From positions 1,424,001 through 1,488,000 of the forward strand of contig NC_087077.1 of assembly GCF_026151205.1 (NCBI RefSeq): 64,000 nt of DNA, read 5' to 3'. Under the pieces are notes generated by a model. That model made no database searches and was not told the DNA's origin. It worked only from the letters and a program-made list of their open reading frames with translations. Shown here piece after piece: positions 1 through 64,000 of this stretch (within the stretch, counting starts at the first letter, position 1; each line of letters begins with the position of its first letter). The position numbers were made by a program, and so were the translations under genes. Origin of the DNA: Bolinopsis microptera (lineage: Eukaryota > Ctenophora > Tentaculata > Lobata > Bolinopsidae).

Positions 1-896
1 ATGTAATGTTACATAATACCACAGCCATTACATACCCGAACTACACACCATATACCTGTATACCAGGTATGTAATGTGTGTCATGTTGAAAAGGAAGCAA
101 CACAAATACCTCAGAACAAGTGCTGAATCGTTGGATCTGTACTTCTGGAACCCGAACAAAAGTAGTAAGTAATTTTCATAAGTAGTAAGTAATGTTCATA
201 AGTAGAAAGTTATATGTATACCTTAGTGTTATTGTAGAAAAGACAGGCTTCCTCTCCAGACTGAACTATATTATGCTGTTATAATGGAACCATACATTAT
301 AACAGTATAACAACTACTCTCAGGTACATTATAGGGCTTATCCTTTAGTTTGAGAAGGTATTTTGGTTGCTTAGATTATATAGCTTAGGGTACTTATTTG
401 ATAATTATAGTTATTTGGCTATTAGTATTGTGTAATGTGTATGCGTGTTTGATGAAGCATTTCTAATGTTTCGTAGATATTAACATAGGCTCAATTTGCA
501 TATGAATATAGCTTGTATTATCAGAAATCAGTCGCCTTCAAACGTTGGAGTCTATCCGTTAGCATAATTAATTGCAATGCTTCGAGCTATGATAACAATC
601 ACCAATTAGGCGGACACCGAATTAATTCCAATACATACTGCGCGGAGTAATCTGTCTTTAGTAAATTGGTTTTACTCGCGATGGAAAACGTTAAATAACG
701 AAACTAGCACTGAAGTATAACGAAAGAAGAAGCACAGTTACAGACGAAGCACGAGATACTGTGCTGCTTGTGAAACAAAACTAGAAAACGAGCTTGTGCT
801 AGTTGTCATGCCTCTGCACCGTCACAATTAATTATTATTGTTGCTTTGACAAGGAGCCTGACCAAGCTTCCGTACCACTTCAGTTACGTCATCTCA
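1..896. other. AT-rich non-coding sequence
   Basis: I see no exon, RNA gene or element here. It should be either upstream flank or an intron of the TSC2 gene, because the first exon recognised downstream (2942) corresponds to roughly residue 300 of tuberin and the earlier exons are absent. Confidence 0.5.
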
Positions 897-2504
897 CATG
901 TTGCCGTCTAGCTGGGGTGCCGTCTAGCTGGGGTGCCGTCTAGCTGGGTTGCCGTCTAGCTGGGGTGCCGTCTAGCTGGGGTGCCGTCTAGCTGTGGTGC
1001 CGTCTAGCTGGGGTGCCGTCTAGCTGGGGTGCCGTCTAGCTGGGGTGCCGTCTAGCTGGGTTGCCGTCTAGCTGGGGTGCCGTCTAACTGGGGTGCCGTC
1101 TAGCTGGGGTGCCGTCTAGCTGGGGTGCCGTCTAGCTGGGGTGCCGTCTAACTGGGGTGCCGTCTAGCTGGGGTGCCGTCTAGCTGGGGTGCCGTCTAGC
1201 TGGGGTGCCGTCTAGCTGGGGTGCCGTCTAGCTGGGGTGCCGTCTAGCTGGGGTGCCGTCTAGCTGGGGTGCCGTCTAGCTGGGGTGCCGTCTAGCTGTG
1301 GTGCCGTCTAGCTGGGGTGCCGTCTAGCTGGGGTGCCGTCTAGCTGGGGTGCCGTCTAGCTGGGGTGCCGTCTAGCTGGGGTGCCGTCTAGCTGGGGTGC
1401 CGTCTAGCTGGGGTGCAGTCCAGCTGGGGTGCCGTCTAGCTGGGGTGCCGTCTAGCTGGGGTGCCGTCTAGCTGGGGTGCCGTCTATCTGGGGTGCCGTC
1501 TAGCTGGGGTGCCGTCTAGCTGGGGTGCCGTCTAGCTGGGGTGCCGTCTAGCTGGGGTGCCGTCTAGCTGGGGTGCCGTCTAGCTGTGGTGCCGTCTAGC
1601 TGGGGTGCCGTCTAGCTGGGGTGCCGTCTAGCTGGGGTGCCGTCTAGCTGGGGTGCCGTCTAGCTGGGGTGCCGTCTAGCTGGGGTGCCGTCTAGCTGGG
1701 GTGCCGTCTAGCTGGGGTGCCGTCTAGCTGTGGTGCCGTCTAGTTGTGGTGCCGTCTAGCTGTGGTGCCGTCTAGCTGGGGTGCCGTCTAGCTGTGGTGC
1801 CGTCTAGCTGTGGTGCCGTCTAGCTGGGGTGCCGTCTAGCTGGGGTGCCGTCTAGCTGGGGTGCCGTCTAGCTGTGGTGCCGTCTAGCTGGGGTGCCGTC
1901 TAGCTGGGGTGCCGTCTAGCTGGGGTGCCGTCTAGCTGGGGTGCCGTCTAGCTGGGGTGCCGTCTAGCTGGGGTGCCGTCTAGCTGGGGTGCCGTCTAGC
2001 TGGGGTGCCGTCTAGCTGGGGTGCCGTCTAGCTGGGGTGCCGTCTAGCTGGGGTGCCGTCTAGCTGGGGTGCCGTCTAGCTGGGGTGCCGTCTAGCTGGG
2101 GTGCCGTCTAGCTGGGGTGCCGTCTAGCTGGGGTGCCGTCTAGCTGGGGTGCCGTCTAGCTGGGGTGCCGTCTAGCTGTGGTGCCGTCTAGCTGGGGCGC
2201 CGTCTAGCTGGGGCGCCGTCTAGCTGTGGTGCCGTCTAGCTGGGGTGCCGTCTAGCTGTGGTGCCGTCTAGCTGGGGTGCCGTCTAGCTGGGGTGCCGTC
2301 TAGCTGGGGTGCCGTCTAGCTGTGGTGCCGTCTAGCTGGGGTGCCGTCTAGCTGGGGTGCCGTCTAGCTGGGGTGCCGTCTAGCTGGGGCGCCGTCTAGC
2401 TGTGGTGCCGTCTAGCTGGGGTGCCGTCTAGCTGTGGTGCCGTCTAGCTGGGGTGCCGTCTAGCTGGGGTGCCGTCTAGCTGGGGTGCCGTCTAGCTGGG
2501 GTGT
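897..2504. repeat. 16-bp minisatellite, about 100 copies
   Basis: The unit GTGCCGTCTAGCTGGG repeats head to tail for about 1.6 kb. Point variants are scattered (GGGG to GTGG, GGTG to GGCG, TAGCT to TAACT) and some recur in neighbouring groups around 1730-1870 and 2180-2460, as expected from local duplication. Every unit carries TAG in one frame, so it is not coding. It lies upstream of the first recognised TSC2 exon. Confidence 0.97.
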
Positions 2505-2941
2505 CAAGTGCCAGGAGCAAGAAACTTCCTGTTTATAGCTGGCAATACATCAAACAAGCTTAATCTACCAGCTTTTCACAGATCTCTAACACAAGCATTC
2601 GACAGAGAAATTAATGCTACTGGTGGTGTGACCCGTAATTAATGTCACTCCAAACCACGTGACATATGGTTAATATAACTGTGACACTGGGTCTCATGCT
2701 TTTAGACGATTATTCGTCAGACCACCAGATTACAGTGCATAATCATGGTTTGGGTACCGCTATAATTAATGAGATCTACGCAGAATTAATCATGAAAATT
2801 GCGCTCAGATGATCAAATCTCAGGTTTATTGGATTAAACCACAAAATCACGAAGGAAAATGCTGAAATGACCAAGTTAACCGCTAGATTACAACTCAATT
2901 GATAAATCTTGCTCGGAAATAACCATGAAATCTGCTCTCAG

Positions 2942-5900
2942 GTCATAAAATCCCGTCACGAACGTCTGGTGGTGGAGGTGTTGGAAAGTCTGAAGTTTTA
3001 CGTAAAGAATCACGGAGAGATAATGGAGCATCTTTCCTGGGACGCCATGTTGACGGTTATAGAAGACATTGTCAATCAGGTTATAATGGAGTAACATGTT
3101 TTGTGCTTATCGAACTGATTTTATGATAAGTTATATTTTATGATAAGTAATGGTTGTAACGAAATGGACATTGAATCCAAATACGATGCTTATTATAACT
3201 AATAATAAGTATCTTAGTAAATGTCCATTTCGTAACAACAAGGTATTGTGAGACGACGAATCGTATTACATGTATAATATCATATTAGTTAAATGAAGAT
3301 GGAGCGATTGTAAAACCCTCGCTTGCACACCGAACACCCAGTAAATAACTACTTTTAAAACTACTGACTCTAATCTGACCTCAAAATTCTACAATTCAAA
3401 TCATTCAAGTACAAAGGGAAGCAAATACCCAAAATTCGACGTACATGCATATATATATATATATCAGATCTATTTATAACAGGGACAAAAGGAAATCGCG
3501 GCATGTACGGAATCGCGATTTTTCCCATTATATGCGACAAATTTTATGTATAGTTTAATGTATAGTCTGTTAAAATTCGCGGTATCGCGATTTTTGGCCA
3601 AAATAATCGCGAAATCCTTTTGTCCCTGATTTATAACCTACGAAACAAAGCAAATAACGGTGGCTAACAATGCTGGGCAGAGTCACCTACATTAGCTTAT
3701 ATATCTGTTTTCTGAGTCCAGGGCCAGGACGCTAATGATATTAGCTGTACTCGTGTATCTGGTCATGCAATCACTCTCGTGACTTGCATACACTCAATAA
3801 TGGCACCTCGGTAATGACCATATTGTGTGTATATTAGGATAATTATGATTAATTATTTAAATGCTTTTGGTTTTTTCATAATTTTGAGTGCTTTATGATT
3901 CTGATGCAGATGATTGATGGACAATAAAGCTATTGTCTTTAACAAAAGCGGCATATTTGTATAACCCATTTAAAAACTACTTGAAGATTACATCGCACTA
4001 TCTATATAAATGTATAATATATCTTCAATTTTAAGGATTGAAAAGTATATCTCCAAAATTCACTTAAAAATTCACTAACCACTCCCACTGTCCTCAGCAA
4101 AGTGAGCAGAAGTTCCAGAACAAGCAAGTGCTAGTACCGCTGAACTCTCTGCTGAGCGAGGCTGAGCGGCTGTACAGTCACCCTGACTTTATTAATTGCA
4201 AGGATAGGTTCTACGATATCATAGAGCTCTGTGTAGACGTCCGACCGGTCAGTAAAGTGGGGGGCAGGGGCGGGGGGGGGGGGGGAGGCGGGGGGAGGGG
4301 TCTCCAGGGGGGAGGGGTCTCCAGGGGGGAGGGGGGGAGGGGGCCGGGGGGGATTGGTTAGAGCAAAAAGACTATGACTCTTAAGCAAACCGAAAACAAG
4401 ATATGCCAGTCTCACAAATATGTTTTTAAGTTTATTCAACATAATATTATGTCCTTTGTTTAACTAAGGCTTACCAAAGCCGTTCATAGACTTGTTAGCT
4501 TTGACTCTTTGATCTATTCTATTCTTAGACACCGTCATCACACATTACAGCTGTGTTGCTATAATTAGGCTAGAGGTTTGGGGTGGGGTGGCTCCTCAAT
4601 GTTTCTCTGCTGCTCTCGGCAATATGAATTTGTACTTGGTATTGCATGGCAAAGTAAGTTTTTTCTGGGCTTCATTAGCTAGTAGTATTGCAGCATGGTT
4701 TGTAATATAAGGGGGAATTTGACTAAATAAATATGTCATGCATTCTTGTAGATTCAAATTACTAACACTTACTAACTTTATAAATAACCGTACAGATACG
4801 GTTATTTATAAAGTATATTATATACGAAAACCCCCAAGATCGAGTCAATAAACAACCTGATGGAGAAGAAAGTGCGTCTGATAGTTCCAGGAGTACTAAA
4901 CTGGTCAGATAATCTGGTTCAGTTCATGGAAGACTTTTACTACACCACCAGGCCGGAGTGGATCAGGATGAACGCGCTAGAGAAGTGCTGGGATGTTGTG
5001 GACCAGTTCTATGAACTGTACGAGGTAAGTAGTATACTACTGATGAGGTACGGACAGGGATGTAGGAAGCAGGTGGGGGGGGGGGTACGGACAGGGGTGT
5101 AGGAAGCAGGTGGGGGGGGGGGGGGGGGGTACGGACAGGGGTGTAGGAAGCAGGTGGGGGGGGGGTACGGACAGGGGTGTAGGAAGCAGGGGGGAGGCAG
5201 GGGTACGGACAGGGGTGTAGGAAGCAGGGGGGAGGCAGGGGTACGGACAGGGGTGTAGGAAGCAGGGGGGGGGGGGGGTACGGACAGGGGTGTAGGAAGC
5301 AGGTGGGGGGGGGGGGGGTACGGACAGGGGTGTAGGAAGCAGGGGGGAAGGCAGGGGTACGGACAGGGGTGTAGGAAGCGGGGGGGGGGGAGGCAGGGGT
5401 ATGGACAGGGGTGTAGGAAGCGGGGGGGGAGGCAGGGGTACGGACAGGGGTGTAGGAAGCGGGGGGGGGGGGGGGGGCTCGGCTGGGGAGGGGGGGGGGG
5501 GGGGGCAGGGGTGTAGGAAGCGGGGGGGGGCAGGGGTACGGACAGGGGTGTAGGAAGCGGGGGGGGGGGGGGAGGAGGCAGGGGTACGGACCACCAGGGA
5601 ATGTCTTAATGAAGCTGATTGCTTGAAGTGTTTTATTCTGTATTTTGTTTCGAGTTGGAACTTATAGTAATTTTACTCAATGTTAGATGAATAAACCAGA
5701 ATTTGCTGCGAATTAAGCTATTCAGGTCCCAATATCTCCCCAGAAACTCCCCTGAAACTCCCCAGAAATGTCCCTGAAACTCCCCTGAAACTCCCCAGAA
5801 CTATTATAGCGCTTTGTAATAACAACTCCCCCCCCCCCCCCCCCCCCCGTTCAGGAGGAGTTATTAGAGAAAGTTGTGCTGAAAGTACTGCAGTTAGTAC

Positions 5901-8900
5901 ACAACGACCCCAACACAGCGGTGAGACACAGGGCTGTACAGTTCCTGGTCAGGTTGTGTTACAGGTGTTATTCAGACAAGTTCTACCACATTGTCAACAT
6001 CATTCTCAAGGTACGTAATCAGTTGATTAGTTGGTGATCAGCTAATTAGTTTAGGATCTTATGGTGAATGTTTAATTCAGATTTTTGGTCATTTTAAAGA
6101 TAACAGTATTTCTTATCTCTTGAGTTTGTCACGTGATATTGAAATGAAAGTGTTGAAGAGTAATGTTACACGTGTTACACTGTTAACAAGTTAAGTTAAC
6201 ACTACAGCTAATCGTGCAAAGTACGGTGTACACGCCGCCACATTACGGAATTCCGCGGTAACTTTATCTCTTCCTTAACTGTATACAGTTTACTAGTTTA
6301 GGTTACGTATTCCTCCCTGTACTTCTTGTATTGTTGTAGTGCGGCGATGTTAACTGTTATCAGCTGTTTTGTTAGGTGATATCAGTAGTTGTAGTGTGGC
6401 GATGTTAACTGTTATCAGCTGTTTTGTTAGGTGATATCAGTAGTTGTACTGTTATCAGCTGTTTTGTTAGGTGATATCAGTAGTTGTAGTGTTATCAGCT
6501 GTTTTGTTAGGTGATATCAGTAGTTGTGTTAACTGTTATCAGCTGTTTTGTTAGGTGATATCAGTAGTTGTGCAGCAAAACGAGGAGAACGAGAGTATAC
6601 TCATCTGTGATGAACTCATCAATCTCTTCCTGCACAAGGTACTTTTATTCATTGTACTAATTACTTGAATTAGCCAGCAATTAGCCAGCAATTAGCCACA
6701 AGACAGCACAGAGCGAACCTATATAATAACAAGGTTCACCAACTCACCAGGTTAGGTGAAACACAGTCTGTGGTTGACTGGGATTGGAAATCCCGCCGAG
6801 ACAGGGATTGCATCCAGCCAAGTACTGCGATATGGTCCAAGCCGGCGGGATCCGGAATTTTGATAAAATTTCATGATGAAAATCAATAAAATAAAATGAT
6901 TGTCAAATTAAAACAGAACATTAAAAAAAATACAATTTATGATAACGTCACAACTTTTTAGAAGAACCAAGTTTCAAATATCTAATGACTATTTAACTAA
7001 AATACACAGAATAAAGCCGACAGTATTGAACAGACACGCTGCAACTGCTCCTATAATTGTAGGAACTTCACTTGCTATTTAACTAAAATACACAGAATAA
7101 AGCCGACAGTATTGAACAGACACGCTGCAACTGCTCCTATAATTGTAGGAACTTCACTTGCTATTTAACTAAAATACACAGAATAAAGCCGACAGTATTG
7201 AACAGACACGCTGCAACTGCTCCTATAATTGTAGGAACTTCACTTGCTATTTAACTAAAATACACAGAATAAAGCCGACAGTATTGAACAGACACGCTGC
7301 AACTGCTCCTATAATTGTAGGAACTTCACTTGCTATTTAACTAAAATACACAGAATAAAGCCGACAGTATTAAACAGACACGCTGCAACTGCTCCTATAA
7401 TTGTAGGAACTTCACTTGCTATTTAACTAAAATACACAGAATAAAGCCGACAGTATTAAACAGACGCGCTGCAACTGCTCCTATAATTGTAGGAACTTCA
7501 CTTGCTATTTAACTAAAATACACAGAATAAAGCCGACAGTATTGAACAGACACGCTGCAACTGCTCCTATAATTGTAGGAACTTCACTTGCTATTTAACT
7601 AAAATACACAGAATAAAGCCGACAGTATTGAACAGACACGCTGCAACTGCTCCTATAATTGTAGGAACTTCACTTGCTATTTAACTAAAATACACAGAAT
7701 AAAGCCGACAGTATTGAACAGACACGCTGCAACTGCTCCTATAATTGTAGGAACTTCACTTGCTATTTAACTAAAATACACAGAATAAAGCCGACAGTAT
7801 TGAACAGACACGCTGCAACTGCTCCTATAATTGTAGGAACTTCACTTGCTATTTAACTAAAATACACAGAATAAAGCCGACAGTATTGAACAGACACGCT
7901 GCAACTGCTCCTATAATTGTAGGAACTTCACTTGCTATTTAACTAAAATACACAGAATAAAGCCGACAGTATTGAACAGACACGCTGCAACTGCTCCTAT
8001 AATTGTAGGAACTTCACTTGCTATTTAACTAAAATACACAGAATAAAGCCGACAGTATTGAACAGACACGCTGCAACTGCTCCTATAATTGTAGGAACTT
8101 CACTTGCTATTTAACTAAAATACACAGAATAAAGCCGACAGTATTGAACAGACACGCTGCAACTGCTCCTATAATTGTAGGAACTTCACTTGCTATTTAA
8201 CTAAAATACACAGAATAAAGCCGACAGTATTAAACAGACACGCTGCAACTGCTCCTATAATTGTAGGAACTTCACTTGCTATTTAACTAAAATACACAGA
8301 ATAAAGCCGACAGTATTAAACAGACACGCTGCAACTGCTCCTATAATTGTAGGAACTTCACTTGCTATTTAACTAAAATACACAGAATAAAGCCGACAGT
8401 ATTGAACAGACACGCTGCAACTGCTCCTATAATTGTAGGAACTTCACTTGCTATTTAACTAAATACACAGAATAAAGCCGACAGTATTGAACAGACACGC
8501 TGCAACTGCTCCTATAATTGTAGGAACTTCACTTGCTATTTAACTAAAATACACAGAATAAAGCCGACAGTATTAAACAGACACGCTGCAACTGCTCCTA
8601 TAATTGTAGGAACTTCACTTGCTATTTAACTAAAATACACAGAATAAAGCCGACAGTATTAAACAGACACGCTGCAACTGCTCCTATAATTGTAGGAACT
8701 TCACTTGCTATTTAACTAAAATACACAGAATAAAGCCGACAGTATTGAACAGACACGCTGCAACTGCTCCTATAATTGTAGGAACTTCACTTGCTATTTA
8801 ATTAAAATACACAGAATAAAGCCGACAGTATTGAACAGACACGCTGCAACTGCTCCTATAATTGTAGGAACTTCACTTGCTATTTAACTAAAATACACAG

Positions 8901-11900
8901 AATAAAGCCGACAGTATTGAACAGACACGCTGCAACTGCTCCTATAATTGTAGGAACTTCACTTGCTATTTAACTAAAATACACAGAATAAAGCCGACAG
9001 TATTAAACAGACACGCTGCAACTGCTCCTATAATTGTAGGAACTTCACTTGCTATTTAACTAAAATACACAGAATAAAGCCGACAGTATTGAACAGACAC
9101 GCTGCAACTGCTCCTATAATTGTAGGAACTTCACTTGCTATTTAACTAAAATACACAGAATAAAGCCGACAGTATTGAACAGACACGCTGCAACTGCTCC
9201 TATAATTGTAGGAACTTCACTTGCTATTTAACTAAAATACACAGAATAAAGCCGACAGTATTAAACAGACACGCTGCAACTGCTCCTATAATTGTAGGAA
9301 CTTCACTTGCTATTTAACTAAAATACACAGAATAAAGCCGACAGTATTGAACAGACACGCTGCAACTGCTCCTATAATTGTAGGAACTTCACTTGCTATT
9401 TAACTAAAATACACAGAATAAAGCCGACAGTATTAAACAGACACGCTGCAACTGCTCCTATAATTGTAGGAACTTCACTTGCTATTTAACTAAAATACAC
9501 AGAATAAAGCCGACAGTATTGAACAGACACGCTGCAACTGCTCCTATAATTGTAGGAACTTCACTTGCTATTTAACTAAAATACACAGAATAAAGCCGAC
9601 AGTATTAAACAGACACGCTGCAACTGCTCCTATAATTGTAGGAACTTCACTTGCTATTTAACTAAAATACACAGAATAAAGCCGACAGTATTAAACAGAC
9701 ACGCTGCAACTGCTCCTATAATTGTAGGAACTTCACTTGCTATTTAACTAAAATACACAGAATAAAGCCGACAGTATTGAACAGACACGCTGCAACTGCT
9801 CCTATAATTGTAGGAACTTCACTTGCTATTTAACTAAAATACACAGAATAAAGCCGACAGTATTGAACAGACACGCTGCAACTGCTCCTATAATTGTAGG
9901 AACTTCACTTGCTATTTAACTAAAATACACAGAATAAAGCCGACAGTATTGAACAGACACGCTGCAACTGCTCCTATAATTGTAGGAACTTCACTTGCTA
10001 TTTAACTAAAATACACAGAATAAAGCCGACAGTATTAAACAGACACGCTGCAACTGCTCCTATAATTGTAGGAACTTCACTTGCTATTTAACTAAAATAC
10101 ACAGAATAAAGCCGACAGTATTGAACAGACACGCTGCAACTGCTCCTATAATTGTAGGAACTTCACTTGCTATTTAACTAAAATACACAGAATAAAGCCG
10201 ACAGTATTGAACAGACACGCTGCAACTGCTCCTATAATTGTAGGAACTTCACTTGCTATTTAACTAAAATACACAGAATAAAGCCGACAGTATTAAACAG
10301 ACACGCTGCAACTGCTCCTATAATTGTAGGAACTTCACTTGCTATTTAACTAAAATACACAGAATAAAGCCGACAGTATTAAACAGACACGCTGCAACTG
10401 CTCCTATAATTGTAGGAACTTCACTTGCTATTTAACTAAAATACACAGAATAAAGCCGACAGTATTGAACAGACACGCTGCAACTGCTCCTATAATTGTA
10501 GGAACTTCACTTGCTATTTAACTAAAATACACAGAATAAAGCCGACAGTATTGAACAGACACGCTGCAACTGCTCCTATAATTGTAGGAACTTCACTTGC
10601 TATTTAACTAAAATACACAGAATAAAGCCGACAGTATTGAACAGACACGCTGCAACTGCTCCTATAATTGTAGGAACTTCACTTGCTATTTAACTAAAAT
10701 ACACAGAATAAAGCCGACAGTATTGAACAGACACGCTGCAACTGCTCCTATAATTGTAGGAATCTCACTTGCTCTAGTGACAACCAAACCACTGAGCACT
10801 ATTCCCACTGCTTGTGATATAGATACGGAGAAGTTGAAAACTGCTGTAGATCGCTCAGCCAAGTTTCCGTCAGTTTTCACGCCCCACATTTCATACAAAC
10901 TGAATTTACTCATAATGGCTATGTTTAAAACTGCTGCGTTACCAATTCCAATAAAAACAGACCCTATTTCGAAAGAAGCTGGGAAGGCTAGAAACTCTGT
11001 GGTAGATCCAAAAGCTAAAATCATCCCGATATACAGGAACACATTTCCAATTAACATCACAAAGTTGGGTCTTACCCTCCCGCCTGCTACAAAACCCAGA
11101 ACAATACTTGAGATAAAGGAGAACACCACCATTAATGAGTTGAATAACACGGCTGTACCCAGAGACTTCCCCGTGAACTCCTTGATTCTTGTTGGGATGG
11201 CAAACAGGAGTAGAACAAAAGCAGTGTTGTTCAAAAACGCTGCGATGTCAGGGACGAAGAACACTATTTGCTGGATCCTATTCGGCTTTTCTTTCAGAAT
11301 CTTTCCATTTGCGTTAGCTCCCATATTTTTCGACAATACTCGATTTGAACTTGCCCCAATCTTAATTTTTCTTTGCATTCTTCCAATAAACGGAAGAAAA
11401 AATATGGGGATGATGTCGAAAACAGCAATAGCGAATCCAGTGAGCAACCATCCCCCTGTAATGTAGAGTTGTGCCCCAACGTTAATTGAAATGATGTTTG
11501 CTAGATGCATCGATCCACTGATAATAACCATTAGTTTCTTCTTGTCCGCCAAAAACAGATCCACAATCTCTCCCTGAGATATTTACGATAGCAAATTTAA
11601 GTTTTTGTCTTTTATTTTACATTTTCTTTTTTTAATTAATTGATTTTTTAAAATTTAAATTTTCGTCTTTAATTAAATCTTTATTTTTTTGCGTGAATCA
11701 GATAATTACTAACGAAATTAAACTCACCTGTAACATCACAAAGAACAGCCCAACACAAACGCCCTGTAAAGCCCTGCTAACTCCAATAACAGTGAACACC
11801 AGCGTTCCTCCTGGGTCAGTTTCTACCATTGCATCTCCTGCAGCCATTACGAAGTAGCACAACATTCTTCCCGTTGTCAGGATTAAACACCTTTTTGTAA

Positions 11901-14900
11901 GAGGGATGGTACGGAAGCCAGGTATAATGGGAACGATGTAGGGGCCGATGGCTGCGGTGAAAACCAAGGTTGAAACGGCTATAGTACCTGGAAAGAGATA
12001 AATTCTATAGAAATATCCATCTAATTGTGCTAGTTTAAGTTACAGATAAAAGGTTAAATGGCGTATACATTCAGATATAAATTGATAACCCCACCCCTCT
12101 CCCTGTTTCAGATATAAATTGATAACCCCACCCCTCTCCCTGTTTGCACGTACCAAATGTTTTATCTAGATTGTTCTCTGCAAGAAAATCGATGTAGAAC
12201 CCAGCGGTGTAAGTCCTTGCAATGAAAACTGTTCCATTACCAAAACAAGCAAATAGGACAATCAAAGCTAGCTCGCCACCTTTCAACTTTTGAACATTTC
12301 CTGTCAGATAACTGGGTTAACCATATTATACATATGTATAGTTATATATATCATATATATTATTATATATATATTATTATATATATATATTATTATATAT
12401 ATATTTAAAGTTCAATTGAGTCTTGATGATGAAAGGCTAGTTGCTGCGGCCCGGGCTCAATTTACTTTGAGCAAGAAAGCAATGTGTTGGATACGTAACA
12501 AAATGCTTTGTTATATATTATAAAGTACACTTTGAAAGTTTTACCTTGAGCCTGCGCCTCTTCTGCAGCTATTTTTTCTGAGGGGCCACTGTTACTTGGT
12601 TCCAAATTCAAGGCTCCTATCGCTGCATTGTTTGCTATTACCACTTCATCATCGTTTCCGTCCATTATAATCGGTTGTCACTATAATTTGGGGATGAGGC
12701 TTATAACTGCATCAAATGTGTAGATTTTTAAAGTCACATAACAGAATACAGAAACACGTACGAAAACTTGCAACCAAATACAAAAAGGTAACAACTGGTT
12801 TAAACCCAATACCAGAGAACTAGCTGGAGATAGAGCATGAGAGCGAAATAGTACTGGGAAAGAATAATTTTACTCGAAACTTTACTCAACAGTCGACACG
12901 TACCGAAGTTCGACAGGGGTGATTTCTGGCGAACTTTGGTTGTCAATCTACAGTACGTGTCGTAATACTACAGAGCAGATATAACAGTGAAATGTTCCAC
13001 ACTTTTTCACAATGTTTCTTCCTACTTATCCCAATGTCATTAACTTGAATTTTTTACTCGTACGAGTTTTGCTCAATTGTACAAATTTCATGCGACATTT
13101 ATACGAATGAGCAAAATGAGCTGTACATTTTATGTCGTACAAATTTTCTATTTTTAACCTTAATAAAATAAAAAGTAAAAATCCCGGTCGACCACTGTAC
13201 TGTCGTTTGCTACCCCTATGTCTTTAAGGAAATTGGTTTTTACCTAAATGACTTTGTTCTGAAAGTTGTCTAGGCCTTTTACCTTGGCTACAACTGATAA
13301 CCAAATATCATACTAATTACCGTTGACCAGAACAGAGAGAGAGAGAGAGAGAGAGACTAAATTATCATCTCGCAAATAGTTGAAGTTATCAAACTTTACC
13401 CCATTTTAAATAAACTATTTCAGGTATCCCGTACCCCCAGTACTTTAACCCATTTTAAATAAACTATTTCAGGTATCCCGTACCCCCATTTAAAATAAAC
13501 TATTTCAGGTATCCCGTACCCCCATTTTAAATAAACTATTTCAGGTATCCCGTACCCCCATTTTAAATAAACTATTTCAGGTATCCCGTACCCCCATTTT
13601 GAATAAACTATTTCAAGTATCCCGTACCCCCATTTTGAATAAACTATTTCAGGTATCCCGTACCCCCATTTTAAATAAACTATTTCAAGTATCCCGTACC
13701 CCCATTTTGAATAAACTATTTCAGGTATCCCGTACCCCCATTTTAAATAAACTATTTCAGGTATCCCGTACCCCCATTTTAAATAAACTATTTCAGGTAT
13801 CCCGTACCCCCATTTTAAATAAACTATTTCAGGTATCCCGTACCCCCATTTTGAATAAACTATTTCAAGTATCCCGTACCCCCATTTTGAATAAACTATT
13901 TCAGGTATCCCGTACCCCCATTTTAAATAAACTATTTCAGGTATCCCGTACCCCCATTTTAAATAAACTATTTCAGGTATCCCGTACCCCCATTTTGAAT
14001 AAACTATTTCAGGTATCCCGTACCCCCATTTTGAATAAACTATTTCAGGTATCCCGTACCCCCATTTTGAATAAACTATTTCAGGTATCCCGTACCCCCA
14101 TTTTGAATAAACTATTTCAGGTATCCCGTACCCCCATTTAAAATAAACTATTTCAGGTATCCCGTACCCCCAGTACTTATACCCATTTAAAATAAACTAT
14201 TTCAGGTATCCCGTACCCCCAGTACTTATACCCATTTAAAATAAACTATTTCAGGTATCCCGTACCCCCAGTACTTTAACCCATTTTAAATAAACTATTT
14301 CAGGTATCCCGTACCCCCAGTAGACACGCTCTCTTTATATTTGAGGGACTGATAAAGTTAGCTACTGGTTTCTACTCCCCTAAGTTTATCCCCCACTTCC
14401 ACTCCACTGGGCGCATCAGATTTAGGGTATGTTTATCTTGTGTCACCTATACTATACTAATGTAACGATTGAGTGATTGTCTATTAATAGCTGCATGATG
14501 TGCAATAAAAACTTCTATTCATCTTGTGTGCTATGGTATTAATTCCGATGCCTAGTAATACAAGTTTTTTTACGAAACCGTACGCGTACCCTACATCTGC
14601 ATATTATATATATGCATACTTTTGTAACATTAGATATTGCACGGTATTCAGCAATGGTTCATAATTATCATCTTTCTCAAATTACAGTTGTGTATTAATT
14701 CTCCTATTTCACTTTTTGTACTTTTAAAGTTTTACATATCAAGCCAGCTTTAAATCAAAATTTTACAATTTATGTCAATTCAGTAGAATCTAGATTCAAG
14801 TAGGTTTTTAAAACGAGCACTTAAAGATTATAAAGTTGTACGATAAAACATAATTGATAAAACATAGAGTCACAAAAGTGGAAAATGTACACCATTTGTA

Positions 14901-17900
14901 TCGGTTAGTTGGCAGTGCTTCAGTGTTACATTTAGAACCGTTACTTGCTAGTAATTTTATCATTTTAAAAACTGTCCAATTATTTGATTTTATACTTTTT
15001 TTCCATTTTTAACGCAGAACGGCTTATTTCAGATCCTGGAATGTCTGTGGCGGATATCAATGTCCAGCACGGGGGAGACTATTGTCTACCTCCCGAAAGA
15101 GGGTTCAAATAAACGCACTGTTTCCTGCCCTTTCATCAGAATATCAGTCGCTGACTCCTGTCTCCGCCCCCAGGAGGTTAGTTGCATATAACATAGTCTG
15201 TAAAACTCTTCAGGTAAAAAGTTGAGATTCTGTCAGAAATTGAGATCTAGATCTAGTTATGATTAAAAGTACCGAGATTAATCAATTATCTTGGCGATAG
15301 CAACACAAAATCTGGTCCAATTAATGACCATGCACCCAGGTAACTCCCTATAAGTTAGAGTTGGAGATCCCCACTGAAGCTACAGAGGACTACGGGTCAG
15401 TTGACTTACCGTATGAGCACGTGGATAATCTCATCTACCACTGTCTTAACAAGGTGAGAATTGTGGACCAACCAGGGTCCACCAACCAGGGTCCACCAAC
15501 CAGGGTCCACCAACCAGGGTCCACCAACCAGGGTCCACCAACCAGGGTCCACCAACCAGGGTCCACCAACCAGGGTCCACCAACCAGGGTCCACCAACCA
15601 GGGTCCACCAACCAGGGTCCACCAACCAGGGTCCACCAACCAGGGTCCACCAACCAGGGTCCACCAACCAGGGTCCACCAACCAGGGTCCACCAACCAGG
15701 GTCCACCTATAAAACGGGTATTATTGAGCAGGTTGGTGTGGTTTCACTTAAGTTAACTCTCGGAACTTGGTTAGTATTTTATTGTACCTACCGTTATAGG
15801 TGTAAATGTAGTTATGGTTTATCTAAAACCACAGAACATATTTTATACCACCTATTCTGTGACGATGGTCACTCTATAACCCCCTGCCCCCCCCCTCTAT
15901 AAACCCCCGCCCCCTCCCCCACTCCCCACCCGTTACTGTATATAGGGGGGGTGACATGTCTCCAATGTCTCCCGCACCTTATCTTTTCGAAAAAGACAAA
16001 GACATTGGAGACATTGGAGACATTGGAGACATTGGAGACACAGCTTTTGGAGACATTGGAGACATTGGGGACATTGGGGACACTGGGGACATTAGAGACA
16101 CAGCTTTTGGACACATTGGAGACATTTGGGACATTTGGGACATTGGAGACATTGGGGACATTAGGGACATAAAATGGATATTAGGGGCATTGGAGACATT
16201 GGAGACACAGCTTTTGGAGCCTCCTCCTCCTCCTCCTCCTCCTCCTCCTCCTCCTCCTCCTCCTCCTCCTCCTCCTCCTCCTCCTCCTCCTCCTCCTCCT
16301 CCTCCTCCTCCTCCTCCTCCTCCTTCTCCTCCTCCTCCTCAGCCCTCCTCAGTCGTTCTCCTCCTCCTCCTGAATCCTCCTCCTGGGTCCTCCTCCTCCT
16401 GGGTCCTCCTCCTCCTCTTCATCCTCCTCCTCTTCCTCCTCAATCATCAGTCCTCCTGATCCTCCTCAGTCCTCCTCCTCATCCTTCTCGTCAGTCCTCC
16501 TCCTCCTCCTCAGTCCTCCCCAAGTCCCCCTCCTCCTCAGTCCTCCCCAGTCCCCCTCCTCCTCCTATTCAGTCCTCCTCCTCCTCCTCCGTTCTCCTCA
16601 GTCCTCCTCCTTCTCAGTCCTCCTCCTGAGTCCTCTTCCTGAGTCCTCCTCCTGAGTCCTCCTCCTCTTCCTGAGTCCTCCTCCTCCTAGGTCCTTCTCC
16701 TCCTCCTCCTCCTCAGTCCTTTTCCTCATCCTCCTCATCCTCCTTCTTAGTCATCCTCCTCAGTCATCCTCCTCAGCCATCCTCCTCAGCCATCCTCCTC
16801 AGTACTCCTCAGTCCTCCTCCTCAGTCCTCATCCTTCTCCTTAGTCCCCCTCCTCCTCCTATTCACTCCTCATCCTCCTCCTCAGTTCTCCTGAGTCCTC
16901 CTCCTGAGTCCTCCTCCTGAGTCCTCCGCCTGAGTCCTCCTCCTAGGTCCTCCTCCTTCTCCTCCTCACTCCTCAGTCCTTCTCCTCCTCCTCCTCAGCC
17001 ATCCTCCTCAGTCCTCCTCCTCCTCAGTCCTCATCATCATCCTCCTCTTCAGTCCTCCTCCTCCTGGGTCCTCTTCCTCCTCTTCATCCTCCTCCTCTTC
17101 CTCATCAGTCCTCAGTCCTCCTCCTCATCCTTCTCGTCAGTCCTCCTCCTCCTCAGTCCTCCCCAGTCCCCCTCCTCCTCCTCCTATTCAGTCCTCCTCC
17201 TCCTCCTCCTCAGTTCTCCTCAGTCCTCCTCCTTCTCATTCCTCCTAAGTTCTCCTCCTGAGTCCTCCTCCTGGGTCATCCTCCTCCTAGTTCCTCCACC
17301 TTCTCCTTCTCCTCCTCAGTCCTTCTCCTCCTCCTCCTCCTCCTCAGTCATCCTCCTCAGTACTCCTCAGTCCTCCTCCTTCTCAGTCCTCCTCCTTCTC
17401 AGTCCTCCTCAGTCCTCTTCCTGAGTTCTCCTCCTCCTCCTCCTCCTGAGTCCTCCTTCTGGGTCCTCCTCCTCCTAGGTCCTCCTCCTTCTCCTCCTCA
17501 GTCCTACTCCTCCTCCTAAGTCCTCTTCCTCCTCCTCCTCCTCCTCTTCCTCCCTCTCAGTCATCCTCCTCAGCCATCCTCCTCAGTCCTCCTCAGTCCT
17601 CATCCTCCTCCTCAGTCCTCCTCCTGGGTCTTTCTCCTCTTCATCCTCCTCAGTCCTCAGTCCTCCTCCTCAGTCCTCCTCCTCATCCTTCTCGTCAGTC
17701 TTCTGCATCCTCAGTCCTCCCCCAGTCCCCCTCCTCCTCCTCCTATTCAGTCCTCCTCCTCCTCAGTTCTCCTCAGTCCTCTTCCTTTTCAGTCCTCCTG
17801 AGTCTCCTGCTTCTCTTCCTCCTGAGTCCTCCTCCTGGGTCCTCATCCTCCTAGGTCCTCCTCCTTCTCCTTCTCCTCAGTCCTTCTCCTCCTCCTCCCT

Positions 17901-20900
17901 CTCAGTCATCCTCCTCAGTCATCCTCCTCAGCTATCCTCCTCAGTACTCCTCAGTCCTCCTCTTTCTCTGTCCTCCTCAGTCCTCTTCCTGAGTCCTCCT
18001 CCTGAGTCCTCCTCCTCCTCCTCCTGAGTCCTCCTCCTGGGTCCTCCTCCTCCTGGGTCCACCTCCTCCTAGGTCCTCCTCCTCAGTCATCCTCCTCAGC
18101 CATCCTCCTCAGCCATCCTCCTCAGTACTCCTCAGTCCTCCTCCTTCTCAGTCCTCCTCAGTCCTCCTTCTGAGTCCTCCTCCTGAGTCCTCATCCTCTT
18201 CCTTCACCTCCTGAGTCCCCCTCCTGGGTCATCCTCCTCCTAGATCCTCCTCCTTCTCCAATCATACATCTACGTCTCCAGTGTCTCCAATGTCTCCAAC
18301 GTCTCCAAAAGCTTTGTCTCCAATGTCTCCAATGTCTCCATTGTCTCCAATGTCTCCAAAAGCTGTGTCTCCAATGTCTCCAATGTCTCCAGGACATGTC
18401 TCTGCACCCTATCTTTTCAAAAAAGACAAAAGACATTGGAGACATTGGAGACATGTCACCCCCCCTATATACCCCCTCCCCAGGAAGAAGACTGGAGTGT
18501 TCTAGAACTAACCCTATCAGCTATCAAGAAGAAGCTCTGCAACGCCCAGTTCCAGACTCGACGTAATGTAGATTCTCAGACTGAGCAGCTTGTGGAGCTG
18601 CTGAGTAACAGCAAGCGACTTGAGGAGCTGAAGAATACTCCTAAAGACTTCTCTGCTTCAGAAGTGAGGATGAGGATATACCCGGTTAGTTCAGACTGTT
18701 AGGTTTGTTATTAAAGCATGTTTTTTAGTTGTTAAATAATCAATATCCGAATGATGCGGCTGTTAATCGAAGGTAAAATCCGAAACCAGTGGTAAATGCT
18801 TGGTTTTCGAAACCAGGGTTTGTTGACAAATCTAACACACTTGTAACCAGGTGATAGTGCGACTGATACCCTACCAAGCTCGGATCTACAAGACAACACG
18901 TGACGCTGATATGTGTAGGAGACTCCTCAAAGCTCTGATAAGCGGACTCAAACCTAAGTTTGGCAAAATCTGTATCGAGGGACTGATCGTGGCAGCCATG
19001 GAGATGCCTTTTCTCATTAAACCTCGGTTTCTAAGCAACATAATACACGAAATAGCAAAGATGACAGTTGGAAGGAACCTGGCGATAGCAACCTTATCAT
19101 TCCTCTCTACTGTAGCATTAACACCCTCCCTGTATAAGGACTTTACAGAGGAGGAATATAAAATGGTTATCAGTGTTATTCTGCCCTACACTGACCCAGT
19201 TAATTTCGATGTTCCTGTTATTCACTTCGCACACGTGGTGGTATGTAATTGGTATGTCAGGTGCCATTACAAGCACAGACCTGCTTTCAAGGAGTATATT
19301 CTAGGGCAGCTTAGGTCCACGGTTAAGAGTGTAGGACAGGAAATGTAGGAGTAACAGCACCCTGACCGAGCAGGGGAAGGGTGGGGAGAAGAGGAAGGTG
19401 AGTGCTGAGTCTAAAGATGCTAAGACTCTGAGGCCGAGGTCAGGTGATTATGGAAGGTTAAGTGGGTCTAACACTCCCAGATCCAGTTTTAAGAGGATAC
19501 CTTCAACTGATTCCATCAACAAGGCACCGGATGCTGAGAGGATTAATGCTCACAATCAGCTGATAGATGTAACAGAGGACTTACTTGAGCGGTGGATGTA
19601 TTCCGGACGTTGCAACATAATCAAGAAATCCCCCCAATTGGATCTGCTGTTTTCAAACAAGAAAACTAAAACCTGGACTGTGTGCAATACTTTGATTACA
19701 ATATCCACTGCGTTATCTTGTGACAGATCATCTTCCTCCTCGTGCGAGCGATGTAAAATGGTACAAGCTATCACTGGTGAAGGTTCTTTCAACAGCAGTT
19801 CTGATGATAGCATGGAGTTGAGTTTTGGAACGGGACTTCGCATTCCCATCCCTGGACAACAAGGTCCTGTTGCAACAGTTGATTTGAACAAGATCATGAC
19901 TCCTAAATGTAGTTGTTGGTGTAAAGATTTCGCTCACCTAGAAATACGTTCCCCCACCAGTAACAGTAGTGTCATACTCAGACTCCAGAACAAGTGCCAC
20001 TTTGTTGGACTTGACGCTGCTGCGGGAGGAGACAGTCACGTTGTTACCGCGCTCTTTGATGACGATCTTAGTCAACTTCTCATAAAGGACGTCCACAGTG
20101 ACTATACTCCTCATCAACTAGAACAACTTCTCTCATCAAATTCCTCCTCTGGTTCATTTAAGCACAACTTAGCTCGAAGGAGAAGGCTCAGTACCCCACA
20201 AGCAGATGAAATGACCCCAACTTCTGCAATCGAAGTTAGACAGAGATCGCATAGCGATCTGGGTGTTACAGAAAAATCCGATCCTCTAAAAGAACCGTTT
20301 GTTTATAATCGAAACGATACTGATTCCAGGAATTCATCTGTTGAAATTTGTGAACGATTTGCGGATAAGGATGCCGCTAGAACTTTGACTCAAGCTGGTA
20401 TGGACGACGCCTTTTACAACACATCCTCTAGGAAAAGATCCAGTGTTTTCCAGTATGCTAAGAATAATAAAAATGACGCAAACGGTAATAGTGGATCAAA
20501 CACGGAGGAGAACTCATCTAGAGACTCCCAATCCAAGAACTCCTCTCGTTCATCTTCTCCTCATTTGTCCGCGAGAAAAGATCCGACCCAAGACAACAAC
20601 TTCAGCCCAATGACCTCCCGGTCCAGTAGCACACAGGAACTCACCTCCAGATCCAGCAGCTTGAAGGACTGCTCTAAGTTCTCTGTGGACAACGACCAGA
20701 GCCACTGGGACATCGACCCAGCTTTTATTTTCAGACAACTTTACCCCCTTATATCCAGCAGTGCAGATAAGACTCCCCTCAGTCTCCAGGAGTCGGAGGA
20801 TGTCTCCAGAGCTCTCCGGAACCTCGACCTCATCCTGGTCTCCAACACTCACAAGATAGGACTCATATACGTGGGACCCAGCCAAACAAACGAAGTGAGC

Positions 20901-21533
20901 ATCCTGAGGAACACGTACGGTAGTGTTAGGTACGTGGAGTTTGTGAAGACTCTCGGAGACATCATCTGGCTGGGGAACTGTGATCAGAAGACGGTGTATA
21001 TAGGAGGGTTGGATACCAAGGGTTTGGACGGGGATTACACTGTTAGCTGGAGAGATAAGACGTCTCAAGTTGTGTTCCATGTCGCTACCCTCATGCCACA
21101 ACACGATACTGACCCAACTAGCACCAACAAAAAACGTCACATAGGTAACAACTTCGTGACGATCGTCTACAATGATTCCGGGCTGCCATACCAACAGGGT
21201 ACAATCAAGGGGCAGTGCAATATCTGCGACATCGTGATAGAACCCCAACCCAACCACATGAACCTGGTGTCCTTCAACAGCCTCAAGAAAACTAAGCTAG
21301 CAGATCTGAAGCCCCACGCTGCCTTGCTCATCAGTGATGATCCCCTCGGGTCAGTTGTACGGCACATGGCTGTAAACGCTAATGGATTGTGTCAGGTCAT
21401 GATGGGACCTGGTGCAAGGAACGCGTATTCGTGTAACTGGTTGGAGCGGTTGAAGGCTATAAATAGAATTACAAGCCGGTCTACTACTCCCATTTCATCT
21501 CCAACTCCAGCTAGACGAGACTTGCAAGTGTAG
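2942..21533 (+). CDS. TSC2: Tuberin (TSC2), Rap/Ran-GAP domain protein, 5' partial
   Basis: GTPase-activating subunit of the TSC complex, which acts on Rheb at the lysosome and restrains mTORC1. Exons read: 2942-3079, 4098-4247, 4839-5024, 5855-6010, 6576-6638, 14304-14426, 15033-15176, 15340-15453 (or from 15361), 18484-18684, 18851-21533. All junctions are phase 0. The order of helical-repeat blocks follows tuberin: SWDAMLTVIEDI, then the block ending VDVRP, the QFYELYE block, EELLEKVVLK, EEDWSVLEL and FLSTVALTPSLYKDF. The GAP domain occupies about 20730-21430 and keeps HIGNNFVTIVYNDSG; the Asn at 21147-21149 aligns with the catalytic asparagine thumb. A Ser-rich linker (20100-20700) precedes it. 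The visible part is about 1,318 codons; some 300 N-terminal residues are not found. The reading frame shifts by one base between 19335 and 19347. A possible poly(A) signal is at 21669. Intron 5 hosts a transporter gene on the other strand. Confidence 0.95.
3153..3239. repeat. 87-bp foldback, MITE-like
   Basis: Twenty-base ends (GTTGTAACGAAATGGACATT and its inverse, one mismatch) enclose a second imperfect inverted pair (GATGCTTATTAT / AATAATAAGTATC), so almost the whole segment can fold into one hairpin. It lies in TSC2 intron 1. No clear target-site duplication was seen, so its family is unknown. Confidence 0.7.
3472..3636. mobile_element. hAT-type MITE, 149 bp with 8-bp target duplication
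   Basis: The element (3480-3628) has terminal inverted repeats CAGGGACAAAAGGA and is flanked on both sides by ATTTATAA (3472-3479 and 3629-3636). An eight-base duplication with CAGGG-type ends is the signature of the hAT superfamily. There is no coding capacity, so this is a non-autonomous copy moved by a transposase elsewhere. Subterminal ATCGCG motifs occur several times inside. It sits in TSC2 intron 1. Confidence 0.9.
4262..4352 (+). repeat. G-run tract after TSC2 exon 2 donor
   Basis: Runs of 5 to 13 G alternate with short spacers (GTCTCCAG twice) beginning about 15 bases after the donor at 4248. On the transcribed RNA this could form G-quadruplexes. Confidence 0.85.
4775..4814. other. 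Perfect 18-bp inverted repeat before TSC2 exon 3
   Basis: ACTTTATAAATAACCGTA and its exact complement are separated by four bases (CAGA). The hairpin ends 24 bases before the exon at 4839, so it would overlap the branch-point region of intron 2. Confidence 0.85.
5040..5590 (+). repeat. G-rich minisatellite after TSC2 exon 3 donor
   Basis: About 14 copies of a unit of roughly 37-45 bp (GGTACGGACAGGGGTGTAGG, then AAGCAGG and a G-run of variable length). The array begins about 20 bases inside intron 3, just after the donor GTAAGT at 5025. All G-runs are on the coding strand. Confidence 0.95.
5826..5849 (+). promoter_or_regulatory. Poly-C polypyrimidine tract of TSC2 intron 3
   Basis: A run of more than 20 C immediately precedes GTTCAG and exon 4 at 5855. 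It acts as the pyrimidine tract of the acceptor although it is pure C rather than U-rich. Confidence 0.6.
6337..6570 (+). repeat. Short tandem repeats before TSC2 exon 5
   Basis: Five copies of a 40-65 bp unit containing TTATCAGCTGTTTTGTTAGG and ATATCAGTAGTTGT. The array ends a few bases before the acceptor at 6574-6575. Confidence 0.9.
6639..6987. other. Start of TSC2 intron 5, unique sequence
   Basis: Holds the exon 5 donor (GTACTT), three short ATTAGCCAGCA-like repeats and otherwise nothing recognised. The distal part may be 3' untranslated sequence of the transporter gene transcribed from the other strand. Confidence 0.4.
6988..10685 (-). repeat. 86-bp minisatellite copied from transporter 3' coding end
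   Basis: About 43 tandem copies (44 with the gene's own) of an 86-bp unit. Read on the minus strand each unit is the last ~27 codons of the transporter (SEVPTIIGAVAACLFNTVGF...) plus its stop. Because 86 is not a multiple of three the frame is lost between copies. The array copies read Val where the gene reads Ile (EVPT versus EIPT). A synonymous TTC/TTT variant alternates among copies, and one copy (near 8461) lacks one A. The array lies directly 3' of the stop codon, so it may be transcribed as 3' UTR. Confidence 0.97.
10686..12665 (-). CDS. Major facilitator superfamily transporter, nested in TSC2 intron 5
   Basis: A 471-aa multi-pass membrane protein read from four minus-strand exons: 12665-12545, 12300-12154, 11987-11728, 11573-10686, with consistent GT-AG sites and phases 1, 1 and 0. 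A charged N-terminal tail (MDGNDDEVVIANN) is followed by about 12 hydrophobic segments, for example GELALIVLFACFGNGTVF, SRALQGVCVGLFFVM, TGFAIAVFDIIPIFFLPFIG and AVGIVLSGLVV. A basic cytoplasmic loop with RMQRKIKIG sits near the middle. Length and pattern fit the MFS; the substrate cannot be told and I assign no subfamily. The gene lies wholly inside TSC2 intron 5, antisense to it, and its final 27 codons have been amplified into the array below it. Confidence 0.82.
12072..12145. repeat. 37-bp direct duplication in transporter intron 2
   Basis: Two copies of CAGATATAAATTGATAACCC plus CACCCCTCTCCCTGTTT lie next to each other, ending nine bases from the donor of transporter exon 2. Confidence 0.9.
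12334..12404. repeat. AT microsatellite
   Basis: Imperfect (TA)n with TTAT interruptions in intron 1 of the transporter. Confidence 0.9.
12666..13384. other. Upstream region of the nested transporter
   Basis: No exon recognised. It should contain the transporter promoter (minus strand). A (GA)n tract of about 25 bases lies at 13331-13356. Confidence 0.4.
13385..14303 (+). repeat. 36-bp minisatellite carrying the TSC2 exon 6 acceptor
   Basis: About 24 copies of a unit whose core is AAATAAACTATTTCAGGTAT followed by CCCGTACCCCC. Each copy contains a full acceptor (CTATTTCAG) and the first 14 or so bases of exon 6. The last copy is the functional one (14285-14303, exon from 14304). Because 36 is a multiple of three, groups with TTGAAT instead of TTAAAT are open reading frames (NKLFQVSRTPIL repeats); this is a by-product, not a gene. 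A few units at both ends carry an extra AGTACTTTAACC or AGTACTTATACC segment. Confidence 0.97.
14427..15032. other. TSC2 intron 6
   Basis: AT-rich intron with nothing else recognised; it ends in GGCTTATTTCAG before exon 7. Confidence 0.7.
15464..15705 (+). repeat. 14-bp minisatellite after TSC2 exon 8 donor
   Basis: About 17 near-identical copies of ACCAACCAGGGTCC beginning 11 bases after the donor GTGAGA at 15454. The high copy identity implies recent expansion. The open frames on both strands are products of the repeat. Confidence 0.97.
15938..18472. mobile_element. Foldback-like element with long inverted arms in TSC2 intron 8
   Basis: The left arm (15938-16215) and right arm (about 18265-18472) are inverted copies. 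Both start GTATATAGGGGGGGTGACAT and continue with CTCCAATGTCT repeats, a TATCTTTT..AAAAAGACAAA block and ACAGCTTTTGGAGAC. The arms contain 9-bp GACATTGGA repeats. The 2-kb centre is a CCT/CTCCTCAGT array. Long repetitive inverted arms around a simple core are the form of foldback transposons. No open reading frame for a transposase is seen. The right tip lies 11 bases from exon 9. Confidence 0.7.
16218..18262 (+). repeat. CCT/TCC-rich polypyrimidine array
   Basis: Starts with more than 35 pure CCT triplets, then about 1.9 kb of interrupted TCCTCCTCAGT-like units. Larger blocks (near 16440-16980, 17100-17600, 17640-18200) repeat one another. The strand is almost pure pyrimidine, with potential for triplex DNA. 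Apparent proline- or serine-rich frames are not genes. Confidence 0.95.
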
Positions 21534-22106
21534 TTACCTTAGCTTCTGTCACGGATTATTTTCTTGTTTTTTAAAGAAATTGCTTGATTTTTATTAACAT
21601 TATATTCTTTTCGAAAGGGAATTAATTTATATAATCAAACGTTTGATTAACTTATGATCCTGAGATTCAATAAACACTAGGTCTATGTTTGTAGACTGAA
21701 ACCTAAGTTGTGAGGGTAATTTATTCTAAATTATAACTTTATAACATTATCTTAATTTGATAGTATATTTTTAAACCAAACTGCATGAGTACAAAACCAT
21801 TTTTTTTGTAAGAATAGATACGTTATTATTCATTTGAAAAAGAAAGCATGGAATCTTTCCAGCTGTCATGATCTGTGCATGTCGACAGTTTCAGGAGTAT
21901 TATCATGAATCATTTCCAATGCAAATAAAACCAAATTGTTTTGTCTTTTGACGAAGAAGCTATATAATATGATAATTGTTAGATTTCATTGTGAAATTGG
22001 ATTGATTTTTATTTTTCATTACAGTTTAACACACTGTTGTTTCATTAAATCAAAAATGCAGATAATACAGCAGTACCATTAACTCAGACAGTAAAAATGT
22101 GTAGCT
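21534..22106. other. TSC2 3' UTR and tail-to-tail intergenic region
   Basis: AATAAA at 21669-21674 fits a TSC2 poly(A) signal 136 bases after the stop. On the minus strand AATAAA at 22013-22008 fits the small gene that ends at 22107. Nothing else recognised. Confidence 0.6.
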
Positions 22107-22424
22107 TTAAATATCAAATTCAAATGTTGTCTCAACGTCTGAAGTGTGTTCTGAAGTAACTTTGTTCTCGTCGCTTCCTTGTGACTTAGACCCATTAGTT
22201 TCCTCAAGCTCAGCATGATTAATAATTCTCTCAATTTCCTTCTCCACGCCTCCAAACTTCTTTCTATATTGGTGTACAGCTCGTTCAATATCACCAAAGT
22301 TACCGCCCATCATGGAGGTATCAACAGCAAAATGTTTTCCGTTCCGCAGCTGAGTGCCCAGGTCGGCCCAAGTTGACGAGAATGCAGTAAAAACTAGCAT
22401 AAACTGTAGTAACAAACTTAACAT
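22107..22424 (-). CDS. Small predicted secreted protein, 105 aa
   Basis: Single open frame from ATG at 22424. The N-terminus MLSLLLQFMLVFTAFSSTWA is a convincing signal peptide with likely cleavage after ADL or STWA. The mature part is hydrophilic, with GGNFGDIERAVHQYRKKFGG and IERIINHAELEETNG and an acidic, Ser/Thr-rich tail; it has no cysteine and no obvious dibasic neuropeptide repeats. A poly(A) signal lies 94 bases past the stop. The gene is head-to-head with TRAPPC3 across 285 bases that hold a TATA-like element. I do not recognise the family. It could be a lineage-specific secreted peptide or the tail of a gene with unseen upstream exons. Confidence 0.55.
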   Translation of the reverse strand: MLSLLLQFMLVFTAFSSTWADLGTQLRNGKHFAVDTSMMGGNFGDIERAVHQYRKKFGGVEKEIERIINHAELEETNGSKSQGSDENKVTSEHTSDVETTFEFDI

Positions 22425-22709
22425 GATTTAAAAAACTGGCGAGGCAACAGTCTCTGACTAAAATAAAGTAATATTATTATAATTCATACGGTTCAAACTA
22501 AGCTACAAAGTCAAAGGGAGTGGTTATATTTCGTTTTTATATAAAGCAAGTTAGATAAACTTTGTCATTCAAACAGGTCCCACCTTTTGTAAGTCAACAC
22601 AATATAATTCCTGATAAATAATAAGGCCCGATAGTATAATATAATATTCTGTTACTCTAAATAATTATGTTAAACTGTGTTATTAACCTAAACCCTTACA
22701 CTTACTAGA
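22425..22709. promoter_or_regulatory. Divergent promoter region with TATA-like element
   Basis: The 285 bases between two outward-facing start codons include TATATAAAG at 22538-22546. Its central TATATA can read on either strand, so it could serve either gene. Confidence 0.4.
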
Positions 22710-25700
22710 ATGTCACGAGGTCGAGGTAACTTGGACCCTAAAAGGGTGTCCTCTGAGCTGTTCACCCTAACGTACGGGTGCATGGTAGCTCAGCTACTCA
22801 AAGACTTTGATAGTCCAGACGAGGTAATCTACTTCATTACTTGTTCCTCCAGGGGGGGGGGGGGGGGGTACAGGAACTTCATTACTTGTTCCTCCAGGGG
22901 GGGGGGGGGTACAGGAACTTCATTACTTGTTCCTACAGGGGGGGGGGGTACAGGAACTTCATTACTTGTTCCTACAGGGGGGCCGGGGGGAGGGGGGCGG
23001 GGTACAGGAACTTCATTACTTGTTCCTACAGGGGGGAGGGGGGTACAGTAACTTCATTACTTGTTCCTACAGGGGGGGGGGGGGGGGGTACAGGAACTTC
23101 ATTACTTGTTCCTACAGGGGGGGGGGTACAGGAACTTCATTACTTGTTCCTACAGGGGGGGGGGGGGGGTACAGTAACTTCATTACTTGTTCCTACAGGG
23201 GGGGGGGGGGTACAGGAACTTCATTACTTGTTCCTACAGGGGGGGGGTACAGGAACTTCATTACTTGTTCCTACAGGGGGGGGGGTACAGGAACTTCATT
23301 ACTTGTTCCTACAGGGGGGGGGGGGGTACAGTAACTTCATTACTTGTTCCTACAGGGGGGGGGGGGGTACAGGAACTTCATTACTTGTTCCTCCAGGGGG
23401 GGGGGGGTACAGGAACTTCATTACTTGTTCCTACAGGGGGGGGGGGTACAGGAACTTCATTACTTGTTCCTACAGGGGGGCCGGGGGGAGGGGGGCGGGG
23501 TACAGGAACTTCATTACTTGTTCCTACAGGGGGGAGGGGGGTACAGTAACTTCATTACTTGTTCCTACAGGGGGGGGGGGGGGGTACAGGAACTTCATTA
23601 CTTGTTCCTACAGGGGGGGGGGGGGGGTACAGTAACTTCATTACTTGTTCCTACAGGGGGGGGGGGGGTACAGGAACTTCATTACTTGTTCCTACAGGGG
23701 GGGGGTACAGGAACTTCATTACTTGTTCCTACAGGGGGGGGGTACAGGAACTTCATTACTTGTTCCTCCAGGGGGGGCCGGGGGGAGGGGGGCGGGGTAC
23801 AGGAACTTCATTACTTGTTCCTACAGGGGGGCCGGGGGGAGGGGGGCGGGGTACAGGAACTTCATTACTTGTTCCTACAGGGGGGCCGGGGGGAGGGGGG
23901 CGGGGTACAGGAACTTCATTACTTGTTCCTACAGGGGGGAGGGGGGCGGGGTACAGGAACTTCATTACTTGTTCCTCCAGGGGGGGGGGGGGGGGTACAG
24001 GAACTTCATTACTTGTTCCTACAGGGGGGGGGGTACAGGAACTTCATTACTTGTTCCTACAGGGGGGGGGGGGGGTACAGTAACTTCATTACTTGTTCCT
24101 ACAGGGGGGGGGGGGGGGGGGTACAGGAACTTCATTACTTGTTCCTACAGGGGGGGGGTACAGGAACTTCATTACTTGTTCCTACAGGGGGGCCGGGGGG
24201 GGGGGGGCGGGGTACAGGAACTTCATTACTTGTTCCTACAGGGGGGGCCGGGGGGAGGGGGGCGGGGTACAGGAACTTCATTACTTGTTCCTACAGGGGG
24301 GCCGGGGGGAGGGGGGCGGGGTACAGGAACTTCATTACTTGTTCCTACAGGGGGGCCGGGGGGAGGGGGGCGGGGTACAGGAACTTCATTACTTGTTCCT
24401 ACAGGGGGGAGGGGGGCGGGGTACAGGAACTTCATTACTTGTTCCTACAGGGGGGAGGGGGGCCGGGGGGGGGGGGGGGGGGTACAGGAACTTCATTACT
24501 TGTTCCTACAGGGGGGCGGGGTACAGGAACCGCTCAATTTAGCAATGTTTAAATCAGCTCCTTATAACAGCCGTTATTTTGTAGTATCATCCTAACGTTT
24601 AATCCTCACTCTAATCTGATATCCAAATTGTAACATTTAAAACATAATGAAACTGAAACAACAAATAAAACCCTGATCTACCCCAGGTAAACAAGCAGCT
24701 AGACAAGATGGGGTACAATATCGGAGTGAGGATGATAGAGGACTTCCTAGCTCACACTCCCGGAACCAAGAGATGTACCCAGTTTGAGGAGGTTGCTGAT
24801 GTCATCTGCAAACAGGGCTTCAGGATGTTCCTCGGTCAGATTTTAGGATTATTGCTAAGTTTTCTCCAAATTGGTTTATTAGCTTGATCAAATCTTTTGA
24901 TGTGAATGGAATGTTGTTTCCTTTGATAACAGTGACTTTTCTCTTCCCTTAAATATTAACAAAACCTCCCTCTACGAACAGGCATAGTACCTGAAGTGAG
25001 GAACTGGAATGCAGCCAAAGACGAGTTCACCCTCTTACTAACAGAGAACCCTCTAGCTGAGTTCGTTGAATTGCCTCCCCATTGTACTGATAGTTTGTGG
25101 TATGTATTTAATATTTATATATTATTATCTGGTTTGCTATATTCTTTGATGTTTTTTGATAGGATTGGCAAGGATTCGTTTTGTATGCTTCGGTTTAGCA
25201 TAAAGTAGTGGTAGAATGTATTTATTATTTTCGTTATGTTCCATGCAAGTCGTAGTTTCAAGTGGATTTTTTTGTTTGTTTTGAAACCCCACGGTGGAGG
25301 TTGGCGTGTGCCGCAATTTATTGATCAATGGTTATTACATAAATGAAATTATAGAAGTCACACTAAAATATAATAATGTAAAATAAATATATTAAAATAA
25401 ATGCCCTACTAAAAGTACTATATAACTAACGGTCTGCAAAACTGGTTGAAGTCGCAATTTGTAAACATGCTAATTACTATTTAATAATAATAGATAAAAA
25501 GTTTTGCGCGGCAGATGTAAATTCGGCATTGCATAATGGCAGTGAAATTAAAATGATATGTTGTTGATAAAAGATCATAGTCATTTGTCGCGAGTGATCT
25601 TTCTTTACGCGTTGTCGCTTACTAACTCGGTGCTGTAGTCTATTTGCGAGCGCCCTTCTCTTTGAGACTTTCTTAGCCCAGGTATACTATAAAGTAAGAA

Positions 25701-27163
25701 ATTTGGCCAATTTTCATCGTCTCCTGAGCTTTGCAGCTTGAGGAGTTCGCGCTTAGCTGAATTTTTAAAGATTTCAATTGAAAAGGTAGAACTTGGAATA
25801 GTTATATCCTTACTTTGCTTTGTAATAGAGAGCATGGGTCCTTTGAAGAAAAGAGTATTTCTAAATGTTGGGCCGTTGTAAGTTGTGAACCAAGAAAGGT
25901 TATGTTCGTATGTGGAATTATAGGTGGGAATATCGTGAGGGAAAAGTTCTTTGATGGATTTAGGGAGAAGGCTTGGCATGTTCCTTACTTTGTGTAGTAG
26001 AATAAGAGCGTTTTTTACAATGACGCTATGGACTGTTAGGATATTATGCAATCTAAACGCACTTTTTGTGTGCTCCGGGGGATTGCCGTCTTTATATCTA
26101 TAATTTACATATCCTGACATAACAGCTCTAATTCCCTGCTTTTGCTTGGTGAACAGAGATTCAATGTGACATTTTGAGGCAAATCCCCACACTAAAGAAC
26201 AGAAATTTAGATGGGATTGGATAAGGCTTTGGAAAATGTTTAGGCGGGCTTTGATAGGTAGAAGGTGCTTTAGCTTATACATAACTCCGAGGTAGCGACC
26301 CATCTTTATTCTAACGGCCGTAATGTGTTTTTGCCAAGTGAGCTTTTCGTCTAGGATCACTCCTAAAAATCTTGCAAAAACCAGACAACTATCACCCCTT
26401 GATTCTTGAAGCTAAATATACCTCCTATCTCCCAGGTACAGTAACATAATCTGCGGAGTAATACTTGAAGCTAAATAAACCCTATATAATATCTCCCAGG
26501 TACAGTAACATAATCTGCGGAGTAATACTTGAAGCTAAATAAACCCTATATAATATCTCCCAGGTACAGTAACATAATCTGCGGAGTAATACGAGGAGCT
26601 CTGAAGCTTAATATACCCTATATCTCCCAGGTACAGTAACATAATCTGTGGAGTGATACGAGGAGCTCTGAAGCTTAATATACCCTATATCTCCCAGGTA
26701 CAGTAACATAATCTGCGGAGTAATACCCTATATCCCCCAGGTACAGTAACATAATCTGCGGAGTGATACGAGGAGCTAATATACCCCCTATCTCCCAGGT
26801 ACAGTAACATAATCTGCGGAGTGAAACTAAATATACCCTATATCTCCCAGGTACAGTAACATAATCTGCGGAGTGATACTAAATATACCCTATATCTCCC
26901 AGGTACAGTAACATAATCTGCGGAGTGAAGCTAAATATACCCCCTATCTCCCAGGTACAGTAACATAATCTGCGGAGTAATACCCTATATCTCCCAGGTA
27001 CAGTAACATAATCTGTGGAGTGATACGAGGAGCTCTGGAGATGATCCAAATGGAGGTAAAGTGCTGGTTTATTGGAGACACACTCAGGGGTACTGAATCA
27101 ACAGAAATACGGGTCAAGTTCGTCAAGATTCTGGAAGATTCCTTACCTGCTGGAGAAGATTAG
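22710..27163 (+). CDS. TRAPPC3: TRAPP complex subunit 3 (BET3)
   Basis: Core subunit of the TRAPP tethering complex and Rab1 exchange factor at the ER-Golgi and Golgi. Exons 22710-22823, 24687-24834, 24982-25099 and 26998-27163 join with phases 0, 1 and 2 to give 181 aa; the human protein has 180. Family blocks are present in order: RVSSELFTLTYGCMVAQLLKDF, KQLDKMGYNIGVRMIEDFLA, NWNAAKDEFTLLL, NPLAEFVELP, the YSNIICGVIRGALEMIQMEV helix and the ILEDSLPAGED end. Cys68 (GTKRC) aligns with the palmitoylated cysteine of BET3. The start at 22710 matches the family N-terminus. Intron 1 is filled by a G-rich array, and intron 3 holds a retrotransposon fragment and repeated copies of the exon 4 acceptor. 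Confidence 0.97.
22824..24525 (+). repeat. G-rich minisatellite after TRAPPC3 exon 1 donor
   Basis: About 43 copies of GTACAGGAACTTCATTACTT plus GTTCCTACAG, each followed by a G-run of 7 to 22 with occasional CCGGGG or AGGGG breaks. The first unit is the donor itself: the intron starts GTAATC and reads on through the same TTCATTACTTGTTCCT core. Each unit begins GT, ends CAG and carries an AGGAAC...GTTCCT inverted pair. Blocks of several units (22858-23050 and 23390-23560, for instance) are repeated, showing segmental duplication. Confidence 0.96.
25605..26385 (-). mobile_element. Non-LTR retrotransposon fragment, reverse transcriptase C-terminal part
   Basis: About 255 codons without a stop on the minus strand. 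They begin ARFLGVILDEKLTWQKHI, the conserved block after the catalytic palm of LINE-type reverse transcriptases, and continue with KHLLPIKARLNIFQSLIQSH and SKCHIESLFTKQKQGIRAVM typical of CR1/Jockey-like elements. The 5' part including the catalytic residues is missing, so it is a truncated, inactive copy. It lies antisense in TRAPPC3 intron 3, directly next to the repeated exon 4 acceptors. Confidence 0.85.
26405..27030 (+). repeat. Repeated copies of the TRAPPC3 exon 4 acceptor
   Basis: Eleven copies of a 40-70 bp unit: TATCTCCCAG, then GTACAGTAACATAATCTG CGGAGT, sometimes extended by GATACGAGGAGCTCTG. These are the intron 3 acceptor and the first 24 to 45 bases of exon 4. The last copy (exon from 26998) is functional and is the one that runs on into the rest of exon 4. 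Upstream copies read into non-exonic sequence, so using one would break the protein. Confidence 0.95.
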
Positions 27164-27842
27164 AGATTGGAAGTTAGGATGAAATACAAACTGTGGATGA
27201 GAAGCTTTCTTATTTCTGATGAAGCTATGAAAGAGGGGTGTGGTTGACTTACATTCGGCGTGGTTTGGAAACATGATAATTGCTGCACGACCTGATTTTA
27301 ATTTTGGGCTGGACCCAAATTCAGAGCTTGAGTTTTATGGATCAATGGGGAGAGTCGGAGACATTACTAGAATGATAGGAAAATAATATTAGCATCTTAA
27401 ATCTTAATGCATTCTTTAGAATTAACCTGCTTAGAGACTAGAAATGCTAAATGTCGAGTATGGATTTCTCGGCTAATTTTTTTACTGCGCATCTCTGCAC
27501 CTCTAATGCTAAAGTAAAACTAACTGGAGATATATATTTGAGTTGTAAATTTTGTCGTTAATATCAAATGTTGTTGCAAATTTATGTTCTTCTTTTGTCA
27601 AGTTTATGATATCATGATGTATCTTGACCTCTTAAATTCAAATAATGGTTTATTTTATTCCAACTATTTCATTGTATTGAAAATTCTTATTCCTAAAATT
27701 CGTATATTGTATAATTCCTGTAATTATGATTAGAACACTTGAATATATATTATATTATATAATATAAGAAAACGATTTTTTCCAGATATTTGACAATATT
27801 TCTCAATCTTTAAACCCATCATATCTCCAGTTTCTAGCAACA
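27164..27842. other. TRAPPC3 to GMF intergenic region
   Basis: TRAPPC3 3' UTR and GMF upstream sequence. A possible 5' UTR acceptor (TTTTTTCCAG) ends at 27785. No canonical TRAPPC3 AATAAA close to the stop was seen. Confidence 0.4.
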
Positions 27843-28265
27843 ATGACTTCATCCCAAGTATGTCAACTCTCTCCCGAACTCGCTGGGGTTGCCCGCAAAT
27901 TCCGTTTCCGCAAAGCCAAAAACATCGGCGCCATCACCATGAAAGCCAGCGCTAAAACCCTGACCGTAGAACTAGAAGAAACCTACGAGGACACCACAAT
28001 AGAGGACATAGCAGACGACCTGCCCACCGCAGAGCCCCGCTACCTCCTCATCAGCTACGTGCTGAACCACCCCGACGGCAGGGTCTCCTACCCTCAGTGC
28101 TTTGTATTCTACACTCCCCCCTCCGCAAAACCGGAAATGAGAATGCTGTATTCCTCTTCTAAACCAGGGGTTGAGGGGAAGATAGATGCTACTAAGAGTT
28201 ATGAGCTGAGATGTAGTGAGGACCTGACTGCTGAGTGGTTGGAGGAGGAGCTGTCTAGGGTTTAA
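27843..28265 (+). CDS. GMF: Glia maturation factor (ADF-homology domain)
   Basis: A 140-aa ADF/cofilin-homology protein; GMF binds Arp2/3, debranches actin and inhibits nucleation. The whole length aligns with GMF-beta/gamma: KFRFRKAKNIGAITMK, PTAEPRYLLISYVLNHPDGR, VSYPQCFVFYTPPSAKPEMR, MLYSSSKPGV, YELRCSEDLTAEWLEEEL. The DGRVSYP and TEEWL-type blocks are diagnostic of GMF rather than cofilin. The coding region has no intron, unlike its multi-exon neighbours, and codons up to about 28130 are strikingly C-ending. A retrocopy origin or strong expression-linked codon bias would both fit. Start chosen at the first ATG, MTSSQVCQLS. Confidence 0.95.
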   Translation: MTSSQVCQLSPELAGVARKFRFRKAKNIGAITMKASAKTLTVELEETYEDTTIEDIADDLPTAEPRYLLISYVLNHPDGRVSYPQCFVFYTPPSAKPEMRMLYSSSKPGVEGKIDATKSYELRCSEDLTAEWLEEELSRV

Positions 28266-28289
28266 ATGGACTGGTTTGCAGCGATTGCT

Positions 28290-28375
28290 GATAGGGTGGG
28301 GGGCCGGGGGGGGGGGGGGGTTTGGAGCTGGTAGGGGGGCCGGGGGGGGGGCAGTTTGGAGCTGGTAGGGGGGAA
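28290..28375 (+). repeat. G-rich duplicated unit after GMF stop
   Basis: Two copies of GGTAGGGGGGCCGGGGG...TTTGGAGCT lie 25 bases after the GMF stop codon. Confidence 0.85.
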
Positions 28376-29311
28376 ATAGGCTGATGTAGAACTGATATCA
28401 TTCCTAATGTACGGTAACTTGGTTCTAAATCATGACAGGTTGGTTCAAATATTAGATATAAGTAACATTACGCGTGCAGGTAGACATTAATATGGTTTAA
28501 GAAGAGATTATGTGTTACTGGTCTGCTAGCTCTTTATCTAGCCCCAAATGTGCTTGTTGTTACTTATAATTAATATTATTATGTTGTATTTGTACATTGG
28601 CATGAGCTGACATTATATAATTACTGTTAAGTTAGTTATTATTAAGTTTTCAACATTGGAAAATAGACATGGAGTACGTTTTATTGGGCTAATTTTATAG
28701 GTATTAATTTCTGGTGCGTATTGAACATTTTGTTGTATATTTTTAGTGTGACGTTGAATTTATGCGACATTATGTCGAGAAGTGTGTATATTTTATAGCA
28801 TACTGTAATTATGAAATTAAGCCGGAATCGACTTTCTTAAATTTTTTAGGCAAGCGCCATTATTTGGAAAATAAGCTTTCAGGTCGATCTGGGGACCCAA
28901 CAGCCAACTTTCATATCTAGGATCCCTAACGTTTTCTTATAATTAGTTTTACATAAAATTAATGTTTTGGTGGTGTAAATTGTTAATTATAACGTGTGCT
29001 ATTGATATTGATTTCTTTTAATAATTTTTGCACAATAATGTATGGCTGTATGTTGAATTTAGTATACTTTTGTAAGTTGAAATGTTTGTTCAATTCATAT
29101 GCACATCATAGTTCATTCTGCTAAAAAGAGTTTTATTCCTGCCTACCATAGTTGATAATTCAATCAATTGAATGTTAAACAGTTAAATTGTAGTCCCCGA
29201 AATTAATGATTGCATTCATAAGGCTATGAAATATGAATACCATGACTTGGTTAATATTTGAAATTATGACTTTATATGAAATAATCAGCATCTTTATTCA
29301 GGATTCATGTT
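28376..29311. other. GMF 3' side and BTB gene upstream region
   Basis: AT-rich; no exon, RNA gene or element recognised. Confidence 0.4.
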
Positions 29312-31210
29312 ATGACAGTACCAGCTGAGAGACGCGAGTCTTTTAAAAAATGGCAGGTAGAGGTTTTGAATAATCTTCAATCCCTACCTTCAACTGAGCC
29401 CCCAGACAGCTGCATTATAGTGGGCACTGAACGTATTCCTGTCCACAAAACAGCCCTACAACTTAACAGTTCCCTTTTAACTTCTGGAGATGTTGCTTAC
29501 AACAAACAGTCTGATTTAATTGAGATTGAAGTTGTACCGGAATTCTCGGAATACTTTCATTTACTTTCTGAGATAGTGGACAGTTTTTATACTGGCAAGC
29601 TTGATGTTGTTGAGGAAAACATGCAAATTGTTTACAAGTTTGCCAAATGTTATTCTATTCAGTGGATAATGGACTATGTCAGACCAAGTTTTGTAGATTA
29701 CATAAAGAAAGGTGAAGGCTGCGAGAGATTTGTGGAGATTCTGAAGTTTGCTCAGTCCATTTGGTGCACTGATTTATCTGATACATGTTGTGAGCTTCTT
29801 GATTCTGAGCTGCTTGATAGAATTTCAGAGCCTGATATGATCTCACAATTCGATTTCTTTGCAATAAAATCGATCACATCATCAGATAAGCTGACAATTC
29901 CAGAAAAATGTGTGTTCGATTTAGTTGTAAATTGGTTGGAATCGAAGCCCAGTCGATGTCACAATTTTGGTTCCATTATGGAGAGTATTCAATATCACTT
30001 AATTGAAAGTGATTATTTATCGGATGCAGTATTTGATTTTGTTTTGGAACAACCAAATCTCCCTGATTCTTCGAGGAAAGCTGTTCTTAAGAAGGTAAGG
30101 GATTCAATGAAACAGGTTCCAGAACGAAATACCCGTTTTACGAGTAGATCAGGGACTAGCATTTCTGTATTCAGAACCTTTTCTTCTGACAATGATGAAT
30201 GTTTACGTAAAGTAGCTCTGTGGATGAGAGGAGAGAGGAAAGATGGAGACAAAGGAATTGAAATCTCTGATGATGACGTGAAATCAATTATCAGTGATAA
30301 GTTCAAATTCATGGTGGACGATGATCGAGAGACTTTTATCAACTATTTTTGCACGAACAAATATTCTATGACAAAGTTTATAATTGATAGGTTTCTTCCG
30401 GTTTACGATGTTTACCCCAGCCTTAAATTATTATGGCTAGTCTTGGAGCACTGTACTGAAACAAACTACCAAGTATTGTACGATATTCCTTGGCATTTGG
30501 TATCTTTTCAAACGATATCAGCAATTGTAACGAATTGTGCAATACTGGAGCATCTTTTAGAATTCGATTGTAAACGTGAATACAAAAAGATGAATAGGTA
30601 CAGTAATCATAGTATCTATTCTGAAAGGTTTGAAGGATGTGGACAGGTTGAAATAATTATGCTTTGGGCGTTAGCTAATCCCCTTCAGAAGGACAAAATC
30701 AAGCAGCTCATAGACACATTATGTTTTCAGAAGATTCCCTTGGTTTATAAAGAAAATATTCTGCTACCAAGTGTCATAACAATTTTTCCTGATATAACCG
30801 ACCTAACGTGTTCTCATGATCATTCAGACCAATGTATTGGATATGTAAGTAAAAAGGATGATGTATTGGACATGAAAGTAGAAAGGATGCCCGGCAAAAT
30901 ATACCTTCTAAAAAAGTTCAATGGTAAATTTAATGGCGATATCGAGAAATCTTTCTACGAACTTACCTTCTCTCCTGGAAATGAGTCTTCATGTATATCA
31001 TTGCAATCACACGATGAAATGAAGGGATATAGTACTAGTTATAGTTCTTTGCCTAGTAAAATTCATAGCTTTATTATTTTTGATGCTTCTAAACCTCATC
31101 TTCCCAAATATCCTCTATTTGTTAGGAATTCTTGTCTAAACGCCGTTGGAGATGTTATTAAATGTTCTAAAAACTTTCGCTTCATGTTTTACAAGCGTAC
31201 TGAATGCTGA
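29312..31210 (+). CDS. BTB-BACK domain protein, intronless, 632 aa
   Basis: An N-terminal BTB/POZ fold (about residues 30-125) starts at SCIIVGTERIPVHKTALQLN and includes FYTGKLDVVEENMQIVYKFA and CYSIQWIMDY. A BACK-like helical region (about 135-240) follows, with GCERFVEILKFAQSIWCTDL and EKCVFDLVVNWLESKPSR. Such proteins usually serve as substrate adaptors for Cullin-3 ubiquitin ligases. There are no kelch motifs; the C-terminal ~380 residues are unrecognised. The first ATG in the frame was chosen (MTVPAERRESF). The absence of introns suggests retroposition or lineage expansion. A broken partial copy follows directly, and AATAAA occurs at 31540. Confidence 0.85.
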   Translation: MTVPAERRESFKKWQVEVLNNLQSLPSTEPPDSCIIVGTERIPVHKTALQLNSSLLTSGDVAYNKQSDLIEIEVVPEFSEYFHLLSEIVDSFYTGKLDVVEENMQIVYKFAKCYSIQWIMDYVRPSFVDYIKKGEGCERFVEILKFAQSIWCTDLSDTCCELLDSELLDRISEPDMISQFDFFAIKSITSSDKLTIPEKCVFDLVVNWLESKPSRCHNFGSIMESIQYHLIESDYLSDAVFDFVLEQPNLPDSSRKAVLKKVRDSMKQVPERNTRFTSRSGTSISVFRTFSSDNDECLRKVALWMRGERKDGDKGIEISDDDVKSIISDKFKFMVDDDRETFINYFCTNKYSMTKFIIDRFLPVYDVYPSLKLLWLVLEHCTETNYQVLYDIPWHLVSFQTISAIVTNCAILEHLLEFDCKREYKKMNRYSNHSIYSERFEGCGQVEIIMLWALANPLQKDKIKQLIDTLCFQKIPLVYKENILLPSVITIFPDITDLTCSHDHSDQCIGYVSKKDDVLDMKVERMPGKIYLLKKFNGKFNGDIEKSFYELTFSPGNESSCISLQSHDEMKGYSTSYSSLPSKIHSFIIFDASKPHLPKYPLFVRNSCLNAVGDVIKCSKNFRFMFYKRTEC

Positions 31211-31224
31211 GGGTAAACACATTT

Positions 31225-31532
31225 TTAAAAGCTTTTAAGGAAAATAGCTCTGTGGATAAGAGGAGGAAGAAAATATGGAGAAATAACGAATGAAAAATCT
31301 AAAGAAATCTCCAAAGAATCAGTGATAAGTTCAAATTCATGGTGGATAATGATCGAAAAATGGTAATCAACTACCAGGTATTGTACTATATTCCTTGGCA
31401 TTTGGTATCTTTTCAAAAGATATCAGCGATAGTAAAAAATTCTACAATCCTGGAGCACCTTTCAGAGTTCGATTGTAAACGTGAATTTAAAAAAATGTGA
31501 ACAACGCAAACGCAGTATCTATTCTGAAATAT
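31225..31532 (+). pseudogene. Decayed partial duplicate of the BTB gene
   Basis: Two blocks match the upstream gene at high identity: AAATAGCTCTGTGGATAAGA to about 31370 corresponds to 30210-30330, and CTACCAGGTATTGTACTATA to 31530 corresponds to 30465-30635. The intervening ~135 bases are deleted, and small indels and stop codons break the frame. It is therefore a local duplication that has lost coding capacity. Confidence 0.88.
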
Positions 31533-31568
31533 TTATTTGAATAAATATTTATTTAAATCATTTATATC

Positions 31569-31682
31569 AGAAAAAGTTTGATGAGGAAGCTTCCTCAAGT
31601 TAGCTGTATCAGTTTTAAATGTTGATTTGGAAAAAAAGTTTGATGAAGAAGTTAGCTGTATCAGTTTTAAATGTTGATTTGA
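31569..31682. repeat. Direct duplication of about 50 bp
   Basis: AAAAAGTTTGATGA(G/A)GAAG and TTAGCTGTATCAGTTTTAAA followed by TGTTGATTTG occur twice in succession; the first copy has a 10-base insertion. Confidence 0.85.
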
Positions 31683-31960
31683 AGATTCATTATCTTCTGA
31701 TTTTTAGTTTTAGTTTTAGTTTATTAGCACATCTGAGGTTTAATTCTTAGTGTATTTTGTATTGCCATTGTTGTACTGTTTGGTTATAGGAACAATTTGT
31801 AATCATTATTTTGTAATTTTCTTCATTTAATTGTGTAAAACTTAAATCATAATTGAATCATTGAAAATACTATGTATTTAAAGCATTAGTTTAGTTTCCC
31901 CTATAATAATCACAACCAAACGATAACAATAACCATTAAATTAAACCTTGCACTAGAACA

Positions 31961-33445
31961 ATGTTAAAACCCCGGCTGTTCTGTAAACACAGAATATCCC
32001 TCACCAACCTACGATATAAATCCTCCGACAGCAGACACACCTCTGTACCCAAAACTATTCCCATACACAAATCTCGGATAAGGAGCGTTCCTGGTGATTT
32101 CCAGGTTATCGAGGGTGAGAAGGGCTTGTTTCATATGGAAATACCGTTCGGTAACTGGAGGGCTGCATCTTTGTAAGTTACATCACATAATTTAAATGTA
32201 TTTTAATGGTGATTCTAATGATGAGAATGAATTTTGCATCAGATTTTACCATTTGTTGCATGATTGGTGTTTATAACGATGAATTCCTTAAAACAGATTT
32301 GATTATTTTCAGTGTGAGTTACTTTCCTACGGTTCCTTATGTCCCAGAAGGTTTCAATGATAAGCGGACCATCAAATCTGAGGTTAGAATCTAGATAACT
32401 GATAACTGCTTGCATTCAAAAGTCATTTTACTTCCTTTTTAATCCACGCTGAACTTTAATCTCACGTCATAAAGTTAAAATTGCTTTTAAATTTTAGAAT
32501 TACTCACGAGTTTGACCTGTTGCTCAGTGTATATTGCATGTGACCGCTGTACACAATATATTGTCCTCCATCCTTGGCCCTTAAGTTTCATGTTTCAAGT
32601 CGTTTGTGACAGTGGGGCAAATCTCTTGACGTGAACACATGGTCTCTTGTACTGTTATGTAGGCGGCGGAGAAAGTTTTAGTAGGTTCGCTGCGCACAAT
32701 TACGCGCAGAAATGGCCAAAATTCTCGCGCGCATCATGTCATTTAAATTTCGGTGTCCGACCGGCTGTCTAGTCAGTACTCATGAAGTTGCGTTTAATTA
32801 TCTCAGATCTGAGATCAGCAGTTAGTTCAAGCACCACCTCCGATTTCTCTTGTGCACCAGATTTCGGAGGATCACCACTCTTTACTAATGTCGGATCACT
32901 TTTCTCAGATAACGGGAGAATCATATCACATTGGAACCACTGATTATGCGGTAACCAGAATAGCAGAATGCGGTGGATTGGACGCTTACCTTTTGAAAAC
33001 TCCAGAGGATGAGATTGATTCACAATTCGGAGTTGAGCTGAAGCGGCTCATCCTCACGGTAAACAGTTCATTCGAGACGTCGATAAAATAATACAGTACT
33101 CTGTATGATGTAGCGCTATCAAATCAGTCTTTATTCTGATTATAATATGCAAAACAAATTATCATCTCAATAAGTGACAATAACATTATTACTAGGTTTA
33201 GTCATACTGATATGAATTTGGGAATAAGCCTTCAATTTCCGCAGATAATAGAGTCAGAAGAATTACTGGAATCTCCCATCACTACAGACGAATGTTTAAG
33301 ACAATCTCTCAAGTTGGAAGCAATGCTAGGATTCAAACTGTCAACTACCGACAGTATGATTAGTGACGTTTTGCATGAGAAGGATATTGATGATGATGAT
33401 AATCTTATAGGGAACATTTTTGATCAGTTAGACGATGAGATATGA
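31961..33445 (+). CDS. MRPL28: Mitochondrial ribosomal protein bL28m
   Basis: Large-subunit mitoribosome protein, 226 aa from exons 31961-32172, 32313-32382, 32861-33058 and 33245-33445 (phases 2, 0 and 0). The N-terminus MLKPRLFCKHRISLTNLRYK is basic and Ser-rich like a mitochondrial import signal. The diagnostic block is exon 3, AVTRIAECGGLDAYLLKTPE plus DEIDSQFGVELKRLIL, which parallels the conserved YGLDFYILKTP...FGMDLKR segment of MRPL28. The acidic C-terminal tail is poorly conserved. The middle of the protein is shorter and more divergent than in vertebrates, so an additional small exon in intron 2 cannot be excluded. AATAAA at 33505. Confidence 0.85.
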
Positions 33446-33860
33446 GCAGTTACTGTATATTTAGAGCACTAATTGAGCTAGTTTTGAATACCGGGCCGAG
33501 ATGAAATAAAAATTAATGCAAACGTAAACTCAAAACTGTATGATTACACTAAATTAGACACAGAAAATAGTTACTTGAATACTTACAGCAATTTGTGACC
33601 CTTGAACCTTAGTATTTGTAGAGGACCAATGACATTTGCATGTTGTTATCAAGCAGATATGTGCAATTATGATGAAACTAATTTATTACTAACTTATGTT
33701 TTCATACTTTACGAATTTACCGGTTTATCATAATTTTGTACATTCTTCGCGTTGATAATTTTGAACATCCTATCAAGTTTAAACTCAGAATCAGTCGGGA
33801 GATTTATTCGGTTTTCATCCATTCCAACACGACTTGCTAGCCTATGGTTTCTCCAATAGG
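33446..33860. other. MRPL28 to EXO1 intergenic region
   Basis: Contains the MRPL28 poly(A) signal (33505-33510) and should contain the EXO1 promoter; no recognisable promoter motif. Confidence 0.4.
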
Positions 33861-36800
33861 ATGGGTATAACAGGGCTGCTCCCATTCCTCTCCAACATCC
33901 ACAAGAAAGTGCACGTAGGTCAGTATGCTGGGCGGTGTGTGGCTGTTGATACCTCCTGCTGGTTACATCGCGGTGCTTTCTCCTGTGCTTTCGAGCTTGC
34001 TACAGGTATTTGTTACACTATATCGTTACACTTCATCGTTACACTTCATCGTTACAGTTCATCGTTACACTTCATCGTTACACTTCATCGTTACACTTCA
34101 TCGTTACACTTCATCGTTACACTTCATCGTTACACTTCATCGTTACACTTCATCGTTACACTTCATCGTTACAGTTCATCGTTACATTTCATCGTTACAC
34201 TTCATCGTTACACTTCATCGTTACACTTCATCGTTACACTTCATCGTTACACTTCATCGTTACACTTCATCGTTACACTTCATCGTTACACTTCATCGTT
34301 ACAGTTCATCGTTACACTTCATCGTTACACTTCATCGTTACAGTTCATCGTTACACTTCATCGTTACAGTTCATCGTTACAGTTCATCGTTACACTTCAT
34401 CGTTACAGTTCATCGTTACACTTCATCGTTACACTTCATTGTTACAGTTCATCGTTACAGTTCATCGTTACACTTCATCGTTACAGTTCATCGTTACACT
34501 TCATCGTTACACTTCATTGTTTCATCAAACAAATTGTTTGTTTAGATGCAGCAAAATTCAGGTTAGATTCATCGTATTGATAGTATCTAGTTTTACCGGC
34601 AAATGTTCATGTTCAAGGTTTGAGTCCAACTCTATTTTCAGGACAACCCACGACAAGGTATGTGAACTACATAGCGAAGCGTATAAAACTACTGCTATAT
34701 AACAAGGTGTACCCTGTGATGGTGTTTGATGGCTGTAACACTCCCTCCAAGAAGAATACCAATGAAAAGAGAAGGGATGTAAGACAGGTCGGTTATACAC
34801 AATTTTAGTAATAAACAATGTTATCTAAAATATTTCCTGAGTATTTGCAAACCTCACTCGCTTAATTAATACTTAGTAACGTGATAATATGATTATATTC
34901 GAACCATAGAAAGTTCGAACCATAGAAAGCACCTAAAATTATACTTTTATCCCCAGGCTAACAGAGAGAAAGGAAAGAAGTTGCTTGCGGAGGGAAACAA
35001 GAGCGGGGCAGTGGACATGTTCCAAAAAGCTATCAGCATCACTAACGATATGGTTGTTGAGGTAACCCCTGGTCTGCTGTTTATTTATGGCATCCTGTTA
35101 ATTGTTATCTTCATGTTATCTATTTATCTAATGTTTAATTTTCCTAAAACACATCTGTCGTGAAACATATCTGTTTGTCTAGTTTCTCATATCTGTTTCC
35201 TCTCAGGTAATAAAGGAATGTAGCGCGATGAATGTCCCTGTTATTGTAGCACCGTATGAAGCCGATGCTCAGATTACTTATCTCGTTAAATCTGGGGTTG
35301 TTGATTTCGCTATTACAGAGGATTCCGATCTTCTACCTTTCGGTTGCCAGGTAAGAAGGGAGGATATACTCTTTTCTCATTCTCATGTTTCACGATTTAG
35401 TAATGAATTGTGACTACTTTTCATAACTAAATAGATCCACTGCTCTGTGCTCACGACATTATCACCCTCAGAAAGTCCTTTTTAAGATGGACGAGCAAGG
35501 GTACGGTATTGAGATAGACTTGTCCGACCTGGGCAAGTCAACTGATGAACCTAGATTCGATGGATGGTCTATCGAAAAGTTCAGGTAATTTAACGTTCAA
35601 AATTTATGAGTGTTTTAGCTAGATAGGTATTAGGTAATTGTTGAAGATTTGGGTCGTTTAAGCCTTAAGTGGCTGATATATTCAAGGCATTTTAGTGTTA
35701 CCAAGATTTTGTATTACCGCGATTAATAAGATAATCGTTTTATCCAATTTAAACAATGATATCGTCATCCATTTCAATTTTGGGTAGTTTGTCCTGATTT
35801 ATCAGAAACAATCCCGGTGTGATCTTGAAAAGCGAATTAATCACTTTACATAAACTGTTGTTTGCAAATAATTCAAATTAAAACATATGTAAACACATTC
35901 TTGGTTGTACATAAAAACCTAATCAATCATGTGCTAACTCAAAATCAAACTTTTACAAACAGAATAGAAAATATTAAATGTACCCAGATTATGTGACTAA
36001 AATGACCTCTGCCCCACTGCCCCATTGTACCACTGCAGACTGCAGAACTGTGGTTCCCCAACACACAGCTCTGGAAGCTCACATAATAATCCTCGTCTCT
36101 GATCTCCTCCCCTTCCAACGGTAAACACGCCTCCTCCCCATCCCGTTCAGGAATAATATCTCCTTCTAGATCTACTTTCCTGGAGTCACACGTGCAGTTT
36201 AGAGTATGATCCGTTATCAGGATCAGATTAGTTTTAGGGACATCTGATACCGTGATCTGAGATAGACAGCCCTGACACCAACTCTCCACTGTAAACTTAG
36301 GGAAAGTAGTGTTTCGTTGGTACTGACTGTACTCCTTGCAGCAGTCCATAGTCTTGTAGAGATTACTGTGAGCCGCCTCGGTAATCTGGGAAAGGAGCAG
36401 TGCTAACAAGAGGCTCAACAGCTCACTCAACAGAGATATGAACGAGCGGTGAACTCTGAATGCTGAGCTGGTCGGACGTTTGGGTGGCTGAGTGTTGATA
36501 ACAACCTCACACTCATGAATACACTCCTGATAGTCTATCTTCCTGTACACTCCTTTTCTGTGTAATGTACGGAACAAGGTAGGGTAGCTGAAACCCAGGA
36601 ATCCAGTCCGATCGTCCAGCGAGGTCATGACAATCATTCCGTTCTCATCAATAAGCATTCTCCTCTCTTCCTTCCCCCTACCAGGAAACAGGAATTGTCG
36701 AAATGAGTTTAGATCCACCTCCAGTCCCAGAGCACTTATTTGAGTAGAAGTATTTCCTGTATCGCTCTGAGACTTCATCTTGAGTGGTTTAATAAGGAAA

Positions 36801-39800
36801 ACTACACGAGAGCCACGCTTCTGACCGGTAGAGTTACGAGGACGTCAACATCTTCTAGCTTTCTGCTCGACTTCTTGAAATGGTAAAACAATTTGAAAGA
36901 TTTCTCGATTTGGGGCTCTTGTTTCCAAGTTTTGTTGCTAAAGAATATGAGTCCGGTATATGTCATCATGAAGTGATTGATCACAGTGACCTCATTCGAG
37001 GGATAGAATTGCTGGCTTATATTCTGTGACAGTAGGACATCTGTCAGGACTGAAAACATAAAGGTAGAACAAACATCCGTCTTATTCCAAACAAGTTTAT
37101 CACCATCCTGCTCGTCTGATCTGGTCTGTAGAAGTTCTTTTATCTTGCATGCGTTCTCCTCAAAGTCATAGTATATTTTCTCACCCCACGACTCAATGAT
37201 ACGGTTTATAGTTGGTATGTGGAGATACCCCTTGTTGTACATGTAATACTTCTGAGGGTAAGAAGTCCAGATAACAGCCATGGACAGGGGTGTCTGATGG
37301 AGGGGAAATACCTGAAATACCAGGGGTTGATACCAGTCCCGACCATGATGCTCCGAGTGAGACTCCTCCCCCCTCCCACCATTCTCTGACGTGTTGAATA
37401 GCTGGGCGTTGAGGAATGTTGGGAACTCTTCACCACCTTTCCCTTGTCAATCATCACCTTCTCCAGATCAAACAAGTCACGGTTGTTCTCCTTGGTGGAT
37501 TGGAACTTGTTGAGTCTGGTGTTGACTCTGTCGTAAGAGTACTGTGAGATCCGGGGGTGGTATATTGGATATCCCTTGTTGTTAACTATCATTAACACAC
37601 ATTGAACCGGCAACACGCTCCCACTTATCCTAACTATTCTAGAAGCTTTGAAGTCCAGTCCTACGATACCCAAGAAAGTGGTTGGAGAGGCGTTAGTGAT
37701 GCTCCTCTGGGAGGGGGAGGAGTCCACCACTAGAGGTAGAGTAGCTGTCACCACCATCCCAACCTCACCTAGATCTTTATACGCATTACTCCAGGTCGGG
37801 GTGATGTCCTGTCCTTTTAACGGCTCATTCCCTGTCTTCACTATCTCCTGCAGGGCTGTATCTATGTCTCCGTAACTTAGGATCTTGTTGTAACTACCCG
37901 GTGGTTGCACGCTGTTTGTTGAAGTCTGTCTTTGTAGAAAGCCTCATTTCTTCTGAAGGACAAAGAGTAAACTCGTACACGTTTATCAGAGTTTAACCTG
38001 TAAACTATCTCATCAACCGGCTGGGTTATCTCATCAGACATTATAACCACAGCTTTCTCGCACTGAGCCGTGTTGTGGTTAGAGTCCAGGGTTTGGAAGG
38101 CTAGGTTTAGTCCTGATTCCCACCTCGCAGTGCCACCTACCTTTCAGCCGGTCTATCTCATTATACATCAGGTTCTTTGTTTGCTTAGTAGCACGCATGA
38201 GCTGTTTGTGACAGGTTAGGAACGAGGCTGACTCTCCAACTTTAATCGCAGCTATGAAATCCATATCAGATATAATCTGCTCCACAACTCTCTGAAAGTT
38301 GCTTTCATCAATACCAGCGGGCGACCATCCATACTCCCACTAACATCCACCAGTACCATCACATCCTTAGGACAGCCTATACCAGCGTTGTACCAGGGCC
38401 GCTTCCTGACATCGAAGTTAGTCCTGCTGAGAGGGTAGAGAGACATGGCCGGGTAGGTCCTCATTACTCCCTGTGGGGTGCCGATATACTGCCAGACTAG
38501 GTAGTCTGAGTGGTTCTGATAGTTCCTGATAAACACCTCCTCCATCTTATTGCTCCATTGTATCGTGTTCCTGTAACGGTGTTACAATTAGTCTGAGTGG
38601 TTCTGATAGTTCCTGATAAACACCTCCTCCATCTTATTGCTCCATTGTATTGTGTTCCTGTAACGGTGTTACAATTAGTCTGAGTGGTTCTGATAGTTCC
38701 TGATAAACACCTCCTCCATCTTATTGCTCCATTGTATCGTGTTCCTGTAACGGTGTTACAATTAGTCTGAGTGGTTCTGGTAGTTCCTGATAAACACCTC
38801 CTCCATCTTGCTGCTCCATTGTATCGTGTTCCTGTAACGGTGTTACAATTAGTCTGAGTGGTTCTGGTAGTTCCTGATAAACACCTCCTCCATCTTATTG
38901 CTCCATTGTATCGTGTTCCTGTAACGGTGTTACAATTAGTCTGAGTGGTTCTGGTAGTTCCTGATAAACACCTCCTCCATCTTGCTGCTCCATTGTATTG
39001 TGTTCCTGTAACGGTGTTACAATTAGTCTGAGTGGTTCTGGTAGTTCCTGATAAACACCTCCTCCATCTTGCTGCTCCATTGTATCGTGTTCCTGTAACG
39101 GTGTTACAATTAGTCTGAGTGGTTCTGGTAGTTCCTGATAAACACCTCCTCCATCTTGCTGCTCCATTGTATCGTGTTCCTGTAACGGTGTTACAATTAG
39201 TCTGAGTGGTTCTGGTAGTTCCTGATAAACACCTCCTCCATCTTATTGCTCCATTGTATCGTGTTCCTGTAACGGTGTTACAATTAGTCTGAGTGGTTCT
39301 GGTAGTTCCTGATAAACACCTCCTCCATCTTGCTGCTCCATTGTATCGTGTTCCTGTAACGGTGTTACAATTAGTCTGAGTGGTTCTGGTAGTTCCTGAT
39401 AAACACATCCTCCATCTTATTGCTCCATTGTATCGTGTTCCTGTAACGGTGTTACAATTAGTATGAGTGGTTCTGGTAGTTCCTGATAAACACCTCCTCC
39501 ATCTTATTGCTCCATTGTATTGTGTTCCTGTAACGGTGTTACAATTAGTCTGAGTGGTTCTGATAGTTCCTGATAAACACCTCCTCCATCTTGCTGCTCC
39601 ATTGTATCGTGTTCCTGTAACGGTGTTACAATTAGTCTGAGTGGTTCTGGTAGTTCCTGATAAACACCTCCTCCATCTTGCTGCTCCATTGTATCGTGTT
39701 CCTGTAACGGTGTTACAATTAGTCTGAGTGGTTCTGATAGTTCCTGATAAACACCTCCTCCATCTTGCTGCTCCATTGTATCGTGTTCCTGTAACGGTGT

Positions 39801-42800
39801 TACAATTAGTCTGAGTGGTTCTGGTAGTTCCTGATAAACACCTCCTCCATCTTATTGCTCCATTGTATTGTGTTCCTGTAACGGTGTTACAATTAGTCTG
39901 AGTGGTTCTGATAGTTCCTGATAAACACCTCCTCCATCTTGCTGCTCCATTGTATCGTGTTCCTGTAACGGTGTTACAATTAGTCTGAGTGGTTCTGGTA
40001 GTTCCTGATAAACACCTCCTCCATCTTATTGCTCCATTGTATTGTGTTCCTGTAACGGTGTTACAATTAGTCTGAGTGGTTCTGATAGTTCCTGATAAAC
40101 ACCTCCTCCATCTTGCTGCTCCATTGTATCGTGTTCCTGTAACGGTGTTACAATTAGTCTGAGTGGTTCTGATAGTTCCTGATAAACACCTCCTCCATCT
40201 TATTGCTCCATTGTATCGTGTTCCTGTAACAGTGTTACAATTAGTCTGAGTGGTTCTGGTAGTTCCTGATAAACACCTCCTCCATATTATTGCTCCATTG
40301 TATCGTGTTCCTGTAACGGTGTTACAATTAGTCTGAGTGGTTCTGATAGTTCCTGATAAACACCTCCTCCATCTTGCTGCTCCATTGTATCGTGTTCCTG
40401 TAATGGTGTTACAATTAGTCTGAGTGGTTCTGATAGTTCCTGATAAACACCTCCTCCATCTTATTGCTCCATTGTATCGTGTTCCTGTAACAGTGTTACA
40501 ATTAGTCTGAGTGGTTCTGGTAGTTCCTGATAAACACCTCCTCCATCTTGTTGCTCCATTGTATTGTGTTCCTGTAACGGTGTTACAATTAGTCTGAGTG
40601 GTTCTGGTAGTTCCTGATAAACACCTCCTCCATATTATTGCTCCATTGTATCGTGTTCCTGTAACGGTGTTACAATTAGTCTGAGTGGTTCTGGTAGTTC
40701 CTGATAAACACCTCCTCCATCTTGCTGCTCCATTGTATCGTGTTCCTGTAACGGTGTTACAATTAGTCTGAGTGGTTCTGGTAGTTCCTGATAAACACCT
40801 CCTCCATCTTATTGCTCCATTGTATTGTGTTCCTGTAACGGTGTTACAATTAGTCTGAGTGGTTCTGATAGTTCCTGATAAACACCTCCTCCATCTTGCT
40901 GCTCCATTGTATCGTGTTCCTGTAACGGTGTTACAATTAGTCTGAGTGGTTCTGGTAGTTCCTGATAAACACCTCCTCCATCTTGTTGCTCCATTGTATC
41001 GTGTTCCTGTAACGGTGTTACAATTAGTCTGAGTGGTTCTGATAGTTCCTGATAAACACCTCCTCCATCTTGCTGCTCCATTGTATCGTGTTCCTGTAAC
41101 GGTGTTACAATTAGTCTGGGTGGTTCTGATAGTTCCTGATAAACACCTCCTCCATCTTATTGCTCCATTGTATTGTGTTCCTGTAACGGTGTTACAATTA
41201 GTCTGAGTGGTTCTGGTAGTTCCTGATAAACACCTCCTCCATCTTGCTGCTCCATTGTATCGTGTTCCTGTAACGGTGTTACAATTAGTCTGAGTGGTTC
41301 TGGTAGTTCCTGATAAACACCTCCTCCATCTTATTGCTCCATTGTATCGTGTTCCTGTAACGGTGTTACAATTAGTCTGAGTGGTTCTGGTAGTTCCTGA
41401 TAAACACCTCCTCCATCTTATTGCTCCATTGTATCGTGTTCCTGTAACGGTGTTACAATTAGTCTGAGTGGTTCTGGTAGTTCCTGATAAACACCTCTAT
41501 CTTGCTGCTCCATTGTATCGTGTTCCTGTAACGGTGTTACAATTAGTCTGAGTGGTTCTGGTAGTTCCTGATAAACACCTCCTCCATCTTGCTGCTCCAT
41601 TGTATCGTGTTCCTGTAACGGTGTTATAATTTAACCCTTATCATACAATTAGTCTGAGTGGTTCTGGTAGTTCCTGATAAACACCTCCTCCATCTTATTG
41701 CTCCATTGTATCGTGTTCCTGTAACGGTGTTACAATTAGTCTGAGTGGTTCTGGTAGTTCCTGATAAACACGTCCTCCATCTTATTGCTCCATTGTATCG
41801 TGTTCCTGTAACGGTGTTACAATTAGTCTGAGTGGTTCTGGTAGTTCCTGATAAACACCTCCTCCATCTTGCTGCTCCATTGTATCGTGTTCCTGTAACG
41901 GTGTTACAATTAGTCTGAGTGGTTCTGATAGTTCCAGATAAACACCTCCTCCATCTTATTGCTCCATTGTATCGTGTTCCTGTAACGGTGTTACAATTAG
42001 TCTGAGTGGTTCTGGTAGTTCCTGATAAACACCTCCTCCATCTTGCTGCTCCATTGTATCGTGTTCCTGTAACGGTGTTACAATTAGTCTGAGTGGTTCT
42101 GGTAGTTCCTGATAAACACCTCCTCCATCTTGTTGCTCCATTGTATCGTGTTCCTGTAACGGTGTTACAATTAGTCTGAGTGGTTCTGATAGTTCCTGAT
42201 AAACACCTCCTCCATCTTGTTGCTCCATTGTATCGTGTTCCTGTAACGGTGTTACAATTAGTCTGAGTGGTTCTGATAGTTCCTGATAAACACCTCCTCC
42301 ATCTTGCTGCTCCATTGTATTGTGTTCCTGTAACGGTGTTACAATTAGTCTGAGTGGTTCTGGTAGTTCCTGATAAACACCTCCTCCATCTTGCTGCTCC
42401 ATTGTATCGTGTTCCTGTAACGGTGTTACAATTAGTCTGAGTGGTTCTGATAGTTCCTGATAAACACCTCCTCCATCTTGCTGCTCCATTGTATCGTGTT
42501 CCTGTAACGGTGTTACAATTAGTCTGAGTGGTTCTGGTAGTTCCTGATAAACACCTCCTCCATCTTATTGCTCCATTGTATTGTGTTCCTGTAACGGTGT
42601 TACAATTAGTCTGAGTGGTTCTGATAGTTCCTGATAAACACCTCCTCCATCTTGTTGCTCCATTGTATTGTGTTCCTGTAACGGTGTTACAATTAGTCTG
42701 AGTGGTTCTGGTAGTTCCTGATAAACACCTCCTCCATCTTGCTGCTCCATTGTATTGTGTTCCTGTAACGGTGTTACAATTAGTCTGAGTGGTTCTGATA

Positions 42801-45800
42801 GTTCCTGATAAACACCTCCTCCATCTTATTGCTCCATTGTATTGTGTTCCTGTAACGGTGTTACAATTAGTCTGAGTGGTTCTTGTAGTTCCTGATAAAC
42901 ACCTCCTCCATCTTGCTGCTCCATTGTATTGTGTTCCTGTAACGGTGTTACAATTAGTCTGAGTGGTTCTGGTAGTTCCTGATAAACACCTCCTCCATCT
43001 TGCTGCTCCATTGTATCGTGTTCCTGTAACGGTGTTACAATTAGTCTGAGTGGTTCTGGTAGTTCCTGATAAACACCTCCTCCATCTTGTTGCTCCATTG
43101 TATCGTGTTCCTGTAACGGTGTTACAATTAGTCTGAGTGGTTCTTGTAGTTCCTGATAAACACCTCCTCCATCTTGCTGCTCCATTGTATCGTGTTCCTG
43201 TAACGGTGTTACAATTAGTCTGAGTGGTTCTTGTAGTTCCTGATAAACACCTCCTCCATCTTATTGCTCCATTGTATTGTGTTCCTGTAACGGTGTTACA
43301 ATTAGTCTGAGTGGTTCTTGTAGTTCCTGATAAACACCTCCTCCATCTTGCTGCTCCATTGTATCGTGTTCCTGTAACGGTGTTACAATTAGTCTGAGTG
43401 GTTCTGGTAGTTCCTGATAAACACCTCCTCCATCTTATTGCTCCATTGTATTGTGTTCCTGTAACGGTGTTACAATTAGTCTGAGTGGTTCTTGTAGTTC
43501 CTGATAAACACCTCCTCCATCTTGCTGCTCCATTGTATCGTGTTCCTGTAACGGTGTTACAATTAGTCTGAGTGGTTCTGGTAGTTCCTGATAAACACCT
43601 CCTCCATCTTATTGCTCCATTGTATCGTGTTCCTGTAACGGTGTTACAATTAGTCTGAGTGGTTCTGATAGTTCCTGATAAACACCTCCTCCATCTTATT
43701 GCTCCATTGTATCGTGTTCCTGTAACGGTGTTACAATTAGTCTGAGTGGTTCTGATAGTTCCTGATAAACACCTCCTCCATCTTGCTGCTCCATTGTATT
43801 GTGTTCCTGTAACGGTGTTACAATTAGTCTGAGTGGTTCTGATAGTTCCTGATAAACACCTCCTCCATCTTGTTGCTCCATTGTATCGTGTTCCTGTAAC
43901 GGTGTTACAATTAGTCTGAGTGGTTCTGGTAGTTCCTGATAAACACCTCCTCCATCTTGCTGCTCCATTGTATTGTGTTCCTGTAACGGTGTTACAATTA
44001 GTCTGAGTGGTTCTGATAGTTCCTGATAAACACCTCCTCCATCTTATTGCTCCATTGTATTGTGTTCCTGTAACGGTGTTACAATTAGTCTGAGTGGTTC
44101 TGGTAGTTCCTGATAAACACCTCCTCCATCTTGCTGCTCCATTGTATCGTGTTCCTGTAACGGTGTTACAATTAGTCTGAGTGGTTCTGGTAGTTCCTGA
44201 TAAACACCTCCTCCATCTTGTTGCTCCATTGTATCGTGTTCCTGTAACGGTGTTACAATTAGTCTGAGTGGTTCTTGTAGTTCCTGATAAACACCTCCTC
44301 CATCTTGCTGCTCCATTGTATCGTGTTCCTGTAACGGTGTTACAATTAGTCTGAGTGGTTCTTGTAGTTCCTGATAAACACCTCCTCCATCTTATTGCTC
44401 CATTGTATTGTGTTCCTGTAACGGTGTTACAATTAGTCTGAGTGGTTCTTGTAGTTCCTGATAAACACCTCCTCCATCTTGCTGCTCCATTGTATCGTGT
44501 TCCTGTAACGGTGTTACAATTAGTCTGAGTGGTTCTGGTAGTTCCTGATAAACACCTCCTCCATCTTATTGCTCCATTGTATTGTGTTCCTGTAACGGTG
44601 TTACAATTAGTCTGAGTGGTTCTTGTAGTTCCTGATAAACACCTCCTCCATCTTGCTGCTCCATTGTATCGTGTTCCTGTAACGGTGTTACAATTAGTCT
44701 GAGTGGTTCTGGTAGTTCCTGATAAACACCTCCTCCATCTTATTGCTCCATTGTATCGTGTTCCTGTAACGGTGTTACAATTAGTCTGAGTGGTTCTTGT
44801 AGTTCCTGATAAACACCTCCTCCATCTTGCTGCTCCATTGTATCGTGTTCCTGTAACGGTGTTACAATTAGTCTGAGTGGTTCTGATAGTTCCTGATAAA
44901 CACCTCCTCCATCTTGTTGCTCCATTGTATCGTGTTCCTGTAACGGTGTTACAATTAGTCTGAGTGGTTCTTGTAGTTCCTGATAAACACCTCCTCCATC
45001 TTATTGCTCCATTGTATCGTGTTCCTGTAACGGTGTTACAATTAGTCTGAGTGGTTCTGATAGTTCCTGATAAACACCTCCTCCATCTTGCTGCTCCATT
45101 GTATCGTGTTCCTGTAACGGTGTTACAATTAGTCTGAGTGGTTCTGGTAGTTCCTGATAAACACCTCCTCCATCTTATTGCTCCATTGTATTGTGTTCCT
45201 GTAACGGTGTTACAATTAGTCTGAGTGGTTCTTGTAGTTCCTGATAAACACCTCCTCCATCTTGTTGCTCCATTGTATCGTGTTCCTGTAACGGTGTTAC
45301 AATTAGTCTGAGTGGTTCTGGTAGTTCCTGATAAACACCTCCTCCATCTTGCTGCTCCATTGTATTGTGTTCCTGTAACGGTGTTACAATTAGTCTGAGT
45401 GGTTCTGATAGTTCCTGATAAACACCTCCTCCATCTTGCTGCTCCATTGTATCGTGTTCCTGTAACGGTGTTACAATTAGTCTGAGTGGTTCTGGTAGTT
45501 CCTGATAAACACCTCCTCTATCTTGCTGCTCCATTGTATCGTGTTCCTGTAACGGTGTTACAATTAGTCTGAGTGGTTCTGGTAGTTCCTGATAAACACC
45601 TCCTCCATCTTGCTGCTCCATTGTATCGTGTTCCTGTAACGGTGTTACAATTAGTCTGAGTGGTTCTGGTAGTTCCTGATAAACACCTCCTCCATCTTGC
45701 TGCTCCATTGTATTGTGTTCCTGTAACGGTGTTACAATTAGTCTGAGTGGTTCTGATAGTTCCTGATAAACACCTCCTCCATCTTGCTGCTCCATTGTAT

Positions 45801-48800
45801 CGTGTTCCTGTAACGGTGTTACAATTAGTCTGAGTGGTTCTGGTAGTTCCTGATAAACACCTCCTCCATCTTGCTGCTCCATTGTATTGTGTTCCTGTAA
45901 CGGTGTTACAATTAGTCTGAGTGGTTCTGATAGTTCCTGATAAACACCTCCTCCATCTTATTGCTCCATTGTATCGTGTTCCTGTAACGGTGTTACAATT
46001 AGTCTGAGTGGTTCTGGTAGTTCCTGATAAACACCTCCTCCATCTTGCTGCTCCATTGTATTGTGTTCCTGTAACGGTGTTACAATTAGTCTGAGTGGTT
46101 CTGATAGTTCCTGATAAACACCTCCTCCATCTTGCTGCTCCATTGTATTGTGTTCCTGTAACGGTGTTACAATTAGTCTGAGTGGTTCTGGTAGTTCCTG
46201 ATAAACACCTCCTCCATCTTGCTGCTCCATTGTATCGTGTTCCTGTAACGGTGTTACAATTAGTCTGATGGTTCTGATAGTTCCTGATAAACACCTCCTC
46301 CATCTTGCTGCTCCATTGTATCGTGTTCCTGTAACGGTGTTACAATTAGTCTGAGTGGTTCTTGTAGTTCCTGATAAACACCTCCTCCATCTTGTTGCTC
46401 CATTGTATTGTGTTCCTGTAACGGTGTTACAATTAGTCTGAGTGGTTCTGATAGTTCCTGATAAACACCTCCTCCATCTTGCTGCTCCATTGTATCGTGT
46501 TCCTGTAACGGTGTTACAATTAGTCTGAGTGGTTCTGGTAGTTCCTGATAAACACCTCCTCCATCTTATTGCTCCATTGTATTGTGTTCCTGTAACGGTG
46601 TTACAATTAGTCTGAGTGGTTCTGGTAGTTCCTGATAAACACCTCCTCCATCTTATTGCTCCATTGTATCGTGTTCCTGTAACGGTGTTACAATTAGTCT
46701 GAGTGGTTCTGATAGTTCCTGATAAACACCTCCTCCATCTTGCTGCTCCATTGTATTGTGTTCCTGTAACGGTGTTACAATTAGTCTGAGTGGTTCTGAT
46801 AGTTCCTGATAAACACCTCCTCCATCTTATTGCTCCATTGTATCGTGTTCCTGTAACGGTGTTACAATTAGTCTGAGTGGTTCTTGTAGTTCCTGATAAA
46901 CACCTCCTCCATCTTGCTGCTCCTTTGTATCGTGTTCCTGTAACAGTGTTACAATTAGTCTGAGTGGTTCTTGTAGTTCCTGATAAACACCTCCTCCATC
47001 TTATTGCTCCATTGTATCGTGTTCCTGTAACGGTGTTACAATTAGTCTGAGTGGTTCTGATAGTTCCTGATAAACACCTCCTCCATCTTGCTGCTCCATT
47101 GTATCGTGTTCCTGTAACGGTGTTACAATTAGTCTGAGTGGTTCTGATAGTTCCTGATAAACACCTCCTCCATCTTGCTGCTCCATTGTATTGTGTTCCT
47201 GTAACGGTGTTACAATTAGTCTGAGTGGTTCTGATAGTTCCTGATAAACACCTCCTCCATCTTATTGCTCCATTGTATCGTGTTCCTGTAACGGTGTTAC
47301 AATTAGTCTGAGTGGTTCTGATAGTTCCTGATAAACACCTCCTCCATCTTGCTGCTCCATTGTATCGTGTTCCTGTAACGGTGTTACAATTAGTCTGAGT
47401 GGTTCTGGTAGTTCCTGATAAACACCTCCTCCATCTTGTTGCTCCATTGTATCGTGTTCCTGTAACGGTGTTACAATTAGTCTGAGTGGTTCTGATAGTT
47501 CCTGATAAACACCTCCTCCATCTTGCTGCTCCATTGTATTGTGTTCCTGTAACGGTGTTACAATTAGTCTGAGTGGTTCTGGTAGTTCCTGATAAACACC
47601 TCCTCCATCTTATTGCTCCATTGTTTTGTGTTCCTGTAACGGTGTTACAATTAGTCTGAGTGGTTCTGGTAGTTCCTGATAAACACTTCCTCCATCTTAT
47701 TGCTCCATTGTATTGTGTTCCTGTAACGGTGTTACAATTAGTCTGAGTGGTTCTTGTAGTTCCTGATAAACACCTCCTCCATCTTATTGCTCCATTGTAT
47801 CGTGTTCCTGTAACGGTGTTACAATTAGTCTGAGTGGTTCTGATAGTTCCTGATAAACACCTCCTCCATCTTGCTGCTCCATTGTATCGTGTTCCTGTAA
47901 CGGTGTTACAATTAGTCTGAGTGGTTCTGGTAGTTCCTGATAAACACCTCCTCCATCTTATTGCTCCATTGTATTGTGTTCCTGTAACGGTGTTACAATT
48001 AGTCTGAGTGGTTCTTGTAGTTCCTGATAAACACCTCCTCCATCTTGTTGCTCCATTGTATCGTGTTCCTGTAACGGTGTTACAATTAGTCTGAGTGGTT
48101 CTGGTAGTTCCTGATAAACACCTCCTCCATCTTGCTGCTCCATTGTATTGTGTTCCTGTAACGGTGTTACAATTAGTCTGAGTGGTTCTGATAGTTCCTG
48201 ATAAACACCTCCTCCATCTTGCTGCTCCATTGTATCGTGTTCCTGTAACGGTGTTACAATTAGTCTGAGTGGTTCTGGTAGTTCCTGATAAACACCTCCT
48301 CTATCTTGCTGCTCCATTGTATCGTGTTCCTGTAACGGTGTTACAATTAGTCTGAGTGGTTCTGGTAGTTCCTGATAAACACCTCCTCCATCTTGCTGCT
48401 CCATTGTATCGTGTTCCTGTAACGGTGTTACAATTAGTCTGAGTGGTTCTGGTAGTTCCTGATAAACACCTCCTCCATCTTGCTGCTCCATTGTATTGTG
48501 TTCCTGTAACGGTGTTACAATTAGTCTGAGTGGTTCTGGTAGTTCCTGATAAACACCTCCTCCATCTTGCTGCTCCATTGTATTGTGTTCCTGTAACGGT
48601 GTTACAATTAGTCTGAGTGGTTCTGATAGTTCCTGATAAACACCTCCTCCATCTTGCTGCTCCATTGTATCGTGTTCCTGTAACGGTGTTACAATTAGTC
48701 TGAGTGGTTCTGGTAGTTCCTGATAAACACCTCCTCCATCTTGCTGCTCCATTGTATTGTGTTCCTGTAACGGTGTTACAATTAGTCTGAGTGGTTCTGA

Positions 48801-51800
48801 TAGTTCCTGATAAACACCTCCTCCATCTTATTGCTCCATTGTATCGTGTTCCTGTAACGGTGTTACAATTAGTCTGAGTGGTTCTGGTAGTTCCTGATAA
48901 ACACCTCCTCCATCTTGCTGCTCCATTGTATTGTGTTCCTGTAACGGTGTTACAATTAGTCTGAGTGGTTCTGATAGTTCCTGATAAACACCTCCTCCAT
49001 CTTGCTGCTCCATTGTATTGTGTTCCTGTAACGGTGTTACAATTAGTCTGAGTGGTTCTGGTAGTTCCTGATAAACACCTCCTCCATCTTGCTGCTCCAT
49101 TGTATCGTGTTCCTGTAACGGTGTTACAATTAGTCTGATGGTTCTGATAGTTCCTGATAAACACCTCCTCCATCTTGCTGCTCCATTGTATCGTGTTCCT
49201 GTAACGGTGTTACAATTAGTCTGAGTGGTTCTTGTAGTTCCTGATAAACACCTCCTCCATCTTGTTGCTCCATTGTATTGTGTTCCTGTAACGGTGTTAC
49301 AATTAGTCTGAGTGGTTCTGATAGTTCCTGATAAACACCTCCTCCATCTTGCTGCTCCATTGTATCGTGTTCCTGTAACGGTGTTACAATTAGTCTGAGT
49401 GGTTCTGGTAGTTCCTGATAAACACCTCCTCCATCTTATTGCTCCATTGTATTGTGTTCCTGTAACGGTGTTACAATTAGTCTGAGTGGTTCTGGTAGTT
49501 CCTGATAAACACCTCCTCCATCTTATTGCTCCATTGTATCGTGTTCCTGTAACGGTGTTACAATTAGTCTGAGTGGTTCTGATAGTTCCTGATAAACACC
49601 TCCTCCATCTTGCTGCTCCATTGTATTGTGTTCCTGTAACGGTGTTACAATTAGTCTGAGTGGTTCTGATAGTTCCTGATAAACACCTCCTCCATCTTAT
49701 TGCTCCATTGTATCGTGTTCCTGTAACGGTGTTACAATTAGTCTGAGTGGTTCTTGTAGTTCCTGATAAACACCTCCTCCATCTTGCTGCTCCATTGTAT
49801 CGTGTTCCTGTAACAGTGTTACAATTAGTCTGAGTGGTTCTTGTAGTTCCTGATAAACACCTCCTCCATCTTATTGCTCCATTGTATCGTGTTCCTGTAA
49901 CGGTGTTACAATTAGTCTGAGTGGTTCTGATAGTTCCTGATAAACACCTCCTCCATCTTGCTGCTCCATTGTATCGTGTTCCTGTAACGGTGTTACAATT
50001 AGTCTGAGTGGTTCTGATAGTTCCTGATAAACACCTCCTCCATCTTGCTGCTCCATTGTATCGTGTTCCTGTAACGGTGTTACTATTAGTCTGAGTGGTT
50101 CTGGTAGTTCCTGATAAACACCTCCTCCATCTTGCTGCTCCATTGTATTGTGTTCCTGTAACGGTGTTACAATTAGTCTGAGTGGTTCTGATAGTTCCTG
50201 ATAAACACCTCCTCCATCTTATTGCTCCATTGTATCGTGTTCCTGTAACGGTGTTACAATTAGTCTGAGTGGTTCTGATAGTTCCTGATAAACACCTCCT
50301 CCATCTTGCTGCTCCATTGTATCGTGTTCCTGTAACGGTGTTACAATTAGTCTGAGTGGTTCTGGTAGTTCCTGATAAACACCTCCTCCATCTTGTTGCT
50401 CCATTGTATCGTGTTCCTGTAACGGTGTTACAATTAGTCTGAGTGGTTCTGATAGTTCCTGATAAACACCTCCTCCATCTTATTGCTCCATTGTATCGTG
50501 TTCCTGTAACGGTGTTACAATTAGTCTGAGTGGTTCTTGTAGTTCCTGATAAACACCTCCTCCATCTTGCTGCTCCATTGTATCGTGTTCCTGTAACAGT
50601 GTTACAATTAGTCTGAGTGGTTCTTGTAGTTCCTGATAAACACCTCCTCCATCTTATTGCTCCATTGTATCGTGTTCCTGTAACGGTGTTACAATTAGTC
50701 TGAGTGGTTCTGATAGTTCCTGATAAACACCTCCTCCATCTTGCTGCTCCATTGTATCGTGTTCCTGTAACGGTGTTACAATTAGTCTGAGTGGTTCTGA
50801 TAGTTCCTGATAAACACCTCCTCCATCTTGCTGCTCCATTGTATCGTGTTCCTGTAACGGTGTTACTATTAGTCTGAGTGGTTCTGGTAGTTCCTGATAA
50901 ACACCTCCTCCATCTTGTTGCTCCATTGTATTGTGTTCCTGTAACGGTGTTACAATTAGTCTGAGTGGTTCTGATAGTTCCTGATAAACACCTCCTCCAT
51001 CTTGCTGCTCCATTGTATCGTGTTCCTGTAACGGTGTTACAATTAGTCTGAGTGGTTCTGGTAGTTCCTGATAAACACCTCCTCCATCTTGCTGCTCCAT
51101 TGTATTGTGTTCCTGTAACGGTGTTACAATTAGTCTGAGTGGTTCTGGTAGTTCCTGATAAACACCTCCTCCATCTTGCTGCTCCATTGTATTGTGTTCC
51201 TGTAACGGTGTTACAATTAGTCTGAGTGGTTCTGATAGTTCCTGATAAACACCTCCTCCATCTTATTGCTCCATTGTATCGTGTTCCTGTAACGGTGTTA
51301 CAATTAGTCTGAGTGGTTCTGATAGTTCCTGATAAACACCTCCTCCATCTTGCTGCTCCATTGTATCGTGTTCCTGTAACGGTGTTACAATTAGTCTGAG
51401 TGGTTCTGGTAGTTCCTGATAAACACCTCCTCCATCTTGTTGCTCCATTGTATCGTGTTCCTGTAACGGTGTTACAATTAGTCTGAGTGGTTCTGATAGT
51501 TCCTGATAAACACCTCCTCCATCTTGCTGCTCCATTGTATTGTGTTCCTGTAACGGTGTTACAATTAGTCTGAGTGGTTCTGGTAGTTCCTGATAAACAC
51601 CTCCTCCATCTTATTGCTCCATTGTTTTGTGTTCCTGTAACGGTGTTACAATTAGTCTGAGTGGTTCTGGTAGTTCCTGATAAACACTTCCTCCATCTTA
51701 TTGCTCCATTGTATTGTGTTCCTGTAACGGTGTTACAATTAGTCTGAGTGGTTCTGGTAGTTCCTGATAAACACCTCCTCCATCTTGCTGCTCCATTGTA

Positions 51801-54800
51801 TTGTGTTCCTGTAACGGTGTTACAATTAGTCTGAGTGGTTCTGGTAGTTCCTGATAAACACCTCCTCCATCTTATTGCTCCATTGTATTGTGTTCCTGTA
51901 ACGGTGTTACAATTAGTCTGAGTGGTTCTGGTAGTTCCTGATAAACACGTCCTCCATCTTATTGCTCCATTGTATCGTGTTCCTGTAACGGTGTTACAAT
52001 TAGTCTGAGTGGTTTTGGTAGTTCCTGATAAACACCTCCTCCATCTTGCTGCTCCATTGTATCGTGTTCCTGATGTTTGTAACGGTGTTACAATTTGAAC
52101 ACGAACAGCCAATTAATGATGTATTTTGCATCATCTCTGGTCCTTGGAGTGTAGCTAAAAAATATTTATTATATTACCCTAAGCCCTTAGTGGGTTTTTA
52201 AAGAACGATAATAATCATAATCTTTTGTTCGGGTTCCAACTCACCGTACATCGGTCCAGTTATTATACACGTCTAAAGGAATGCTGATGACTGAAGCAGC
52301 TAGACTCACGTTACCTTTGTACTTATCCGGCATGTGGCGTGTTGCTATCCTGAGAGTTATCTTAGTGAGCTAAACAGGCGTGTTTCTATCCTGGCAGTTA
52401 TCTTAGTGAGTTACAATCATACTCTCCACTGTGTTTATGCAGCTTCAATTGTCGTGGATTGTATCGTAAACTCACTTCCATACATTTCGAATGTTGATCC
52501 CCGTCACTGGTAATTTGTAAAAATAGTTGTTAAAGCAACGTTTGAATATGCATATATTTACATGCTTTATAAAGTGAAATGTACCACCCACCCACACACC
52601 TGTTACCCTCATTATCCTGGAGAGGGTTACTGAACACATCATAGTACCAGTTAGTCATGTTACTGTCCCACACGTGCTCACTGTACCTCTTCTTAGCTTC
52701 ACTCTGTAGAGTCTCCAGAGCTGCTAGGGCTCCTTTAAACTCGTGTGCCGTTATTTTACTTACAAACTCTCCTGATAATGGAAAAGTTAAACTCGTGTGC
52801 TGTTATTTTACTTACAAACTCTCCTGATAATGGAAAAGTTAAACTCATGTGCTGTTATTTTACTTACAAACTCTCCTGATAATGGAAAAGTTAAACTCGT
52901 GTGCTGTTATTTTACTTACAAACTCTCCTGATAATGGAAAACTGTGTGTTGAAACATTTTGTAACGTTATGTAAATGTATTAGTTCATTGACCATTCTTA
53001 GGAATCACAATTTCTTAAAAAATTCTTCAGAAATTACTACGTCATCAATGCTTTTCATACAAGTTAAAACAAAGTCTTCATGTTATGGAGCCAGGGTTTG
53101 TACTGGCTTTTACCCGCTTTTCACCATATTTTTAAAGTCGAAACAGGAGATTAAAAGTACCTAATTTGTCCATATCAACATCAAACGGTTCAGTCTGCTG
53201 TTCGTAAAGCCCCAAAATAGCTTCGCTGTTAATGGTAGAGTCAAACAGCCCCAGAATCTTACTACTAGTCATCATATTCCCACTAGTTCTCCTCACCATC
53301 ATCACAGTCACTATTATCACAATCTTCAGAGACATTCTGAGATGAGCTACAAAATGTATCCTCAAACTTAAACTGCGTGCTAGAAATTGTGCTGCCTTAA
53401 AGTGGAAATTCCCGAGGAACCTAACAATTCAAAAACTAAACGGTTCATAAACGGCGTGGAAATCACAGGATTGTGAATAGCTTCCTCGTGACAGGCTTGC
53501 GAACAGCCATTACCAAGTCGTATTGTACACGTTTCACACAGTTACCTTGCAGTGAGAGGTCTAATTATCACGGAAAATAATGGCGGGTACAACTTACTAG
53601 TTACTCCTGGTAGCAGATGGGTTTACAGGGGAAATGGTTTATTATATATGAGCTGTATTATGAGGGGTTGTGTGCTGTATTATGAGGGGTTGTGTGGGGG
53701 GTTATGAGGGGTTATGAGGGGTTGTGTGCTGTATTATGAGGGGTTGGAGGGGTTATGAGGGGTTGTGTGCTGTATTATGAGGGGTTGTGTGGGGGTGTGA
53801 GGGGTTATGAGGGGTTGTGAGCTGTATTATGAGGGGGTGTGAGGGGTTATGAGGGGTTATGTGGGGGTTGTGTGGGGTTATGAGGGGTTATGAGCTGTAT
53901 TATGAGGGGTTATGGGGGTATTATGAGGGGTTGTGTGCTGTATTATGAGGGGTTGTGAGGGGTTATGTGCTGTATTATGAGGGGTTATGAGCTGTATTAT
54001 CTTATTATGAGGGGTTGTGTGGGGTTATGAGGGGTTGGAGGGGTTATGAGGGGTTGTGTGCTGTATTATGTGGGGTTATGAGGGGTTGTGTGCTGTATTA
54101 TGAGGGGTTGTGTGCTGTATTATGAGGGGTTGTGTGGGGTTATGAGGGGTTATGAGGGGTTATGAGCTGTATTATGAGGGGTTGTGTGGGGTTATGAGGG
54201 GTTATGGGGGTATTATGAGGGGTTATGAGCTGTATTATGAGGGGTTGTGTGGGGTTATGAGGGGTTGGAGGGGTTATGAGGGGTTGTGTGCTGTATTATG
54301 AGGGGTTGTGTGCTGTATTATGAGGGGTTGTGTGGGGTTATGAGGGGTTATGAGGGGTTATGAGCTGTATTATGAGGGGTTGTGTGAGGGTGTGGGGAGA
54401 TTGTCAGAAGGTGTTAAACTCTATTTCTATGAATGCGAATGCCATTTTAGGCAGTCGCTGTAAAATTCGGGAGAGTATTTCAAAATTGTTGGCATTACAG
54501 GTTGGTCCGTTAAAATGGGAAACATTGTACGGGATTTAACTAGTACTACAAAAGTCAAAAAGATCTGTGTTTCTTCGAATTGAAGTTAATAAGTGTTGAG
54601 ATGGAGTTAACCCACATTTTGTGTGTTATGATCCTTTAATCAGATATAGTTACAGATAACAGCCTTAGATAACAGCAGATTTAACGATGTACTATAACCT
54701 CATAACTATGGTTATGGTTTACGAGTTACAGAGTATAAATATCGTCAAGCTACTGCCATTTTTAATCCACAGTTCACAGACCGGTGATACAAGTAATCAC

Positions 54801-57800
54801 GGAGCGATAATATAGCGAAGCAATATCGAGTAGGTCGAACAATATCGGTAGTAATCCAAAAAACACTCAGTAAGGACTCGTAAAGATTGAGATTAAACTC
54901 GACAGAGCCGATATAAGGGCCTAACATAGTAAAGCACTGTTGGTATTTGTGGTCCGTGAACACCGCATACTCTTATAAAAACGCCCCCCAATCTGATCAC
55001 CACTAAACTTATGAGATTATACAATGAAATCCCGATTGTAGGCGCTATCATCTCAATTAAATCGCACCAATTCTTGTGACAATAGAGAGCTGTTGTCAGA
55101 GGTTGTCCGACCCATCATCTCATCTCAGCTGGTGGAGGAGGTGCATGTGAAGGGGGGGGGGGAGGGGGTGCATGTGAAGGGGGGGGGGAGGAGGAGGTGC
55201 ATGTGAAGGGGGGGGGGGGGGGGGAGGTGCATGTTAAATACGAGATGCTCCTGTGGCACCCTTGTCAATCCGAGAGATCAAAGAAAAATATCTAAAAAGT
55301 GGCTGCAAGCAGCAACAAGCGATTCTATTATTTCTAACTGCTATGGATTCAAACTGTTGTTAGGTTATCTAGAAATTAATGATTGGTGACCAATCTTGTC
55401 ACAGTCTTGATTTGATTTGATACACAAATTCACGTATCAGTTAGCTTTGTTCGCAGAATTGGATTGACAACATATTTTCTGGAGCGGTTAAGACAAGAAA
55501 ACAATAGAATAATAAAAGGGCGAACAATAGCCGAATTAGACAGAGAATTGCGTTGATATAACCATTTACCAGTCAATTGTCAGCCTAATCAACCCATCTA
55601 CTCGATCGCTGGGCTTGTCTGGGCTTGTCTGGGCTTGTCTGGGCTTGTCTGGGCCAAAATATCCCACAATAGCAGCAAACTACTTATTAGAAATTTGATG
55701 TTATCGATCGCATTATATGTATTTTCACAATGCTCTGTGTCACCTTGGAATCACGAAGCTGCACAATGGTCACGTAAAGAAGGAAAGACAGAAGAAATTT
55801 GTCAGTTCTACTCTAGTTGAATTATTATTTACCGTGAGTCTGATCGAACGTCGCATGTCCGCTTTCATCCCCTTCCATCCCCTCAGTGATAACGTAACAT
55901 GTGAAAACCACTAACTCTTTACAAGCTGATTAAAACTTGCAGACAATTTACCGGTGCTTACCATTCAGTTTCAAAACTACTTGCTTGATGTTCCTTGCAT
56001 CTTATGAATTTAAATCTCGCCAATTTCACTGACCTCTTTAAATGAGGGCTCCAACAAATTTGGTCCTAATTTCAAAACAGTTCGGTTATTTGAATTATGC
56101 AGCACCTCGTCAGCCCTAAGGGATACCCCCGTGTTAATCACGTGCACTTTGAAGCAATCTCCCGGGCAACCCACGTGCTTTATGTAATCACGTGATCACG
56201 TGTGATATAGTCACGTGACCTCCGTCACAGGGTTAAGCTGGTACAGTTATTGAAATATTAAAGATGCTCTTCTTTTGCGGAGGAAGCAACTAAATATGGT
56301 TAAATGGCGATGATATGCTTGTGTATAGCTACCGCGGTAATTTTCTTTTGAAAATCAAGCCTTTACATTCATACATTGTAGAGGCCCAATGCAATGGGAA
56401 TCTTATAACGCAAGCTAATGTATGTGGTACACAAATTTGAATGCGGGTACTGGATAGTCGGATACAAATTTCTTCAGAACTGGCCATACCACATTACACC
56501 TAAGATTAGGTCCCATTAATCTTTTTGAGATAGATACCAGCATTTGAGCATTCTGCCAATTCAGGGAACAATCCATGAAATTACTAACTTGCATAAATAT
56601 AATATTCCTATATTGTTATATTAACACTATCTATTTTCAGACAAATGTGCATCATATCTGGATGTGATTACTTGGACCGACTTCCCAAATGTGGGCTAAA
56701 GACAGTTCACAAGCAGTTTAGGAAGTTTAAAAACGTCGACAAGGGAATAAAAGCTTTTATCTCGAATCATAACATGAAAAACGTTGGCAGTATCGATACA
56801 AAGGAGTATTATGAGAGGTTTTTAGAGGTGAGACGATATTTAGAAATAGTTATGCTTGTTTTTCAGTTACATTGTTTGCAGACCTTATGTTCGCAAATTC
56901 ATCGTACTAAAGAAGTACCCTTTGAAACGTTCGCATTTACCTTACGATATTACACAGCTTTTTTCAGAGTTATTCTTTATTCAATGGAAGTGGTCTGAAA
57001 AGTAAAAGTATCCGATTATAGTTTATAACCAAATAATATATTGCTCCAAGATTTAGAGCAAAACTTCCAAATTAACCGTGGCACTCCCAGGCAGATCAGG
57101 CGTTCAAACACCACCTGGTATTCGACCCTGCCAGCCAGACAGTTAAACCCCTTAACCCTCTACCTGCCCACCTGGATGTAGCAGACCTTCCTTTTCTTGG
57201 TTAGTTTATAAAATTGCCAGCTCCTTCCTTTTCTTGGTTAGTTTATAAAATTGCCAGCTCCTTCCTTTTCTTGGTTAGTTTATAAAATTGCCAGCTCTAC
57301 TTTTGACTTATTATGAAAATTGAATTTTGTAACTGTAAGACATATAACATAAGTCAATACCTTTTATAAAGGATTTGATAGAATGTCTACCTTAGTTTCG
57401 GAAATCCTGGAACTTCTTGTCCATCTAGCCGGTATAATATTCTGCAATAATGGCAATATGTTCTGGGAATCAAGTTCACAGCTCCTCCTGTAGTTTAGCA
57501 TTCAAACGTTAAAAGTTCAAACTGTCAAGATGGTACGAGATCTCTCAATGCAATCACCGTGCTAACGTCAAACTTGATCGCCGTGATAGAGCGCGAAGAA
57601 TGAAATCATCCCTCATAGTCCTGCGTTCTGCAAGTTAACTAAAGGGAACGACTTGAAAGGGGACCACTTTAATTTGAGGGGCAAATAAACATCAAAGGTT
57701 TGATGTTAGGATTTTAATTGAATTTCGGTAGAGGTATTTAAGATCGAATCAAATTCTGACTTCTTCAGAACAACTCTGGTTGGCAATAATGTCAGGATTT

Positions 57801-59516
57801 ATTATTGAATCTGGTGTTCTCCTGTCAAAGTTAAGTATATTATGAATAAAGTGGTAGCGATTTAAACAAGGGTGATGGATGTCTGGTGACATTTCAGAGG
57901 CAGGTTGAGGGATGCTGTTAAAGTCGTAACTTTAATTTCATCAAACAAGTCAATGAGATAAAGATCCCAGAGATATATAATTCTGGTCTTACTTTGAAGT
58001 TTAAACCATACAACCATCCCTATCATTATAATCTAAGCGTACTCTTAAACCGTGTAATAACCGATTCTATCTGCCCAGGGGAAGTATTTGAAAAGGAACG
58101 AGGAATCCAGCATGCGAGTGGGAATATCAACCCTCAAACAGGACAATCAGTGGGCTCCTTTCCCAGACAGCACGCTAAAGTAGTCCGGACTTGTGACCAG
58201 TGGAGGGAATCTAAGGGGAAGATAGGGTCCGATACTCCGACAACAGGAGCTGCTAGCAAGGACTGGGGAACCAAGTCTAGTGATTGGGGATCTGCTGTTT
58301 CTGTTAAGGTTTATTATTATGAGATTTCTAATAATCTGTATAGTGAGTATATATGGATGTCGTATCGTCCAAACTTGGATCATATTTTGATACGGAACAT
58401 GACATATTAAAACTGCTATCATTCATATCATTATATATCCAGGAACGTCCACTTAAACCTAAACCGGAGCCCTCTCTAACTTCTTGGTCTCCTACTAAGT
58501 CTCGGACATCCTCAAATACCCCAACAAGCACGACTTTGAAGCCGGCCAAGAGGAATTCTAACACTCCGCAGATTACTAATATGTCGCTAACTGAGGGTGA
58601 GGAGGATACGCTAGTTAAGATCTACGGTTCAGGTGAGTTGAACTGAAAGCTATGTTGTTCCAAAAATCAGTCTAAAAACTCGAAAATATAAAAAGGGAGA
58701 AAGGTTTTAAATTTTAAATTTATTTTACATCTCGTTGCTTTTGTCCTCTAAGTTTTCTTTCTTTCACCGTGGCTGGTTCAATGATTAACAGCACACCGAA
58801 CCCTAGGCAAGCGGAGGAAGATAATTCCTGCAACCACTCAACAGAAGAGCTGCTATTTTCGTGGAGACCAACCTGAGAAACCAAACAAAGCATCCCCTGA
58901 AAGTCGAAGTCTTGACTCTCAAGCAGACACAACCTGTAGTAATTCAGAGAGAAGTCTTTTCTTTGCTACTAAAGAAGAGGTAGACAGTGGAAATAACCCG
59001 TTTAAGAAAACTTTCTTAAAAAAACTGTCAGATTCAAAAGAAAACATCCCCATCTCAACTGCGAATTCCCCGAAAAAATTCCAGAGTGTTTTCACTCAAC
59101 CAAGTCACGTGGTGACCTCCCATTCCTCCGCAATCAATCTAGAAAAAACAGTCTCTCAGAAATTGTTTGACGGACCGGAGGAGTACGTCAAGTCTGATTC
59201 GCAGGAAAATCTATGTAAAATACCGTCCCCAATAAAACCCGCCCCCAGAACACTTGGTCTCTTCCGTAAACCCTCGCAGTCTTCCATCTCGGAGGATAGA
59301 CCCGCCCAAACCAGTTCCAATAAGTGGATCAGTACTCAATCTCAGAGCAGCCAAAAGTCTAAAAAGGTGCTAGGATCGGGTAGTAAGAAACATCCTGTTA
59401 AAATTGGACTCATGCCAACTCCTCAATCGAAAAAACAAAGGACTTTAAACTGTTTTGTGAAGACGAATACTGCTTCTCCTGATACGAGCGGTGAAACTAA
59501 AAGTAAATACTTTTAG
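33861..59516 (+). CDS. EXO1: Exonuclease 1 (Rad2/XPG family)
   Basis: 5'-3' exonuclease and flap nuclease of mismatch repair and end resection; nuclear. Ten exons: 33861-34005, 34642-34787, 34957-35061, 35207-35350, 35472-35584, 56641-56827, 57091-57199, 58079-58308, 58443-58632, 58792-59516, joining without a frame break to 697 aa. Metal-binding acids are all present: Asp30 (AVDTSCWLH), Asp78 (MVFDGC), Glu150 and Asp152 (APYEADAQ), Asp171 and Asp173 ([11 protein letters not shown]), and Asp227 in SGCDYL. A helix-hairpin-helix follows ([11 protein letters not shown]), then [17 protein letters not shown] and ASGNINPQT. The C-terminal half is disordered and Ser/Lys-rich, with a PIP-like QRTLNCFV and a terminal KSKYF that fits an MLH1-interaction box. 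Intron 5 is 21 kb and hosts the alpha2/delta gene on the other strand. AATAAA at 59592. Confidence 0.97.
34006..34530 (+). repeat. 12-bp minisatellite after EXO1 exon 1 donor
   Basis: About 42 copies of TTCATCGTTACA(C/G), beginning within 15 bases of the donor GTATTT at 34006. All three forward frames stay open because 12 is a multiple of three; this is not coding. The C/G variant makes some copies read GTTACAG, an acceptor-like sequence. Confidence 0.96.
35585..35944. other. EXO1 intron 5 start, 3' flank of the nested gene
   Basis: Unique AT-rich sequence between EXO1 exon 5 and the stop codon of the minus-strand gene. No canonical minus-strand AATAAA seen. Confidence 0.4.
35945..53335 (-). 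CDS. CACNA2D: Voltage-gated calcium channel alpha2/delta subunit, nested in EXO1 intron 5
   Basis: Extracellular auxiliary subunit that traffics CaV channels to the surface. Minus-strand exons: 53335-53161, 52771-52600 and 38570-35945 (phases 1 and 2), about 990 codons. Exon 1 starts [13 protein letters not shown], a likely signal sequence. The VWA_N block reads [34 protein letters not shown] and DVRKRPWY. The VWA domain has an intact MIDAS DVSGS (38347-38333). Cache-like parts include YPIYHPRI and [19 protein letters not shown]. The delta region keeps the Cys pattern [30 protein letters not shown]. It ends in a hydrophobic tail ([15 protein letters not shown]) suited to GPI or membrane anchoring. 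The last exon needs five single-base frame changes (near 38295, 38140, 37898, 37441 and 36804), so it is either damaged by sequence error or a young pseudogene. Paralogue number is not assigned. Confidence 0.9.
38571..52092 (-). repeat. 13.5-kb array of an 87-bp unit copied from alpha2/delta exon 3 edge
   Basis: About 155 tandem copies fill most of intron 2 of the alpha2/delta gene. On the minus strand each unit holds the acceptor GTTACAG, then the first ~61 bases of exon 3 (GAACACGATACAATGGAGCA to CACTCAGACTA), then 26 bases ending in TGTAACACCGTTACAG. The copy next to the real exon is the functional one. Variants recur: CGTG/TGTG, CTGCT/TATTGCT/TTGCT, and GGTAG/GATAG/TTGTAG. Two of the three minus-strand frames are open through nearly all units, giving apparent proteins of up to 1,094 residues; the third, true exon frame is closed by TAA in each unit. 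Confidence 0.97.
52093..52599. other. Donor-side part of alpha2/delta intron 2
   Basis: Unique sequence between the array and exon 2. A short direct duplication (GTGTT(G/T)CTATCCTG...AGTTATCTTAGTGAG) lies at 52338-52412. Confidence 0.6.
52741..52945 (-). repeat. Repeated copies of the alpha2/delta exon 2 acceptor
   Basis: Four copies of a 53-bp unit. On the minus strand each has the acceptor CCATTATCAG, then GAGAGTTTGTAAGTAAAATA and ACNGCACACGAGTTTAA, the first bases of exon 2. Only the innermost copy (exon from 52771) continues into GGAGCCCTAGC. The unit also contains GTAAGT, a strong donor-like motif that is coding in the real exon. Confidence 0.93.
53640..54400 (+). repeat. Irregular GAGGGGTTATGAG minisatellite
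   Basis: Short units TATGAGGGGT, TGTGTGCTGTAT and TGTGTGGGG are shuffled through 760 bp. The block starts about 300 bases upstream of the alpha2/delta start codon (minus strand), so it may overlap that gene's promoter. Confidence 0.93.
54401..56640. other. EXO1 intron 5, distal part
   Basis: No exon recognised. It holds a G-rich repeat of GGAGGTGCATGTGAAGGGGG (three copies, 55133-55236), four copies of CTGGGCTTGTC (55611-55653) and a cluster of CACGTG sites (56139-56217). This should include upstream control sequence of the nested gene. Confidence 0.6.
56139..56217. promoter_or_regulatory. Cluster of five palindromic E-boxes
   Basis: CACGTG occurs at 56139, 56172, 56189, 56197 and 56212. 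Several are extended palindromes (ATCACGTGAT, GTCACGTGAC) of the type bound by USF/TFE/MYC-family bHLH-zip dimers. It lies about 2.8 kb upstream of the alpha2/delta start and inside EXO1 intron 5. Confidence 0.6.
57186..57297 (+). repeat. Three copies of the EXO1 exon 7 donor
   Basis: A unit of about 40 bp holding CTTCCTTTTCTTGGTTAGTT and TATAAAATTGCCAGCTC is present three times. It covers the last 14 bases of exon 7 and the donor GTTAGT. The first copy is the true exon end (57199); two decoy donors follow. Confidence 0.92.
57298..58078. other. EXO1 intron 7
   Basis: Unique sequence; nothing recognised besides the acceptor before 58079. Confidence 0.6.
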
Positions 59517-62500
59517 AGGTGAGTAATGTAATTGTAAAATGTTTTGGCGGGCTTTTTAAATTTCCATTTTATTTTCTTATTTTAATTATCGAATAAATTT
59601 GTTACTTATCCTATGTTAGGCAATACTTTTTTCCTGACCGTATATTTTGCATTTATAGAACAAATTATTTTTAATCATGTATGCGAATTTTTAAATATCT
59701 AGATTGACTTACCAAGCAATACCAAATAAATTTTTTCATTTCTTATTTAAATTTAAATGAGTTAACAAACTCACTTAACAACAATCCCCAAAAAACACCC
59801 CCGCGCAGATAATAGCATCCCCCACAATTTATCACGCTCTAAAAACCCTCCCCACTCACGTATCATGCCCAACATGAGCTCTCCTCCATATATCAGCACG
59901 GTTAACAAAGAACAATATACGCAACACCACCATACCACCTCCCTGCCGTCTAGTAAGGAATAATTATTTTAATGCACTCCAACGGGCCCGATCTATAGCA
60001 TCATTACTCAGTAAACCGCTCCTTGTATAGATGTAAATCTAGATATCGGCTCTGCCGAGAGAGACAAATCTTACTCTTATTTTTTTCGAATGTCGTGTGA
60101 CTCGTTTTTTTACTTTTTTTAATAGTCGGATCACGGATGGAGGTTAGTTGTTACTATTCCGGCTTCAATAAAACTTGTATCCCTTGTTTGTAATTAAAAT
60201 TTCTGTTAATTGGTGCAGAACAAATTTATGGTTATAAGGGTTGTTGAAAATGTACATTGTTTCGTGAAATGAAACTATTGAAATTGAAATTTAGTTATCG
60301 AGTCAAGGCTAGATCTCAGCGATAAACCATGATAGCCCGTACTAATAGAGTTATCGAGTCAAGGCTAGATCTTAGATGAATCATATTCATAACTTACTAT
60401 ATTGATAGTAAATCGACTAAGTCATAATTAAAGAAAATACGTGAAAAATAATTTAGGGAAAACAATGATGGTGACCTAAATTTTGGTAGTCCGAAAATAT
60501 ATTGGTGTCTTTTTCGGAAAACCACCGACTATCGTACCTTTTAAAATTAAATATGTCTCGTAAGGTAATTCAATTTCCCTGAGTAGATCCCGGTAAACGG
60601 TAGTTTTGGTTTATTTCGTGGTTCAATAAGTATAAATATAATGTGTCTGTTTGCAGGGAGGTCAGAAATATATTATATTGATTTCTACGTCATTTAAGAA
60701 TCCGCTTAAAATATTGAGCTTTTATGGAGAGTAAAAAATTTCCTTACTTATATAATACTAGCCGGTATGACGTCACTTCTGACACTTCTTTTATTTGGTA
60801 CTTGACGCCGTAACTGCTTTTGACATTTTTATTAAATTTGTATGAGTATGATATAAAGAATCTTCAAGTTCAACGTCGAGCTTTCCAGCTTTACGTCGAC
60901 ACACGACTATAAGTATAACATATATTATTAAAGAGTCCGTCAATGTGATACTGGGTGGTCCAGTATGTGTATCACTAATCACTATCAGCTCTACCAAGAT
61001 GCTACCAGCGACCTATACCCTAGTTCTACTACCACTACCAGCACCAGCCATTACTGTTATCTTATTATTTACGAATATACTTCTGATTTAAATTTTATAA
61101 TAACTTTCGCTTTTTGTGGTTTGAAGTTCAAAGTTGAACTTGAAGTTTCGCCCGACACTAAATTTTCAATATTCCTGATTCCATCGATCACATTGACATA
61201 TCAGATTGACTATCATAAGATAAATGATTCCTCAGCCGGTCCTTCAGCTTCGTTGATATTATGCAGCCTGATAAATTTTGAAATCGAAGACTTCCCCTAC
61301 GTTACAGTTCATGTTAATTGCAAAACTCAGTTTAAGATTCTGATAGGTGTCACAGTAACACCTCTTCTCCTCAACAATGTACCTTCTGAACACAGGCCCT
61401 AATACAAAGTAATAACAAAGTTTCATTTAAATCCCTAACTGAGTTACTGACCCTGTGCCCTGATTAACCCTCCGGCCCTGATAATTACCTCCTAAAACAC
61501 CACCCCATGCACACGTTCATACAAACGTGTGATGTTGTCCGCGGCGGAGAGCTTGACACCATCTAGTCTCCTGTTCTCGTTTGAACCACTTAGTGAGTTT
61601 ACAAGCAGGACACCCTGTCCACGCCCTTGAACTGCTCGGTGGTCCCAGCCCGCCTTGCATGCTAAAGACCTAGCCCCGATAGATAAATACAACATATGCT
61701 GCTGTGGAGCCAGCTCGTTTGGGGGACAAGCTTTGTTATTTGGTCCCAGCCAGATAGCTGGAAATATAACTGTTGTTATGGCAACGTGTGTGAGATGCTG
61801 ACGTTACAGTCATGGTTCTCTTTTCGCTGATAAGTGGTTTGTTGTTTGGTCTCCACCGCTAAACTTGTCTCTAACGGTTCAGTGACTGCTACTTGTTCTA
61901 GCAGCTGAGTTTCGCTCGTACTGAAAATCTCATCCCAATTTCCGTGGATAACGGCCGCTTAGCTTACGGATCACCACTTGTTAGTGTTAGCACTTGTGAG
62001 GATATCAACCAATCAGAGCCTCTTATTAGATCTGTGGACCACTCAGATTCCAGCACGAAAGGACGACTTTCTTCCTCGTGTGATTTAGTTCTTGTTGGGA
62101 AGGTTAAATACGTTGTTACTGTGGTAACAGTACGTGCGTAAATGCTCTGATCACCTGATAAATCCACGCACGTGCGCTAAAGGGCACGTGGGTGTTGTAC
62201 TGTGTCACGTGACTGCATCATGATAACGTGATTGGCTGTCCTGGAGAGCCTTCCCGCTTGTAGCTCTTGGGAAGCGAAGTGCTCGCTTGTGAAATATAAT
62301 CGACAGCTATTAATATTGTAGCATTGCAAATTGTTATATGATATATCCTTGCTGCTAGTGCTGCCAATTTGCCGGGCTTTTAAGTTTAACAATAGTGTCG
62401 GAGTAACGGTACATTTCTTTTATTCAAACGTTAACTTTGTTATCAATTTAGTAATCAATTAAATGATTAATCGGTGCGCGAAAATTGTGGATAAATTATT

Positions 62501-62671
62501 ATTGCCATAACATTTACATAACATACAATCAATTAACGATTTCAACTCCATAACTTGATTTATGATCTAGGAAATTTATATCCCAATTTATGATTATCGA
62601 AAATCATAGTCCTACCAAAACCAACTAATAAATACCAATTATTATCTATCATTCAATTAACGTAACTTACC
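59517..62671. other. Gene-poor region downstream of EXO1
   Basis: Contains the EXO1 poly(A) signal at 59592. A 23-bp direct repeat (TTATCGAGTCAAGGCTAGAT) occurs at 60295 and 60350. A 145-codon frame at 60965-61402 has no recognisable domain and is not called. Three CACGTG sites lie at 62169-62211. No gene is supported. Confidence 0.5.
62169..62211. promoter_or_regulatory. Cluster of three palindromic E-boxes
   Basis: CACGTG at 62169, 62185 and 62206, the last as GTCACGTGAC. No adjacent gene is recognised, so the target is unknown. Confidence 0.4.
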
Positions 62672-63592
62672 TACCTTATCGGACCTTATTTGGACGGACA
62701 TTAATTGAACGCTGGACTTGGAGGGCCTAACGTTCATCTTAATGTCTGTTCAAATAAAGTCCGTTCATTTAATATAAAGTCCGTCCAAGTTAAAGTCCGT
62801 TGAATTTTTTTCAAAATTTTTCCACTTCGAAATTTTTGTCCAGAATATGACAACTATGAGAACTTTATTGTGCCGTAAGTTAACGACGGAAAGGTTCTCC
62901 TTGGTCTGCCGGAGGCACAGAAAACTTTACAAGTATATAATGTTTTCAAGAGTCACTCTGCGGAAAAAGTCAACGAAATTATGGCACTCAACAACATAGT
63001 TCATGAGCTAGTCCCCGCCAACATGACAAACTTGTTCCAGCCTCTAGTCCTAGATATTACGGTAAATCGTGTTACTGTTGCCAAGGAGTAGGACATTGTC
63101 CGACGTTGTTATAGTTCATATTACTCAGGGGAAGTAATGAAACAGTACTAGGAAAGCTCCACGTGATGTTAAGGTTAACCTTAAGTTGTCTAAGATAAAA
63201 CCACTTCACGCCGAATGGCTTGTAAAAGTTAACACTGAAATGCAGGACCGAGGTAGTTGATAAAAAAAGGATTCCATAAAGCTAGAAATCACTGATGCTT
63301 TAAGCATGGACTATTTCATGCACGAAAACCCATTTGATGAAGATGATATGTGATACCTATTAGACACTGATCATGTACACATATTTTAACATTTTTATTG
63401 CTTAACGACTGCTTTTCTTACTTACTGTATAAAAATGGATTTAAAAATCATTTGCTGAGATAAAAAACATCAAAAAAATGAAAAAATTCGGATTTTTGAT
63501 GGTTTTGAATGCCTTCTAGTGTTCATATTAATGTCCGTTCATAATTATGTCCGTTCATTTAATGTCTGTCCAAATAAGGTCCGATAAGGTAT
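62672..63592 (+). mobile_element. pogo/Tigger-like DNA transposon relic
   Basis: Inverted ends of about 30 bp (TACCTTATCGGACCTTATTT, continuing GGACNGACATTA, one mismatch) bound a ~920-bp element; the outermost TA on each side fits a TA target duplication. Subterminal repeats of GTCCGTTCA and TGTC(C/T)GTTCA follow. Inside, broken frames encode KVNEIMALNNIVHELVPANM and TNLFQPL, then LSKIKPLHAEWLV. The first matches the VPANMT.LFQPLD block of DDE_1 transposases of the pogo/Tigger/Jerky group. Most of the transposase, including the N-terminal DNA-binding part, is missing. This is a deleted, inactive copy that could still be mobilised in trans. Confidence 0.85.
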
Positions 63593-64000
63593 GTTGAAGC
63601 TGTAGGTATGAGACCGACACAGCTTTTGTCTTATAGTCTGCAAGTAGTTGTAATTTTATACGGCTTTTACTAATTCGCTCGCCCAAAAATTTCACGTGAC
63701 TTTGGTTTTTATGGTTTTGCAGCCGTAATTACAATCGAATTCGTATTTTACTAGCCTGTCACGTGACCAAAACGGTTTTTTGCCCATAACTCTCCAGGGA
63801 AGCATTTTAACCTTACGTTTGATACATGTTTCGTATCCAAATATCAGAGATATTATGTATATATTATATATTTTCCGCCTTCGGCGGCGCGCGCTTCGCG
63901 CGCGAAAAGTGGCATGCAACGTATGTCAACCTTACGTCATGGGGGTGATTCGGAATCAGCGTCCAAAAATACACCGATTTGAATCACTTTCATGCCCAAA
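63593..64000. other. Window end, with GC-rich hairpins
   Basis: Two GC hairpins lie at 63874-63903: CCGCC-TTC-GGCGG and CGCGCG-CTT-CGCGCG, inside AT-rich sequence. CACGTG occurs at 63694 and 63761. No gene seen. Confidence 0.6.

Follow-up and report, generated by a model that had tools for sequence, protein, structure and literature searches.

Probable edge-anchored minisatellites at exon-intron junctions of the ctenophore Bolinopsis microptera

Tandem arrays in a 64-kb window of the Bolinopsis microptera genome (the whole stretch of DNA analysed, contig NC_087077.1, positions 1,424,001 to 1,488,000) were located at exon edges more often than expected by chance; 13 of the 24 arrays tested spanned a splice junction or lay within 25 bp of one, compared with 3.35 expected (p 3e-8). 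The arrays are probably edge-anchored minisatellites of the kind called mirages in amphioxus, in which exon-edge DNA was tandemly duplicated and then amplified while the exon-proximal copy remained functional. Six window arrays copied a genuine edge, including four acceptors (TSC2, TRAPPC3 and two in alpha2/delta), an EXO1 donor and the coding end of a transporter. Seven further arrays lay on the intron side of a junction, 4 to 22 bp away from it. An earlier note on this DNA had claimed that arrays begin at or copy splice junctions or coding ends; all ten arrays that it named were found by TRF and fit the curated exon order.

The window contained genes for TSC2, TRAPPC3, EXO1, an alpha2/delta subunit and an MFS-like transporter, and their exons were curated by eye, with canonical GT-AG sites and an unbroken reading frame required. 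The TRAPPC3 reading was a complete protein of 181 residues, and that of EXO1 had 740 residues with a single terminal stop. When compared with solved structures, TRAPPC3 (E 1.1e-65), EXO1 (E 7.8e-82) and alpha2/delta-1 (E 1.6e-21) showed homology that was gapless over the array-bearing exon 3/4 junction, exon 1/2 junction and junction at 38570, respectively. Pieces of TSC2 matched the Pfam families Tuberin, Rap_GAP and DUF3384; the transporter matched MFS_1 with a score under the curated cut-off. The exon at 14304 was covered by no Pfam family and was given to TSC2 on frame and order alone. The TSC2 frame shifted between the exon that begins at 18851 and an open frame at 19335-21530, with no evident intron at window 19330-19350. 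Two genes were nested, the transporter within a TSC2 intron and alpha2/delta within an EXO1 intron. For the transporter introns, the distal boundaries were placed approximately, close to the gene-finder picks. On the minus strand of TRAPPC3 intron 3 (25608-26411), the translation, judged by eye, resembled a fragment of a retrotransposon reverse transcriptase. An Rfam search of the window gave no matches.

Table 1. Window arrays at or near exon edges. Distances start at the terminal base of the intron (first or last), and array edges called by TRF may be off by a few bases.
Feature	Position	Strand	Found by	Description
TSC2 donor 4248 array	4259..4353	+	TRF	G-rich, 17-bp unit, 11 bp inside intron
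TSC2 donor 5025 array (next intron after 4248)	5047..5584	+	TRF	G-rich, 37-bp unit, 22 bp inside intron
TSC2 acceptor-side array	6333..6571	+	TRF	40-bp unit, end 4 bp before exon 6576-6638
Transporter coding-end array	6989..10773	-	TRF	86-bp x 44; unit is last 27 codons plus stop
Transporter donor 12153 array	12070..12145	-	TRF	37-bp x 2.1, 8 bp inside intron
AT-rich array	12325-12408			24 bp from junction; included in enrichment test
TSC2 acceptor array	13393..14322	+	TRF	36-49-bp unit, 24 copies of TTTCAG/GTATCC plus exon start; real exon 14304-14426
TSC2 donor 15454 array	15467..15707	+	TRF	Perfect 14-bp x 17, 13 bp inside intron
TRAPPC3 donor 22824 array	22831..24521	+	TRF	G-rich, from 7 bp; fills most of intron 1
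TRAPPC3 exon 4 acceptor array	26426..27026	+	TRF	11 copies including exon start; real acceptor 26998
EXO1 donor 34006 array	34012..34521	+	TRF	13-bp x 39, 6 bp inside intron 1
alpha2/delta large acceptor array	38502..52072	-	TRF	87-bp unit, 155 copies; real exon start 38570
alpha2/delta exon 2 acceptor array	52735..52941	-	TRF	52-bp x 4; real exon 52600-52771, acceptor 52771
EXO1 exon 7 end plus donor array	57186..57297	+	TRF	37-bp x 3; real donor 57200

Many copies of the junctions retained their splice signals. The unit of the large alpha2/delta array joined 18 bp of intron end to 69 bp of exon start, and CAG/G was present in all 155 copies. The signal was likewise kept in 11/11 TRAPPC3 copies, in 21/24 TSC2 copies (AG/GT) and in 27/30 copies (TGGTAA) of an array at L019, a locus beyond the window. 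The transporter array ran downstream beyond the real coding end. Within the large alpha2/delta array, 36 types could be told apart among 154 units, and long runs of types recurred in order, pointing to block duplication and past length changes. Differences between codon positions among the variants of this array (minor counts 26, 72 and 170) were set aside because the sites were few.

When the copies were translated, reading continued into the exon body from the last copy only in the TRAPPC3 array (of 11) and in the alpha2/delta exon 2 array (of 4). Four of the 24 TSC2 copies were translated; the last read through and the other three did not. In the large alpha2/delta array, 152 of the 154 units contained an in-frame stop. 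Surplus copies would thus truncate the protein in the four translated acceptor arrays of the window, for TSC2 in part. With read-through confined to the exon-proximal copy in the window arrays, that copy would be the one productively usable, as exon definition would choose. The exon-proximal site is probably the one used, by exon definition, and the homology at the junctions suggests the same. These decoys could instead be functional, with intact unproductive sites tuning output through unproductive splicing and copy number under selection; the acceptor preserved in every large alpha2/delta copy and the early stops of the translated decoys in TRAPPC3, alpha2/delta and part of TSC2 are what this account would predict. 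However, recent homogenisation explains the intact sites equally well, and at L032, an acceptor array of three copies, all three read through in frame, showing that decoys need not truncate. We regard selection for decoys as improbable.

A second alternative is that G runs located after donors, in the sense strand, fold into G-quadruplexes or give rise to R-loops, break and so seed arrays there. The arrays at 4259, 5047 and 22831 were G-rich, as was half of the unit at 12070 on the sense strand, and the accessible part of one report describes G4 motifs as about 3-fold enriched near splice junctions (PMC9065059). However, 13 of 17 edge arrays had a GC content of at most 0.5, and G-rich instability is an unlikely source. 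A 2-kb pyrimidine-rich array with TCCTCAG units precedes a TSC2 acceptor (window 16000-18391), with inverted arrays (AGACATTGG and its complement) on both sides; a 13-bp TCCTCAG array similar to it was seen on C1 (L018:7618-10000).

TRF returned 75 rows for the window, which were merged into 31 arrays with a period of at least 8. For the null, each array was placed at random within its own intron. The 24 arrays tested in the window were those of the 31 that fell in curated introns, from an intron list made by the analyst; the arrays at 160-210, 902-2503, 6989-10773, 28298-28373, 30832-30889, 31527-31558 and 63521-63566 were left out. So was a long TSC2 intron that runs between L011:7172 and window 2941 with its inner exons unplaced; it held about 10 arrays, one of them 6 bp from the donor. 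In a 104-kb region with 27 arrays in 30 curated introns, 16 arrays spanned a junction or lay at most 25 bp from one (expected 4.38, p 1.4e-9), and 10 lay within 10 bp (expected 1.85). Spanning arrays have no exact null, and the test was repeated without the six of them. Ten of the remaining 21 arrays in the 104-kb region were within 25 bp (expected 3.23, p 4e-5) and four were within 10 bp (expected 1.36, p 0.04). In a cleaner version of the test, counted per intron in the homology-supported genes and again with spanning arrays dropped, the numbers were 8/12 in the 104-kb region (expected 2.28, p 9e-5) and 6/10 in the window (expected 1.74, p 1e-3), upholding the claim that, for this region, placement at junctions exceeds chance. 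When gene-finder junctions replaced the curated ones in the 104-kb region, 12 of 58 arrays were within 25 bp compared with 3.35 expected, the finder having been trained on the window. Arrays made up 70% of the bases in 28 curated introns, or 47% without the alpha2/delta giant; 12 of the 28 were array-free, with a median length of 162 bp. The window region was unusually array-rich and lies 1.4-1.5 Mb from a contig end. Array coverage was about 44% in the window, about 31% in its flanks (L009-L012) and about 10% in 16 regularly spaced loci on C1 and C2 (L013-L028).

An excess at edges could also arise through survivorship, where duplications occur anywhere, or in GC-richer exonic sequence, and those at edges persist since an intact copy remains. 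GC was 0.455 in exons and 0.351 in non-array intron, and in the 104-kb region the mean GC of edge arrays was 0.47 compared with 0.39 for other arrays. Arrays at coding ends (window 6989-10773; L019 9393-9569) have no splice site, which also fits survivorship. However, survivorship does not predict the non-exonic arrays that start a few bases into introns, and non-spanning arrays were still enriched at edges. We consider survivorship possible, and less probable than edge-anchored duplication. For the latter, we infer that the birth of arrays, rather than their retention, is biased to edges, most clearly at 5' splice sites.

Junction arrays were also present beyond the window, on C1, C2 and C7. 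Four more edge arrays were located in the 20 kb upstream. In the first, an exon ending CAAAG/GTAACC was followed by a (GTAACCAG)n array that held further copies of the exon end. The second contained a copy of a TSC2 acceptor, with the 8-bp GTAACCAG repeat between the copy and the real acceptor; the other two were an 11-bp array 13 bp after one TSC2 donor and a 9-bp array 6 bp after another. The two sites with the 8-bp unit, L011:1659-2491 at the donor of one gene and L011:4006-4233 at the TSC2 acceptor, lie about 2 kb apart. Read by eye, L019 carried a donor array with 30 copies of exon end plus GTAAGT, and L025 one with 12 copies of exon end plus GTAAGG. The gene with the donor array at L019 had a second array at its stop codon. 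Gene pieces at L019, L025 and L032 had no Pfam match.

An automated test used a home-made gene finder on 21 loci of 10 kb, of which 16 were evenly spaced along C1 and C2 and five came from a random list. With arrays wholly masked, including the exon copies inside them, no excess was observed; 2 of 111 arrays were within 25 bp of a junction compared with 2.76 expected. The test was then changed so that terminal array copies may count as exon, stop codons and two adjacent stretches were added, and exons longer than 1500 bp were dropped as likely transposon frames. Periods under 8 were excluded from both tests. The changed version gave a mixed outcome. For junctions only, 4 of 117 arrays were within 5 bp (expected 0.90 or 0.57 depending on the score cut, p 0.012 or 0.003) and 6 of 117 within 25 bp (expected 4.04 or 2.64, p 0.22 or 0.05). 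With stop codons included, 6 or 5 were within 5 bp (expected 0.97 or 0.63, p 4e-4), and within 25 bp there were 10 compared with 4.40 expected or 9 compared with 2.88 (p 0.011 or 0.002). Because the test was altered once the data had been inspected, these p-values are weaker than they look. Of the four junction matches within 5 bp, two, both at L030, were long-period exon duplications; L030:6796-9914 held tandem duplications of about 300-470 bp containing a cysteine-rich exon-like block. A stop-codon array at L024 was short and AT-rich.

Tandem pairs of splice motifs on the same strand were counted over both strands of the whole genome, with the reversed motif as the sole control. The donor motif AGGTRAGT occurred 19232 times, compared with 15615 for its reversal. 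Its pairs numbered 2608 compared with 258 at a gap of 4-34 (about 10-fold), and 3891 compared with 552 at a gap of 35-65. A second donor variant, AGGTATGT, gave 2215 pairs at a gap of 4-34 compared with 56 for its reversal, about 40-fold as a raw ratio unscaled by singles. Donor-motif pairs thus exceeded their controls 7- to 40-fold. However, pairs of the acceptor core TTTCAGG showed no excess genome-wide, with 1416 per 60072 occurrences compared with 1106 per 30153 for the reversal, indicating that the genome-wide signal is a donor-motif signal. Survivorship does not predict such a donor-only excess. The earlier claim that the phenomenon recurs genome-wide therefore stands in part: it is borne out by the junction arrays on other sequences and by the donor pairs, and not by the acceptor core or the first 21-locus test. 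Pair counts may be dominated by a few large or shared arrays. Among the matches listed, the AGGTRAGT pairs (gap 4-34) in the first 3.54 Mb of C1 were at 8 places, two of them with a shared 32-bp unit, and the AGGTATGT pairs in the first 17.4 Mb were at 11. In the 358 kb examined in context, there were no pairs of AGGTRAGT or of its reversal, so the genome-wide donor-motif arrays were not viewed in gene context.

A dispersed satellite family with a donor-like motif, or an assembly error, might produce a similar picture. Distant arrays at C1:36576-37703 and C1:761375-762150 have one common 32-bp unit with a consensus donor motif; this shared unit, and the 8-bp unit found twice in L011, are as expected of a dispersed family. 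However, units differed among the window junction arrays, and in the arrays read the exon part was that of the local gene. The published Bolinopsis assembly was built with PacBio and Hi-C according to the accessible text of PMC10232365, which argues against assembly error. Both are very improbable explanations. A single transposon family, sought as a shared unit sequence, was rejected for the window, where unit sequences were distinct between junction arrays, in agreement with the earlier note.

In TRAPPC3, EXO1 and alpha2/delta, homology indicates that the exon is the conserved part. In TRAPPC3 and alpha2/delta, the exon portion of the unit shows homology to human proteins over the array-bearing junction, which argues that exon edges seeded these arrays. 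Intron and exon sequence occur together in the units, so the template would be DNA or unspliced RNA. The arrays lie in genes, and a possible source named earlier was reverse-transcribed splicing intermediates, with pre-mRNA or lariat intermediates copied and reinserted at the locus. This origin is disfavoured: donor and acceptor junctions alike occur unspliced in the units read, these units remain at their source locus, and no spliced unit was seen among the arrays read. We consider it the most improbable of the accounts weighed here. Local tandem duplication at the DNA level is the simplest route. In the edge-anchored process that we favour, a short piece of genomic DNA from an exon edge would be tandemly duplicated; the piece may be the end of an exon with its donor, the end of an intron with its acceptor, a coding end, or the bases immediately after a donor. 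The duplicated piece would then be amplified via unequal exchange or replication slippage. Function would stay with the copy adjoining the exon body, and the other copies would be intronic and spliced out, or would lie behind the stop and go untranslated. An array whose surplus copies are removed in this way would be free to grow and may become most of an intron. A bolder proposal, which we offer tentatively and hold to be doubtful, is that ctenophore genomes have an active transcription- or splicing-linked process whose tandem duplications favour DNA at 5' splice sites, leaving introns that are largely arrays of copied edges and splicing that ignores tens to hundreds of intact decoys.

A full-text literature search, with most subscription papers outside its reach, found no reports of such arrays in ctenophores. 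In the accessible text of the Hormiphora genome paper (PMC8527503), 13% of the genome was found by TRF and many genes were nested, and the word minisatellite is absent; repeat terms gave nothing about introns in the accessible parts of PMC11797021, PMC13231562 and PMC10232365. Ordinary intronic minisatellites are alike in repeat anatomy and likely in turnover by unequal exchange; however, position here was tied to exon edges, and some units copied the edge. Introners are dispersed families carrying splice sites that create introns. Both they and the present arrays are repeated sequence with splice sites, but the units here were local and tandem. Intron gain by tandem duplication of AG/GT-containing sequence was described by Rogers, by Zhuo 2007 and by Gao and Lynch 2009, as named in the accessible text of PMC3087553. 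A splice signal is duplicated in both cases; however, the present arrays sit in existing introns.

The earlier note knew of no named system of this kind. A named precedent exists in the amphioxus mirages, which, in the accessible text of PMC3087553 and PMC3902484, are tandem direct repeats over exon-intron boundaries, donor and acceptor alike, in Adh3, the globin genes BflGb6 and BflGb9, and PGBD5, with units of 10 to about 160 bp and many copies that retain AG/GT signals. Unaffected mRNA splicing and somatic or length instability are further features of mirages. Likewise, repeats in Bolinopsis spanned the exon-intron boundary at window 13393, 26426, 38502, 52735 and 57186 and at L011, L019, L025 and L032; both boundaries were duplicated (donors in EXO1 exon 7, L019 and L025; acceptors in TSC2, TRAPPC3 and alpha2/delta), and AG/GT signals were retained in many copies. 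Unlike in amphioxus, the host belongs to a different phylum, several cases occurred in one 64-kb window, copies numbered up to 155, and further arrays abutted rather than spanned the junction or copied a coding end. If our reading is true, lancelet mirages would extend to a lineage that has been proposed as the sister group of every other animal, a direct route for intron lengthening would be suggested, and a tandem-duplication bias at splice sites would become measurable genome-wide. The arrays would also let splice-site choice be tested in a natural setting, as with the 155 acceptor copies, apparently only one of them in use. The spanning arrays fit the definition of mirages and the abutting and coding-end arrays widen it; what is new here is the ctenophore host, the scale and the arrays that start a few bases inside introns.
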